DNA of 64,000 bases from Microbotryum silenes-acaulis (lineage: Eukaryota > Basidiomycota > Microbotryomycetes > Microbotryales > Microbotryaceae). How positions within the stretch are numbered: position 1 is the stretch's first letter; every line of letters begins with the position of its first letter. The stretch is from contig QPFY01000009.1 in the NCBI GenBank assembly GCA_003665825.1, forward strand, positions 1-64,000, given 5' to 3'. The notes under the pieces were generated by a model. The model ran no database searches and had not been told where the DNA came from. It saw only the letters and a list, made by a program, of their open reading frames with translations. Position numbers and translations under genes: made by a program. Below, piece after piece: positions 1-64,000 of the stretch.

Positions 1-901
1 GCGGAATACATCCTCGGCATCCAAATCCGCCGCCTGGACGACGGCTCCATTGCCCTATCCCAGGAACGCTACATCATGGACGTGCTCGCCCGTTTCACTT
101 CGACACCACGACACGCGGCGCTACGTGCCAATGACGCCCGGCCTCTCGCTCACGGCAGTTCCGGGTCAAGGAACGGAGCGCATTCGATCGTGTACCTACA
201 AGCCATTGGCTCCCTCCTGTACATTTCCCTTGGCACTCGACCCGACATTGCCTTCGCCGTCTCGTACTTGTCCCGGTTCGCCAACAACCCTGGCCGCCGT
301 CATTGGATTGCCGTCAAACACGTCCTTCGCTACCTTCGCGCCACGTACCGCGATGAGCTACTCTAACGCCCGCGGTCCAGCCAAAGTTACGGGTGTGGTT
401 GGGTATTCCGATGCGAACTGGGGTGCCTGCGTCGACACGTCCATCTCCACAATGGGCTTCGTTTTTTACTTGGCCGGCTCCGCCGTCTCTTGGTCATCGA
501 ACGTCAGACTCGGGTGGCGGATTCCACCACTGATGCCGAATACCTCGCCTTGTCGCACGCTGGTAAGGAAGCGATTTACCTTACGCAACTCCTCTCCGAG
601 CTCCACGTTCGCCCGATCGATGCAGCTCACATCTTCACCGACAACGAGGCCGCGGCCGCCGTCGCTCACGACCCCGTTCGCACCTCCGGCACTCGACACA
701 TACGCCTCCGCGAGCATTTTGTCCGCGACATGGTCAACCGAGGCGATATCTCCCTCTCACACGTTGGCACAGCGGACATGGTTGCGGACCTATTCACCAA
801 AGCGCTGGGTCCCAAGATTTTGGTATACATTGCTATGCTCTAGGCCTCCGGGACGCGGCACCCACGGCTCAAGTCTACCTCGCGTTCGCGTGGGGGGGGG
901 G
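1..901 (+). pseudogene. Copia family A, element A1: RT thumb and RNase H fragment
   Basis: This is the 3' end of an A-family polyprotein, cut by the window edge. It corresponds base for base to 7849-8750 of element A3. It covers the end of reverse transcriptase and the RNase H domain ([33 protein letters not shown]). Compared with A3 it has single-base indels at about 91, 125, 189, 365, 502, 823 and 850, mostly in short homopolymers, so no frame stays open. It ends at a G-tract (polypurine tract) abutting the LTR at 902. The breaks look more like uncorrected consensus errors than old mutations, because A2 and A3 further in are nearly identical to each other. Confidence 0.9.
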
Positions 902-1233
902 TGTGAGGAATCCACTCTCCGCTCGGGTCAGGACTTAGGCGCGCGGAGCGAGCCGGGCGCATCGGCCCAGGACTTAGGCGCGCGGAGCGAGCCGGGCGCA
1001 TCGGCCCAGGACTTAGGCGCGCGCGCAGCGAGCCTGGCACATTGGCTCAGCCCCGAGGCTCGCTGGCTGAGGACTTGGGGCGCGCGGCTCCCTTTACTGT
1101 TAGATTCCTATTCATCACTCTTGGCTATAACTACATCGCTGACGTAGTAGAGTTGATCGAATAGGTATGTTGAAATGAGATTCATCACTCTTGGCTATAA
1201 CTACATCGCTGACGTAGTAGAGTTGATCGAATA
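902..1233 (+). repeat. Family A LTR shared by A1 (3') and A2 (5')
   Basis: The LTR begins TGTGAGGAATCC and ends TTGATCGAATA. It is bounded on the left by a polypurine tract and on the right by the primer site GGTTATAAGCCC. Inside are three copies of a repeat of about 40 bp (core GGACTTAGGCGCGCGGAGCG). The 3' end carries a direct duplication of about 55 bp separated by a linker starting GTATGT. One LTR serving two internal regions shows that A1 and A2 are joined by LTR-LTR recombination. Confidence 0.92.
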
Positions 1234-1234
1234 G
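1165..1234 (+). other. Intron-like GT-AG unit at the LTR end
   Basis: This 70-bp stretch starts GTATGT, has GCTGAC (branch-point-like) about 30 nt before its end, and finishes GAATAG. The last 55 bp repeat the LTR sequence just upstream. Removing it leaves the LTR end directly joined to the primer site. It recurs at 4113-4182, 11478-11547 and 17746-17815, and on the minus strand in A4, A6 and the solo LTR at 32532-32762. It is missing from other A LTRs. Splicing is inferred, not shown. Confidence 0.6.
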
Positions 1235-1251
1235 GTTATAAGCCCACGAGC
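1234..1251 (+). other. Primer binding site of A2 (anticodon-arm type)
   Basis: GGTTATAAGCCCACGAGC directly follows the LTR. Its complement contains GGGCTTATAACC, the shape of a tRNA anticodon arm with loop CTTATAA (anticodon UAU, Ile). It lacks the TGG of a site pairing with a tRNA CCA end. Drosophila copia similarly uses an internal fragment of a tRNA as primer. The tRNA identity is inference. Confidence 0.65.
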
Positions 1252-3767
1252 TACCAGCCCCGCCGCTTGAAATTTTTCCCTCGAGCCCAGCCACTCGAGC
1301 CGCCCCAGCCCATCGCACCATCGCAGCATGGACAGCTCCCCCGCCCCGCCTTCGCCCCCCAGGGACATCAGCTCCCCTGACCCTTCGATCAGCGTGCAAA
1401 TCGCCACGCTACAGGCACAGCTTGCCGCTCTACAGGCCTCACAGCCCCCTGCCGCCGCCGCCGCCTCCCCGCCCGTCACTGCCACGCAGGCAAACACCGC
1501 CACCGCATCAAAAGTCGTGTTCCCCAAGCACGCTCGCCTTGACGGCCCTAAGTCGTTTACAAACTGGTTACGTCAACTCCGTCTCGCGCTTCCAAATCAA
1601 GCCCGTGGTTACGTTCTTGACGGTGTCATTCCCCCGACGTGGACGGCCGACCAGCTTGCCGCCCGTGACGACGCCCGCGCGTGAAATCATCGTTGGCTCG
1701 ATCGACTCAGCCGACGTCTCAGCCACCCTCGACACCATCCCCAGCGACGACCTGTCGGCACCACGCATCTTCGCCGCACTCAAGGCTCGTTTCGCACCGG
1801 ACGACGCCACTCGTACCCTCGAGTTGTTCGCCCGCCTTTGGGACTTCAGGAAGATGCCTGCCTCCGTCGAGGCGTACGACACGTGGCTCCGTGAATACAT
1901 GTCGATCGCGCAGGAAATCCGCGACGCCAAAACCTCGCTCAACGACGTGCTCGCCACTCACGTGCTCGCCATGGTCCCACCCTGCCTCGACAGCTTCCGA
2001 CTCACGTTCACGGACGAGCAGCGCAACCAACGCGACCTCCCGGAACTCACGACGCTGACGGATCGCATTCGCATCCAGCTTCGCTCGGCGGGACTCTCGT
2101 CATCGCACTCGGCCATGCTCGCCACCGCCTCCCCTTGTCCCGCCTGCCGCGCCCCCGGCCACCGTCTGCGCGACTGCACCTCACGGGCGACACACCCGCC
2201 CGCCGGCCCCTGCCGCCGCTGCCACAAGAAAGGTCACTGGGCCCTCGACTGCAAGCACCGGGGCGAACAGAAACACACCGGCGACGACAACCAGGACGAC
2301 ACGTCTCTCCCCGCCGCTCAACAGCCTAACATCGGCTATTTCGCCTCCTGCCTGTTCGCTCGCCGGCAACTCCCGACTGACGCCTTTGTAGTCGACTCGG
2401 GCGCCACGGCACACATGGTCGCCGATCGCTCTCTATTCACGGCTTATCGCCAGACGGCGCACACCAAGATCGGCGGCATCGCCGGCGGTATCACGGCCAT
2501 TGGTATGGGGGACGTAGCGTTCGTTGCCAAGACCGGACATCCGATCACGCTGCGTGGCGTTCTGCACACGCCGGGCCTCCACGTCAACCTCCTCTCTGTT
2601 TCTCGCCTCTGCGACACCGACCGCGTTCGACTCGCCTTCACCAGCGACGGCATCGACATCGCCAAGGACGGCCAGGCCATTGCTCACGGTACCAGGGTTA
2701 ACGACGGTCTCTACCTTTTGGACGCGGATCACACCAAGTGTCAGCAGCTTGCCCTTCTCTCGCGTTCTGAGTCTACCGTGCCCCTGCTTACCCTTCACCG
2801 CTGCCTCGGCCATCTTGCCCCATCCTCTATACAGAAGATGATCGCCGCAGGTTTGCTGGACGGGTTTGGGGCCGGGTACAGTGACAAAGACGTAGAGGAG
2901 TTTGTTTGCAATGCTTGCCTTGGTTCCAAAGGCCACCGTCTTCCTTTTCCCGACTCTGAGTCGCATTCCCCCGAGAGACTCGGCCTCGTGCACAGCGATG
3001 TCCTTTCGTTCCCCACTCCGTCCTTGACCGGGAAGCGCTACCTTGTCACATTTCTTGACGACCACTCTCGCAAACTCTGGGCATACGCGATCGATCACAA
3101 AAGCGACGTCTTCCCGACCTTCCAGACTTGGCTCGCCGAAGTGGAGTTAGAGACGAACGCGCGTTTAAAAACCCTTCGCACTGACAACGGCGGGGAGTAC
3201 CGATCGAACGCATTCACGGAGTTCTGCAAGTCCAGGGGCATTCGTCGTCAATACTCTATCCCCTACACACCTCAGCAAAACGGTCGTGCCGAACGTGTCA
3301 ATCTCTCCATTGTCGAGGGCATCCTCGCCCTCCTTGCTGACTCCCATCTGCCGGCCACCTTTTGGGATGAAGCGGCTGCGTACTTCGTTTATTGCAAAAA
3401 CAGGTGCTCACACTCAGCTTTGGCCAAACAGACTCCAGAATCCGTTTGGAACGGCCGACGCACCACCACCACCGCCCTCCACCCGTTCGGCTGCGCGGCC
3501 TGGCTCACGGTCGCGCCGGACCTTCGCAGCAAGCTCGACCCCAAGGCCGCGCGCGTGATCTTCACCGGTTACGACCTCGCCTCCAAGGCTTTCCGTTTCT
3601 TCGACCATTATACCAACAAGGTTGTGATTGGCCGAAATGCCACCTTCCTCGACGACGACTTCCCCGGCCTCCCAATCAACACGCCCGTCGATGTGGACAA
3701 CACCGAACGCCAGTTCGTCATTCCCGCCGACACGCCCGCCCCCGCCGTCAAGACGAGGACCCCACTA

Positions 3768-3873
3768 GTAAGGTCGGCGCACATGGACGTCTCATCCTCT
3801 CTTGATGATTCTGCCATGAGCGCCGTTGACGTGGCCCCAGGGTACACTGGCGGATCCTTACTTAATTCTACAG
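3768..3873 (+). other. 106-bp intron-like island between INT and RT (A2)
   Basis: The island starts GTAAGGTCGG and ends CTTACTTAATTCTACAG: a good 5' splice site, branch point and 3' splice site. It is in frame and open when retained. It has 106 bases (3n+1), so splicing would move the downstream frame. The same block occurs in every A and B copy that covers this region; see the findings. Confidence 0.5.
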
Positions 3874-3886
3874 ATATCAGCCCCTC

Positions 3887-3891
3887 GCCGT
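3887..3891 (+). repeat. Target site duplication GCCGT (left copy) of A3
   Basis: GCCGT at 3887-3891 is repeated at 9300-9304. Joining the flanks rebuilds the uninterrupted sequence seen at 6829-6850. Confidence 0.93.
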
Positions 3892-4181
3892 TGTGAGGAA
3901 TCCACTCTCCGCTCGGGTCAGGACTTAGGCGCGCGGAGCGAGCCGGGCGCATCGGCCCAGGACTTAGGCGCGCGCAGCGAGCCTGGCACATTGGCTCAGC
4001 CCCGAGGCTCGCTGGCTGAGGACTTGGGGCGCGCGGCTCCCTTACTGTTAGATTCCTATTCATCACTCTTGGCTATAACTACATCGCTGACGTAGTAGAG
4101 TTGATCGAATAGGTATGTTGAAATGAGATTCATCACTCTTGGCTATAACTACATCGCTGACGTAGTAGAGTTGATCGAATA
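3892..4181 (+). repeat. A3 5' LTR
   Basis: TGTGAGG...GAATA with two copies of the 40-bp repeat, and the intron-like terminal duplication with linker GTATGTTGAAATGAG. Confidence 0.93.
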
Positions 4182-4182
4182 G
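4113..4182 (+). other. Intron-like GT-AG unit in the A3 5' LTR
   Basis: GTATGT at 4113, CTGAC branch-like motif at about 4157-4161, AG at 4181-4182; 70 bp. The segment from about 4128 to the end copies 4058-4112. Excision would leave the LTR end next to the primer site unchanged. Confidence 0.6.
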
Positions 4183-4275
4183 GTTATAAGCCCACGAGCT
4201 ACCAGCCCCGCCGCTTGAAATTTTTCCCTCGAGCCCAGCCACTCGAGCCGCCCCAGCCCATCGCACCATCGCAGC

Positions 4276-7200
4276 ATGGACAGCTCCCCCGCCCCGCCTT
4301 CGCCCCCAGGGACATCAGCTCCCCTGACCCTTCGATCAGCGTGCAAATCGCCACGCTACAGGCACAGCTTGCCGCTCTACAGGCCTCACAGCCCCCTGCC
4401 GCCGCCGCCGCCTCCCCGCCCGTCACTGCCACGCAGGCAAACACCGCCACCGCATCAAAAGTCGTGTTCCCCAAGCACGCTCGCCTTGACGGCCCTAAGT
4501 CGTTTACAAACTGGTTACGTCAACTCCGTCTCGCGCTTCCAAATCAAGCCCGTGGTTACGTTCTTGACGGTGTCATTCCCCCGACGTGGACGGCCGACCA
4601 GCTTGCCGCCCGTGACGACGCCGCGCGTGAAATCATCGTTGGCTCGATCGACTCAGCCGACGTCTCAGCCACCCTCGACACCATCCCCAGCGACGACCTG
4701 TCGGCACCACGCATCTTCGCCGCACTCAAGGCTCGTTTCGCACCGGACGACGCCACTCGTACCCTCGAGTTGTTCGCCCGCCTTTGGGACTTCAGGAAGA
4801 TGCCTGCCTCCGTCGAGGCGTACGACACGTGGCTCCGTGAATACATGTCGATCGCGCAGGAAATCCGCGACGCCAAAACCTCGCTCAACGACGTGCTCGC
4901 CACTCACGTGCTCGCCATGGTCCCACCCTGCCTCGACAGCTTCCGACTCACGTTCACGGACGAGCAGCGCAACCAACGCGACCTCCCGGAACTCACGACG
5001 CTGACGGATCGCATTCGCATCCAGCTTCGCTCGGCGGGACTCTCGTCATCGCACTCGGCCATGCTCGCCACCGCCTCCCCTTGTCCCGCCTGCCGCGCCC
5101 CCGGCCACCGTCTGCGCGACTGCACCTCACGGGCGACACACCCGCCCGCCGGCCCCTGCCGCCGCTGCCACAAGAAAGGTCACTGGGCCCTCGACTGCAA
5201 GCACCGGGGCGAACAGAAACACACCGGCGACGACAACCAGGACGACACGTCTCTCCCCGCCGCTCAACAGCCTAACATCGGCTATTTCGCCTCCTGCCTG
5301 TTCGCTCGCCGGCAACTCCCGACTGACGCCTTTGTAGTCGACTCGGGCGCCACGGCACACATGGTCGCCGATCGCTCTCTATTCACGGCTTATCGCCAGA
5401 CGGCGCACACCAAGATCGGCGGCATCGCCGGCGGTATCACGGCCATTGGTATGGGGGACGTAGCGTTCGTTGCCAAGACCGGACATCCGATCACGCTGCG
5501 TGGCGTTCTGCACACGCCGGGCCTCCACGTCAACCTCCTCTCTGTTTCTCGCCTCTGCGACACCGACCGCGTTCGACTCGCCTTCACCAGCGACGGCATC
5601 GACATCGCCAAGGACGGCCAGGCCATTGCTCACGGTACCAGGGTTAACGACGGTCTCTACCTTTTGGACGCGGATCACACCAAGTGTCAGCAGCTTGCCC
5701 TTCTCTCGCGTTCTGAGTCTACCGTGCCCCTGCTTACCCTTCACCGCTGCCTCGGCCATCTTGCCCCATCCTCTATACAGAAGATGATCGCCGCAGGTTT
5801 GCTGGACGGGTTTGGGGCCGGGTACAGTGACAAAGACGTAGAGGAGTTTGTTTGCAATGCTTGCCTTGGTTCCAAAGGCCACCGTCTTCCTTTTCCCGAC
5901 TCTGAGTCGCATTCCCCCGAGAGACTCGGCCTCGTGCACAGCGATGTCCTTTCGTTCCCCACTCCGTCCTTGACCGGGAAGCGCTACCTTGTCACATTTC
6001 TTGACGACCACTCTCGCAAACTCTGGGCATACGCGATCGATCACAAAAGCGACGTCTTCCCGACCTTCCAGACTTGGCTCGCCGAAGTGGAGTTAGAGAC
6101 GAACGCGCGTTTAAAAACCCTTCGCACTGACAACGGCGGGGAGTACCGATCGAACGCATTCACGGAGTTCTGCAAGTCCAGGGGCATTCGTCGTCAATAC
6201 TCTATCCCCTACACACCTCAGCAAAACGGTCGTGCCGAACGTGTCAATCTCTCCATTGTCGAGGGCATCCTCGCCCTCCTTGCTGACTCCCATCTGCCGG
6301 CCACCTTTTGGGATGAAGCGGCTGCGTACTTCGTTTATTGCAAAAACAGGTGCTCACACTCAGCTTTGGCCAAACAGACTCCAGAATCCGTTTGGAACGG
6401 CCGACGCACCACCACCACCGCCCTCCACCCGTTCGGCTGCGCGGCCTGGCTCACGGTCGCGCCGGACCTTCGCAGCAAGCTCGACCCCAAGGCCGCGCGC
6501 GTGATCTTCACCGGTTACGACCTCGCCTCCAAGGCTTTCCGTTTCTTCGACCATTATACCAACAAGGTTGTGATTGGCCGAAATGCCACCTTCCTCGACG
6601 ACGACTTCCCCGGCCTCCCAATCAACACGCCCGTCGATGTGGACAACACCGAACGCCAGTTCGTCATTCCCGCCGACACGCCCGCCCCCGCCGTCAAGAC
6701 GAGGACCCCACTAGTAAGGTCGGCGCACATGGACGTCTCATCCTCTCTTGATGATTCTGCCATGAGCGCCGTTGACGTGGCCCCAGGGTACACTGGCGGA
6801 TCCTTACTTAATTCTACAGATATCAGCCCCTCGCCGTCCCCGTCGCTTGTCCCGCTTTCGTCGCCCGCCACGTCCTCGGCCGGAGGACCGTCCCTCGATG
6901 ACTCGGACGACCCGCTTGACCTCCTCAACTCCAACACCGCGGTTCGCCTCAACCTGATGGACGTACATCGATCCGACGACGACACCCTGGTGACGCCCGC
7001 ACCCGCCATTGCCCCCGCTGAACAGCCCTCCGATGACGACTCCCCTGATGAGATCGATTTCCTCTCTCGCCACCACCGCGCCTTCATCGCCACAGACGAC
7101 GACGACCCCACCCTCGACGCCATCGAGCCCGTCAAGTCGATTACTAGCGATCCTCAGACCTGGCGCGAAGCAATGTCCAGCGACGAGCACGACATCTGGG

Positions 7201-8993
7201 CTCAGGCTGCCGCCGCCGAGTTCACCGCCATGCGCGACGACTTCAAGGTGTTCACCATCGAGCCTCGATCCTCCGTACCACCGGGCGCCACTATCGTCAC
7301 CTCCAAGTTCGTCTGGAAGACCAAACGCGACGCACGCGGCGAAGTCACGGGGCACAAGGCACGTCTCGTAGCGCAAGGTAACCGACAACGCGACGGCATC
7401 GACTTCTCGGAGACTTTCGCACCCGTCGCCCGGTTCTCCTCCATTCGCTGCCTCCTTGCCCTCGCCGCTGCCAATGGTTACCACGTTCATCAGGCCGACA
7501 TCGACAAGGCTTACCTCCACGGCGAGCTCGATCACGATATCTGGATGACGACGCCACGAGGTTTCGACTTCCCAAGTGATAAGATTCTCCGCCTGCGGCG
7601 CTCAATCTACGGTCTCAAGCAGGCCGGTCGCATCTGGAATCGCCACATTGACACATCACTCAGGAGTCTCGGGTACAAGGCAACGGGCACTGATCACTGC
7701 ATTTACTCTCACATTGATGATCAGCAACGGCCCCATTATATCGCCTTGTATGTCGACGATCTCCTCATTGTCAGCCCCGCCCTCGACGAGATCGAACGCG
7801 TCATCTCCGGCCTCGAACAACGATACGGCGTCAAACGACTCGGCCCCGCGGAATACATCCTCGGCATCCAAATCCGCCGCCTGGACGACGGCTCCATTGC
7901 CCTATCCCAGGAACGCTACATCATGGACGTGCTCGCCCGGTTTCACTTCGACACCACGACACGCGGCGCTACGGTGCCAATGACGCCCGGCCTCTCGCTC
8001 ACGGCAGTTCCGGGTCAAGGAACGGAGCGCATTCGATCGTGGTACCTACAAGCCATTGGCTCCCTCCTGTACATTTCCCTTGGCACTCGACCCGACATTG
8101 CCTTCGCCGTCTCGTACTTGTCCCGGTTCGCCAACAACCCTGGCCGCCGTCATTGGATTGCCGTCAAACACGTCCTTCGCTACCTTCGCGCCACGTACCG
8201 CGATGAGCTACTCTACGCCCGCGGTCCAGCCAAAGTTACGGGTGTGGTTGGGTATTCCGATGCGAACTGGGGTGCCTGCGTCGACACGTCCATCTCCACA
8301 ATGGGCTTCGTCTTTTACTTGGCCGGCTCCGCCGTCTCTTGGTCATCGAAGCGTCAGACTCGGGTGGCGGATTCCACCACTGATGCCGAATACCTCGCCT
8401 TGTCGCACGCTGGTAAGGAAGCGATTTACCTTACGCAACTCCTCTCCGAGCTCCACGTTCGCCCGATCGATGCAGCTCACATCTTCACCGACAACGAGGC
8501 CGCGGCCGCCGTCGCTCACGACCCCGTTCGCACCTCCGGCACTCGACACATACGCCTCCGCGAGCATTTTGTCCGCGACATGGTCAACCGAGGCGATATC
8601 TCCCTCTCACACGTTGGCACAGCGGACATGGTTGCGGACCTATTCACCAAAGCGCTGGGTCCCAAGATTTTTGGTATACATTGCTATGCTCTAGGCCTCC
8701 GGACGCGGCACCCACGGCTCAAGTCTACCTCGCGTTCGCGTGGGGGGGGGTGTGAGGAATCCACTCTCCGCTCGGGTCAGGACTTAGGCGCGCGGAGCGA
8801 GCCGGGCGCATCGGCCCAGGACTTAGGCGCGCGGAGCGAGCCGGGCGCATCGGCCCAGGACTTAGGCGCGCGCAGCGAGCCTGGCACATTGGCTCAGCCC
8901 CGAGGCTCGCTGGCTGAGGACTTGGGGCGCGCGGCTCCCTTACTGTTAGATTCCTATTCATCACTCTTGGCTATAACTACATCGCTGACGTAG
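4276..8993 (+). CDS. A3 Gag-Pol polyprotein (copia), start out of frame by one base
   Basis: The family start ATG is at 4276. A run of five C at about 4303, where the other copies have six, puts it one base out of the main frame; otherwise the frame is open to 8993. In family numbering: CCHC knuckles near residues 270 and 295, protease DSGATAHM near 356, integrase HHCC from about 489 to 526, DDE near 556, 618 and 654 (35 residues between the second D and E, as usual), RT YVDD near 1158, RNase H SDANWGA near 1326 and DAEY near 1369. The polyprotein would make capsid, protease, integrase and RT/RNase H. With nine G in the polypurine tract the frame runs on through the 3' LTR for 81 codons; copies with ten G stop at TGA within the first five LTR bases. 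The C deletion may be real or a homopolymer error. Confidence 0.9.
6714..6819 (+). other. 106-bp intron-like island in A3
   Basis: Same sequence as 3768-3873. If it were spliced, the product would end 45-50 codons later in an Arg/Pro-rich tail (stop at about 6957), giving Gag-PR-INT without RT. If retained, the full Gag-Pol is read. Confidence 0.5.
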
Positions 8994-9299
8994 TAGAGTT
9001 GATCGAATAGGTATGTTGAAATGAGATTCATCACTCTTGGACTTAGGCGCGCGGAGCGAGCCGGGCGCATCGGCCCAGGACTTAGGCGCGCGCAGCGAGC
9101 CTGGCACATTGGCTCAGCCCCGAGGCTCGCTGGCTGAGGACTTGGGGCGCGCGGCTCCCTTACTGTTAGATTCCTATTCATCACTCTTGGCTATAACTAC
9201 ATCGCTGACGTAGTAGAGTTGATCGAATAGGTATGTTGAAATGAGATTCATCACTCTTGGCTATAACTACATCGCTGACGTAGTAGAGTTGATCGAATA
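8751..9299 (+). repeat. A3 3' LTR, enlarged by a partial duplication
   Basis: A full LTR runs from 8751. At about 9040 the second terminal repeat breaks off (CACTCTTGG) and joins a further LTR body (ACTTAGGCGCGCGGAG) that continues to GAATA at 9299. This is tandem partial LTR duplication, probably by unequal recombination. Confidence 0.88.
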
Positions 9300-9304
9300 G
9301 CCGT

Positions 9305-11460
9305 CCCCGTCGCTTGTCCCGCTTTCGTCGCCCGCCACGTCCTCGGCCGGAGGACCGTCCCTCGATGACTCGGACGACCCGCTTGACCTCCTCAACTCCA
9401 ACACCGCGGTTCGCCTCAACCTGATGGACGTACATCGATCCGACGACGACACCCTGGTGACGCCCGCACCCGCCATTGCCCCCGCTGAACAGCCCTCCGA
9501 TGACGACTCCCCTGATGAGATCGATTTCCTCTCTCGCCACCACCGCGCCTTCATCGCCACAGACGACGACGACCCCACCCTCGACGCCATCGAGCCCGTC
9601 AAGTCGATTACTAGCGATCCTCAGACCTGGCGCGAAGCAATGTCCAGCGACGAGCACGACATCTGGGCTCAGGCTGCCGCCGCCGAGTTCACCGCCATGC
9701 GCGACGACTTCAAGGTGTTCACCATCGAGCCTCGATCCTCCGTACCACCGGGCGCCACTATCGTCACCTCCAAGTTCGTCTGGAAGACCAAACGCGACGC
9801 ACGCGGCGAAGTCACGGGGCACAAGGCACGTCTCGTAGCGCAAGGTAACCGACAACGCGACGGCATCGACTTCTCGGAGACTTTCGCACCCGTCGCCCGG
9901 TTCTCCTCCATTCGCTGCCTCCTTGCCCTCGCCGCTGCCAATGGTTACCACGTTCATCAGGCCGACATCGACAAGGCTTACCTCCACGGCGAGCTCGATC
10001 ACGATATCTGGATGACGACGCCACGAGGTTTCGACTTCCCAAGTGATAAGATTCTCCGCCTGCGGCGCTCAATCTACGGTCTCAAGCAGGCCGGTCGCAT
10101 CTGGAATCGCCACATTGACACATCACTCAGGAGTCTCGGGTACAAGGCAACGGGCACTGATCACTGCATTTACTCTCACATTGATGATCAGCAACGGCCC
10201 CATTATATCGCCTTGTATGTCGACGATCTCCTCATTGTCAGCCCCGCCCTCGACGAGATCGAACGCGTCATCTCCGGCCTCGAACAACGATACGGCGTCA
10301 AACGACTCGGCCCCGCGGAATACATCCTCGGCATCCAAATCCGCCGCCTGGACGACGGCTCCATTGCCCTATCCCAGGAACGCTACATCATGGACGTGCT
10401 CGCCCGGTTTCACTTCGACACCACGACACGCGGCGCTACGGTGCCAATGACGCCCGGCCTCTCGCTCACGGCAGTTCCGGGTCAAGGAACGGAGCGCATT
10501 CGATCGTGGTACCTACAAGCCATTGGCTCCCTCCTGTACATTTCCCTTGGCACTCGACCCGACATTGCCTTCGCCGTCTCGTACTTGTCCCGGTTCGCCA
10601 ACAACCCTGGCCGCCGTCATTGGATTGCCGTCAAACACGTCCTTCGCTACCTTCGCGCCACGTACCGCGATGAGCTACTCTACGCCCGCGGTCCAGCCAA
10701 AGTTACGGGTGTGGTTGGGTATTCCGATGCGAACTGGGGTGCCTGCGTCGACACGTCCATCTCCACAATGGGCTTCGTCTTTTACTTGGCCGGCTCCGCC
10801 GTCTCTTGGTCATCGAAGCGTCAGACTCGGGTGGCGGATTCCACCACTGATGCCGAATACCTCGCCTTGTCGCACGCTGGTAAGGAAGCGATTTACCTTA
10901 CGCAACTCCTCTCCGAGCTCCACGTTCGCCCGATCGATGCAGCTCACATCTTCACCGACAACGAGGCCGCGGCCGCCGTCGCTCACGACCCCGTTCGCAC
11001 CTCCGGCACTCGACACATACGCCTCCGCGAGCATTTTGTCCGCGACATGGTCAACCGAGGCGATATCTCCCTCTCACACGTTGGCACAGCGGACATGGTT
11101 GCGGACCTATTCACCAAAGCGCTGGGTCCCAAGATTTTTGGTATACATTGCTATGCTCTAGGCCTCCGGACGCGGCACCCACGGCTCAAGTCTACCTCGC
11201 GTTCGCGTGGGGGGGGGTGTGAGGAATCCACTCTCCGCTCGGGTCAGGACTTAGGCGCGCGGAGCGAGCCGGGCGCATCGGCCCAGGACTTAGGCGCGCG
11301 GAGCGAGCCGGGCGCATCGGCCCAGGACTTAGGCGCGCGCAGCGAGCCTGGCACATTGGCTCAGCCCCGAGGCTCGCTGGCTGAGGACTTGGGGCGCGCG
11401 GCTCCCTTACTGTTAGATTCCTATTCATCACTCTTGGCTATAACTACATCGCTGACGTAG
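9305..11460 (+). pseudogene. A2 RT-RNase H half (continues 1328-3891)
   Basis: The A2 frame resumes right after the second GCCGT and stays open through RT ([24 protein letters not shown]) and RNase H ([28 protein letters not shown]). It then passes through nine G into the 3' LTR and stops at 11458-11460. This half is undamaged. Only the upstream frameshift and the A3 insertion make the gene defective. Confidence 0.9.
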
Positions 11461-11616
11461 TAGAGTTGATCGAATAGGTATGTTGAAATGAGATTCATCA
11501 CTCTTGGCTATAACTACATCGCTGACGTAGTAGAGTTGATCGAATAGGTATGTTGAAATGAGATTCATCACTCTTGGCTATAACTACATCGCTGACGTAG
11601 TAGAGTTGATCGAATA
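11218..11616 (+). repeat. A2 3' LTR with two intron-like units
   Basis: TGTGAGG at 11218. The end repeat is present three times, separated by two GTATGT linkers (units from 11478 and 11548). The LTR ends at GAATA (11616) and is joined head to head, without a spacer, to an inverted A LTR lacking its first 14 bases. This is a recombination junction, not an insertion: no target duplication is visible. Confidence 0.88.
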
Positions 11617-11764
11617 TCTACTACGTCAGCAATGTAGTTATAGCCAAGAGTGATGAATAGGAATCTAACAGTAAGGGATCCGCGCGCCCCAAGTCCTCAG
11701 CCGATGCGCCCGGCTCGCTCCGCGCGCCTAAGTCCTGACCCGAGCGGAGAGTGGATTCCTCACA
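11617..11764 (-). repeat. Truncated A LTR (minus)
   Basis: This is an inverted A LTR with one 40-bp repeat, missing its terminal 14 bases at the left. Its right end (CTCACA) meets B sequence at AAAGCG. Intact B has ACACAAAAGCG here (55370-55380), so the join may rest on CACA microhomology. Confidence 0.85.
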
Positions 11765-14637
11765 AAAGCGAAGTCTTCGGCGTGTTCAAGACTTGGCTTG
11801 CCGAGGTCGAGCTCGAGACAGGTGCAATGCTGAAGGTCCTCCGAACCGACAACGGTGGCGAATATTGTTCGAGAGCGTTCACGGAGTTCTGCAAGGCACG
11901 CGGCACCCGTCGACAATACTCTATCCCACGAACGCCTCAACAGAACGGTCGTGCGGAGCGGGTCAATCGGTCCATCGTCGAAGGTGTTCTTGCGCTTCTT
12001 GCGGACGCCCACCTACCCAAGACATTCTGGGAGGAGGCCGCAGCCTATTTCGTATACTGCAAGAACCTGTGTCAACACTCGGCCCTGGACAAGGCAACAC
12101 CGAACTCCGTCTGGCAGGGCGACCGCACCAAAGCCTCGGCGCTTCATCCGTTCGGCTGTGCGGCTTGGCTCACGGTCGCGCCTGAACTTCGCTCGAAACT
12201 TGACCCGAAAGCGGTTCGCGTTCTCTTCACCGGCTACGACCTGGCTTCTAAAGCCTTCCGTTTCTACGACACTACGACAAAGAAGATCATTCTGGGCAGA
12301 AATGCCACGTTCCTTGACACTGAATTCCCCGGGTTACATGGCGACTCCACCGAGCACGACGTCGACACGCACTTCGCCAGCGCTCCCATCGCCGACCTTC
12401 AAGACACTGTCAAGACATGGACCCCACTAGTAAGGTTGGCGCACATGGACGTCTCATCCCCCCTTGATGATTCTGCCATGAGCGCCGTTGACGTGGCCCC
12501 AGGGTACACTGGCGGAACCTTACTTAACTCCACAGATGCCGAATCGTCCTCGTCACCGTCGCCTGCGCCGTCCTCGTCACCGTCTCCTGCGCCGTCCTCG
12601 TCACCGTCGCCTGCGCCATCGCCTGCGCTCTCACCGGCGTTGGCGGCGTCATCGTCACCCTCGGCCTTACCAACCGACTCTGAAGACTCCACCGATCCTC
12701 TCGACCTCATTGGCTCACAGACCCAGGTTCGCCTCGACCTACTGGACATGCACCGCCCGGACTTCAGCACGTACCGCGAGGCCGCATCGGCTGAGGAGTC
12801 GCCCGACGAACTCGACCTCATTGGGCGCCACTCTCGCGATGAATCGCCGGACGAAATTGATTTCCTTACCCGACACCACCGCGCCTTCATCGCAACAGAC
12901 GACGACATCTCTGACACAGAGGCCATTCAGCCAGTTAAGTCTATCACTAGCGATCCACAGACCTGGCGCGAGGCGATGTCGAGCGACAAACGTGAGGTAT
13001 GGGCCAAGGCCGCCACCGACGAGTTCAATTCCATGCGTGATGACTTCAAGGTCTTCACCATCGACGACCGCTCTACGGTACCCGCGGGTGCGACCATCGT
13101 TACGTCCAAGTTCGTCTGGAAAACAAACCGGAACGCACTCGGCGAGATCACCGGCCACAAGGCACGGCTGGTGGCGCAAGGCAACCGCCAACGCGACGGC
13201 ATCGACTTTACCGAAACCTTCGCACCGGTCGCACACTTCTCCTCGATACGCTCACTCCTCGCGCTGGCGGCCACCAACGGCCTGCATGTGCACCAAGCAG
13301 ACATCGACAAAGCCTACCTTCACGGCGATCTCGATCACGACATCTGGATGACGGCACCGCGAGGCTTCGATCTTCCTGGCGACAAAGTGCTTCGCCTGCG
13401 ACGTTCCATCTACGGGCTCAAACAGGCTGGCCGCATCTGGAATCGACACATCGACGCTTCGCTTCGCGACCTCAGTTACACAGCGACGGGCACCGATCAC
13501 TGCGTGTACTCTCGGCTCGACGATCAGCAACGCCCACACTATATTGCGCTGTATGTCGACGACCTTCTGATGATCAGCCCGGACCTGGCCGAAATCGAAC
13601 GTGTCATCTCGGGCCTCGAACAACGCTACGGAGTCAAGCGCCTTGGCCCGGCAGAGTACATCCTCGGCATCCAGATTAGGCGGCTCGACGACGGTTCTAT
13701 TGCCCTGTCCCAGGAACGGTACATCATGGACGTGCTTGCTCGGTTCCACTTCAACACCACAACTCGCGGCACTACAGTCCCGATGACTCCTGGCCTTTCG
13801 CTCACCGCCATCCCGGGTCAAGGCACCGAACAGATCCGGTCATGGTATCTGCAGGCTATCGGCTCGCTCCTTTACATCTCGCTCGGCACCCGCCCCGACA
13901 TTGCCTTCGCCGTGTCCTACCTGGCCCGCTTCGCCAACAACCCCGGACGCCGTCATTGGATTGCGGTCAAGCACGTCCTGCGCTATCTCCGGGCCACGTA
14001 TCGCGACGAACTGGTATATGCTCGCGGCAAGACGCGCATCACGGGTGTGGTAGGCTACTCCGACGCGAACTGGGGGGCCTGCGTCGATACATCGGTCTCC
14101 ACCATGGGCTACGTCTTCTACATCGCCGGATCCGCCGTGTCCTGGTCGTCCAAGCGTCAATCTCGAGTTGCCGATTCCACCACCGACGCTGAATACCTCG
14201 CCCTCTCGCATGCTGGCAAGGAAGGGATATACCTCAGTCAGCTGCTCGAAGAGCTCCATGTCCACCCTGTTGCACCGGCTCACATATTTACTGACAACGA
14301 AGCCGCTGCAGCAGTCGCCCACGACCCTGTCCGCGTCTCTGGCACTCGACACATACGCTTGCGCGAACACTTTGTTCGGGACATGGTGAATCGAGGCGAC
14401 ATTTCTCTCTCGCATGTGGGAACCAGCGACATGGTGGCCGACATCTTCACCAAGGCTCTCGGCCCTAAGGTGTTCTCGACGCACTGCCACGCCCTCGGCC
14501 TTCGCACTCGACACCCGCGGCTTGGGTCTGCCTCGCATTCGCGTGGGGGGGTGTGTGAAGAGTCCACTCTCAGCTCGACAGGGGCGCCTCGGTCGTTGCG
14601 CGCGCCCGCTAGCCCGCCCCCTGCGGTGGGGACTTAG
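11765..14637 (+). pseudogene. Copia family B, element B1: INT core to RNase H, 5' truncated
   Basis: One open frame begins within integrase ([29 protein letters not shown]). It continues through the 106-bp island, a Ser/Pro repeat linker, RT ([24 protein letters not shown]) and RNase H ([21 protein letters not shown]), then a polypurine tract. It reads on into the LTR and stops at 14635-14637. Gag, protease and the integrase zinc finger are missing because the element is cut at 11765 by the A LTR. RT differs from family A mainly at synonymous sites. B3 (53638) supplies the missing 5' part of the family. Confidence 0.92.
12430..12535 (+). other. 106-bp intron-like island in B1
   Basis: GTAAGGTTGG to CTTACTTAACTCCACAG. 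It differs from the A copy at six or seven of 106 positions, although the bases on both sides are unrelated between A and B. Skipping it would open a long Arg/His-rich frame over the RT region. Confidence 0.5.
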
Positions 14638-14881
14638 ACGCGCGCGACTGCCTCAGCACGCCAGCAATTTCGCCCGCGGCTGAGTTAGGGACGTTCATTG
14701 CCACGCGGCTGGGCCTATCCCAGCGCGGGCCTCCTTTCTGTTTCTTAGCTTCCTTCTCATCACTTCTGTTCGACTTGCAACCTCTCCTGACAGTAGTGGT
14801 GATCGTCTCATAGGTACGCTGAAATAAATCACTTCTGTTCGACTTGCAACCTCTCCTGACAGTAGTGGTGATCGTCTCATA
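14554..14881 (+). repeat. B1 3' LTR
   Basis: TGTGAAGAGTCC to GTCTCATA, right after the B polypurine tract. The last 69 bp (14814-14882) form an intron-like unit: GTACGC start, CTCCTGAC branch-like motif, CATAG end, mostly a repeat of the preceding LTR end. B LTRs at 16654 and 53296 lack it. The right flank GGCAG is A sequence. Confidence 0.9.
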
Positions 14882-16653
14882 GGCAGATGGGAGTCAGCAA
14901 GGAGGGCGAGGACGCCCTCGACAATGGAGAGATTGACACGTTCGGCACGACCGTTTTGCTGAGGTGTGTAGGGGATAGAGTATTGACGACGAATGCCCCT
15001 GGACTTGCAGAACTCCGTGAATGCGTTCGATCGGTACTCCCCGCCGTTGTCGGTGCGAAGAATCCTTAAACGCGCGTTCGTTTCTAACTCCACTTCGGCG
15101 AGCCAAGTCTGGAAGGTCGGGAAGACGTCGCTTTTGTGATCAATTGCGTATGCCCAAAGTTTGCGAGAGTGGTCGTCAAGAAATGTGACAAGGTAGCGCT
15201 TCCCGGTCAAGGACGGAGTGGGGAACGAAAGGACATCGCTGTGCACGAGGCCAAGTCTCTCGGGGGAATGCGACTCAGAGTCGGGAAAAGGAAGACGGTG
15301 GCCTTTGGAACCAAGGCAAGCATTGCAAACAAACTCCTCTACGTTTTTGTCACTGTACCCGGCCCCAAACCCGTCCAGCAAACCTGCGGCGATCATCTTC
15401 TGTATAGAGGATGGGGCAAGATGGCCGAGGCAGCGGTGAAGGGTAAGCAGGGGCACGGTCGACTCAGAACGCGAGAGAAAGGCAAGCTGCTGACACTTGG
15501 TGTGATCCGCGTCCAAAAGGTAGAGACCGTCGTTAACTCTGGTACCGTGAGCAATGGCCTGGCCGTCCTTGGCGATGTCAATGCCGTCGCTGGTGAAGGC
15601 GAGTCGAACGCGGTCGGTGTCGCAGAGGCGAGAGACGGAGAGGAGGTTGACGTGGAGGCCCGGCGTGTGCAGAACGCCACGCAGCGTGATCGGATGTCCG
15701 GTCTTGGCAACGAACGCGACGTCCCCCATACCAATGGCCGTGATACCGCCGGCGATGCCGCCGATCTTGGTGTGCGCCGTCTGGCGATAAGCCGTGAATA
15801 GAGAGCGATCGGCGACCATGTGTGCCGTGGCGCGCTAGTCGACTACGAAGGCGTCCGTTGGGAGTTGCCGGCGAGCGAACAGGCAGGAGGCGAAATAGCC
15901 GACGTTAGGCTGTTGAGCGGCGGGGCAAGGGGAGTCGGTGGCGAGCATGGCCGAGTGTGATGACGAGAGTCCCGCCGAGCGAAGCTGGATGCGAATGCGG
16001 TCCGTCAGCGTCGTGAGTTCCGGGAGGTCGCGTTGGTTGCGCTGCTCGTCCGTGAACGTGAGTCGGAAGCTGTCGAGGCAAGATGGGACCATGGCGAGCA
16101 CGTCGTTGAGCGAGGTTTTGGCGTCGCGGATTTCCTTCGCGATCAACATGTATTCACGGAGCCAGGTGTCGTACGCCTCGACGGAGGCAGGCATCTTCCT
16201 GAAATCCCAAAGGCGGGCGAACAACTCGAGGGTGCGAGTGGCGTCGTCCGGTGCGAAACGAGCCTTGAGTGCGGCAAAGATGCGTGGTGCCGACAGGTCG
16301 TCGCTGGGGATTGTGTCGAGGGTGGCTGAGACGTCGGCGGAGTCGATCGAGCCAACGATGATTTCCCGCGCGGCGTCGTCACGGGCGGCAAGCTGGTCGG
16401 CCGTCCATGTCGGGGGGATGACACCGTCAAGAACGTAACCACGGACTTGATTTGGGAGCGCGAGACGGAGTTGACGTAACCAGTTCGTAAACGACTTAGG
16501 CCCGTCAAGACGAGCGTGCTTGGGGAACACGACTTTTGATGCGGTGGCGGTGTTTGCTTGCGTGGCAGTGACGGGCGGGGTGGCGGCGGCGGCGGCGGCA
16601 GGGGGCTGTGAGGCCTGTAGAGCGGCAAGCTGTGCCTGTAGCGTGGCGATTTG
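14882..16653 (-). pseudogene. Defective A element A5, part 1 (gag to INT)
   Basis: Read on the minus strand this is A Gag, protease and integrase up to the catalytic region, where the B1 LTR cuts it. It has two lesions of its own. The whole double CCHC region of Gag is deleted (DSPCPAAQQP joins directly). The protease active site DSGA reads D-stop-RA (TAG at about 15836). It could encode neither a nucleic-acid-binding Gag nor a protease. The left cut coincides with GGCAG of the A sequence; the right cut joins an inverted B LTR. Confidence 0.88.
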
Positions 16654-16966
16654 TATGAGATGATCACCACTACTGTCAGGAGAGGTTGAGAGTCGAACAG
16701 AAGTGATGAGAAGGAAACTAAGAAACAGAAAGGGGGCCCGCGCTGGGATAGGCCCAGACGCGGGTGAAATCGCTGGCGCGCTAAGACAGTCGCGCGTGTC
16801 CAAGTCGCCACCGCAGGGGGGCGGGCTAGTGGTCGCGCGCCTGAATCCGCCGGCGCCGGCGCGCTGAGGCAGTCGCGCGCGTCTAAGTCCCCTCCGCAGG
16901 GGGCGGGCTAGCGGGCGCGCGCAACGACCGAGGCGCCCCTGTCGAGCTGAGAGTGGACTCTTCACA
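16654..16966 (-). repeat. B LTR (minus) between A5 and an A RNase H piece
   Basis: Inverted TATGAG...CTTCACA. It has two imperfect GC-rich repeats of 83 bp, of which unit 2 keeps one. The flanks belong to different A regions (gag left, RNase H right), so this is a recombination product. The RNase H join (CCGCG next to the B LTR start) is the same join as at 53295/53296, in the opposite orientation. Confidence 0.85.
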
Positions 16967-17503
16967 CGCGGTCCAGCCAAAGTTACGGGTGTGGTTGGTT
17001 ATTCCGATGCGAACTGGGGTGCCTGCGTCGACACGTCCATCTCCACAATGGGTTTCGTCTTTTACTTGGCTGGCTCCGCCGTCTCTTGGTCATCGAAGCG
17101 TCAGACTCGGGTGGCGGATTCCACCACTGATGCCGAATACCTCGCCTTGTCGCACGCTGGTAAGGAGGCGATTTACCTTACGCAACTCCTCTCCGAGCTC
17201 CACGTTCGCCCGATCGATGCAGCTCACATCTTCACTGACAACGAGGCCGCGGCCGCCGTCGCTCACGACCCCGTTCGCACCTCCGGCACTCGACACATAC
17301 GCCTCCGCGAGCATTTTGTCCGCGACATGGTCAACCGAGGCGATATCTCCCTCTCACACGTTGGCACAGCGAACATGGTTGCGGACCTATTCACCAAAGC
17401 GCTGGGTCCCAAGATTTTTGGTATACATTGCTATGCTCTAGGCCTCCGGACGCGGCACCCACGGCTCAAGTCTACCTCGCGTTCGCGTGGGGGGGGGGTG
17501 TGA
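16967..17503 (+). pseudogene. A-family RNase H C-terminal fragment (plus)
   Basis: From CGCGGTCCAGCC the A frame runs through [28 protein letters not shown] and the C-terminal helix, then ten G. It stops at a TGA lying within the first five LTR bases. The rest of the element is missing. Confidence 0.9.
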
Positions 17504-17814
17504 GGAATCCACTCTCCGCTCGGGTCAGGACTTAGGCGCGCGGATCGAGCCGGGCGCATCGGCCCAGGACTTAGGCGCACGGAGCGAGCCCGGGACTTAG
17601 GCGCGCGGAGCGAGCCGGGCGCATCGGCTCAGCCCCGAGGCTCCCTGGCTGAGGACTTGGGGCGCGCGGCTCCCTTACTGTTAGCTTCCTATTCATCACT
17701 CTTGGCTATCACTACATCGCTGACGTAGTAGAGTTGATTGAATAGGTATGTTGAAATGATATTCATCACTCTTGGCTATCACTACATCGCTGACGTAGTA
17801 GAGTTGATCGAATA
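17499..17814 (+). repeat. A LTR (plus) with intron-like unit
   Basis: TGTGAGG to GAATA. The 70-bp GTATGT...AG unit is at 17746-17815. The otherwise equivalent LTR in unit 2 (29751-29996) lacks precisely these 70 bp. Confidence 0.9.
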
Positions 17815-18964
17815 GTAGATTGAGCGCCGCAGGCGGAGAACCTTATTGCTCGGGAAGTCGAAACCTCGTGGCGTCGTCATCCAGATATCGTGATCGAGCT
17901 CGCCGTGGAGGTAAGCCTTGTCAATGTCGGCCTGATGAACGTGGTAACCATTGGCAGCGGCGAGGGCAAGGAGGCAGTGAATGGAGGAGAACCGGGCGAC
18001 GGGTGCGAAAGTCTCCGAGAAATCGATGCCGTCGCGCTGGCGGTTACCTTGCGCTACAAGGCGTGCCTTCCGCCCTGTGACATCACCGCGTGCATCGCGC
18101 TTGGTCTTCCAGACGAATTTGGAGGTGACGATAGTGGCGCCCGGTGGTACCGATGAGCGAGGTTCGATGGTGAACACCTTGAAGTCGTCGCGCATGGCGG
18201 TGAACTCGGCGGCGGCAGCCTGAGCCTAGATGTCGTGCTCGTCGCTGGACATGGCTTCACGCCAGGTCTGAGGGTCGCTAGTGATCGACTTGACGGGCTC
18301 GATGGCGTCGAGGGTGGGGTCGTCGTCGTCTGTGGCAATGAAGGCGCGGTGGTGGCGAGAGAGGAAATCGATCTCATCAGGGGAGTCGTCATCGGAGGGC
18401 TGTTCAGCGGGGGCAATGGCGGGTGCGGGCGTCACCAGGGTGTCGTCGTCGGATCGATGTACGTTCATCAGGTTGAGGCAAACCGCGGTGTTGGAGTTGA
18501 GGAGGTCAAGTGGGTCGTCCGAGTCATCGAGGGACGGTCCTCCGGCCGAGGACGTGGCGGGCGACGAAAACGGGGCAAGCGACGGGGACGGCGAGGGCCT
18601 GGTATCTGTAGAATTAAGTAAGGATCCGCCAGTGTACCCTGGGGCCACGTCAACGGCGCTCATGGCAGAATCATCAAGAGAGGATGAGACGTCCATGTGT
18701 GCCGACCTTACTAGTGGGGTCCTCGTCTTGACGGCGGGGGCGGGCGTGTCGGCGGGAATGACGAACTGGTGTTCGGTGTTGTCCGCATCGACGGGCGTGT
18801 TGATTGGTAGGCCGGGGAAGTCGTCGTCGAGGAAGGTGGCATTTCGGCCAATCACAACCTTGTTGGTGGAATGGTCGAAGAAACGGAAAGCCTTGGAGGC
18901 GAGGTCGTAACCGGTGAAGATCACGCGCGTGGCCTTGGGGTCGAGCTTGCTGCGAAGGTCCGGC
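17815..18964 (-). pseudogene. Defective A element A5, part 2 (INT end to RT)
   Basis: Minus-strand A sequence from the integrase C-terminal region through the 106-bp island (18606-18711) and linker into RT. A TGG to TAG change (SSDEHDI-stop-AQAA, about 18225) interrupts it. The same stop is in unit 2 and in A6, so it predates their divergence. The left end joins a plus-strand A LTR; the right end is cut by A4 at 18965. Confidence 0.88.
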
Positions 18965-19293
18965 TATTCGATCAACTCTACTACGTCAGCGATGTAGTTA
19001 TAGCCAAGAGTGATGAATCTCATTTCAACATACCTATTCGATCAACTCTACTACGTCAGCGATGTAGTTATAGCCAAGAGTGATGAATAGGAATCTAACA
19101 GTAAGGGAGCCGCGCGCCCCAAGTCCTCAGCCAGCGAGCCTCGGGGCTGAGCCAATGTGCCAGGCTCGCTGCGCGCGCCTAAGTCCTGGGCCGATGCGCC
19201 CGGCTCGCTCCGCGCGCCTAAGTCCTGGGCCGATGCGCCCGGCTCGCTCCGCGCGCCTAAGTCCTGACCCGAGCGGAGAGTGGATTCCTCACA
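18965..19293 (-). repeat. A4 3' LTR
   Basis: Inverted TATTCG...CTCACA with three 40-bp repeats and the GTATGT-type terminal unit. Confidence 0.92.
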
Positions 19294-22200
19294 CCCCCCC
19301 CCACGCGAACGCGAGGTAGACTTGAGCCGTGGGTGCCGCGTCCGGAGGCCTAGAGCATAGCAATGTATACCAAAAATCTTGGGACCCAGCGCTTTGGTGA
19401 ATAGGTCCGCAACCATGTCCGCTGTGCCAACGTGTGAGAGGGAGATATCGCCTCGGTTGACCATGTCGCGGACAAAATGCTCGCGGAGGCGTATGTGTCG
19501 AGTGCCGGAGGTGCGAACGGGGTCGTGAGCGACGGCGGCCGCGGCCTCGTTGTCGGTGAAGATGTGAGCTGCATCGATCGGGCGAACGTGGAGCTCGGAG
19601 AGGAGTTGCGTAAGGTAAATCGCTTCCTTACCAGCGTGCGACAAGGCGAGGTATTCGGCATCAGTGGTGGAATCCGCCACCCGAGTCTGACGCTTCGATG
19701 ACCAAGAGACGGCGGAGCCGGCCAAGTAAAAGACGAAGCCCATTGTGGAGATGGACGTGTCGACGCAGGCACCCCAGTTCGCATCGGAATACCCAACCAC
19801 ACCCGTAACTTTGGCTGGACCGCGGGCGTAGAGTAGCTCATCGCGGTACGTGGCGCGAAGGTAGCGAAGGACGTGTTTGACGGCAATCCAATGACGGCGG
19901 CCAGGGTTGTTGGCGAACCGGGACAAGTACGAGACGGCGAAGGCAATGTCGGGTCGAGTGCCAAGGGAAATGTACAGGAGGGAGCCAATGGCTTGTAGGT
20001 ACCACGATCGAATGCGCTCCGTTCCTTGACCCGGAACTGCCGTGAGCGAGAGGCCGGGCGTCATTGGCACCGTAGCGCCGCGTGTCGTGGTGTCGAAGTG
20101 AAACCGGGCGAGCACGTCCATGATGTAGCGTTCCTGGGATAGGGCAATGGAGCCGTCGTCCAGGCGGCGGATTTGGATGCCGAGGATGTATTCCGCGGGG
20201 CCGAGTCGTTTGACGCCGTATCGTTGTTCGAGGCCGGAGATGACGCGTTCGATCTCGTCGAGGGCGGGGCTGACAATGAGGAGATCGTCGACATACAAGG
20301 CGATATAATGGGGCCGTTGCTGATCATCAATGTGAGAGTAAATGCAGTGATCAGTGCCCGTTGCCTTGTACCCGAGACTCCTGAGTGATGTGTCAATGTG
20401 GCGATTCCAGATGCGACCGGCCTGCTTGAGACCGTAGATTGAGCGCCGCAGGCGGAGAATCTTATCACTTGGGAAGTCGAAACCTCGTGGCGTCGTCATC
20501 CAGATATCGTGATCGAGCTCGCCGTGGAGGTAAGCCTTGTCGATGTCGGCCTGATGAACGTGGTAACCATTGGCAGCGGCGAGGGCAAGGAGGCAGCGAA
20601 TGGAGGAGAACCGGGCGACGGGTGCGAAAGTCTCCGAGAAGTCGATGCCGTCGCGTTGTCGGTTACCTTGCGCTACGAGACGTGCCTTGTGCCCCGTGAC
20701 TTCGCCGCGTGCGTCGCGTTTGGTCTTCCAGACGAACTTGGAGGTGACGATAGTGGCGCCCGGTGGTACGGAGGATCGAGGCTCGATGGTGAACACCTTG
20801 AAGTCGTCGCGCATGGCGGTGAACTCGGCGGCGGCAGCCTGAGCCCAGATGTCGTGCTCGTCGCTGGACATTGCTTCGCGCCAGGTCTGAGGATCGCTAG
20901 TAATCGACTTGACGGGCTCGATGGCGTCGAGGGTGGGGTCGTCGTCGTCTGTGGCGATGAAGGCGCGGTGGTGGCGAGAGAGGAAATCGATCTCATCAGG
21001 GGAGTCGTCATCGGAGGGCTGTTCAGCGGGGGCAATGGCGGGTGCGGGCGTCACCAGGGTGTCGTCGTCGGATCGATGTACGTCCATCAGGTTGAGGCGA
21101 ACCGCGGTGTTGGAGTTGAGGAGGTCAAGCGGGTCGTCCGAGTCATCGAGGGACGGTCCTCCGGCCGAGGACGTGGCGGGCGACGAAAGCGGGACAAGCG
21201 ACGGGGACGGCGAGGGGCTGATATCTGTAGAATTAAGTAAGGATCCGCCAGTGTACCCTGGGGCCACGTCAACGGCGCTCATGGCAGAATCATCAAGAGA
21301 GGATGAGACGTCCATGTGCGCCGACCTTACTAGTGGGGTCCTCGTCTTGACGGCGGGGGCGGGCGTGTCGGCGGGAATGACGAACTGGCGTTCGGTGTTG
21401 TCCACATCGACGGGCGTGTTGATTGGGAGGCCGGGGAAGTCGTCGTCGAGGAAGGTGGCATTTCGGCCAATCACAACCTTGTTGGTATAATGGTCGAAGA
21501 AACGGAAAGCCTTGGAGGCGAGGTCGTAACCGGTGAAGATCACGCGCGCGGCCTTGGGGTCGAGCTTGCTGCGAAGGTCCGGCGCGACCGTGAGCCAGGC
21601 CGCGCAGCCGAACGGGTGGAGGGCGGTGGTGGTGGTGCGTCGGCCGTTCCAAACGGATTCTGGAGTCTGTTTGGCCAAAGCTGAGTGTGAGCACCTGTTT
21701 TTGCAATAAACGAAGTACGCAGCCGCTTCATCCCAAAAGGTGGCCGGCAGATGGGAGTCAGCAAGGAGGGCGAGGATGCCCTCGACAATGGAGAGATTGA
21801 CACGTTCGGCACGACCGTTTTGCTGAGGTGTGTAGGGGATAGAGTATTGACGACGAATGCCCCTGGACTTGCAGAAATCCGTGAATGCGTTCGATCGGTA
21901 CTCCCCGCCGTTGTCGGTGCGAAGAATCCTTAAACGCGCGTTCGTTTCTAACTCCACTTCGGCGAGCCAAGTCTGGAAGGTCGGGAAGACGTCGCTTTTG
22001 TGATCAATCGCGTATGCCCAGAGTTTGCGAGAGTGGTCGTCAAGAAATGTGACAAGGTAGCGCTTCCCGGTCAATGACGGAGTGGGGAACGAAAGGACAT
22101 CGCTGTGCACGAGGCCAAGTCTTTTGGGGGAATGCGACTCAGAGTCGGGAAAAGGAAGACGGTGGCCTTTGGAACCAAGGCAAGCATTGCAAACAAACTC

Positions 22201-23775
22201 CTCTACGTCTTTGTCACTGTACCCGGCCCCAAACCCGTCCAGCAAACCTGCGGCGATCATCTTCTGTATAGAGGATGGGGCAAGATGGCCGAGGCAGCGG
22301 TGAAGGGTAAGCAGGGGCACGGTCGACTCAGAACGCGAGAGAAAGGCAAGCTGCTGACACTTGGTGTGATCCGCGTCCAAAAGGTAGAGACCGTCGTTAA
22401 CTCTGGTACCGTGAGCAATGGCCTGGCCGTCCTTGGCGATGTCAATGCCGTCGCTGGTGAAGGCGAGTCGAACGCGGTCGGTGTCGCAGAGGCGAGAGAC
22501 GGAGAGGAGGTTGACGTGGAGGCCCGGCGTGTGCAGAACGCCACGCAGCGTGATCGGATGTCCGGTCTTGGCAACGAACGCGACGTCCCCCATACCAATG
22601 GCCGTGATACCGCCGGCGATGCCGCCGATCTTGGTGTGCGCCGTCTGGCGATAAGCCGTGAATAGAGAGCGATCGGCGACCATGTGTGCCGTGGCGCCCG
22701 AGTCGACTACAAAGGTGTCAGTCGGGAGTTGCCGGCGAGCGAACAGGCAGGAGGCGAAATAGCCGACGTTAGGCTGTTGAGCGGCGGGGAGAGACATGTC
22801 GTCCTGGTTGTCGTCGCCGGTGTGTTTCTGTTCGCCCCGGTGCTTGCAGTCGAGGGCCCAGTGACCTTTCTTGTGGCAGCGGCGGCAGGGGCCGGCGGGC
22901 GGGTGTGTCGCCCGTGAGGTGCAGTCGCGCAGACGGTGGCCGGGGGCGCGGCAGGCGGGACAAGGGGAGGCGGTGGCGAGCATGGCCGAGTGCGATGACG
23001 AGAGTCCCGCCGAGCGAAGCTGGATGCGAATGCGGTCCGTCAGCGTCGTGAGTTCCGGGAGGTCGCGTTGGTTGCGCTGCTCGTCCGTGAATGTGAGGCG
23101 GAAGCTGTCGAGGCAAGGTGGGACCATGGCGAGCACGTGAGTGGCGAGCACGTCGTTGAGCGAGGTTTTGGCGTCGCGGATTTCCTGCGCGATCGACATG
23201 TATTCACGGAGCCAGGTGTCGTACGCCTCGACGGAGGCAGGCATCTTCCTGAAATCCCAAAGGCGGGCGAACAACTCGAGGGTGCGAGTGGCGTCGTCCG
23301 GTGCGAAACGAGCCTTGAGTGCGGCGAAGATGCGTGGTGCCGACAGGTCGTCGCTGGGGATGGTGTCGAGGGTGGCTGAGACATCGGCTGAGTCGATCGA
23401 GCCAACGATGATTTCCCGCGCGGCGTCGTCACGAGCGGCAAGCTGGTCGGCCGTCCACGTTGGGGGAATGACACCGTCAAGAACGTAACCACGGGCTTGA
23501 TTTGGAAGCGCGAGACGGAGTTGACGTAACCAGTTTGTAAACGACTTAGGGCCGTCAAGGCGAGCGTGCTTGGGGAACACGACTTTTGATGCGGTGGCGG
23601 TGTTTGCCTGCGTGGCAGTGACGGGCGGGGTGGCGGCGGCGGCGGCGGCGGCAGGGGGCTGTGAGGCCTGTAGAGCGGCAAGCTGTGCCTGTAGCGTGGC
23701 GATTTGCACGCTGATCGAAGGGTCAGGGGAGCTGATGTCCCTGGGGGGCGAAGGCGGGGCGGGGGAGCTGTCCAT
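19051..23775 (-). CDS. A4 Gag-Pol polyprotein (copia), intact
   Basis: The family ATG ([15 protein letters not shown]) is at 23775 and one frame of 1574 codons follows. About 1494 are element-internal and about 80 lie in the 3' LTR, because nine G keep the frame open past the polypurine tract. All motifs are present: two CCHC knuckles, [15 protein letters not shown] ([24 protein letters not shown]), [21 protein letters not shown]. An upstream in-frame TTG could extend it by 20 codons, but the ATG matches A2 and A6. No frameshift or stop is seen. This is one of two candidates here for an active autonomous element. Confidence 0.94.
21225..21330 (-). other. 106-bp intron-like island in A4
   Basis: Minus-strand GTAAGG...TTCTACAG, identical in layout to the other A copies. 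Confidence 0.5.
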
Positions 23776-23868
23776 GCTGCGATGGTGCGATGGGCTGGGC
23801 GGCTCGAGTGGCTGGGCTCGAGGGAAAAATTGCAAGCGGCGGGGCTGGTGGCTCGTGGGCTTATAACC

Positions 23869-24099
23869 TATTCGATCAACTCTACTACGTCAGCAATGTA
23901 GTTATAGCCAAGAGTGATCAATCGTCATTTCAACATACCTATTCGATCAACTCTACTACGTCAGCAATGTAGTTATAGCCAAGAGTGATGAATAGGAATC
24001 TAACAGTAAGGGATCCGCGCGCCCCAAGTCCTCAGCCGATGCGCCCGGCTCGCTCCGCGCGCCTAAGTCCTGACCCGAGCGGAGAGTGGATTCCTCACA
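23869..24099 (-). repeat. A4 5' LTR, also the left edge of duplication unit 2
   Basis: Inverted A LTR with one 40-bp repeat and the GTATGT-type unit, next to the primer site at 23857-23868. From 23952 it matches the truncated LTR at 11617, marking the crossover region of the tandem duplication. Confidence 0.9.
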
Positions 24100-26972
24100 A
24101 AAGCGAAGTCTTCGGCGTGTTCAAGACTTGGCTTGCCGAGGTCGAGCTCGAGACAGGTGCAATGCTGAAGGTCCTCCGAACCGACAACGGTGGCGAATAT
24201 TGTTCGAGAGCGTTCACGGAGTTCTGCAAGGCACGCGGCACCCGTCGACAATACTCTATCCCACGAACGCCTCAACAGAACGGTCGTGCGGAGCGGGTCA
24301 ATCGGTCCATCGTCGAAGGTGTTCTTGCGCTTCTTGCGGACGCCCACCTACCCAAGACATTCTGGGAGGAGGCCGCAGCCTATTTCGTATACTGCAAGAA
24401 CCTGTGTCAACACTCGGCCCTGGACAAGGCAACACCGAACTCCGTCTGGCAGGGCGACCGCACCAAAGCCTCGGCGCTTCATCCGTTCGGCTGTGCGGCT
24501 TGGCTCACGGTCGCGCCTGAACTTCGCTCGAAACTTGACCCGAAAGCGGTTCGCGTTCTCTTCACCGGCTACGACCTGGCTTCTAAAGCCTTCCGTTTCT
24601 ACGACACTACGACAAAGAAGATCATTCTGGGCAGAAATGCCACGTTCCTTGACACTGAATTCCCCGGGTTACATGGCGACTCCACCGAGCACGACGTCGA
24701 CACGCACTTCGCCAGCGCTCCCATCGCCGACCTTCAAGACACTGTCAAGACATGGACCCCACTAGTAAGGTTGGCGCACATGGACGTCTCATCCCCCCTT
24801 GATGATTCTGCCATGAGCGCCGTTGACGTGGCCCCAGGGTACACTGGCGGAACCTTACTTAACTCCACAGATGCCGAATCGTCCTCGTCACCGTCGCCTG
24901 CGCCGTCCTCGTCACCGTCTCCTGCGCCGTCCTCGTCACCGTCGCCTGCGCCATCGCCTGCGCTCTCACCGGCGTTGGCGGCGTCATCGTCACCCTCGGC
25001 CTTACCAACCGACTCTGAAGACTCCACCGATCCTCTCGACCTCATTGGCTCACAGACCCAGGTTCGCCTCGACCTACTGGACATGCACCGCCCGGACTTC
25101 AGCACGTACCGCGAGGCCGCATCGGCTGAGGAGTCGCCCGACGAACTCGACCTCATTGGGCGCCACTCTCGCGATGAATCGCCGGACGAAATTGATTTCC
25201 TTACCCGACACCACCGCGCCTTCATCGCAACAGACGACGACATCTCTGACACAGAGGCCATTCAGCCAGTTAAGTCTATCACTAGCGATCCACAGACCTG
25301 GCGCGAGGCGATGTCGAGCGACAAACGTGAGGTATGGGCCAAGGCCGCCACCGACGAGTTCAATTCCATGCGTGATGACTTCAAGGTCTTCACCATCGAC
25401 GACCGCTCTACGGTACCCGCGGGTGCGACCATCGTTACGTCCAAGTTCGTCTGGAAAACAAACCGGAACGCACTCGGCGAGATCACCGGCCACAAGGCAC
25501 GGCTGGTGGCGCAAGGCAACCGCCAACGCGACGGCATCGACTTTACCGAAACCTTCGCACCGGTCGCACACTTCTCCTCGATACGCTCACTCCTCGCGCT
25601 GGCGGCCACCAACGGCCTGCATGTGCACCAAGCAGACATCGACAAAGCCTACCTTCACGGCGATCTCGATCACGACATCTGGATGACGGCACCGCGAGGC
25701 TTCGATCTTCCTGGCGACAAAGTGCTTCGCCTGCGACGTTCCATCTACGGGCTCAAACAGGCTGGCCGCATCTGGAATCGACACATCGATGCTTCACTTT
25801 GCAACCTCGGTTACATGGCGACGGGCACCGATCACTGCGTGTACTCTCGGCTCGACAATCAGCAACGCCCACACTATATTGCGCTATACGTCGACGACCT
25901 TCTGATGATCAGCCCGGACCTGGCCGAAATCGAACGTGTCATCTCGGGCCTCGAACAACGCTACGGAGTCAAGCGCCTCGGCCCGGCAGAGTACATCCTC
26001 GGCATCCAGATTAGGCGGCTCGACGACGGTTCTATTGCCCTGTCCCAGGAACGGTACATCATGGACGTGCTTGCTCGGTTCCACTTCAACACCACAACTC
26101 GCGGCACTACAGTCCCGATGACTCCTGGCCTTTCGCTCACCGCCATCCCGGGTCAAGGCACCGAACAGATCCGGTCATGGTATCTGCAGGCTATCGGCTC
26201 GCTCCTTTACATCTCGCTCGGCACCCGCCCCGACATTGCCTTCGCCGTGTCCTACCTGGCCCGCTTCGCCAACAACCCCGGACGCCGTCATTGGATTGCG
26301 GTCAAGCACGTCCTGCGCTATCTCCGGGCCACGTATCGCGACGAACTGGTATATGCTCGCGGCAAGACGCGCATCACGGGTGTGGTAGGCTACTCCGACG
26401 CGAACTGGGGGGCCTGCGTCGATACATCGGTCTCCACCATGGGCTACGTCTTCTACATCGCCGGATCCGCCGTGTCCTGGTCGTCCAAGCGTCAATCTCG
26501 AGTTGCCGATTCCACCACCGACGCTGAATACCTCGCCCTCTCGCATGCTGGCAAGGAAGGGATATACCTCAGTCAGCTGCTCGAAGAGCTCCATGTCCAC
26601 CCTGTTGCACCGGCTCACATATTTACTGACAACGAAGCCGCTGCAGCAGTCGCCCACGACCCTGTCCGCGTCTCTGGCACTCGACACATACGCTTGCGCG
26701 AACACTTTGTTCGGGACATGGTGAATCGAGGCGACATTTCTCTCTCGCATGTGGGAACCAGCGACATGGTGGCCGACATCTTCACCAAGGCTCTCGGCCC
26801 TAAGGTGTTCTCGACGCACTGCCACGCCCTCGGCCTTCGCACTCGACACCCGCGGCTTGGGTCTGCCTCGCATTCGCGTGGGGGGGTGTGTGAAGAGTCC
26901 ACTCTCAGCTCGACAGGGGCGCCTCGGTCGTTGCGCGCGCCCGCTAGCCCGCCCCCTGCGGTGGGGACTTAG
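24100..26972 (+). pseudogene. Family B element B2, copy of B1
   Basis: Same 5'-truncated open frame as B1, from integrase KSEVFGVF through RT and RNase H into the 3' LTR. It differs in the RT finger region ([11 protein letters not shown] for [19 protein letters not shown] for RLDDQQRP). RT YVDD and RNase H residues are intact. Without Gag or protease it cannot act alone. Confidence 0.9.
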
Positions 26973-27216
26973 ACGCGCGCGACTGCCTCAGCACGCCAGC
27001 AATTTCGCCCGCGGCTGAGTTAGGGACGTTCATTGCCACGCGGCTGGGCCTATCCCAGCGCGGGCCTCCTTTCTGTTTCTTAGCTTCCTTCTCATCACTT
27101 CTGTTCGACTTGCAACCTCTCCTGACAGTAGTGGTGATCGTCTCATAGGTACGCTGAAATAAATCACTTCTGTTCGACTTGCAACCTCTCCTGACAGTAG
27201 TGGTGATCGTCTCATA
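26889..27216 (+). repeat. B2 3' LTR with intron-like unit
   Basis: Copy of 14554-14881, including the GTACGC...ATAG terminal unit. Confidence 0.9.
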
Positions 27217-28988
27217 GGCAGATGGGAGTCAGCAAGGAGGGCGAGGACGCCCTCGACAATGGAGAGATTGACACGTTCGGCACGACCGTTTTGCTGAGGT
27301 GTGTAGGGGATAGAGTATTGACGACGAATGCCCCTGGACTTGCAGAACTCCGTGAATGCGTTCGATCGGTACTCCCCGCCGTTGTCGGTGCGAAGAATCC
27401 TTAAACGCGCGTTCGTTTCTAACTCCACTTCGGCGAGCCAAGTCTGGAAGGTCGGGAAGACGTCGCTTTTGTGATCAATCGCGTATGCCCAGAGTTTGCG
27501 AGAGTGGTCGTCAAGAAATGTGACAAGGTAGCGCTTCCCGGTCAATGACGGAGTGGGGAACGAAAGGACATCGCTGTGCACGAGGCCAAGTCTTTTGGGG
27601 GAATGCGACTCAGAGTCGGGAAAAGGAAGACGGTGGCCTTTGGAACCAAGGCAAGCATTGCAAACAAACTCCTCTACGTTTTTGTCACTGTACCCGGCCC
27701 CAAACCCGTCCAGCAAACCTGCGGCAATCATCTTCTGTATAGAGGATGGGGCAAGATGGCCGAGGCAGCGGTGAAGGGTAAGCAGGGGCACGGTCGACTC
27801 AGAACGCGAGAGAAAGGCAAGCTGCTGACACTTGGTGTGATCCGCGTCCAAAAGGTAGAGACCGTTGTTAACCCTGGTACCGTGAGCAATGGCCTGGCCG
27901 TCCTTGGCGATGTCAATACCGTCGCTGGTGAAGGCGAGTCGAACGCGGTCGGTGTCGCAGAGGCGAGAGACGGAGAGGAGGTTGACGTGGAGGCCCGGCG
28001 TGTGCAGAACGCCACGCAGCGTGATCGGATGTCCGGTCTTGGCAACGAACGCGACGTCCCCCATACCAATGGCCGTGATACCGCCGGCGATGCCGCCGAT
28101 CTTGGTGTGCGCCGTCTGGCGATAAGCCGTGAATAGAGAGCGATCGGCGACCATGTGTGCCGTGGCGCGCTAGTCGACTACGAAGGCGTCCGTTGGGAGT
28201 TGCCGGCGAGCGAACAGGCAGGAGGCGAAATAGCCGACGTTAGGCTGTTGAGCGGCGGGGCAAGGGGAGTCGGTGGCGAGCATGGCCGAGTGTGATGACG
28301 AGAGTCCCGCCGAGCGAAGCTGGATGCGAATGCGGTCCGTCAGCGTCGTGAGTTCCGGGAGGTCGCGTTGGTTGCGCTGCTCGTCCGTGAACGTGAGTCG
28401 GAAGCTGTCGAGGCAAGATGGGACCATGGCGAGCACGTCGTTGAGCGAGGTTTTGGCGTCGCGGATTTCCTTCGCGATCGACATGTATTCACGGAGCCAG
28501 GTGTCGTACGCCTCGACGGAGGCAGGCATCTTCCTGAAATCCCAAAGGCGGGCGAACAACTCGAGGGTGCGAGTGGCGTCGTCCGGTGCGAAACGAGCCT
28601 TGAGTGCGGCAAAGATGCGTGGTGCCGACAGGTCGTCGCTGGGGATTGTGTCGAGGGTGGCTGAGACGTCGGCGGAGTCGATCGAGCCAACGATGATTTC
28701 CCGCGCGGCGTCGTCACGGGCGGCAAGCTGGTCGGCCGTCCATGTCGGGGGGATGACACCGTCAAGAACGTAACCACGGACTTGATTTGGGAGCGCGAGA
28801 CGGAGTTGACGTAACCAGTTCGTAAACGACTTAGGCCCGTCAAGACGAGCGTGCTTGGGGAACACGACTTTTGATGCGGTGGCGGTGTTTGCTTGCGTGG
28901 CAGTGACGGGCGGGGTGGCGGCGGCGGCGGCGGCAGGGGGCTGTGAGGCCTGTAGAGCGGCAAGCTGTGCCTGTAGCGTGGCGATTTG
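27217..28988 (-). pseudogene. A5 part 1 in unit 2 (gag to INT)
   Basis: Copy of 14882-16653 with the same knuckle deletion and protease TAG stop. Confidence 0.88.
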
Positions 28989-29218
28989 TATGAGATGATC
29001 ACCACTACTGTCAGGAGAGGTTGAGAGTCGAACAGAAGTGATGAGAAGGAAACTAAGAAACAGAAAGGGGGCCCGCGCTGGGATAGGCCCAGACGCGGGT
29101 GAAATCGCTGGCGCGCTAAGACAGTCGCGCGCGTCTAAGTCCCCTCCGCAGGGGGCGGGCTAGCGGGCGCGCGCAACGACCGAGGCGCCCCTGTCGAGCT
29201 GAGAGTGGACTCTTCACA
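28989..29218 (-). repeat. B LTR (minus), 83 bp shorter than in unit 1
   Basis: Same junctions as 16654-16966. One of the two 83-bp GC-rich repeats is gone, consistent with slippage or recombination between them. Confidence 0.87.
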
Positions 29219-29755
29219 CGCGGTCCAGCCAAAGTTACGGGTGTGGTTGGTTATTCCGATGCGAACTGGGGTGCCTGCGTCGACACGTCCATCTCCACAA
29301 TGGGTTTCGTCTTTTACTTGGCTGGCTCCGCCGTCTCTTGGTCATCGAAGCGTCAGACTCGGGTGGCGGATTCCACCACTGATGCCGAATACCTCGCCTT
29401 GTCGCACGCTGGTAAGGAGGCGATTTACCTTACGCAACTCCTCTCCGAGCTCCACGTTCGCCCGATCGATGCAGCTCACATCTTCACTGACAACGAGGCC
29501 GCGGCCGCCGTCGCTCACGACCCCGTTCGCACCTCCGGCACTCGACACATACGCCTCCGCGAGCATTTTGTCCGCGACATGGTCAACCGAGGCGATATCT
29601 CCCTCTCACACGTTGGCACAGCGAACATGGTTGCGGACCTATTCACCAAAGCGCTGGGTCCCAAGATTTTTGGTATACATTGCTATGCTCTAGGCCTCCG
29701 GACGCGGCACCCACGGCTCAAGTCTACCTCGCGTTCGCGTGGGGGGGGGGTGTGA
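29219..29755 (+). pseudogene. A RNase H fragment in unit 2
   Basis: Copy of 16967-17503, ten G then TGA in the LTR start. Confidence 0.88.
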
Positions 29756-29996
29756 GGAATCCACTCTCCGCTCGGGTCAGGACTTAGGCGCGCGGATCGA
29801 GCCGGGCGCATCGGCCCAGGACTTAGGCGCACGGAGCGAGCCCGGGACTTAGGCGCGCGGAGCGAGCCGGGCGCATCGGCTCAGCCCCGAGGCTCCCTGG
29901 CTGAGGACTTGGGGCGCGCGGCTCCCTTACTGTTAGCTTCCTATTCATCACTCTTGGCTATCACTACATCGCTGACGTAGTAGAGTTGATCGAATA
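29751..29996 (+). repeat. A LTR (plus) without the intron-like unit
   Basis: Matches 17499-17814 except for precise absence of the 70-bp GTATGT...AG unit: TTGATCGAATAG is followed directly by TAGATTG. Confidence 0.9.
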
Positions 29997-32103
29997 GTAG
30001 ATTGAGCGCCGCAGGCGGAGAACCTTATTGCTCGGGAAGTCGAAACCTCGTGGCGTCGTCATCCAGATATCGTGATCGAGCTCGCCGTGGAGGTAAGCCT
30101 TGTCAATGTCGGCCTGATGAACGTGGTAACCATTGGCAGCGGCGAGGGCAAGGAGGCAGTGAATGGAGGAGAACCGGGCGACGGGTGCGAAAGTCTCCGA
30201 GAAATCGATGCCGTCGCGCTGGCGGTTACCTTGCGCTACAAGGCGTGCCTTCCGCCCTGTGACATCACCGCGTGCATCGCGCTTGGTCTTCCAGACGAAT
30301 TTGGAGGTGACGATAGTGGCGCCCGGTGGTACCGATGAGCGAGGTTCGATGGTGAACACCTTGAAGTCGTCGCGCATGGCGGTGAACTCGGCGGCGGCAG
30401 CCTGAGCCTAGATGTCGTGCTCGTCGCTGGACATGGCTTCACGCCAGGTCTGAGGGTCGCTAGTGATCGACTTGACGGGCTCGATGGCGTCGAGGGTGGG
30501 GTCGTCGTCGTCTGTGGCAATGAAGGCGCGGTGGTGGCGAGAGAGGAAATCGATCTCATCAGGGGAGTCGTCATCGGAGGGCTGTTCAGCGGGGGCAATG
30601 GCGGGTGCGGGCGTCACCAGGGTGTCGTCGTCGGATCGATGTACGTTCATCAGGTTGAGGCAAACCGCGGTGTTGGAGTTGAGGAGGTCAAGTGGGTCGT
30701 CCGAGTCATCGAGGGACGGTCCTCCGGCCGAGGACGTGGCGGGCGACGAAAACGGGGCAAGCGACGGGGACGGCGAGGGCCTGGTATCTGTAGAATTAAG
30801 TAAGGATCCGCCAGTGTACCCTGGGGCCACGTCAACGGCGCTCATGGCAGAATCATCAAGAGAGGATGAGACGTCCATGTGTGCCGACCTTACTAGTGGG
30901 GTCCTCGTCTTGACGGCGGGGGCGGGCGTGTCGGCGGGAATGACGAACTGGTGTTCGGTGTTGTCCGCATCGACGGGCGTGTTGATTGGTAGGCCGGGGA
31001 AGTCGTCGTCGAGGAAGGTGGCATTTCGGCCAATCACAACCTTGTTGGTGGAATGGTCGAAGAAACGGAAAGCCTTGGAGGCGAGGTCGTAACCGGTGAA
31101 GATCACGCGCGTGGCCTTGGGGTCGAGCTTGCTGCGAAGGTCCGGCGCGACCGTGAGCCAGGCCGCGCAGCCGAACGGGTGGAGGGCGGTGGCGGTGGTG
31201 CGTTGGCCATTCCAAACGGATTCTGGAGTCTGTTTGGCCAAAGCTGTGTGTGAGCACCTGTTTTTGCAATAAACGAAGTACGCAGCCGCTTCATCCCAAA
31301 AGGTGGCCGGCAGATGGGAGTCAGCAAGGAGGGCGAGGACGCCCTCGACAATGGAGAGATTGACACGTTCGGCACGACCGTTTTGCTGAGGTGTGTAGGG
31401 GATAGAGTATTGACGACGAATGCCCCTGGACTTGCAGAAATCCGTGAATGCGTTCGATCGGTACTCCCCGCCGTTGTCGGTGCGAAGAATCCTTAAACGC
31501 GCGTTCGTTTCTAACTCCACTTCGGCGAGCCAAGTCTGGAAGGTCGGGAAGACGTCGCTTTTGTGATCAATCGCGTATGCCCAGAGTTTGCGAGAGTGGT
31601 CGTCAAGAAATGTGACAAGGTAGCGCTTCCCGGTCAATGACGGAGTGGGGAACGAAAGGACATCGCTGTGCACGAGGCCAAGTCTTTTGGGGGAATGCGA
31701 CTCAGAGTCGGGAAAAGGAAGACGGTGGCCTTTGGAACCAAGGCAAGCATTGCAAACAAACTCCTCTACGTCTTTGTCACTGTACCCGGCCCCAAACCCG
31801 TCCAGCAAACCTGCGGCAATCATCTTCTGTATAGAGGATGGGGCAAGATGGCCGAGGCAGCGGTGAAGGGTAAGCAGGGGCACGGTCGACTCAGAACGCG
31901 AGAGAAAGGCAAGCTGCTGACACTTGGTGTGATCCGCGTCCAAAAGGTAGAGACCGTTGTTAACCCTGGTACCGTGAGCAATGGCCTGGCCGTCCTTGGC
32001 GATGTCAATACCGTCGCTGGTGAAGGCGAGTCGAACGCGGTCGGTGTCGCAGAGGCGAGAGACGGAGAGGAGGTTGACGTGGAGGCCCGGCGTGTGCAGA
32101 ACG
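29997..32103 (-). pseudogene. A5 part 2 in unit 2, extending to the protease region
   Basis: Minus-strand A sequence from RT back through the TAG stop (about 30407), the 106-bp island (30788-30893) and an open 511-codon stretch of integrase and linker. It includes the A4 empty site at 31146/31147 and ends just 3' of the protease domain where LTR H begins. Integrase HHCC and DDE residues are preserved. Confidence 0.87.
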
Positions 32104-32453
32104 TGTTGAGTGGAAGCCGAAAAGGTTTCGGACTTGGGAGTAGCGACCGCTTGGGCTACTGGGAGCCAGCCGTGAACTTGCCGCAGCCACCGCCGGATCC
32201 AGCTCCACTCGCCAAAGTCAAGCCAACTTGGGAGTACGGCGACGTCGCCAAGGTTGGTCCCGATCCGGGGAAGTACGGTGAATGTAAGGCCCAGTTGTGG
32301 GGCCTTGCAAGTAACAGGATACGAGTATGTATTCCAAAGAATATACTGGTCAGAAGGGAAGAGAGAGTCTACTTCCCGACAAGGCTTAAGGCCAGACGCG
32401 CGTCAGGCCTTGAGTAACTACGGAGTATTACAGTGAAGTTGACACTCAAAACA
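32104..32453 (-). repeat. Solo LTR of family H (related to D/F)
   Basis: 350 bp with near-inverted ends TGTTGAGTG and CACTCAAAACA. Its left 57 bp match, inverted, the end of the F LTR (GGTTTCGGACTTGGGAGTAG...), so it belongs to the TGTT...AACA group. No internal region is attached and the flanks (GAACG, TCATA) do not match, so it sits at a rearrangement point. Confidence 0.7.
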
Positions 32454-34404
32454 TCATAGTTGGCCCCCGGACACGCCGCCAGCTCGTTCCCACCATGATC
32501 ACGCGGGAACAGCTCGTCGACGGCCCCGACGTATTCGATCAACTCTACTACGTCAGCAATGTAGTTATAGCCAAGAGTGATGAATCGTCATTTCAACATA
32601 CCTATTTGATCAACTCTACTACGTCAGCAATGTAGTTATAGCCAAGAGTGATGAATAGGAATCTAACAGTAAGGGATCCGCGCGCCCCAAGTCCTCAGCC
32701 GATGCGCCTGGCTCGCTCCGCGCGCCTAAGTCCTGACCCGAGCGGAGAGTGGATTCCTCACACGACGGACCCGCCGCCTCCTTCAAGAGCCTACTCCTTG
32801 CCTTCGCATCCACCAAGGCCGGCTTCGCAGATCACGACTTGTCAGTTGTTCGCGATCCGGCAAATTGGGGCGACGTCATTCGATCGGGACAAGAGGACAT
32901 TTGGGGCGCTCCGGCACAGGATGAATTCGATTCGCTTCTGAACGATTACGAGGTCTTCGAAATCATCGAATCCTGTGAGCTCCCCGCGGGTGAGATCCTC
33001 CTGCAGTCGGGCTGGGTGTTCCGGACTAAACGCAACCAGCATGGCGACATCACCGCTCACAAGGCCCGACTCGTTGCTCACGGATGTGCTCAACGCCCTG
33101 GTCTTGACTTCGAGAAGAACTACGCCCCTGTCGTCAAATTCACGTCCATTCGAGCCCTCATCGCACTCGCCGCGGCCAACGGCTATCACGTCCATCAGGC
33201 CGACGTCAACAAAGCGTACCTACACGGCAAACTTGACAAGCCTCTCTACATGCACGTCCCTCAGGGCATTGACCTGCCCGGCAAGATCCTCAAGCTGTCC
33301 AAATCCATCTACGGCCTTCGCCAGGCCGGCACCATCTGGAACGCTGAGATTGACTCAACTCTGCGGTCCCTCGGATACGTGCCCACCCGGTCCGATATCT
33401 GCATCTACCGCCGCGAACACAACAGGCACTCTCATTACATTGCCTTGTATATCGACGACTTGCTTTGGGTTGGCCCCTCTACCACCGAGATCGACCGGGT
33501 GCTCGACGCGTTGGAACTCGCGTATGGCATCAAACATCTCGGACCTGCCAAATACATCCTAGGCATCCAAGTCAAGCGTGGACAAGACGGATCTATCACG
33601 CTCTCGCAAGAGCGCTACCTTCGGGACATCCTGGCCAGGTTCCAGTTCACCGATGCCAAGCTGGCGAGTATTCCAATGCAGCCAGGTGTCGTCCTTGACT
33701 TCGAGGACTTGTCGGCCACTCCTCAGGATCGTACGCGCTACTTGCAGGCCATCGGTTCGTTGATGTACGCCGCCGTAGGAACTCGTCCGGACCTTGCCTT
33801 CGTGGTCAGCTACCTCGCTCGCTTCTTGCAGCAGCCCGGCCCGGAGCATTGGACAGCCATCAAGCAGGTCCTCCGCTACATCAAAGGCATGCTGGACTTG
33901 GGGCTCACCTATCGCAAGACCAGCCAACCACTCCATGGCTACTCGGACGCGAACTGGGGAGCCTGTCTAACGACTTCGCGATCGACCATGGGCTACGCGT
34001 TCATCTTGTCTGGAGCCGCGATCTCTTGGTGCTCCAAACGCGAGCACAGGGTCGCCAAGTCCACTACCGACGCAGAGTACCTCTCTCTTTCGTACACAAG
34101 CGGTGATGCCATCCACCTGAGCGAACTCCTGGCCGAACTTGGCGCTCCGGTCTCCGGTCCCGTCGTACTCTACGGTGACAACCAAGGTTCGCTGGCTCTT
34201 GCGCAGCACCCGACCAACCATCAGGGGTCTCGTCACGTTCGCATCTCGGAACATTACGTCCGCGAGAGGGTAGCTGAGAAAGAGATCGAGGTCCGCTACA
34301 TCGCCACCGGCGACATGTTTGCCAATATCTTCACCAAAGCCTTGGGTCCCAAACCGTTCATCTTCCATCGGGAGAATTTGGGTTTGCGAGGTGCAGTGGT
34401 ATGA
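32454..34404 (+). pseudogene. Copia family E remnant: RT-RNase H
   Basis: An open frame covers the end of the integrase-RT linker (ATG at 32495, [12 protein letters not shown] then [13 protein letters not shown]), RT ([24 protein letters not shown]) and RNase H ([34 protein letters not shown]). It stops at 34402-34404, just before a polypurine tract. Gag, protease and integrase are missing because LTR H abuts it. A solo A LTR (32532-32762) splits it, with target duplication CGACG; without that insertion the frame is continuous. YIDD replaces the YVDD of A-D. About 40-50% protein identity to A/B RT by eye makes it a separate family. Confidence 0.87.
32532..32762 (-). repeat. Solo A LTR in E, TSD CGACG
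   Basis: Inverted A LTR with the GTATGT-type unit, flanked by CGACG at 32527-32531 and 32763-32767. A clean solo LTR left by recombination of a full insertion. Confidence 0.94.
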
Positions 34405-34416
34405 CAGCACGGGGGG

Positions 34417-35538
<1,122 letters not shown>

Positions 35539-36732
35539 GTGTTAAGTCGTATGTCTCGGGAGGGGACTGGATCGGCAACCAGTAAGTACACGAGACACAG
35601 TACGAGTGGTAGGAAGTATATTGGAGCGTTAGGGGGAAGACTAAAGAGGCTCGCAGTTCGAGTGCGCGAAATATCTCTAAGTCCAAAAGGGGTCCAAGCG
35701 GCACACGGCTGGCCAGACTGGGCGCGGGTTGGAGATCGACCTAAGCAAGAGTGTATGGAATTCAACAGCACGGACGCGGTGCGGCTGGACGATCTGTTCT
35801 CTACCAAAGATTAGCAGTCTGGCTAATGTCGGAAAGCGGTAGAGAAGAGGAAGGGAAGCACAAGGAGCGCGAGTCTGACGAGGTTCTAGCAAGCGGGCGC
35901 GCAAAGGATCTACTGCAAATCGGGCGGACGCGCTGCCAAGCGTCAAGGGCAAACTCCAAGTGGGTCATTCGGGTGCTGAGAGGGGTCGTGTTGGACAACG
36001 GCCACAAGGGGAAACCTATCTGCGATGTCGAGTGTTGGTGAGCGAGGGAGTCCATAGCGACGAGACTCAGGTTGCGAACGGCGGGCGTCATGCATGGGCG
36101 ATACTCTTGATGGCCGATGGAACATGAGGACGGCGGTGGCAAGCTGCTGGTGACTAAGTGGAGGCATTGGCTCAGCAAGACTGGAGGGCAGACGGCCAGA
36201 GTCCCGGCGTGGAGGCGGCGGCGCGCGGGCGTGAGTTGAGCAGGCCGGCGCAAAAGGCGGCGAACAAGGGGGCGGCTTGGCGACGAAGGCGAAGGCGCCG
36301 AGGCGAAAGACTGGGGGGCGGCTTGGCAGCGAGGGCGAAGGCGCCGAGGCGAAGGCGCGCGGCGGCGAAAGAGGCGCCGAGGCGAAAAACTGGGCGGTGA
36401 ACAAGGGGGCGGCTTGGCTGCGAAGGCGAAGGCGCCGAGACGAAAAAACGGGCGGAGGCGTGCAGACTCAGCAGGCGACGGCCGGACGGGTGGACCAGGA
36501 TGTGGACGAGTTGACGAACGGTGCACATGGGTCGAGGAACAAGGCTGGGCGCAAGCGTCATGCGGCGAGGCTCAAAGGACAGGGGGCGCGGTGGAGGCTT
36601 GCGGAGGCAAGGCGCCGAGGCGAAGGCGCGCGGAGCGAGGCACCGAGGCGAAAGCGCGAGGTGAAAGGCGGGCAAGTCCGTCAAACGGCGGTCCGATGTC
36701 AAAGTGTTCGAAGGCTTGACAGAATGCAATTC
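35539..36732 (-). repeat. Chimeric F/D LTR in gypsy sequence
   Basis: On the minus strand the sequence begins like the F LTR (TGTGAATTGCATTCTGTC...), runs through the GGCGCC-rich repeats to the GAACAGATCGTCC region, and then switches to a complete D-type LTR (TGTTGAATTCCATACAC...) ending GACTTAACA. The flanks are AAACC left and CAACC right, a possible 5-bp target duplication with one mismatch; joined, they give a continuous gypsy reading. The F part has no intron-like repeat. The small Ala/Arg-rich ORFs here are products of the repeats and I do not consider them genes. Confidence 0.7.
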
Positions 36733-36799
36733 ACAACCTGAACCAGCTGTGGCGCGGGCCGGATTCTCTGAACCAGCCGCAGTGCGGGCCGGGGAGTTT

Positions 36800-37850
36800 A
36801 TGCTGGTGAGATCGGTCCCCCTGGACGTCCCCCCGCACACATTTTTGGGACGTTCAGGCAATACCGCTGACCCCCTTGCTCGTACCCCTGGGGGGGAATC
36901 TTACAGCGCACGAAGGGACGGCCCTTCCCCGGCGGTGATTAGCTCTCGTTGGAGAGGGACATTACCCGACCGGGAAGGGCTCTGGACCGGGGATAACCCG
37001 GATAGGTTGGTCACTTTCACTACATTTGGGAAGTCGTACTTGTCTCTACTTTGCGACATTTTGACCACCGACCGGGTCATCCAGCTCGTGGCGACCTTAT
37101 TCGTTCGTTCAACATCGCCCCAGCGCCGTCAGTCTCCGCACGACTGGGCCGTTGATACGATGACGGATGGGGTCCGGGACGAGCGACCTCACTGCTGGAC
37201 GTCACTGATGACAGCAGTAGGACGTCGTTGGTCGGATCCCGGCTTTGCCGACCGAGTATCCCAAGATTTCTACCGGTGCCGACAGTCTTCGTCTTGCGCC
37301 TACGACCATGTGGGCGAATGGCGTGCCCGTTACCAAGCGTTCATGCACAATAACGCCAGCTTCAGCCTCTCGGCCCTTCAACTAGCCACAACCTTTTATC
37401 AATCGCTGAGTGATGTGGCTAAGCGGGAAGTGCGGGCCGGCATGCTACGGGAATATCGGGATAACTCACTTGTGACTATAGGGAGGTTCGGACGAACTGT
37501 CCCGTCCCTCGATGAGGTTACCGACTGGGCCGCCATCACCGACGACACCGGCACGACCTCAGTTTCAACCCCGCCGATTCGCACTGCGACTTATGGAGCC
37601 ATTGCGAAAACGCCACGCACCGCCCCGACGTCGGCAAACGACGACGAGCGTACCCAGATCCGTCGAGCTCGATGGATGGACCGCGCCGGTAAATGGCAAC
37701 AGGCCCACCTGTGGAAGGATCGGAAGACGTGGTTCTCGCCGGCATCGGGTGGGGTACCCGCCAGCATGGCATGTTTTAATTATGGTCAAGCCGGCCATTT
37801 CTCGCAGCATTGTGCAGCGGAGCGACAATCCTCCTCGACCGTCCAAATAT
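36800..37850 (+). pseudogene. Gypsy-type Gag fragment with degenerate CCHC knuckle
   Basis: An open frame from ATG 36800 gives about 350 residues with the helical look of a retrotransposon Gag (WRARYQAFMHNN, LATTFYQSLSD, VRAGMLREYRD). A single knuckle, CFNYGQAGHFSQHC, follows, in which Tyr replaces the second Cys. The frame is cut at 37850 by the A6 LTR. It lies downstream of the pol fragment, the reverse of the element's natural order, so the gypsy copy is rearranged or two copies are involved. The assignment rests on the knuckle and context, not on a strong domain match. Confidence 0.6.
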
Positions 37851-38105
37851 TATTCGATCAACTCTACTACGTCAGCGATGTAGTTATAGCCAAGAGTGAT
37901 AAATGTCATTTCAACATACCTATTCGATCAACTCTACTACGTCAGCAATGTAGTTATAGCCAAGAGTGATGAATAGGAAGCTAACAGTAAGGGAGCCGCG
38001 CGCCTAAGTCCCCGGCTCGCTCCGCGCGTCTAAGTCCTGGGCCGATGCGCCCGGCTCGCTCCGCGCGCCTAAGTCCTGACCCGAGCGGAGAGTGGATTCC
38101 TCACA
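37851..38105 (-). repeat. A6 3' LTR
   Basis: Inverted TATTCG...CTCACA with the intron-like unit; nine C (G on minus) of the polypurine tract follow at 38106-38114. Confidence 0.92.
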
Positions 38106-38135
38106 CCCCCCCCCACGCGAACGCGAGGTAGACTT

Positions 38136-38350
38136 AGTTGGTGTGTTGGGAATGAGGGTTAGGAATGGCGCGTTCATTGGTAATCTGTTTAGAAGCGCTC
38201 GTCTGTTTAGTGAAGCCTGGCGATGCGCACCAACCGTTGTCTTCTCTCCACGGTTGGATTACACGCTCGTCAGGTACGCATGTTTAGCTTCACAGCCACT
38301 TTCGTTGCAATTAACTGACGGTTGGATTACACGCTCGTCAGTCTCTTATT
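38136..38350 (+). repeat. G 5' LTR with intron-like unit
   Basis: Identical in outline to the 3' LTR (42943-43089), plus 68 bp at 38274-38341. Confidence 0.92.
38274..38341 (+). other. Intron-like unit in the G 5' LTR only
   Basis: CAG, then GTACGCATG..., TTAACTGAC branch-like motif, a repeat of GGTTGGATTACACGCTCGTC, and AG. The 3' LTR lacks exactly this 68-bp unit: GCTCGTCAG is followed directly by TCTCTTATT. Confidence 0.65.
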
Positions 38351-38362
38351 TGGTAGCGTCTG
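38351..38362 (+). other. G primer binding site (TGG type)
   Basis: TGGTAGCGTCTG directly follows the 5' LTR and could pair with a tRNA 3' end (...CAGACGCTACCA). This differs from the anticodon-arm sites of A-D and F. Confidence 0.65.
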
Positions 38363-38415
38363 TATTGCCGCAAGGCACAGATCCGCACGCAGAAAAGACG
38401 CAGCGCGTATCCAAG

Positions 38416-43089
<4,674 letters not shown>

Positions 43090-43094
43090 GACTT

Positions 43095-44615
43095 GAGCCG
43101 TGGGTGCCGCGTCCGGAGGCCTAGAGCATAGCAATGTATACCAAAAATCTTGGGACCCAGCGCTTTGGTGAATAGGTCCGCAACCATGTTCGCTGTGCCA
43201 ACGTGTGAGAGGGAGATATCGCCTCGGTTGACCATGTCGCGGACAAAATGCTCGCGGAGGCGTATGTGTCGAGTGCCGGAGGTGCGAACGGGGTCGTGGG
43301 CGACTGCGGCCGCGGCCTCGTTGTCAGTGAAGATGTGAGCTGCATCGATTGGGCGAACGTGGAGCTCGGAGAGGAGTTGCGTAAGGTAAATCGCCTCCTT
43401 ACCAGCGTGCGACAAGGCGAGGTATTCGGCATCAGTGGTGGAATCCGCCACCCGAGTCTGACGCTTCGATGACCAAGAGACGGCAGAGCCAGCCAAGTAA
43501 AAAACGAAGCCCATTGTGGAGATGAACGTGTCGACGCAGGCACCCCAGTTCGCATCGGAATAACCAACCACACCCGTAACTTTGGCTGGACCACGGGCGT
43601 AGAGTAGCTCATCGCGGTACGTGGCGCGAAGGTAGCGAAGGACGTGTTTGACGGCAATCCAATGACGGCGGCCAGGGTTGTTGGCGAACCGGGACAAGTA
43701 CGAGACGGCGAAGGCAATGTCGGGTCGAGTGCCAAGGGAAATATACAGGAGGGAGCCAATGGCTTGTAGGTACCACGATCGAATGCGCTCCGTGCCCTGA
43801 CCCGGAACTGCCGTGAGCGAGAGGCCGGGCGTCATTGGCACCGTAGCGCCGCGTGTCGTGGTGTCGAAGTGAAACCGGGCGAGCACGTCCATGATGTAGC
43901 GTTCCTGGGATAGGGCAATGGAGCCGTCGTCCAGGCGGCGGATTTGGATGCCGAGGATGTATTCCGCGGGGCCGAGTCGTTTGACGCCGTATCGCTGTTC
44001 AAGGCCGGAGATGACGCGTTCGATCTCGTCGAGGGCGGGGCTGACAATGAGGAGATCGTTGACATACAAGGCGATATAATGGGGCCGCTGCTGATCATCG
44101 ATGTGAGAGTAAATGCAGTGATCAGTGCCCGTTGCCTTGTACCCGAGACTCCTGAGTGATGTGTCAATGTGGCGATTCCAGATGCGACCGGCCTGCTTGA
44201 GACCGTAGATTGAGCGCCGCAGGCGGAGAACCTTATCGCTCGGGAAGTCGAAACCCCGTGGCGTCGTCATCCAGATATCGTGATCGAGCTCGCCGTGGAG
44301 GTAAGCCTTGTCAATGTCGGCCTGATGAACGTGGTAACCATTGGCAGCGGCGAGGGCAAGGAGGCAGTGAATGGAGGAGAACCGGGCGACGGGTGCGAAA
44401 GTCTCCGAGAAATCGATGCCGTCGCGCTGGCGGTTACCTTGCGCTACAAGGCGTGCCTTCCGCCCTGTGACATCACCGCGTGCATCGCGCTTGGTCTTCC
44501 AGACGAATTTGGAGGTGACGATAGTGGCGCCCGGTGGTACCGATGAGCGAGGTTCGATGGTGAACACCTTGAAGTCGTCGCGCATGGCGGTGAACTCGGC
44601 GGCGGCAGCCTGAGC
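43095..44615 (-). pseudogene. A6 RT-RNase H with YVND active site
   Basis: The continuation of A6 Gag-Pol beyond the TAG at about 44615. The frame is open to the G insertion. The RT active site reads [10 protein letters not shown], with Asn in place of the first catalytic Asp, which would inactivate polymerisation. RNase H motifs are intact ([16 protein letters not shown]). Confidence 0.88.
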
Positions 44616-47543
44616 CTAGATGTCGTGCTCGTCGCTGGACATGGCTTCACGCCAGGTCTGAGGGTCGCTAGTGATCGACTTGACGGGCTCGATGGCGTCG
44701 AGGGTGGGGTCGTCGTCGTCTGTGGCAATGAAGGCGCGGTGGTGGCGAGAGAGGAAATCGATCTCATCAGGGGAGTCATCATTGGAGGGCTGTTCAGCGG
44801 GGGCAATGGCGGGTGCGGGCATCACCAGGGTGTCGTCGTCGGATCGATGTACGTCCATCAGGTTGAGGCGAACCGCGGTGTTGGAGTTGAGGAGGTCAAG
44901 CGGGTCGTCCGAGTCATCGAGGGACGGTCCTCCGGCCGAGGACGTGGCGGGCGACGAAAGCGGGGCAAGCGACGGGGACGGCGAGGGGCTGATATCTGTA
45001 GAATTAAGTAAGGATCCGCCAGTGTACCCTGGGGCCACGTCAACGGCGCTCATGGCAGAATCATCAAGAGAGGATGAGACGTCCATGTGCGCCGACCTTA
45101 CTAGTGGGGTCCTCGTCTTGACGGCGGGGGGGTGCGTGTCGGCGGGAATGACGAACTGACGTTCGGTGTTGTCCGCATCGACGGGCGTGTTGACTGGGAG
45201 GCCGGGGAAGTCGTCGTCGAGGAAGGTGGCATTTCGGCCAATCACAACCTTGTTGGTAGAATGGTCGAAGAAACGGAAAGCCTTGGAGGCGAGGTCGTAA
45301 CCGGTGAAGATCACGCGCGCGGCCTTGGGGTCGAGTTTGTTGCGAAGGTCCGGCGCGACCGTGAGCCAGGCCGCGCAGCCGAACGGGTGGAGGGCGGTGG
45401 CGGTGGTGAGTTGGCCGTTCCAAACGGATTCTGGAGTCTGTTTGGCCAAAGCTGAGTGTGAGCACCTGTTTTTGCAATAAACGAAGTACGCAGCCGCTTC
45501 ATCCCAAAAGGTGGCCGGCAGATGGGAGTCAGCAAGGAGGGCGAGGACGCCCTCGACGATGGAGAGATTGACACGTTCGGCACAACCGTTTTGCTGAGGT
45601 GTGTAGGGGATAGAGTATTGACGACGAATGCCCCTGGACTTGCAGAACTCCGTGAATGCGTTCGATCGGTACTCCCCGCCGTTGTCGGTGCGAAGAATCC
45701 TTAAACGCGCGTTCGTTTCTAACTCCACTTCGGCGAGCCAAGTCTGGAAGGTCGGGAAGACGTCGCTTTTGTGATCAATTGCGTATGCCCAAAGTTTGCG
45801 AGAGTGGTCGTCAAGAAATGTGACAAGGTAGCGCTTCCCGGTCAATGACGGAGTGGGGAACGAAAGGACATCGCTGTGCACGAGGCCAAGTCTCTCGGGG
45901 GAATGCGACTCAGAGTCGGGAAAAGGAAGACGGTGGCCTTTGGAACCAAGGCAAGCATTGCAAACAAACTCCTCTACGTCTTTGTCACTGTACCCGGCCC
46001 CAAACCCGTCCAGCAAACCTGCGGCGATCATCTTCTGTATAGAGGATGGGGCAAGATGGCCGAGGCAGCGGTGAAGGGTAAGCAGGGGCACGGTCGACTC
46101 AGAACGCGAGAGAAAGGCAAGCTGCTGACACTTGGTGTGATCCGCGTCCAAAAGGTAGAGACCGTCGTTAACTCTGGTACCGTGAGCAATGGCCTGGCCG
46201 TCCTTGGCGATGTCAATGCCGTCGCTGGTGAAGGCGAGTCGAACACGGTCGGTGTCGCAGAGGCGAGAGACGGAGAGGAGGTTGACGTGGAGGCCCGGCG
46301 TGTGCAGAACGCCACGCAGCGTGATCGGATGTCCGGTCTTGGCAACGAACGCGACGTCCCCCATACCAATGGCCGTGATACCGCCGGCGATGCCGCCGAT
46401 CTTGGTGTGCGCCGTCTGGCGATAAGTCGTGAATAGAGAGCGATCGGCGACCATGTGTGCCGTGGCGCCCGAGTCGACTACGAAGGCGTCCGTTGGGAGT
46501 TGCCGGCGAGCGAACAGGCAGGAGGCGAAATAGCCGATGTTAGGCTGTTGAGCGGCGGGGAGAGACATGTCGTCCTGGTTGTTGTCGCCGGTGTGTTTCT
46601 GTTCGCCCCGGTGCTTGCAGTCGAGGGCCCAGTGACCTTTCTTGTGGCAGCGGCGGCAGGGGCCGGCGGGCGGGTGTGTCGCCCGTGAGGTGCAGTCGCG
46701 CAGACGGTGGCCGGGGGCGCGGCAGGCGGGGCAAGGGGAGGCGGTGGCGAGCATGGCCGAGTGTGATGACGAGAGTCCCGCCGAGCGAAGCTGGATGCGA
46801 ATGCGGTCCGTCAGCGTCGTGAGTTCCGGGAGGTCGCGTTGGTTGCGCTGCTCGTCCGTGAACGTGAGTCGGAAGCTGTCGAGGCAAGATGGGACCATGG
46901 CGAGCACGTGAGTGGCGAGCACGTCGTTGAGCGAGGTTTTGGCGTCGCGGATTTCCTGCGCGATCGACATGTATTCAAGGAGCCAGGTGTCGTACGCCTC
47001 GACGGAGGCAGGCATCTTCCTGAAATCCCAAAGGCGGGCGAACAACTCGAGGGTGCGAGTGGCGTCATCCGGTGCGAAACGAGCCTTGAGTGCGGCAAAG
47101 ATGCGTGGTGCCGACAGGTCGTCGCTGGGGATTGTGTCGAGGGTGGCTGAGACGTCGGCGGAGTCGATCGAGCCAACGATGATTTCCTGCGCGGCGTCGT
47201 CACGGGCGGCAAGCTGGTCGGCCGTCCATGTCAGAGGGATGACACTGTCAAGAACGTAACCACGGACTTGATTTGGAAGCGCGAGACGGAGTTGACGTAA
47301 CCAGTTTGTAAACGACTTAGAGCCGTCAAGACGAGCGTGCTTGGGGAACATGACCTTTGATGCGGTGGCGGTGTTTGCCTGCGTGGCAGTGACGGGCGGG
47401 GTGGCGGCGGCGGCGGCGGCAGGGGGCTGTGAGGCCTGTAGAGCGGCAAGCTGTGCCTGTAGCGTGGCGATTTGCACGCTGATCGAAGGGTCAGGGGAGC
47501 TGATGTCCCTGGGGGGCGAAGGCGGGGCGGGGGAGCTGTCCAT
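44616..47543 (-). CDS. A6 Gag-PR-INT part, ending at the shared TAG
   Basis: ATG at 47543 ([11 protein letters not shown]); 975 codons carry both knuckles, [12 protein letters not shown] and DDE integrase, the 106-bp island (44996-45101) and the linker, ending SSDEHDI-TAG. The codon is TGG (Trp) in A2-A4. Because A5 and A6 share the stop, it was probably transmitted by transposition. Such a copy would supply Gag, protease and integrase but no RT unless the stop is read through. Confidence 0.85.
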
Positions 47544-47636
47544 GCTGCGATGGTGCGATGGGCTGGGGCGGCTCGAGTGGCTGGGCTCGAGGGAAAATTG
47601 CAAGCGGCGGGGCTGGTAGCTCGTGGGCTTATAACC

Positions 47637-47821
47637 TATTCGATCAACTGTACTACGTCAGCGATGTAGTTATAGCCAAGAGTGATGAATAGGAAGCTAA
47701 CAGTAAGGGAGCCGCGCGCCTAAGTCCCCGGCTCGCTCCGCGCGTCTAAGTCCTGGGCCGATGCGCCCGGCTCGCTCCGCGCGCCTAAGTCCTGACCCGA
47801 GCGGAGAGTGGATTCCTCACA
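47637..47821 (-). repeat. A6 5' LTR, without the intron-like unit
   Basis: Inverted A LTR of 185 bp next to primer site GGTTATAAGCCC (47625-47636). Confidence 0.92.
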
Positions 47822-47975
47822 GATGTGAGCTGCATCAATCGGGCGAACGTGGAGCTCGGAGAGGAGTTGCGTAAGGTAAATTGCTTCCTTACCAGCGTGC
47901 GACAAGGCGAGGTATTCGGCATCAGTGGTGGAATCTGCCACCCGAGTCTGACGCTTCGATGACCAAGAGACGGCG
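47822..47975 (-). pseudogene. A RNase H scrap left of element C
   Basis: Minus-strand RNase H coding sequence (region of RPIDAAHI back to AVSWSS). It continues at 53191-53295 on the far side of C; GAACC at 47976-47980 and 53186-53190 is the target duplication. Confidence 0.9.
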
Positions 47976-47980
47976 GAACC

Positions 47981-48258
47981 TATGAAGTTACGACGACTGC
48001 TCAAGCGGTGGTAAGGCTCTGATCGACGGACCAAGGAGACCAGACCAAGAAGTTGCTTGAGCAGGAGAGAGAGAAGCGCGGAGCCATTTGGCTCGGGTGA
48101 GCGCGCGGCTGGGTCTGCCACCTTTGTCAGGCGCACGGACCCAGCCCAGGAAAGGGAGAGAGCCTAGGTGTGGAAGGCAGGCCAAAAAGGAGGTAAGATG
48201 AGACTAAGAAAAGGAGGCATGATGCGAGAAGGAAACATAAGAGTTTGTCAATCTCACA
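47981..48258 (-). repeat. C 3' LTR, without intron-like units
   Basis: Inverted TATGAAGTTACG...AATCTCACA. On the sense strand TTGAGCAG is followed directly by TCGTCGTAAC. Confidence 0.93.
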
Positions 48259-48276
48259 CCCCCCCTACTTCGAGTA

Positions 48277-51200
48277 TCAGGGAGTGCAGACACCAAGTCG
48301 ACCGCGGTGCCGAGCGAACAGGTCGCGAGACAAAGCCTTGGTGAAAATATTGGCCATCATCTCGCCGGTGGCAATGTACTGTACACTGATGTCACCCAGG
48401 GAGACCATATCCCGGACGAAGTGTTCGCGGAGGCGAATATGCCGAGTGCGAGCGTGGAAGACCGGATTCTTGGTGAGGGCATTGGCACCTTGGTTGTCGC
48501 CATAGATGAGAACCGGCCGAGAGGAGGCAAGCCCAAGCTCACCAAAGAGCTGACGCAGGAAGATAGCCTCCTTGCCAGCGTGCGACAAAGCCAGGTACTC
48601 GGCGTCACAAGTAGAGTCGGCAACCCGCGACTGGAGGCGAGATGACCACGAGACGGCCGCGCCTGCGAAGACAAAGGTGTAACCCATGGTCGACTTTGAG
48701 GACATGGCGCAGGCACCCCAGTTGCAGTCGGAGTAGCCAACCAAGGGCGCCGGATCCCCGCGGGTGTAGCGTAGGCCATGAGACAGAGTGCCGGCGAGGT
48801 AGCGAAAGGCGTGCTTGACAGCGCCCCAGGCAGTGGCAGACGGGGACTGAGAGAACCGAGCCAAGTAACCGACGGTGTAGGCCAGGTCGGGGCGAGTACC
48901 GGTCGAGGTGTACATGAGGGAGCCAATCGCTTGCAGATACCGAGTGCGATCCGGAAAGGGAGTAGGCTGGAGTTCGACTTCAAGGCGAAGGTCGGCCTGC
49001 ATGGGCGTGGCGACAGGGTGGGCGTCGGACATGCCGAAACGAGCGAGGACGTCCTTGAGGTATTGCTCTTGACTGAGGGAGATGGAGCCGTCGGCAGAAC
49101 GCCAAATCTGGATACCAAGTACGTATTCCGCCTCACCAAGTCGTTTGACACCATAGCGCTGCTCAAGGCCCTGGAGGGTACGCTCGATCTCTGGGAGGGA
49201 AGGGCTGATCATGAGCAAGTCATCGACATAGAGCGCGATATAGTGGCGCTCATCACCGACAGTTCGGACATAAACGCAGTGGTCAGACTCCGTGGCGACG
49301 TAGCCAAGAGCCAACAAAGCAGAGTCGATCTCGTCGTTCCAGATACGTCCAGCCTGGCGCAAGCCGTAGAGTGACCGGTGCAGTTGGAGGACCTTGCCGG
49401 GCATGTAGATCCCTTCGGGCACGCGAATGTACAGGGGGGTGTCCAGTTTACCGTGGAGATAGGCCTTGTCGATGTCGGCCTGATGGACGTGGTACCCATG
49501 AGCGGCTGCAAGGGCCAGGAGTGCGCGAATGGATGTGAACTTAGCGACGGGTGCGAAGGTCTCATCGAAATCAATGCCGGAACGCTGAGAGTCACCACGA
49601 GCAACCAGTCGGCCTTTGTAAGACTTGATGTGGCCGTGTTGGTCGCGTTTCGTGCGGAAGACAAAGCGCGAGCCGAGGACTTTGGAGTCTGCAGGCACGA
49701 GGGACTCATCAATTGGCGTGAAGGCCGAGAAATCCCGGGAGAGCGAGTCGAATTCGGCCTGGGCAGCGAGACGCCACTCGTCTGCTTGCGGGGTTGCCAT
49801 CGCAGCGCGCCGGTGAGGAGGGTCCCGGGCAGGTGCGATCAGTTCCGTCGGGTCGACGGGCGAGGTTTCGAGCAGAGCAGTGGCGCCAGAGGCGAGGTAG
49901 GCAACAGGCGAGGGGGAGTGAAGCGCAGCATCAACGTCGTCAGGGAATTCCTGCGCAAGGCAGAGGGACGCAACATCACCAGAGCGTGGCAAGAGGTCGA
50001 TGGGATCGGGCGATTCGGATCGAGCGGGCGAGGGTGGCGCGGGTAATGGACATGGAGCCACCGGTCGCGGGGATGGACAGGGCGTGGAGATGGCCGAGTC
50101 GGAGCTGCCTTGGTCAGAGGCGCAGGAGGTTGGGGAATCCCGGTCGGAGTGGTCACCAGTTTGGGATATGGGAGAGCCTTGGTCAGAGGCGGGAGGCGCG
50201 CGTGAGTCCTGGTCAGGGATGTCACGGGCCGGGGAGGGACGGCGCAGGCCTTGGTCAGAGGCAGCGGGTGCAGGTCCAGGGAGCTCGGCGCGAGGAGCCA
50301 GAGAGCGAGGGGGAGCAACGAGCAAAGGCTCAGAGTGGTCGATCTGGTCAGGGTAAATGTCGGCGGCCACCGGAAGTGGGATGTCGCCAGTGTGGGTGTT
50401 GGCCACAGGCTGCAGGGCAGGGAACTCAGATTCACGAAAGAGGACGTTGCGACTGAGGAGGATTTTGCGTGTAGCCGGGTCGAATAGGCGATACGCCTTC
50501 GCGTGGTCGTCGAGCCCTACGAATATGAGTGGTACAGCCTTGGGGTCGAGGTCGGTACGCTTAACCGAGGGGAGGCAGTGCCAAGCACGGCAGCCAAAGG
50601 CACGCAGCGAGGAGACGTCCGGGGCAACACCATGCCAGCGAGTGTCGGGAATGGCGCCGCGAATACCCGCATGGGGCATCAAGTTCTTGCAATGCACGAA
50701 GTATCTGGCAGCTTCGGCCCAGAGACGTGTATCGGCGCCGGCCGAGTAGAGCAGAGCAAGGATACCCTCTTTGATGGTCCGATTGGTGCGTTCAACACGT
50801 CCGTTTTGTTGAGGCGTGTACGGAATAGTGAGTTCGCGACGGATGCCCTTGGTCAAACAGAAGTCGACAAAGTTGCGCAGAGTGAACTCGCCACCATTGT
50901 CAGAGCGAATGGTTTTTACCCGATCACCCGTGGTGTTTTCTACCTCAAGAATCCAGTCGCGGAGACGGTGAAAGACGTCGCTCTTGTAAGTGAGGAGGAT
51001 GCACCAATGTTTGCGGGTGTAGTCGTCGACAATCACAAGCATGTAGCGATGACCGCCGAAGCTGGCTCGAGGCATTTGGGCAACGTCGACATGGACAAGG
51101 TCCAGACGGCCAGACGCAATGGACTGGGAACGAGTGAAAGGAAGGGCGTGCGCTTTGGAAGCGAGACAAGCATTGCAATTGAAAGACCTAACCTCCTCCT

Positions 51201-52659
51201 CTGAATATACCCAATCCACCCCAGTGACCAAGCCTTTCTGCACGACGTTCTTGAGTTGCGCAACGGGTAAATGCGCGAAGCGACGGTGCAGAGTCAGCAA
51301 GGAAACTCTGTGAGGGGTGGCAAGGAGGGCATTGGGCATACAGGGTGAGGGTGTGACGTTTAACGCGTACAGGTCATTTGCAACGGCTTGAGCAGTGGCA
51401 ACAACGGTGCCAGAGGAGTTGCTGATCTTGGCGCAGCCGGAGCCAAAGGAGATGCTGAACCCAAGGCGATCCAATTGTCGGACGGACAGCAGGTTGCACG
51501 GCAGGGATGGCACCAAGAGGACATCGGTTGCCACGACGGGGCCAGCTGGAGTCGATATGCGGACAGAGCCACAACCGGTGGAGGGGAGGGAACCGGCAAC
51601 TCCAGCAACAGGCGGGCCGGTGAACGAGCGCAGCGTCGAGAATAGTGAACGGTTGTTGGCCATGTGACGATTTGCACCGGAGTCGAGGAGCCATGCCGAT
51701 TTGGGAAATGGTGACGGAGTGGCAAGGAGACAGGCGGTGAACGTCGTGGGCTCGGGCATCTCGACAACGGCGGGAGAGGCGACGGCTGGGGTACCCTTCT
51801 TACGTCCTCGCGAACTCGCTCCGGTGGAAGCCTTGCGGGCGCGGAAAGCGGCGGCCCAGGCGGTGTCAGGACAATCTCTGAGCCAGTGCAGTTGGCGACA
51901 TGTTGGGTTGGGGCATGGTCCGGGAATGGCACGGTGCTGGGGGGTGGCGACAGCGACAGCGGGAGCTTCAGCCGGACGAGCCTTGATCTCCCGATAGATA
52001 CGGTCGAGGATGTCGGCCGCGGGAGGTAAGGTACCGTATGTGCCCTGAGCATTCACGAAGGTCGTGCGCCATGCGGAGAGGGACGATGGCATCCTCGCGA
52101 GTAGGTGAGACGCAAGCAGGGAATCTGTGGTAACGTTGGAGTCGGCGAGAAGTCGAGAATCGTTGTCAAAGCGATCACGAAACTGGAGGAATGCGTCGGG
52201 GCTGTCGGGCATGGGCTCGGGGCTGAAGAGGCGAGCGACAACGGGTAGGAGGTCGACAGCCGAGACGGCGCCATATTGCATGCGGAGAGCCACCCAAATC
52301 TTGTGGCCGCTGTGGGCGTCACCGAAGTAACGAGAGAGACCGGGAAGAACCATCCGTGGGTCGACGGCGGCGCAGATGGAGGCGCGAGCGTAGTGATCCC
52401 ATAGTGGGACGTAGGACGGGGGCCAAGATGGATGGGGTACACCGGATTGAAGGTATCCGAGGACGTCGGAGGGCAGGCGGGAGCACAGCGTAAGGACCCA
52501 GTCCTGGTAGCCGTTGGCGTCGCGGAGGAGATCAGAGGCAGCGAAGGCTGCGACTTGCGTGGGCGGGCAAGGTGGAGGAACCGCGAGCGTCGTGGCGGGG
52601 CCTACGGACTTGCTGTCCTCGGACGCAGGCGCGGACTTGGTGTCGTCGAGCGCAGACAT
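48277..52659 (-). CDS. C Gag-Pol polyprotein (copia), intact
   Basis: ATG at 52659 (MSALDDTKSAPASED) gives one frame of 1460 codons, with its stop just before the polypurine tract. Gag ends in an atypical knuckle, CPNPTCRQLHWLRDC (CX4CX3HX4C, about residue 247). Protease is WLLDSGANRHM (about 325). Integrase has HRRFAH, CNACLASKAH, LVHVDV, IRSDNGGEF (about 585) and QQNGRVERTN. RT has KGRLVARGDSQR and [10 protein letters not shown] (about 1142). RNase H has [24 protein letters not shown] and DNQGANALTKNP. No frameshift, stop or active-site change is visible. The linker between integrase and RT is rich in SDQG/SDRDS repeats and lacks the 106-bp island of A/B. The second candidate for an active element. 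Confidence 0.95.
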   Translation of the reverse strand: MSALDDTKSAPASEDSKSVGPATTLAVPPPCPPTQVAAFAASDLLRDANGYQDWVLTLCSRLPSDVLGYLQSGVPHPSWPPSYVPLWDHYARASICAAVDPRMVLPGLSRYFGDAHSGHKIWVALRMQYGAVSAVDLLPVVARLFSPEPMPDSPDAFLQFRDRFDNDSRLLADSNVTTDSLLASHLLARMPSSLSAWRTTFVNAQGTYGTLPPAADILDRIYREIKARPAEAPAVAVATPQHRAIPGPCPNPTCRQLHWLRDCPDTAWAAAFRARKASTGASSRGRKKGTPAVASPAVVEMPEPTTFTACLLATPSPFPKSAWLLDSGANRHMANNRSLFSTLRSFTGPPVAGVAGSLPSTGCGSVRISTPAGPVVATDVLLVPSLPCNLLSVRQLDRLGFSISFGSGCAKISNSSGTVVATAQAVANDLYALNVTPSPCMPNALLATPHRVSLLTLHRRFAHLPVAQLKNVVQKGLVTGVDWVYSEEEVRSFNCNACLASKAHALPFTRSQSIASGRLDLVHVDVAQMPRASFGGHRYMLVIVDDYTRKHWCILLTYKSDVFHRLRDWILEVENTTGDRVKTIRSDNGGEFTLRNFVDFCLTKGIRRELTIPYTPQQNGRVERTNRTIKEGILALLYSAGADTRLWAEAARYFVHCKNLMPHAGIRGAIPDTRWHGVAPDVSSLRAFGCRAWHCLPSVKRTDLDPKAVPLIFVGLDDHAKAYRLFDPATRKILLSRNVLFRESEFPALQPVANTHTGDIPLPVAADIYPDQIDHSEPLLVAPPRSLAPRAELPGPAPAASDQGLRRPSPARDIPDQDSRAPPASDQGSPISQTGDHSDRDSPTSCASDQGSSDSAISTPCPSPRPVAPCPLPAPPSPARSESPDPIDLLPRSGDVASLCLAQEFPDDVDAALHSPSPVAYLASGATALLETSPVDPTELIAPARDPPHRRAAMATPQADEWRLAAQAEFDSLSRDFSAFTPIDESLVPADSKVLGSRFVFRTKRDQHGHIKSYKGRLVARGDSQRSGIDFDETFAPVAKFTSIRALLALAAAHGYHVHQADIDKAYLHGKLDTPLYIRVPEGIYMPGKVLQLHRSLYGLRQAGRIWNDEIDSALLALGYVATESDHCVYVRTVGDERHYIALYVDDLLMISPSLPEIERTLQGLEQRYGVKRLGEAEYVLGIQIWRSADGSISLSQEQYLKDVLARFGMSDAHPVATPMQADLRLEVELQPTPFPDRTRYLQAIGSLMYTSTGTRPDLAYTVGYLARFSQSPSATAWGAVKHAFRYLAGTLSHGLRYTRGDPAPLVGYSDCNWGACAMSSKSTMGYTFVFAGAAVSWSSRLQSRVADSTCDAEYLALSHAGKEAIFLRQLFGELGLASSRPVLIYGDNQGANALTKNPVFHARTRHIRLREHFVRDMVSLGDISVQYIATGEMMANIFTKALSRDLFARHRGRLGVCTP

Positions 52660-52784
52660 GCTGAGTCGTGTGGAGCGCCGGGCAAAGCCGGGCGGTGCGA
52701 AGGATGCAAAGTTCGACAAAGGCGGACACGGGAGTGGCCGCGCTGGTAGGTCGTTTGGGCTTATAACCTATGAAGTTACGACGA

Positions 52785-52855
52785 CTGCTCAAGCGGTGGT
52801 AAGGCTCTGATCGACGGACCAAGGAGACCAGACCAAGAAGTTGCTTGTTACACAC
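52785..52855 (-). other. Second intron-like unit in the C 5' LTR
   Basis: Sense strand GTGTGTAACAAGC... to CCGCTTGAGCAG, 71 bp; almost entirely a copy of the preceding LTR sequence. Confidence 0.55.
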
Positions 52856-52923
52856 CTGCTCAAGCACTACAGTGAGTTATGATAGCTAGTAAAGATAAAG
52901 GAAGAAGGAAATGTAGTGCTCAC
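52856..52923 (-). other. First intron-like unit in the C 5' LTR
   Basis: Sense strand CAG, then GTGAGCACTACATTTCC, a pyrimidine-rich stretch, ATAACTCACTG (branch-like) and GCTTGAGCAG; 68 bp. Here only the last 10 or so bases copy the upstream exon; the rest is unique and has the best intron character in the window. Confidence 0.65.
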
Positions 52924-53190
52924 CTGCTCAAGCGGTGGTAAGGCTCTGATCGACGGACCAAGGAGACCAGACCAAGAAGTTGCTTGAGCAGGAGAGAGAG
53001 AAGCGCGGAGCCATTTGGCTCGGGTGAGCGCGCGGCTGGGTCTGCCACCTTTGTCAGGCGCACGGACCCAGCCCAGGAAAGGGAGAGAGCCTAGGTGTGG
53101 AAGGCAGGCCAAAAAGGAGGTAAGATGAGACTAAGAAAAGGAGGCATGATGCGAGAAGGAAACATAAGAGTTTGTCAATCTCACAGAACC

Positions 53191-53295
53191 AGCCAAGTAA
53201 AAGACGAAGCCCATTGTGGAGATGGACGTGTTGACGCAGGCACCCCAGTTCGCATCGGAATAACCAACCACACCCGTAACTTTGGCTGGACCGCG
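53191..53295 (-). pseudogene. A RNase H scrap right of element C
   Basis: Continues 47822-47975 and is cut at CCGCG by the B3 LTR, the same breakpoint seen inverted at 16966/16967. Confidence 0.9.
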
Positions 53296-53608
53296 TGTGA
53301 AGAGTCCACTCTCAGCTCGACAGGGGCGCCTCGGTCGTTGCGCGCGCCCGCTAGCCCGCCCCCTGCGGAGGGGACTTAGACGCGCGCGACTGCCTCAGCG
53401 CGCCGGCGCCGGCGGATTCAGGCGCGCGACCACTAGCCCGCCCCCCTGCGGTGGCGACTTGGACACGCGCGACTGTCTTAGCGCGCCAGCGATTTCACCC
53501 GCGTCTGGGCCTATCCCAGCGCGGGCCCCCTTTCTGTTTCTTAGTTTCCTTCTCATCACTTCTGTTCGACTCTCAACCTCTCCTGACAGTAGTGGTGATC
53601 ATCTCATA
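53296..53608 (+). repeat. B3 5' LTR, without the intron-like unit
   Basis: TGTGAAGAGTCC to CATCTCATA, followed directly by the primer site. Its complement GGGCTAATAACC resembles a tRNA-Ile(AAU) anticodon arm, one base different from family A's site. Confidence 0.9.
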
Positions 53609-53637
53609 GGTTATTAGCCCACGAGCCACCAGCTGGC

Positions 53638-56499
53638 ATGGCCACGACACCACCCCTCGCGACGGGAGCCAACCCGACACTTCCCGCCGACCAGCTTGCC
53701 TCCCTTGTCGCGCTGCTGTCGGGTCTCGCCGCCGCAGCCCCTGGCACCGCCACACCCGCCACGTCGACTGGCACCACTCGCACTGCCTTCCCCAAGCACG
53801 CACGCTTGGACGGGCCCAAGACATTCGCGAACTGGACACGCCAGCTTCGCCTGTGCCTAGCGGACGACATCCGCTCGTATGTCCTCGACGGCGTCATACC
53901 CGACGACTGGACACCTTCGCAACGCTCCGCCCGCGACGTTGTGGCTCGCGAGATCCTTGCGAACTCGATCGATTCGGCCGAAGTCTCGGCAGTCCTCGAC
54001 AAGATCCCTACCGCCGACCTCACAGCGCCCAAGATTTACTCGACGCTGAAATCGCGGTACACCCCTGACGATGCAACCCGCACGCTTGAGCTCTTCTCGC
54101 AACTCTGGGGTTTCCGACCCATGCCCGGTACGGTTGGCGAATTTGACAGTTGGATCATGGACTTCAAGTCGGTTGCGCAAGAGATCATCGATACCAAAAC
54201 AACGATCAACGACATCCTTGCCACACTCCTCCTCGCCATCGCGCACCCGTCCCTCGAGAGTTTCAAGGCGTCATTCACCGATGAACAGCGCACACAACGA
54301 TCTCTTCCTGGCATCGATTCGCTCGCCGACCGCATGCGAGTCCAACTCCGGTCCACCAACCTCCCCGGCAATCAATCGGCCCTTCTCGCCTCGTCGTCGT
54401 CACGTCCTACCCGTCCCAAGTGTCTCGCCTGTCGCAGCCCTTCGCACCGGGTCGCGGAGTGCCCTACGAGGGCGCAACACCCGCCGCCAGGACCCTGTTG
54501 CTCCTGCAAGAAGAAGGACCACTGGTCTCTCGACTGCAAGAAGGCCCTCGGGGACGGGAAAACGCCCGACACCGCCGACTCGACCGTCGACTCGCAACAC
54601 CATGTCGGATGTCTCGCCACCGGTCTTCTCGCTCGTCGCCGCCAGCTTCGCAACAACTCCTTCGTCGTTGATTCGGGCGCCACCTCGCACATGGTCTCGG
54701 ACAAGTCGCTGTTCACGACCTATCGCCACATCGCCCCTACGAAGATTGGTGGTATTGCAGGGGGTATCAACGCCATCGGGACGGGAAATATCGCCTTCGT
54801 TGCCGCCTCGGGTCATCCGATCACGCTTACCGACGTGCTGCACACTCCGGGCCTGCCTGTCAACCTTCTCTCGGTCTCACGTCTCTGCGACAGCGACAAC
54901 GTCCGCGTCGCTTTCACAAAACACGGCATACACATTGACAAAGACGGCAACGACATCGCTGAAGGCGCAAGGCTCGACGAAGGGCTCTACTTGCTGGACG
55001 CTGATCATTCCAAATGTCAGCATCTTGCTCTCCTTTCTCGCTCACGGTCTTCCGTGCCCCTGCTGACTCTCCACCGCTGCCTCGGCCATCTCGCACCATC
55101 CTCCATACAGAAGATGGTTGCCGCTGGTTTGCTGGAGGGTCTCGGGGCCGGATATAGTGACGAAGAGGTAGAGAAGTTTGTCTGCAATGCTTGCCTCAGC
55201 GCAAAGGGCCATCGTCTTCCTTTTCCCGATTCGGATTCGCACTCCTCCGAGAGACTCGGCCTTGTCCACAGCGATGTTCTTTCCCTCCCCGAGCGGTCCT
55301 TGACTGGCAAACGGTATCTTGTCACGTTCCTCGACGATTACTCCCGCAAACTCTGGGCCTACGCAATCGGACACAAAAGCGAAGTCTTCGGCGTGTTCAA
55401 GACTTGGCTTGCCGAGGTCGAGCTCGAGACAGGTGCGACGCTGAAGGTCCTCCGAACCAACAACGGTGGCGAATATTGTTCGAGAGCGTTCACGGAGTTC
55501 TGCAAGGCACGCGGCACACGGCGACAATACTCTATCCCACGCACGCCTCAACAGAACGGTCGTGCGGAGCGGGTCAATCGTTCCATCGTCGAAGGCGTTC
55601 TCGCACTTCTTGCGGACGCCCACCTACCCAAGACATTCTGGGAGGAGGCCGCAGCCTATTTCGTATACTGCAAGAACCTGTGTCAACACTCGGCCCTGGA
55701 CAAGGCAACACCGAACTCCGTCTGGCAGGGCGACCGCGCCAACGCCTCGGCGCTTCACCCGTTCGGCTGCACAGCTTGGCTCACGGTCGCGCCCGAACTT
55801 CGCTCGAAACTCGACCCGAAAGCGGTTCGCGCTCTCTTCACCGGCTACGACCTGGCTTCTAAAGCCTTCCGTTTCTACGACACTACGACAAAGAAGATCG
55901 TTCTGGGCAGAAATGCCACGTTCCTCGACACTGAATTCCCCGGGCTACCTGGCGACTCCACCGAGCACGAAGTCGACACGCACTTCGCCAGCGCTCCCAT
56001 TGCCGACCTTCAAGACACTGTCAAGACATGGACCCCACTAGTAAGGTTGGCGCACATGGACGTCTCATCCCCCCTTGATGATTCTGCCATGAGCGCCGTT
56101 GACGTGGCCCCAGGGTACACTGGCGGAACCTTACTTAACTCCACAGATACCGAATCGTCCTCGTCACCGTCTCCTGCGCCGCCCTCGTCACCGTCTCCTG
56201 CGCCGCCCTCGTCACCATCGCCTGCGCTCTCACCATCGCCTGCGCTCTCACCGTCGCTGGCGGCGTCATCGTCACTCTCGGCCTTACCGACTGACTCTGA
56301 AGGCTCGGCCGATCCTCTCGACCTCATCGGCTCACGGCCCCAGGCTCACCTCGACCCACTGGACTTGCACCGCCCGGACTTCAGCACGTACCGCGAGCCC
56401 ACATCGGCTGAGGAGTCGCCCGACGAACTCGACCTCCTTGGGCGCCACTCTCGCGACGACTCGCCGGACGAAATCGATTTCCTCACCCGACACCTCTGA
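53638..56499 (+). pseudogene. B3 Gag-PR-INT, integrase Asp to Asn, deletion before RT
   Basis: ATG at 53638 ([13 protein letters not shown]); 953 codons. Two CCHC knuckles ([28 protein letters not shown]), protease DSGATSHM, integrase zinc finger ([16 protein letters not shown]) and core. The second catalytic Asp is replaced: LRTNNGGEY, where B1 and B2 have LRTDNGGEY. The 106-bp island is at 56041-56146. After DFLTRH a deletion of about 32 bp relative to B1 shifts the frame to a stop at 56497-56499. Even without the D insertion this copy could not integrate or make RT from one frame. Confidence 0.92.
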
Positions 56500-56565
56500 C
56501 GCTGAGGCCATCCAGCCAGTCAAGTCCATCACGAGCGACCCACAGACCTGGCGCGAGGCGATGTC

Positions 56566-56792
56566 TGTTAATCGTATGTCTCGAGAGGGGACTGGATCGG
56601 CAACCAGTAAGTACACGAGACAGAGTACGGGTTGTAAGGGAGTAGTTTGGAGCGTTAGGGGGAAGACTAAAGAGGCACGCAGTGCGAGTGTGCGAAATAT
56701 CTCTAAGTCCAAAGAGAGGTCCAAGCGGCGCGGCTAGCTAGGCGCGGCGCGGATTGGAGATTGATCTAAGCAAGAGTGTATGGAATTCAACA
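56566..56792 (-). repeat. D 3' LTR, without the intron-like unit
   Basis: Inverted TGTTAATCG...ATTCAACA. It has a 19-bp GC-rich expansion near 56733 absent from the 5' LTR. Confidence 0.92.
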
Positions 56793-56814
56793 CCCCCCCT
56801 CGCTCGAAGCTTAC

Positions 56815-59800
56815 TTAGCCTCGGAGACCCAGGTTCTCACGATGAACCTTGAACACTAAAGGCCCAAGTGCCTTGGTGAAGATATCGGCGACCATGGTTT
56901 TCGTGTCCACATAGTCGACTCGAATGGTGCCCAGCCTGACCTGGTCGCGTACGAAATGTTCGCGAATGCGAATGTGTCGGGACCGGTGGTGAAGGGTGGG
57001 GTTCTTGGCGAGAGCCAGTGCTCCTTGGTTGTCGCCGTAAAGTTGGACGGGAGCTTGGGTGTCGATGCCCAGCTCCATAAGTAGTTCTTGGAGGTGGCCA
57101 GCTTCCTTCGAGGCATGCGAGAGGGCGAGGTACTCGGTGTCTGTGGTGGAGTCGGCCACTCGGTTTTGCACTTTGGAGGACCAGGAGATAACGGAGCCAG
57201 CCAGGTGGAAGCTGTACCCCATGGTTGACCGTGATGACGTGGTGCAGGTTCCCCAGTCCGCGTCAGAGTAACCGGTGAAGCCGGAGAACTTGCCTTGTTC
57301 AGAGCTGTAGTGCAGTCCCAGACGTGCGGTTCCACGTAAGTACCGGAAGACAGTCTTGATGGCCGTCCAGTGTTCAGGTGTGGGACTGGCAGAGAAGCGT
57401 GCAAGGTATCCAACGGCGTAGGAGATGTCTGGGCGAGTACCAGTGGCGGCGTAGAGGAGGCACCCAATGGCCTGCATGTAGCGCGTCTGAGCGATCTTTG
57501 ACGGTTCCGCGAGCGAATGCTCGAGCTGGCGGTTTGGGGCCATGGGCGTGGAGGCGGGGCTGCTGTCTGACATTCCAAATCTGCGGAGGATACTTGTGAT
57601 GTACGCCTCCTGCGACAGGATGATGGACTTGTCGGCCTGTCGTTTGATCTGGATCCCCAAGATGTATTGGGCTGGTCCAAGTCGCTTGATGCCGTATTTT
57701 TGCTCCAGGCCGTTGAGGATGCGCTCGATCTCGTCCTCCGAAGGGCTGACCATCAGCAAGTCATCGACGTAGAGGGCGATGTAGTGGTATTGGTCGCCGT
57801 CGCGTCGTACGTACACGCAGTGGTCCTTGGCTGTGGCGCGGTAGTTGAGGCTCTTCAGCGTCAAGTCAATGTGCTCATTCCAGACTCGGCCGGCCTGCTT
57901 GAGGCCGTAGATCGATCGATGGAGTTTGAGGACTTTACCGGGCATGTCAACACCTTGTGGGACGCGCATGTAGAGGTCTTCCTTCAGCTCGCCGTGGAGG
58001 TATGCCTTGTCAACGTCGGCCTGATGGACGTGGAGGTTCTTGGCGGCGGCCAGTGCGATGAGAGCTCGGATTGAGGTGAACTTGGCGACAGGAGCAAACG
58101 TCTCATCGTAATCGATACCTGGGCGCTGGGAGAAGCCTTGTGCGAAGTGATCTCGCCAAGTTGATCGCGTTTGGTGCGGAAGATGAACCTGGATCCAAGG
58201 ACTTTGGCACCGGGGGGCAGTGAGGAGGAGTTGACCGGGGTGAAGCATTTGTACTCGGTGGCAAGGGAGTGAAACTCATCGGCTGCTGCTTGCCTCCAGA
58301 TCTCCTCTTTACCTGACTTGACCGCCTGCGACCAATTTTGGGGGTCCTCGGTTGGCCCTTCGAGTTCGACGACCGGTGAACCAGCAGTGGTGGCGGCGAA
58401 GGCAGCGGCGCGAGACGGGCATGACAAGAAGTCGATTGGGTCGGCTGAGTCGTCGGTCACGTCCGACGCAGGAGGTGATGGCGAGAACTGAGCCCTGGAC
58501 ATGTCGGACGGTGTGTCAAAGCCATCGTCGGACATGTCGATCGTTGTGTCGTCACTCGCGTTGGTCTCAAGCGCGGCAAATCGATTTTCGTGCACGACAG
58601 GCTGGAGGGACGGAGGTGGTGCAGCGCGGGAGCCATGGGCAGCGTCAACAAAGGTCCAGTCGCCAGTGGTGGACGTCATGGGAGGTTTCGGTTGGTCGAT
58701 CGGGGCATCTCGAGCGGGGAAGACTTTCTCATCGAATAGGACGTCGCGACTCTGGAAGAACGAAGTTGTGGCCGAGTCGTACAGCGTCCAGGCCTTGGAT
58801 TTGTTATCGATGCCAACAAAGATGAATGGTTTGGCCTTGGGGTCGAGTTTTGCCCGCTTGTGCTGAGGGGTGGTGTGCCAGGCGCGGCAGCCAAATACCC
58901 TCAGGTTTGCCGTGCTGGGAGGTTTGCCAAACCAGACAGCGTCCGGGATCTTGTGGTCGATGGCGCTGTGCGGGCTGAGGTTCTTGGTGTCAACAACGTA
59001 CCTGAGGGCCTCTCGCCAGAGTGTCATGGGCAGTCCCGAGTGCTGGAGCAGGGTGATCGTCCCCTCGATGATCGTGCGGTTTGTCCTTTCGGCTCGGCCG
59101 TTCTGCTCCGGGGTGTACGGGATTGTGAGCTGCTTGGTAATGCCGTGGTGAGAGCAGTACTCAATGAAGGCTTTGGACGTGTATTCGCCGCCATTGTCTG
59201 TTCGTAACGTGCGGAGCTTGAGGCCCGTTGAGCGTTCGATCATGGTGTGCCAACGCTGGAAGGTGTCGAATACTTGACTCTTGTTTCTCAGCGCGCTGAC
59301 CCACGTCTTTCGGGAGAAATCGTCGATGAAGGTGACAACATATCGTTCCCCGTCGGTGGCTGGTTCGGGCAGAGTGAGGACATCGGAGTGGACCAGTTCG
59401 AGTGGTTGCGAAGCGCGAGAGTCCGATGTTGGGAAAGGTGTCCTGGTTGCCTTTGCCGCTTTGCAGGTGTCGCAGGAGAAGGCCTTGCATTCGGCCGCCG
59501 AGTACGTCCATGTTTGACCTTGTAGTTGACCCGACGAGACTGCCCTTCGCAGGTTGGGGAGGGACAGGTGGCCGAATCGTTGATGCAGAGTCAGGAGAGG
59601 GATGGCGGCGGCTGCAACCGGTGACGGTGTGCAGCGGATTGGGGTGGCGTCCAGTGTCAACAATTGGTTCGCAATGAGGGATGCGACGCCTATGAGGTGA
59701 CCTTGTGACCGGAGCTCGATGGTCTTGCCAAAGTGGGTGTAAATGCGCTCGCGGCGCAGCTGCATGACCGAGACCAGGTTTGCCGGAAGGTCGGGAACGT

Positions 59801-60221
59801 AGTAGACGTTGCAGAGCTTGATCGTTCGTTGTTTCGACGTTCGTATCGTGATCGAGCCGGTTCCTTGGGCCATGAGTGATCCACCAGCGCCATCAACGGC
59901 GATGTGCGACCGAGTGTGCCAGACGTCGAATAGAGACGCGTCCTTGACCATGTGGTGGGAGGCGCCCGAGTCGAGTACGAGGGTGTCGTTGGGGAGGTGA
60001 AGCTCCCGGTTCGAGTTCAGACGACCTAGGAGTGCAACGACGTTCACGCTGGGCCGGACTGTCACGCTCACAGTCGGGTCCAGGTGCGACGTGTCAAGTT
60101 GCGTCATGATGCGGTAACGGCCGATTGCGTGGGCGAGGGCGGTTGCAAGGGTGTGGCACAGTGCGATGATGATGATGAAGACGATCATGATGGTCGCGAA
60201 TGACGTCAGTGGAGCTGTCAT
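56815..60221 (-). pseudogene. D polyprotein: hydrophobic N-terminus, PR, INT, RT, RH; no Gag
   Basis: ATG at 60221, 21 bases after the primer site core. The first 35 residues are hydrophobic (IMIVFIIIIALC), encoded by ATC/ATG simple repeats. Protease DSGASHHM follows by residue 85 or so, with no capsid domain or CCHC knuckle. Then come integrase ([40 protein letters not shown]), RT and RNase H ([24 protein letters not shown]). A small deletion at about 58135-58142, between short repeats (CACAAGGC), shifts the frame in RT just after TSHKA. RT YVDDLLMVSP and the rest continue in the next frame to 56815. Lack of Gag is a large 5' deletion or a derived design; it cannot build particles itself. 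Confidence 0.88.
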
Positions 60222-60253
60222 TGTTGGAGCAGCTTTAGCTCGGGCTCATAACC

Positions 60254-60901
<648 letters not shown>

Positions 60902-61274
60902 TGACGGACTTGCCCGCCTTTCGCCTCGGCGCCTCGCTCCGCGCGTCTTCGCCTCCGCAAGCCTCCACCGCGCCCCCTGTCCCTCGAGCCTCGCTGCATG
61001 ATCCTCGCACCCGGCCTCGTCCCTCGACCGATGTGCACCGCTCGTCAACTTGTCCACATCCCGGTCCGTCTGCCCGTCGTTGCCAGCTTTGCCTACTCTG
61101 CCATGCTCGCCACCACGCGCCTTTGCCTCTTGGCACTTTCACCTCGGCGCCTTTTTCGCCGCCGCGCGCCTTCGCAGCCAAGCCGCCCCCTTGTTCACCG
61201 CCCAGTTTTCGCCTCGGCGCCTCTTTCGCCGCCGCGCGCCTTCGCCTCGGCGCCTTCGCCCTCGCTGCCAAGCC

Positions 61275-61485
61275 GCCCCCCAGTCTTTCGCCTAGGCGCC
61301 TTCGCCTTCGGCGCCTTCGCCCTCGCTGCCAAGCCGCCCCCCAGTCTTTCGCCTAGGCGCCTTCGCCTTCGCCGCCTTCGCCGCCCCCCCCCTCCAGTCT
61401 TTCGCCTAGGCGCCTTCGCCTTCGCCGCCTTCGCCGCCCCCCCCCTCCAGTCTTTCGCCTAGGCGCCTTCGCCTTCGCAGCCAAG
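61275..61485 (+). repeat. Tandem ~53-bp repeats in the F LTR
   Basis: Units built on CCAGTCTTTCGCCTAGGCGC. The 5' LTR has one unit (53 bp) more than the 3' LTR, which accounts for the change in offset between the LTRs from 1914 to 1861. Confidence 0.85.
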
Positions 61486-61960
61486 CCGCCCCCTTGTCTC
61501 CGCCTCCGCGCCAGCCTGCTCAACTCACGCTCGCGCGCCGCCGCCTCCACGCCGGGACTTAGTCAGTCCGCACTCTCCAGCCTAGCCGAGCCAACGCCTC
61601 CGCCTCGCCACAGCCAGTTTGCCACCGCCGACCTCATGACCCATCGGCCATGCAGAACATCGCCCACTCATGATGCCCGCGGTTCGCAACCTGAAGCCTG
61701 TCGTCACGGATCGCCTCACTCAACAACTCTGGATCGTGTAGATAAGTTTCCCCTCGTGTCCGTCGTCCAACACGACACTCCTCAGAGCCTCGATGGTCCA
61801 CTTGGAGTTCGGTCTTGAAGCTTCGCATTGTGTTAGCCCAGTTTGTCTTAGCGCGGCCCTTTGCTGGAACCTCACCCGACTCGCGCGCCCTCGCGCCTCT
61901 CTTCCTCTTCTCTACCGCTTCCCAACATTAGCTAGGCAGCTAATCTTCGGTAGAGAACAG

Positions 61961-62026
61961 GTTAGTTGCAATCACATCCACCGCTTCCCAACATTAGCTA
62001 GACCGCTAATCTTCGGTAGAGAACAG
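61961..62026 (+). other. Intron-like unit in the F 5' LTR
   Basis: GAACAG, then GTTAGTTGCAATCACATCC, CGCTAATC branch-like motif, GAACAG; 66 bp. It is also in the 3' LTR (63822-63887), but absent from the F part of the chimeric LTR at about 35789-35840, where the sequence reads straight through GAACAGATCG. Confidence 0.62.
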
Positions 62027-62194
62027 ATCGTCCAGCCGCACCGTGTCCGTCTCGTCAGACTGCGTCCGTGCCGCCTCACGACTTCTCCCCCCGGCCCGTC
62101 CGTCGCACACTGTAGCCACGTCGACGCTCCGCCAGTAGCCCAAGCGGTCGCTACTCCCAAGTCCGAAACCTTTTCGGCTTCCACTTAACAGGTT

Positions 62195-62638
62195 ATGAGC
62201 CCTGTCCGAACCACCCTGCCCCTCCCCGCCGCACCCGCCGTCTCCGCCGAGCCCACACCCGCTGAGACACGCGACGCTGCCGCCGACGCAACCGCACCAC
62301 ACGCCGACAAAGCACACACGTCTGGTCCTGCCCCCGTCACCCCCACTCTCGGCGCCACCATGGACAAACGCATCGTAGGAACAAGCCTACAAGTCGATCG
62401 TCCGCCGAGAGCCCCACCCCGAGCCAAGCTGCCCGCCGCCGCCTCCCCTGCGCACAACCCTGCCGCAACACGCGACACCGCCGCCAACGCTTCGCAGACG
62501 CCGCCCCTCGCCACTGCACCCGTTCCCCAACCCGTCTACACCATCCGAGCCACGATCATCGAAGAACGCATTACAAGAACACGCCTTCAACCCAATGGTC
62601 CGCCGAAAGCGCCAGCCCTAGGTATGTTCTCCGCCTAA
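62195..62638 (+). CDS. Small F ORF, 147 aa, unknown
   Basis: The ATG lies within the primer site (GGTTATGAGCCC). The product is rich in Pro, Ala and Thr, with two related segments (PTPAETRDAAADAT near residue 20; NPAATRDTAANASQ near 88; TLGATMDKRIVGTSLQ and TIRATIIEERITRTRLQ), so the ORF contains an internal duplication of about 65 residues. No known domain is recognised. It could be a Gag remnant or simply an open stretch; the duplication and GC-ending codons do not prove translation. Confidence 0.45.
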   Translation: MSPVRTTLPLPAAPAVSAEPTPAETRDAAADATAPHADKAHTSGPAPVTPTLGATMDKRIVGTSLQVDRPPRAPPRAKLPAAASPAHNPAATRDTAANASQTPPLATAPVPQPVYTIRATIIEERITRTRLQPNGPPKAPALGMFSA

Positions 62639-62762
62639 CGCTCGTTGCCACGTCGCTTTGCACCCTCGCCTCGTCATGGTCTCCTACACCGGTCACTCGT
62701 CTATGCACACACCACTCGTCAACCCCTTCGTGCCCTTCTGGAAGTGTTCGAACGAGGGGGGG

Positions 62763-64000
62763 TGTTGAATTGCATTCTGTCAAGCCTTCGAACACTTCGA
62801 CATCGGACCGCCGTTTGACGGACTTGCCCGCCTTTCGCCTCGGCGCCTCGCTCCGCGCGTCTTCGCCTCCGCAAGCCTCCACCGCGCCCCCTGTCCCTCG
62901 AGCCTCGCTGCATGATCCTCGCACCCGGCCTCGTCCCTCGACCGATGTGCACCGCTCGTCAACTTGTCCACATCCCGGTCCGTCTGCCCGTCGTTGCCAG
63001 CTTTGCCTACTCTGCCATGCTCGCCACCACGCGCCTTTGCCTCTTGGCACTTTCACCTCGGCGCCTTTTTCGCCGCCGCGCGCCTTCGCAGCCAAGCCGC
63101 CCCCTTGTTCACCGCCCAGTTTTCGCCTCGGCGCCTCTTTCGCCGCCGCGCGCCTTCGCCTCGGCGCCTTCGCCCTCGCTGCCAAGCCGCCCCCCAGTCT
63201 TTCGCCTAGGCGCCTTCGCCTTCGGCGCCTTCGCCCTCGCTGCCAAGCCGCCCCCCAGTCTTTCGCCTAGGCGCCTTCGCCTTCGCCGCCTTCGCCGCCC
63301 CCCCCCTCCAGTCTTTCGCCTAGGCGCCTTCGCCTTCGCAGCCAAGCCGCCCCCTTGTCTCCGCCTCCGCGCCAGCCTGCTCAACTCACGCTCGCGCGCC
63401 GCCGCCTCCACGCCGGGACTTAGTCAGTCCGCACTCTCCAGCCTAGCCGAGCCAACGCCTCCGCCTCGCCACAGCCAGTTTGCCACCGCCGACCTCATGA
63501 CCCATCGGCCATGCAGAACATCGCCCACTCATGATGCCCGCGGTTCGCAACCTGAAGCCTGTCGTCACGGATCGCCTCACTCAACAACTCTGGATCGTGT
63601 AGATAAGTTTCCCCTCGTGTCCGTCGTCCAACACGACACTCCTCAGAGCCTCGATGGTCCACTTGGAGTTCGGTCTTGAAGCTTCGCATTGTGTTAGCCC
63701 AGTTTGTCTTAGCGCGGCCCTTTGCTGGAACCTCACCCGACTCGCGCGCCCTCGCGCCTCTCTTCCTCTTCTCTACCGCTTCCCAACATTAGCTAGGCAG
63801 CTAATCTTCGGTAGAGAACAGGTTAGTTGCAATCACATCCACCGCTTCCCAACATTAGCTAGACCGCTAATCTTCGGTAGAGAACAGATCGTCCAGCCGC
63901 ACCGTGTCCGTCTCGTCAGACTGCGTCCGTGCCGCCTCACGACTTCTCCCCCCGGCCCGTCCGTCGCACACTGTAGCCACGTCGACGCTCCGCCAGTAGC
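62763..64000 (+). repeat. F 3' LTR, truncated by the window edge
   Basis: Starts TGTTGAATTGC after seven G. It follows the 5' LTR closely, lacking one 53-bp repeat, to the position corresponding to 62139. Confidence 0.88.

Follow-up and report, generated by a model that had tools for sequence, protein, structure and literature searches.

Intron-like units inside the long terminal repeats of six retrotransposon families of Microbotryum silenes-acaulis, and a proposed route for their restoration from spliced RNA

Introduction

Any sequence that passes through a spliced RNA stage is expected to lose its introns. Intron-bearing Penelope-like elements are retroelements that retain introns despite moving through RNA; they are not LTR elements with strand transfer, and we know of no rebuilding of their introns through duplication of R. 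Retroviral introns give spliced RNAs that lack gag. In Ty1, untemplated bases occur at the minus-strand transfer step and, to our knowledge, there is no intron in its LTR.

According to PMC3735527, barley BARE1 has a short GT-AG intron of 104 nt, and in both BARE1 and copia splicing within the coding region separates Gag from Pol, the spliced RNA being one that must not be reverse transcribed. U1 snRNP at the major splice donor of HIV-1 and foamy virus is described as able to render the poly(A) signal in the 5' LTR silent (PMC12789967), and the strong-stop transfer of Ty1 as directed to R at the 3' end (PMC1266399).

The window analyzed here is a stretch of 64,000 nucleotides (contig QPFY01000009.1, positions 1 to 64,000) with LTRs of six families, designated A, B, C, D, F, and G. 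The elements resemble Drosophila copia and barley BARE1 in combining a Copia-type pol (A and C; partial in B and D) with a short GT-AG intron, but they differ in that the putative intron lies in the LTR, the coding region is untouched, and the spliced RNA is apparently the template. As in HIV-1 and foamy virus, the splice donor would be near R, but here the LTR would contain the acceptor as well as the donor, and splicing would keep the primer site and coding region. In comparison with Ty1, the RNA of the 3' LTR would contain two copies of R and so offer two landing sites. Among the titles and abstract openings of the literature matches listed, including PMC11782384, none describes a rebuilt intron inside an LTR.

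Results

A Pfam domain search identified RVT_2, rve, and Pol_BBD in ORFs of families A and C, and in the ORFs at 4161-8990 (A) and 48280-52767 (C) the integrase precedes the reverse transcriptase, the copia order, so that both have the domains of Ty1/copia elements. The B and D ORFs examined contain rve and Pol_BBD and no reverse transcriptase domain, and the G ORF examined (38080-40284) spans the gag-pre-integrase and Pol_BBD part only. The primer site GGTTAT[ATG]AGCCC follows the LTR in A, B, C, D, and F and is reminiscent of the half-tRNA primer of copia; GGGCTNATAACCC, a 13-base anticodon-arm pattern for such a primer, has no matches in the genome.

An earlier note on this DNA had listed nine GT...AG units near the ends of these LTRs, and all read as described, starting with GTATGT, GTACGC, GTGAGC, or GTTAGT and ending with AG, but the list was incomplete. 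In family A (plus strand unless stated), the unit of the 5' LTR is at 1165-1234, where its final G doubles as the opening base of the primer site GGTTATAAGCCC; it is preceded by the first copy of R (1110-1164), the opening A of which is the putative transcription start. Further A units are at 4113-4182, followed by the primer site, and at 17746-17815, in an LTR with no adjoining primer site whose segmental copy, ending at 29997, has no unit; those absent from the list are at 9231-9300, at 11478-11616, where two units are in tandem (70 + 69), and at 18964-19033 on the minus strand. The family B unit at 14814-14882 (plus) has a segmental copy at 27149-27217 (plus), also absent from the list, and a B LTR without a unit occupies 53186-53608 (plus), with the primer site GGTTATTAGCCC starting at 53609. 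In family C (minus strand), the 5' LTR extends as far as its units from 52924 to 53185, with R at its end, and two units follow as the note had claimed: u1 (52856-52923; 68 nt, GTGAGC...CAG) and u2 (52785-52855; 71 nt), which opens with GTGTGT and consists of GTGTGTAAC followed by a copy of R designated R'. The D unit is at 60280-60359 (minus) in the 5' LTR. Family F has a unit at 61961-62026 (plus), in an LTR with its end at 62190, ahead of the primer site GGTTATGAGCCC, and another at 63822-63887 (plus) in a second LTR. The G unit is at 38274-38341 (plus) in the 5' LTR, directly after the first R (38250-38273).

The units recur across the genome, and all seven taken from the six families have a length of 66-80 bp, a GTNNGY start, an AG end, and a CTNAY motif. 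This branch-like motif is the one noted previously, although it is 15-23 nt from the end of the unit and not 20-35. Every unit is wholly inside the LTR; a position at the primer-side end, as proposed for all, holds for A and B (gap of 0) but not for G, C, D, and F, in which the unit is 9, 16, 26, and about 164 bp inside, respectively. The unit starts common to A and B and to D and F are real, and all five starts taken as independent (A/B, C u1, C u2, D/F, and G) have AG followed by GTNNGY, an arrangement present at 93 of the 7407 AGs in the window (1.3%); it should be noted that this comparison is not a blind test because the units were originally chosen by eye. For comparison with the host, introns were inferred from exon gaps in the genomic sequence of five CCT genes, not from transcripts. 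Candidates were present in 11 of 13 gaps (two had none) and are 53-88 nt long, 10 of them within 65-88 nt, with GTNNG[TC] in all 11 and CTNAY in nine, a comparison that is again not blind because the ranking of candidates favored GT[AGT]NG[TC] and CTNAY. A CCT-delta exon matched 3812 proteins; among the 120 listed, the five with an organism name are from fungi (two chytrids at 74%, Pneumocystis at 68%, and two lichen fungi at 68-69%) and the best match is at 89%, in keeping with a probably fungal host. The units resemble these inferred chaperonin introns in 5' splice site, branch-point motif, AG, and length, features that are those of U2-type introns, and their interpretation as leader introns is well supported by the sequence.

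LTRs with and without a unit are referred to below as filled and empty. The 3' LTRs of C (47981-48258, minus), D (56566-56792, minus), and G (42935-43089, plus) are empty, whereas the 5' LTRs of the same insertions are filled, and these insertions have 5-bp target site duplications (TSDs), as expected of Ty1/copia elements, of GGTTC, GACAT, and GACTT, respectively. The D pair also differs by a 19-bp indel and one base change. The absences reported at 29996, 35195, 47637, and 53608 are likewise real, and empty copies occur in every family and are frequent genome-wide, including 62 F LTR ends, 27 G LTRs among those listed, and 11 C LTRs; 8 more C LTRs have u2 directly after R, without u1. A further C insertion, with TSD CAATC, has u1u2u2 in its 5' LTR and u2u2 in its 3' LTR, and all 262 shared LTR bases are equal, indicating a young element in which only u1 was lost. 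This loss of 68 nt (u1 is present in L033 and absent from L070, of the same insertion) is precise, and the repeat at the borders of u1 is only 11 nt. Precise removal in a derived copy, as expected of a U2-type intron, is therefore seen with u1; the evidence from other units is ambiguous because their repeats are longer. A C LTR with u1 alone, which splicing of u2 alone could yield, was not found in a search allowing up to 1 mismatch.

The previous observation that most units end in a copy of the LTR sequence upstream holds for six of the seven: they can be written R | n + j | R', R' being a copy of the LTR sequence between the probable transcription start and the splice junction. The other, C u1, is an extra unit in front of u2 and repeats only 11 nt of R. 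The start of R', taken as the point at which copies begin to agree after j, is an A in six of six families, and in all six the opening A of the upstream R is preceded by a 15-nt stretch that is 73-100% pyrimidine. R is identical to R' in 107 of 126 filled rows, these being related copies, some segmental, from samples that are not random (40 candidates were scored per search, and several queries contained the unit); the filled copies in which the two differ include some of A and F. In one of the 13 B rows (L183), the "first R" is itself an R' because the fetched stretch cuts a stack and the row begins within it. In the five families that show variation, R and R' of one copy co-vary among copies, with a distance below all 2000 shuffles in B, C, D, and F and below all but 6 in A; family G has no R/R' variation.

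The one or two bases just before R', designated j, are hypervariable, with 2-4 states of base j per family, and by our count the n + j variants require at least 20 changes. Among copies with the exact anchor sequence, the position preceding the first R shows a single base per family in all 131 filled LTRs; of the 66 empty LTRs, 3 have a changed base there, always G (Fisher p 0.036 when copies are counted, but about two independent events, since the three probably represent two insertions). In family G, the 3' LTRs L097 and L123 have a new j, and their 5' LTRs are identical to the query at 171 of 171 positions; two j variants of G disrupt its CTGAC motif. Inspection by eye for an outside template for n, such as a tRNA, led to no proposed match.

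Discussion

On balance, we consider it probable that a host-type intron is present in these LTRs between two copies of R and is rebuilt from spliced RNA; with slightly less confidence, we favor the view that such an intron, replicating through its own removal, originated or spread in no fewer than six LTR families, R' being overwritten from R in each. A filled LTR would have the layout U3 - R - [GT..n, j, R'..AG] - tail - primer site, the bracketed part being a spliceosomal intron, and we infer from the sequence its splicing, the start site, the 3' end, and the transfer route as follows. Transcription would start from the A that opens the first R, and the transcript of the 5' LTR would lose the complete intron (n + R') to give R-tail-primer site, as if the LTR were empty. 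The 3' end of the RNA would keep U3-R-n-R' unspliced, for example by polyadenylation inside R' ahead of the AG. Because the G of this AG is supplied in A and B by the opening base of the primer site, a 3' LTR of these families has the AG only if its flank happens to begin with G. Minus-strand strong-stop DNA made on the spliced RNA would stop at the start of R, often with 1-2 untemplated bases added, and then transfer. Pairing with the second R would produce U3-R-n-j-R'-tail, with the sequence of R written over R' and with a newly made j, and by this landing the spliced RNA would regenerate the intron. Pairing with the first R would yield an empty LTR, and unspliced RNA with transfer to the second R would yield an extra unit. 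Duplication by strand transfer, which had been put forward as an alternative to introns, is thus a part of the proposed cycle rather than a rival to it. Because canonical reverse transcription yields equal LTRs, the unequal pairs need an additional route through a second RNA, and it is suggested, less surely, that this RNA is unspliced and that its 5' end sometimes serves as the template for the 5' LTR. The need for this extra route weighs against the proposed cycle, as do the lack of C LTRs with u1 alone in the search described above and the two j variants of G that disrupt its CTGAC motif.

If this is correct, a simple LTR architecture escapes the loss of introns through spliced RNA: with R duplicated around the 5' part of the intron, spliced RNA would rebuild the intron at first-strand transfer, making splicing and retrotransposition compatible, and self-restoration would explain the survival of an intron in an element that copies itself via RNA. 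The LTR sequence would also record each strand-transfer event (as j), the 5' end of the RNA, and whether it was spliced, and first-strand transfer, the formation of hetero-LTRs, and the birth of introns by R duplication would be readable from a genome sequence alone. The model further suggests one origin for direct repeats at intron borders. We hypothesize that the intron likely benefits the element by improving its expression or by suppressing polyadenylation in the 5' LTR.

The earlier note had envisaged passive leader introns, with filled LTRs arising from unspliced RNA and empty LTRs from spliced RNA. The intron signals and the precise empties, including the loss of u1, agree with this, but the covariation of R with R' in filled copies and the hypervariable j beside a constant base before the first R are left unexplained. 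The identity of R and R' in most filled rows, together with the re-formed n|R' junction, indicates that filled copies are probably also derived from spliced RNA via the second R, and the passive scheme appears too simple and is unlikely. Taken alone, j would be most simply read as the normal U3/R boundary gathering untemplated bases, exactly at the start of R', with transcription from R', R-n as extra U3, and no intron at all. However, this provides no route that keeps R and R' alike, the pyrimidine stretch precedes R and not R', all units start with GTNNGY, and u1 is lost precisely, making such an arrangement quite improbable.

Tandem duplication combined with slippage, whether in reverse transcription or through DNA recombination, would account for the changes in u2 number, the tandem units, and the segmental A copy without a unit, the splice-like borders being accidental. 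AG|GTNNGY borders in every family, lengths like those of host introns, a single hypervariable site, and the loss of u1 across an 11-nt repeat are not expected from such a process; we give it little credence and, on these grounds, have rejected it as the main cause on its own. In a further scheme, strong-stop DNA lands on the second R but no splicing is involved, the donor RNA coming from empty elements within the subfamily. The same j and R' signatures would be expected, and empties occur in every family, but this scheme does not account for the splice signals and requires, for each event, an empty donor with the same R haplotype; it is scarcely credible.

Alongside restoration from spliced RNA, slippage or loss at the DNA level also operates as a second process, as the earlier note had allowed: the number of u2 units differs between the two LTRs of single C insertions (2/1 and 1/2), tandem units are found in both A and B, and one member of a segmental pair of A LTRs has the unit that the other lacks.

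Position and Splice Signals of the Units

The earlier note had listed nine GT...AG units in the LTRs of retrotransposon families A, B, C, D, F, and G, and all nine were found in the sequence where it had placed them. Beyond these, units of A occur at 9231–9300, 11478–11616 (two in tandem), and 18964–19033 (minus strand), and one of B at 27149–27217. In A and B, the unit reaches exactly to the LTR end, and the G of its AG already belongs to the primer site, as that site's first base. The unit of G is 9 bp from the LTR end (target-site duplication (TSD) GACTT), the 3' LTR of C runs 16 bp beyond the unit site to end in TTCATA before the TSD GGTTC, that of D runs 26 bp beyond it to end in TTAACA before the TSD GACAT, and the F unit lies about 164 bp inward from the LTR end. 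The units thus lie within the LTR, and we read their location as its R-U5 part. The G LTRs (38128–38350 and 42935–43089) start with AG and end with TT, not TG..CA, and have a TGG-type primer site, TGGTAGCGTC.

Seven units of 66–80 nt start with GTNNGY, end with AG, and have CTNAY 15–23 nt before the end; of the 7407 AG dinucleotides in the window, 93 have GTNNGY directly after them. For a host comparison, frame-keeping GT/GC-AG gaps were sought between matched exons of five CCT chaperonin genes from this genome, giving an intron candidate in 11 of 13 exon gaps. The best candidates are 53–88 nt long, with the donors GTGAGT, GTACGT, GTCAGT, GTGAGC, GTGCGT, GTGCGC, and GTTTGT, and CTNAY is present in 9 of the 11; because the ranking of candidates favored these motifs, the match between units and host introns is a likeness and not an independent test. 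From the splice signals, together with the loss of the first of the two C units (u1 and u2), we infer that the units are spliced.

The Repeated Segment and Its Junction

Apart from u1 of C, each unit follows directly on R and has the form n + j + R', where R' is a copy of R, n the constant 5' part of the unit, and j the variable base or bases directly before R'. With the start of R' defined as the point after j where copies begin to agree, its first base is A in every family, and in the upstream copy (R) this A follows a pyrimidine-rich stretch (pyrimidine fraction of the preceding 15 nt: 0.73 in A, 0.87 in each of B, D, and G, 0.93 in C, and 1.00 in F). An A start with upstream pyrimidines is the look that would be expected of RNA copied from its 5' end, and the start of the copied part is probably the transcription start. 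Unit u1 of C departs from this pattern: only 11 nt, those at the end of R, are repeated in it.

R and R' are identical in 13/20 filled (unit-containing) LTR copies of A, 13/13 of B (in one of which, L183, the stack is cut and what counts as the first R is actually an R'), 17/20 of C, 20/22 of D, 18/25 of F, and 26/26 of G. When R' was shuffled among copies, a distance this small arose in 0 of 2000 shuffles for each of B, C, D, and F and in 6 of 2000 for A, with G invariant; the shuffle retains the kinship of the copies, some of which are segmental. The junction j is hypervariable across copies: G/T/C/CG in A, G/C/A in B, six forms in C, T/A in D, eight forms in F, with all four bases seen at one place, and TG/CC/GC in G, where two 3' LTRs (L097 and L123) have a new junction and 5' LTRs that match the query at 171/171 positions. 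Within a family, the base preceding the first R does not vary among filled LTRs (131/131 over all families) and is altered, always to G, in 3 of 66 empty ones, as counted in copies with an otherwise unchanged anchor; two of these three, in B, may be both LTRs of one segmentally duplicated insertion.

A pattern of this kind could arise if strong-stop DNA from spliced RNA had two landing sites. Were it to land on the second R in the RNA of the 3' LTR, the unit would be rebuilt and R' turned into R; untemplated bases from the 5' end of the RNA would become j, and the base before the first R would stay as it was. Landing on the first R would give an empty LTR, where a change of that base could occur. 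The copies observed fit this scheme. Under the rival explanation, in which the unit is passively retained through unspliced RNA, it is the base before the first R that would be exposed, and R' could drift freely from R.

PMC3735527 places splicing in the Copia superfamily, in copia and BARE1, within the coding region and holds that the spliced RNA does not undergo reverse transcription. In HIV-1 and foamy viruses, U1 bound at a donor can, according to PMC12789967, silence the poly(A) signal of the 5' LTR, and direct repeats near the borders are reported for 213 examined introns in PMC11782384. Among the papers listed, titles and the opening lines of abstracts contained nothing similar to a rebuilt LTR intron.

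Presence and Absence of Units

In family G, 40 listed 5' LTRs carrying both the unit and a primer site and 27 listed empty LTRs were considered; as each list is the best of 173–174 candidates (40 scored), the proportions should not be taken as estimates for the population. The 3' partner of the 40 filled 5' LTRs was filled in 32 elements (2 read only at the unit start), empty in 5, and not found for 3. One element is empty at the 5' and filled at the 3' end, five are empty at both ends, and 11 of the 27 empty LTRs were not placed in pairs. The TSD matched in 4/5 of the 5'-only pairs, the single 3'-only pair, and 4/5 of the empty pairs; in two 5'-only pairs the 5' LTR apparently begins 8 nt late, so that just its first base was read beside the TSD. 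Insertions whose two LTRs differ call for a further route beyond the scheme above, for example one in which a second RNA, unspliced, has its 5' end copied.

A gapped pattern search picked out 19 C LTRs in which R is not followed by u1: u2 adjoins R in 8 of them, and the other 11 are empty. LTRs retrieved with the unit query were u1u2 or u1u2u2, and a search for C LTRs bearing u1 alone found none. One insertion (TSD CAATC) has a u1u2u2 5' LTR and a u2u2 3' LTR with 262/262 shared bases equal, so that only u1 is missing, and the repeat capable of slippage is just 11 nt. From 5' to 3' LTR, the number of u2 goes from 2 to 1 in L024/L014 (TSD TGGCC) and from 1 to 2 in L010/L028 (TSD ATTAG); because it changes within single insertions, slippage or strand-transfer gain also operates in C. 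In F, 62 LTR ends are without a unit. One A LTR is present as two segmental copies, with the unit in one (17746) and not in the other (29996), so loss at the DNA level occurs as well.

Other Features of the Elements

The window, the first 64 kb of its contig in a genome of 29.85 Mb, is a nest of LTR elements, with a large internal duplication (11617–18964 versus 23952–31146, mostly 99–100% identical). A Pfam search of six ORFs found RVT_2 in the A ORF, the C ORF, and a fragment at 32737–34401, integrase and Pol_BBD in ORFs of A, B, C, and D, and the gag-pre-integrase and Pol_BBD portion in the G ORF. The F LTRs (in 60849–62190 and 62763–64000) are about 1.34 kb each, contain GC-rich tandem repeats, and are spaced only about 0.57 kb apart, for which reason this copy looks non-autonomous.

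Families D and F have n identical over its first 13 bases although their R sequences differ; common descent or exchange is the only account we can offer. The string GTTGCAAT occurs in n of G (38304–38311), D (60348–60355, minus), and F (61965–61972). Among the matches listed, G copies are nearly identical and scattered across many large contigs, and those of other families are, as judged by eye, more clustered and often on short contigs. The C LTR recurs about every 6.06 kb on another contig (G000:C3:2337-44954; loci L016 and L035-L038), with eight matches in one orientation, and this series is a tandem array of about 6-kb period; the flank GGTAGTGCGTGGAG is common to L035-L038 and is also found at L025 and L026 on contig C51. 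Directly before the 3' LTR in C (upstream of 48258, minus) and D (upstream of 56792, minus) is a run of seven G, a probable polypurine tract.
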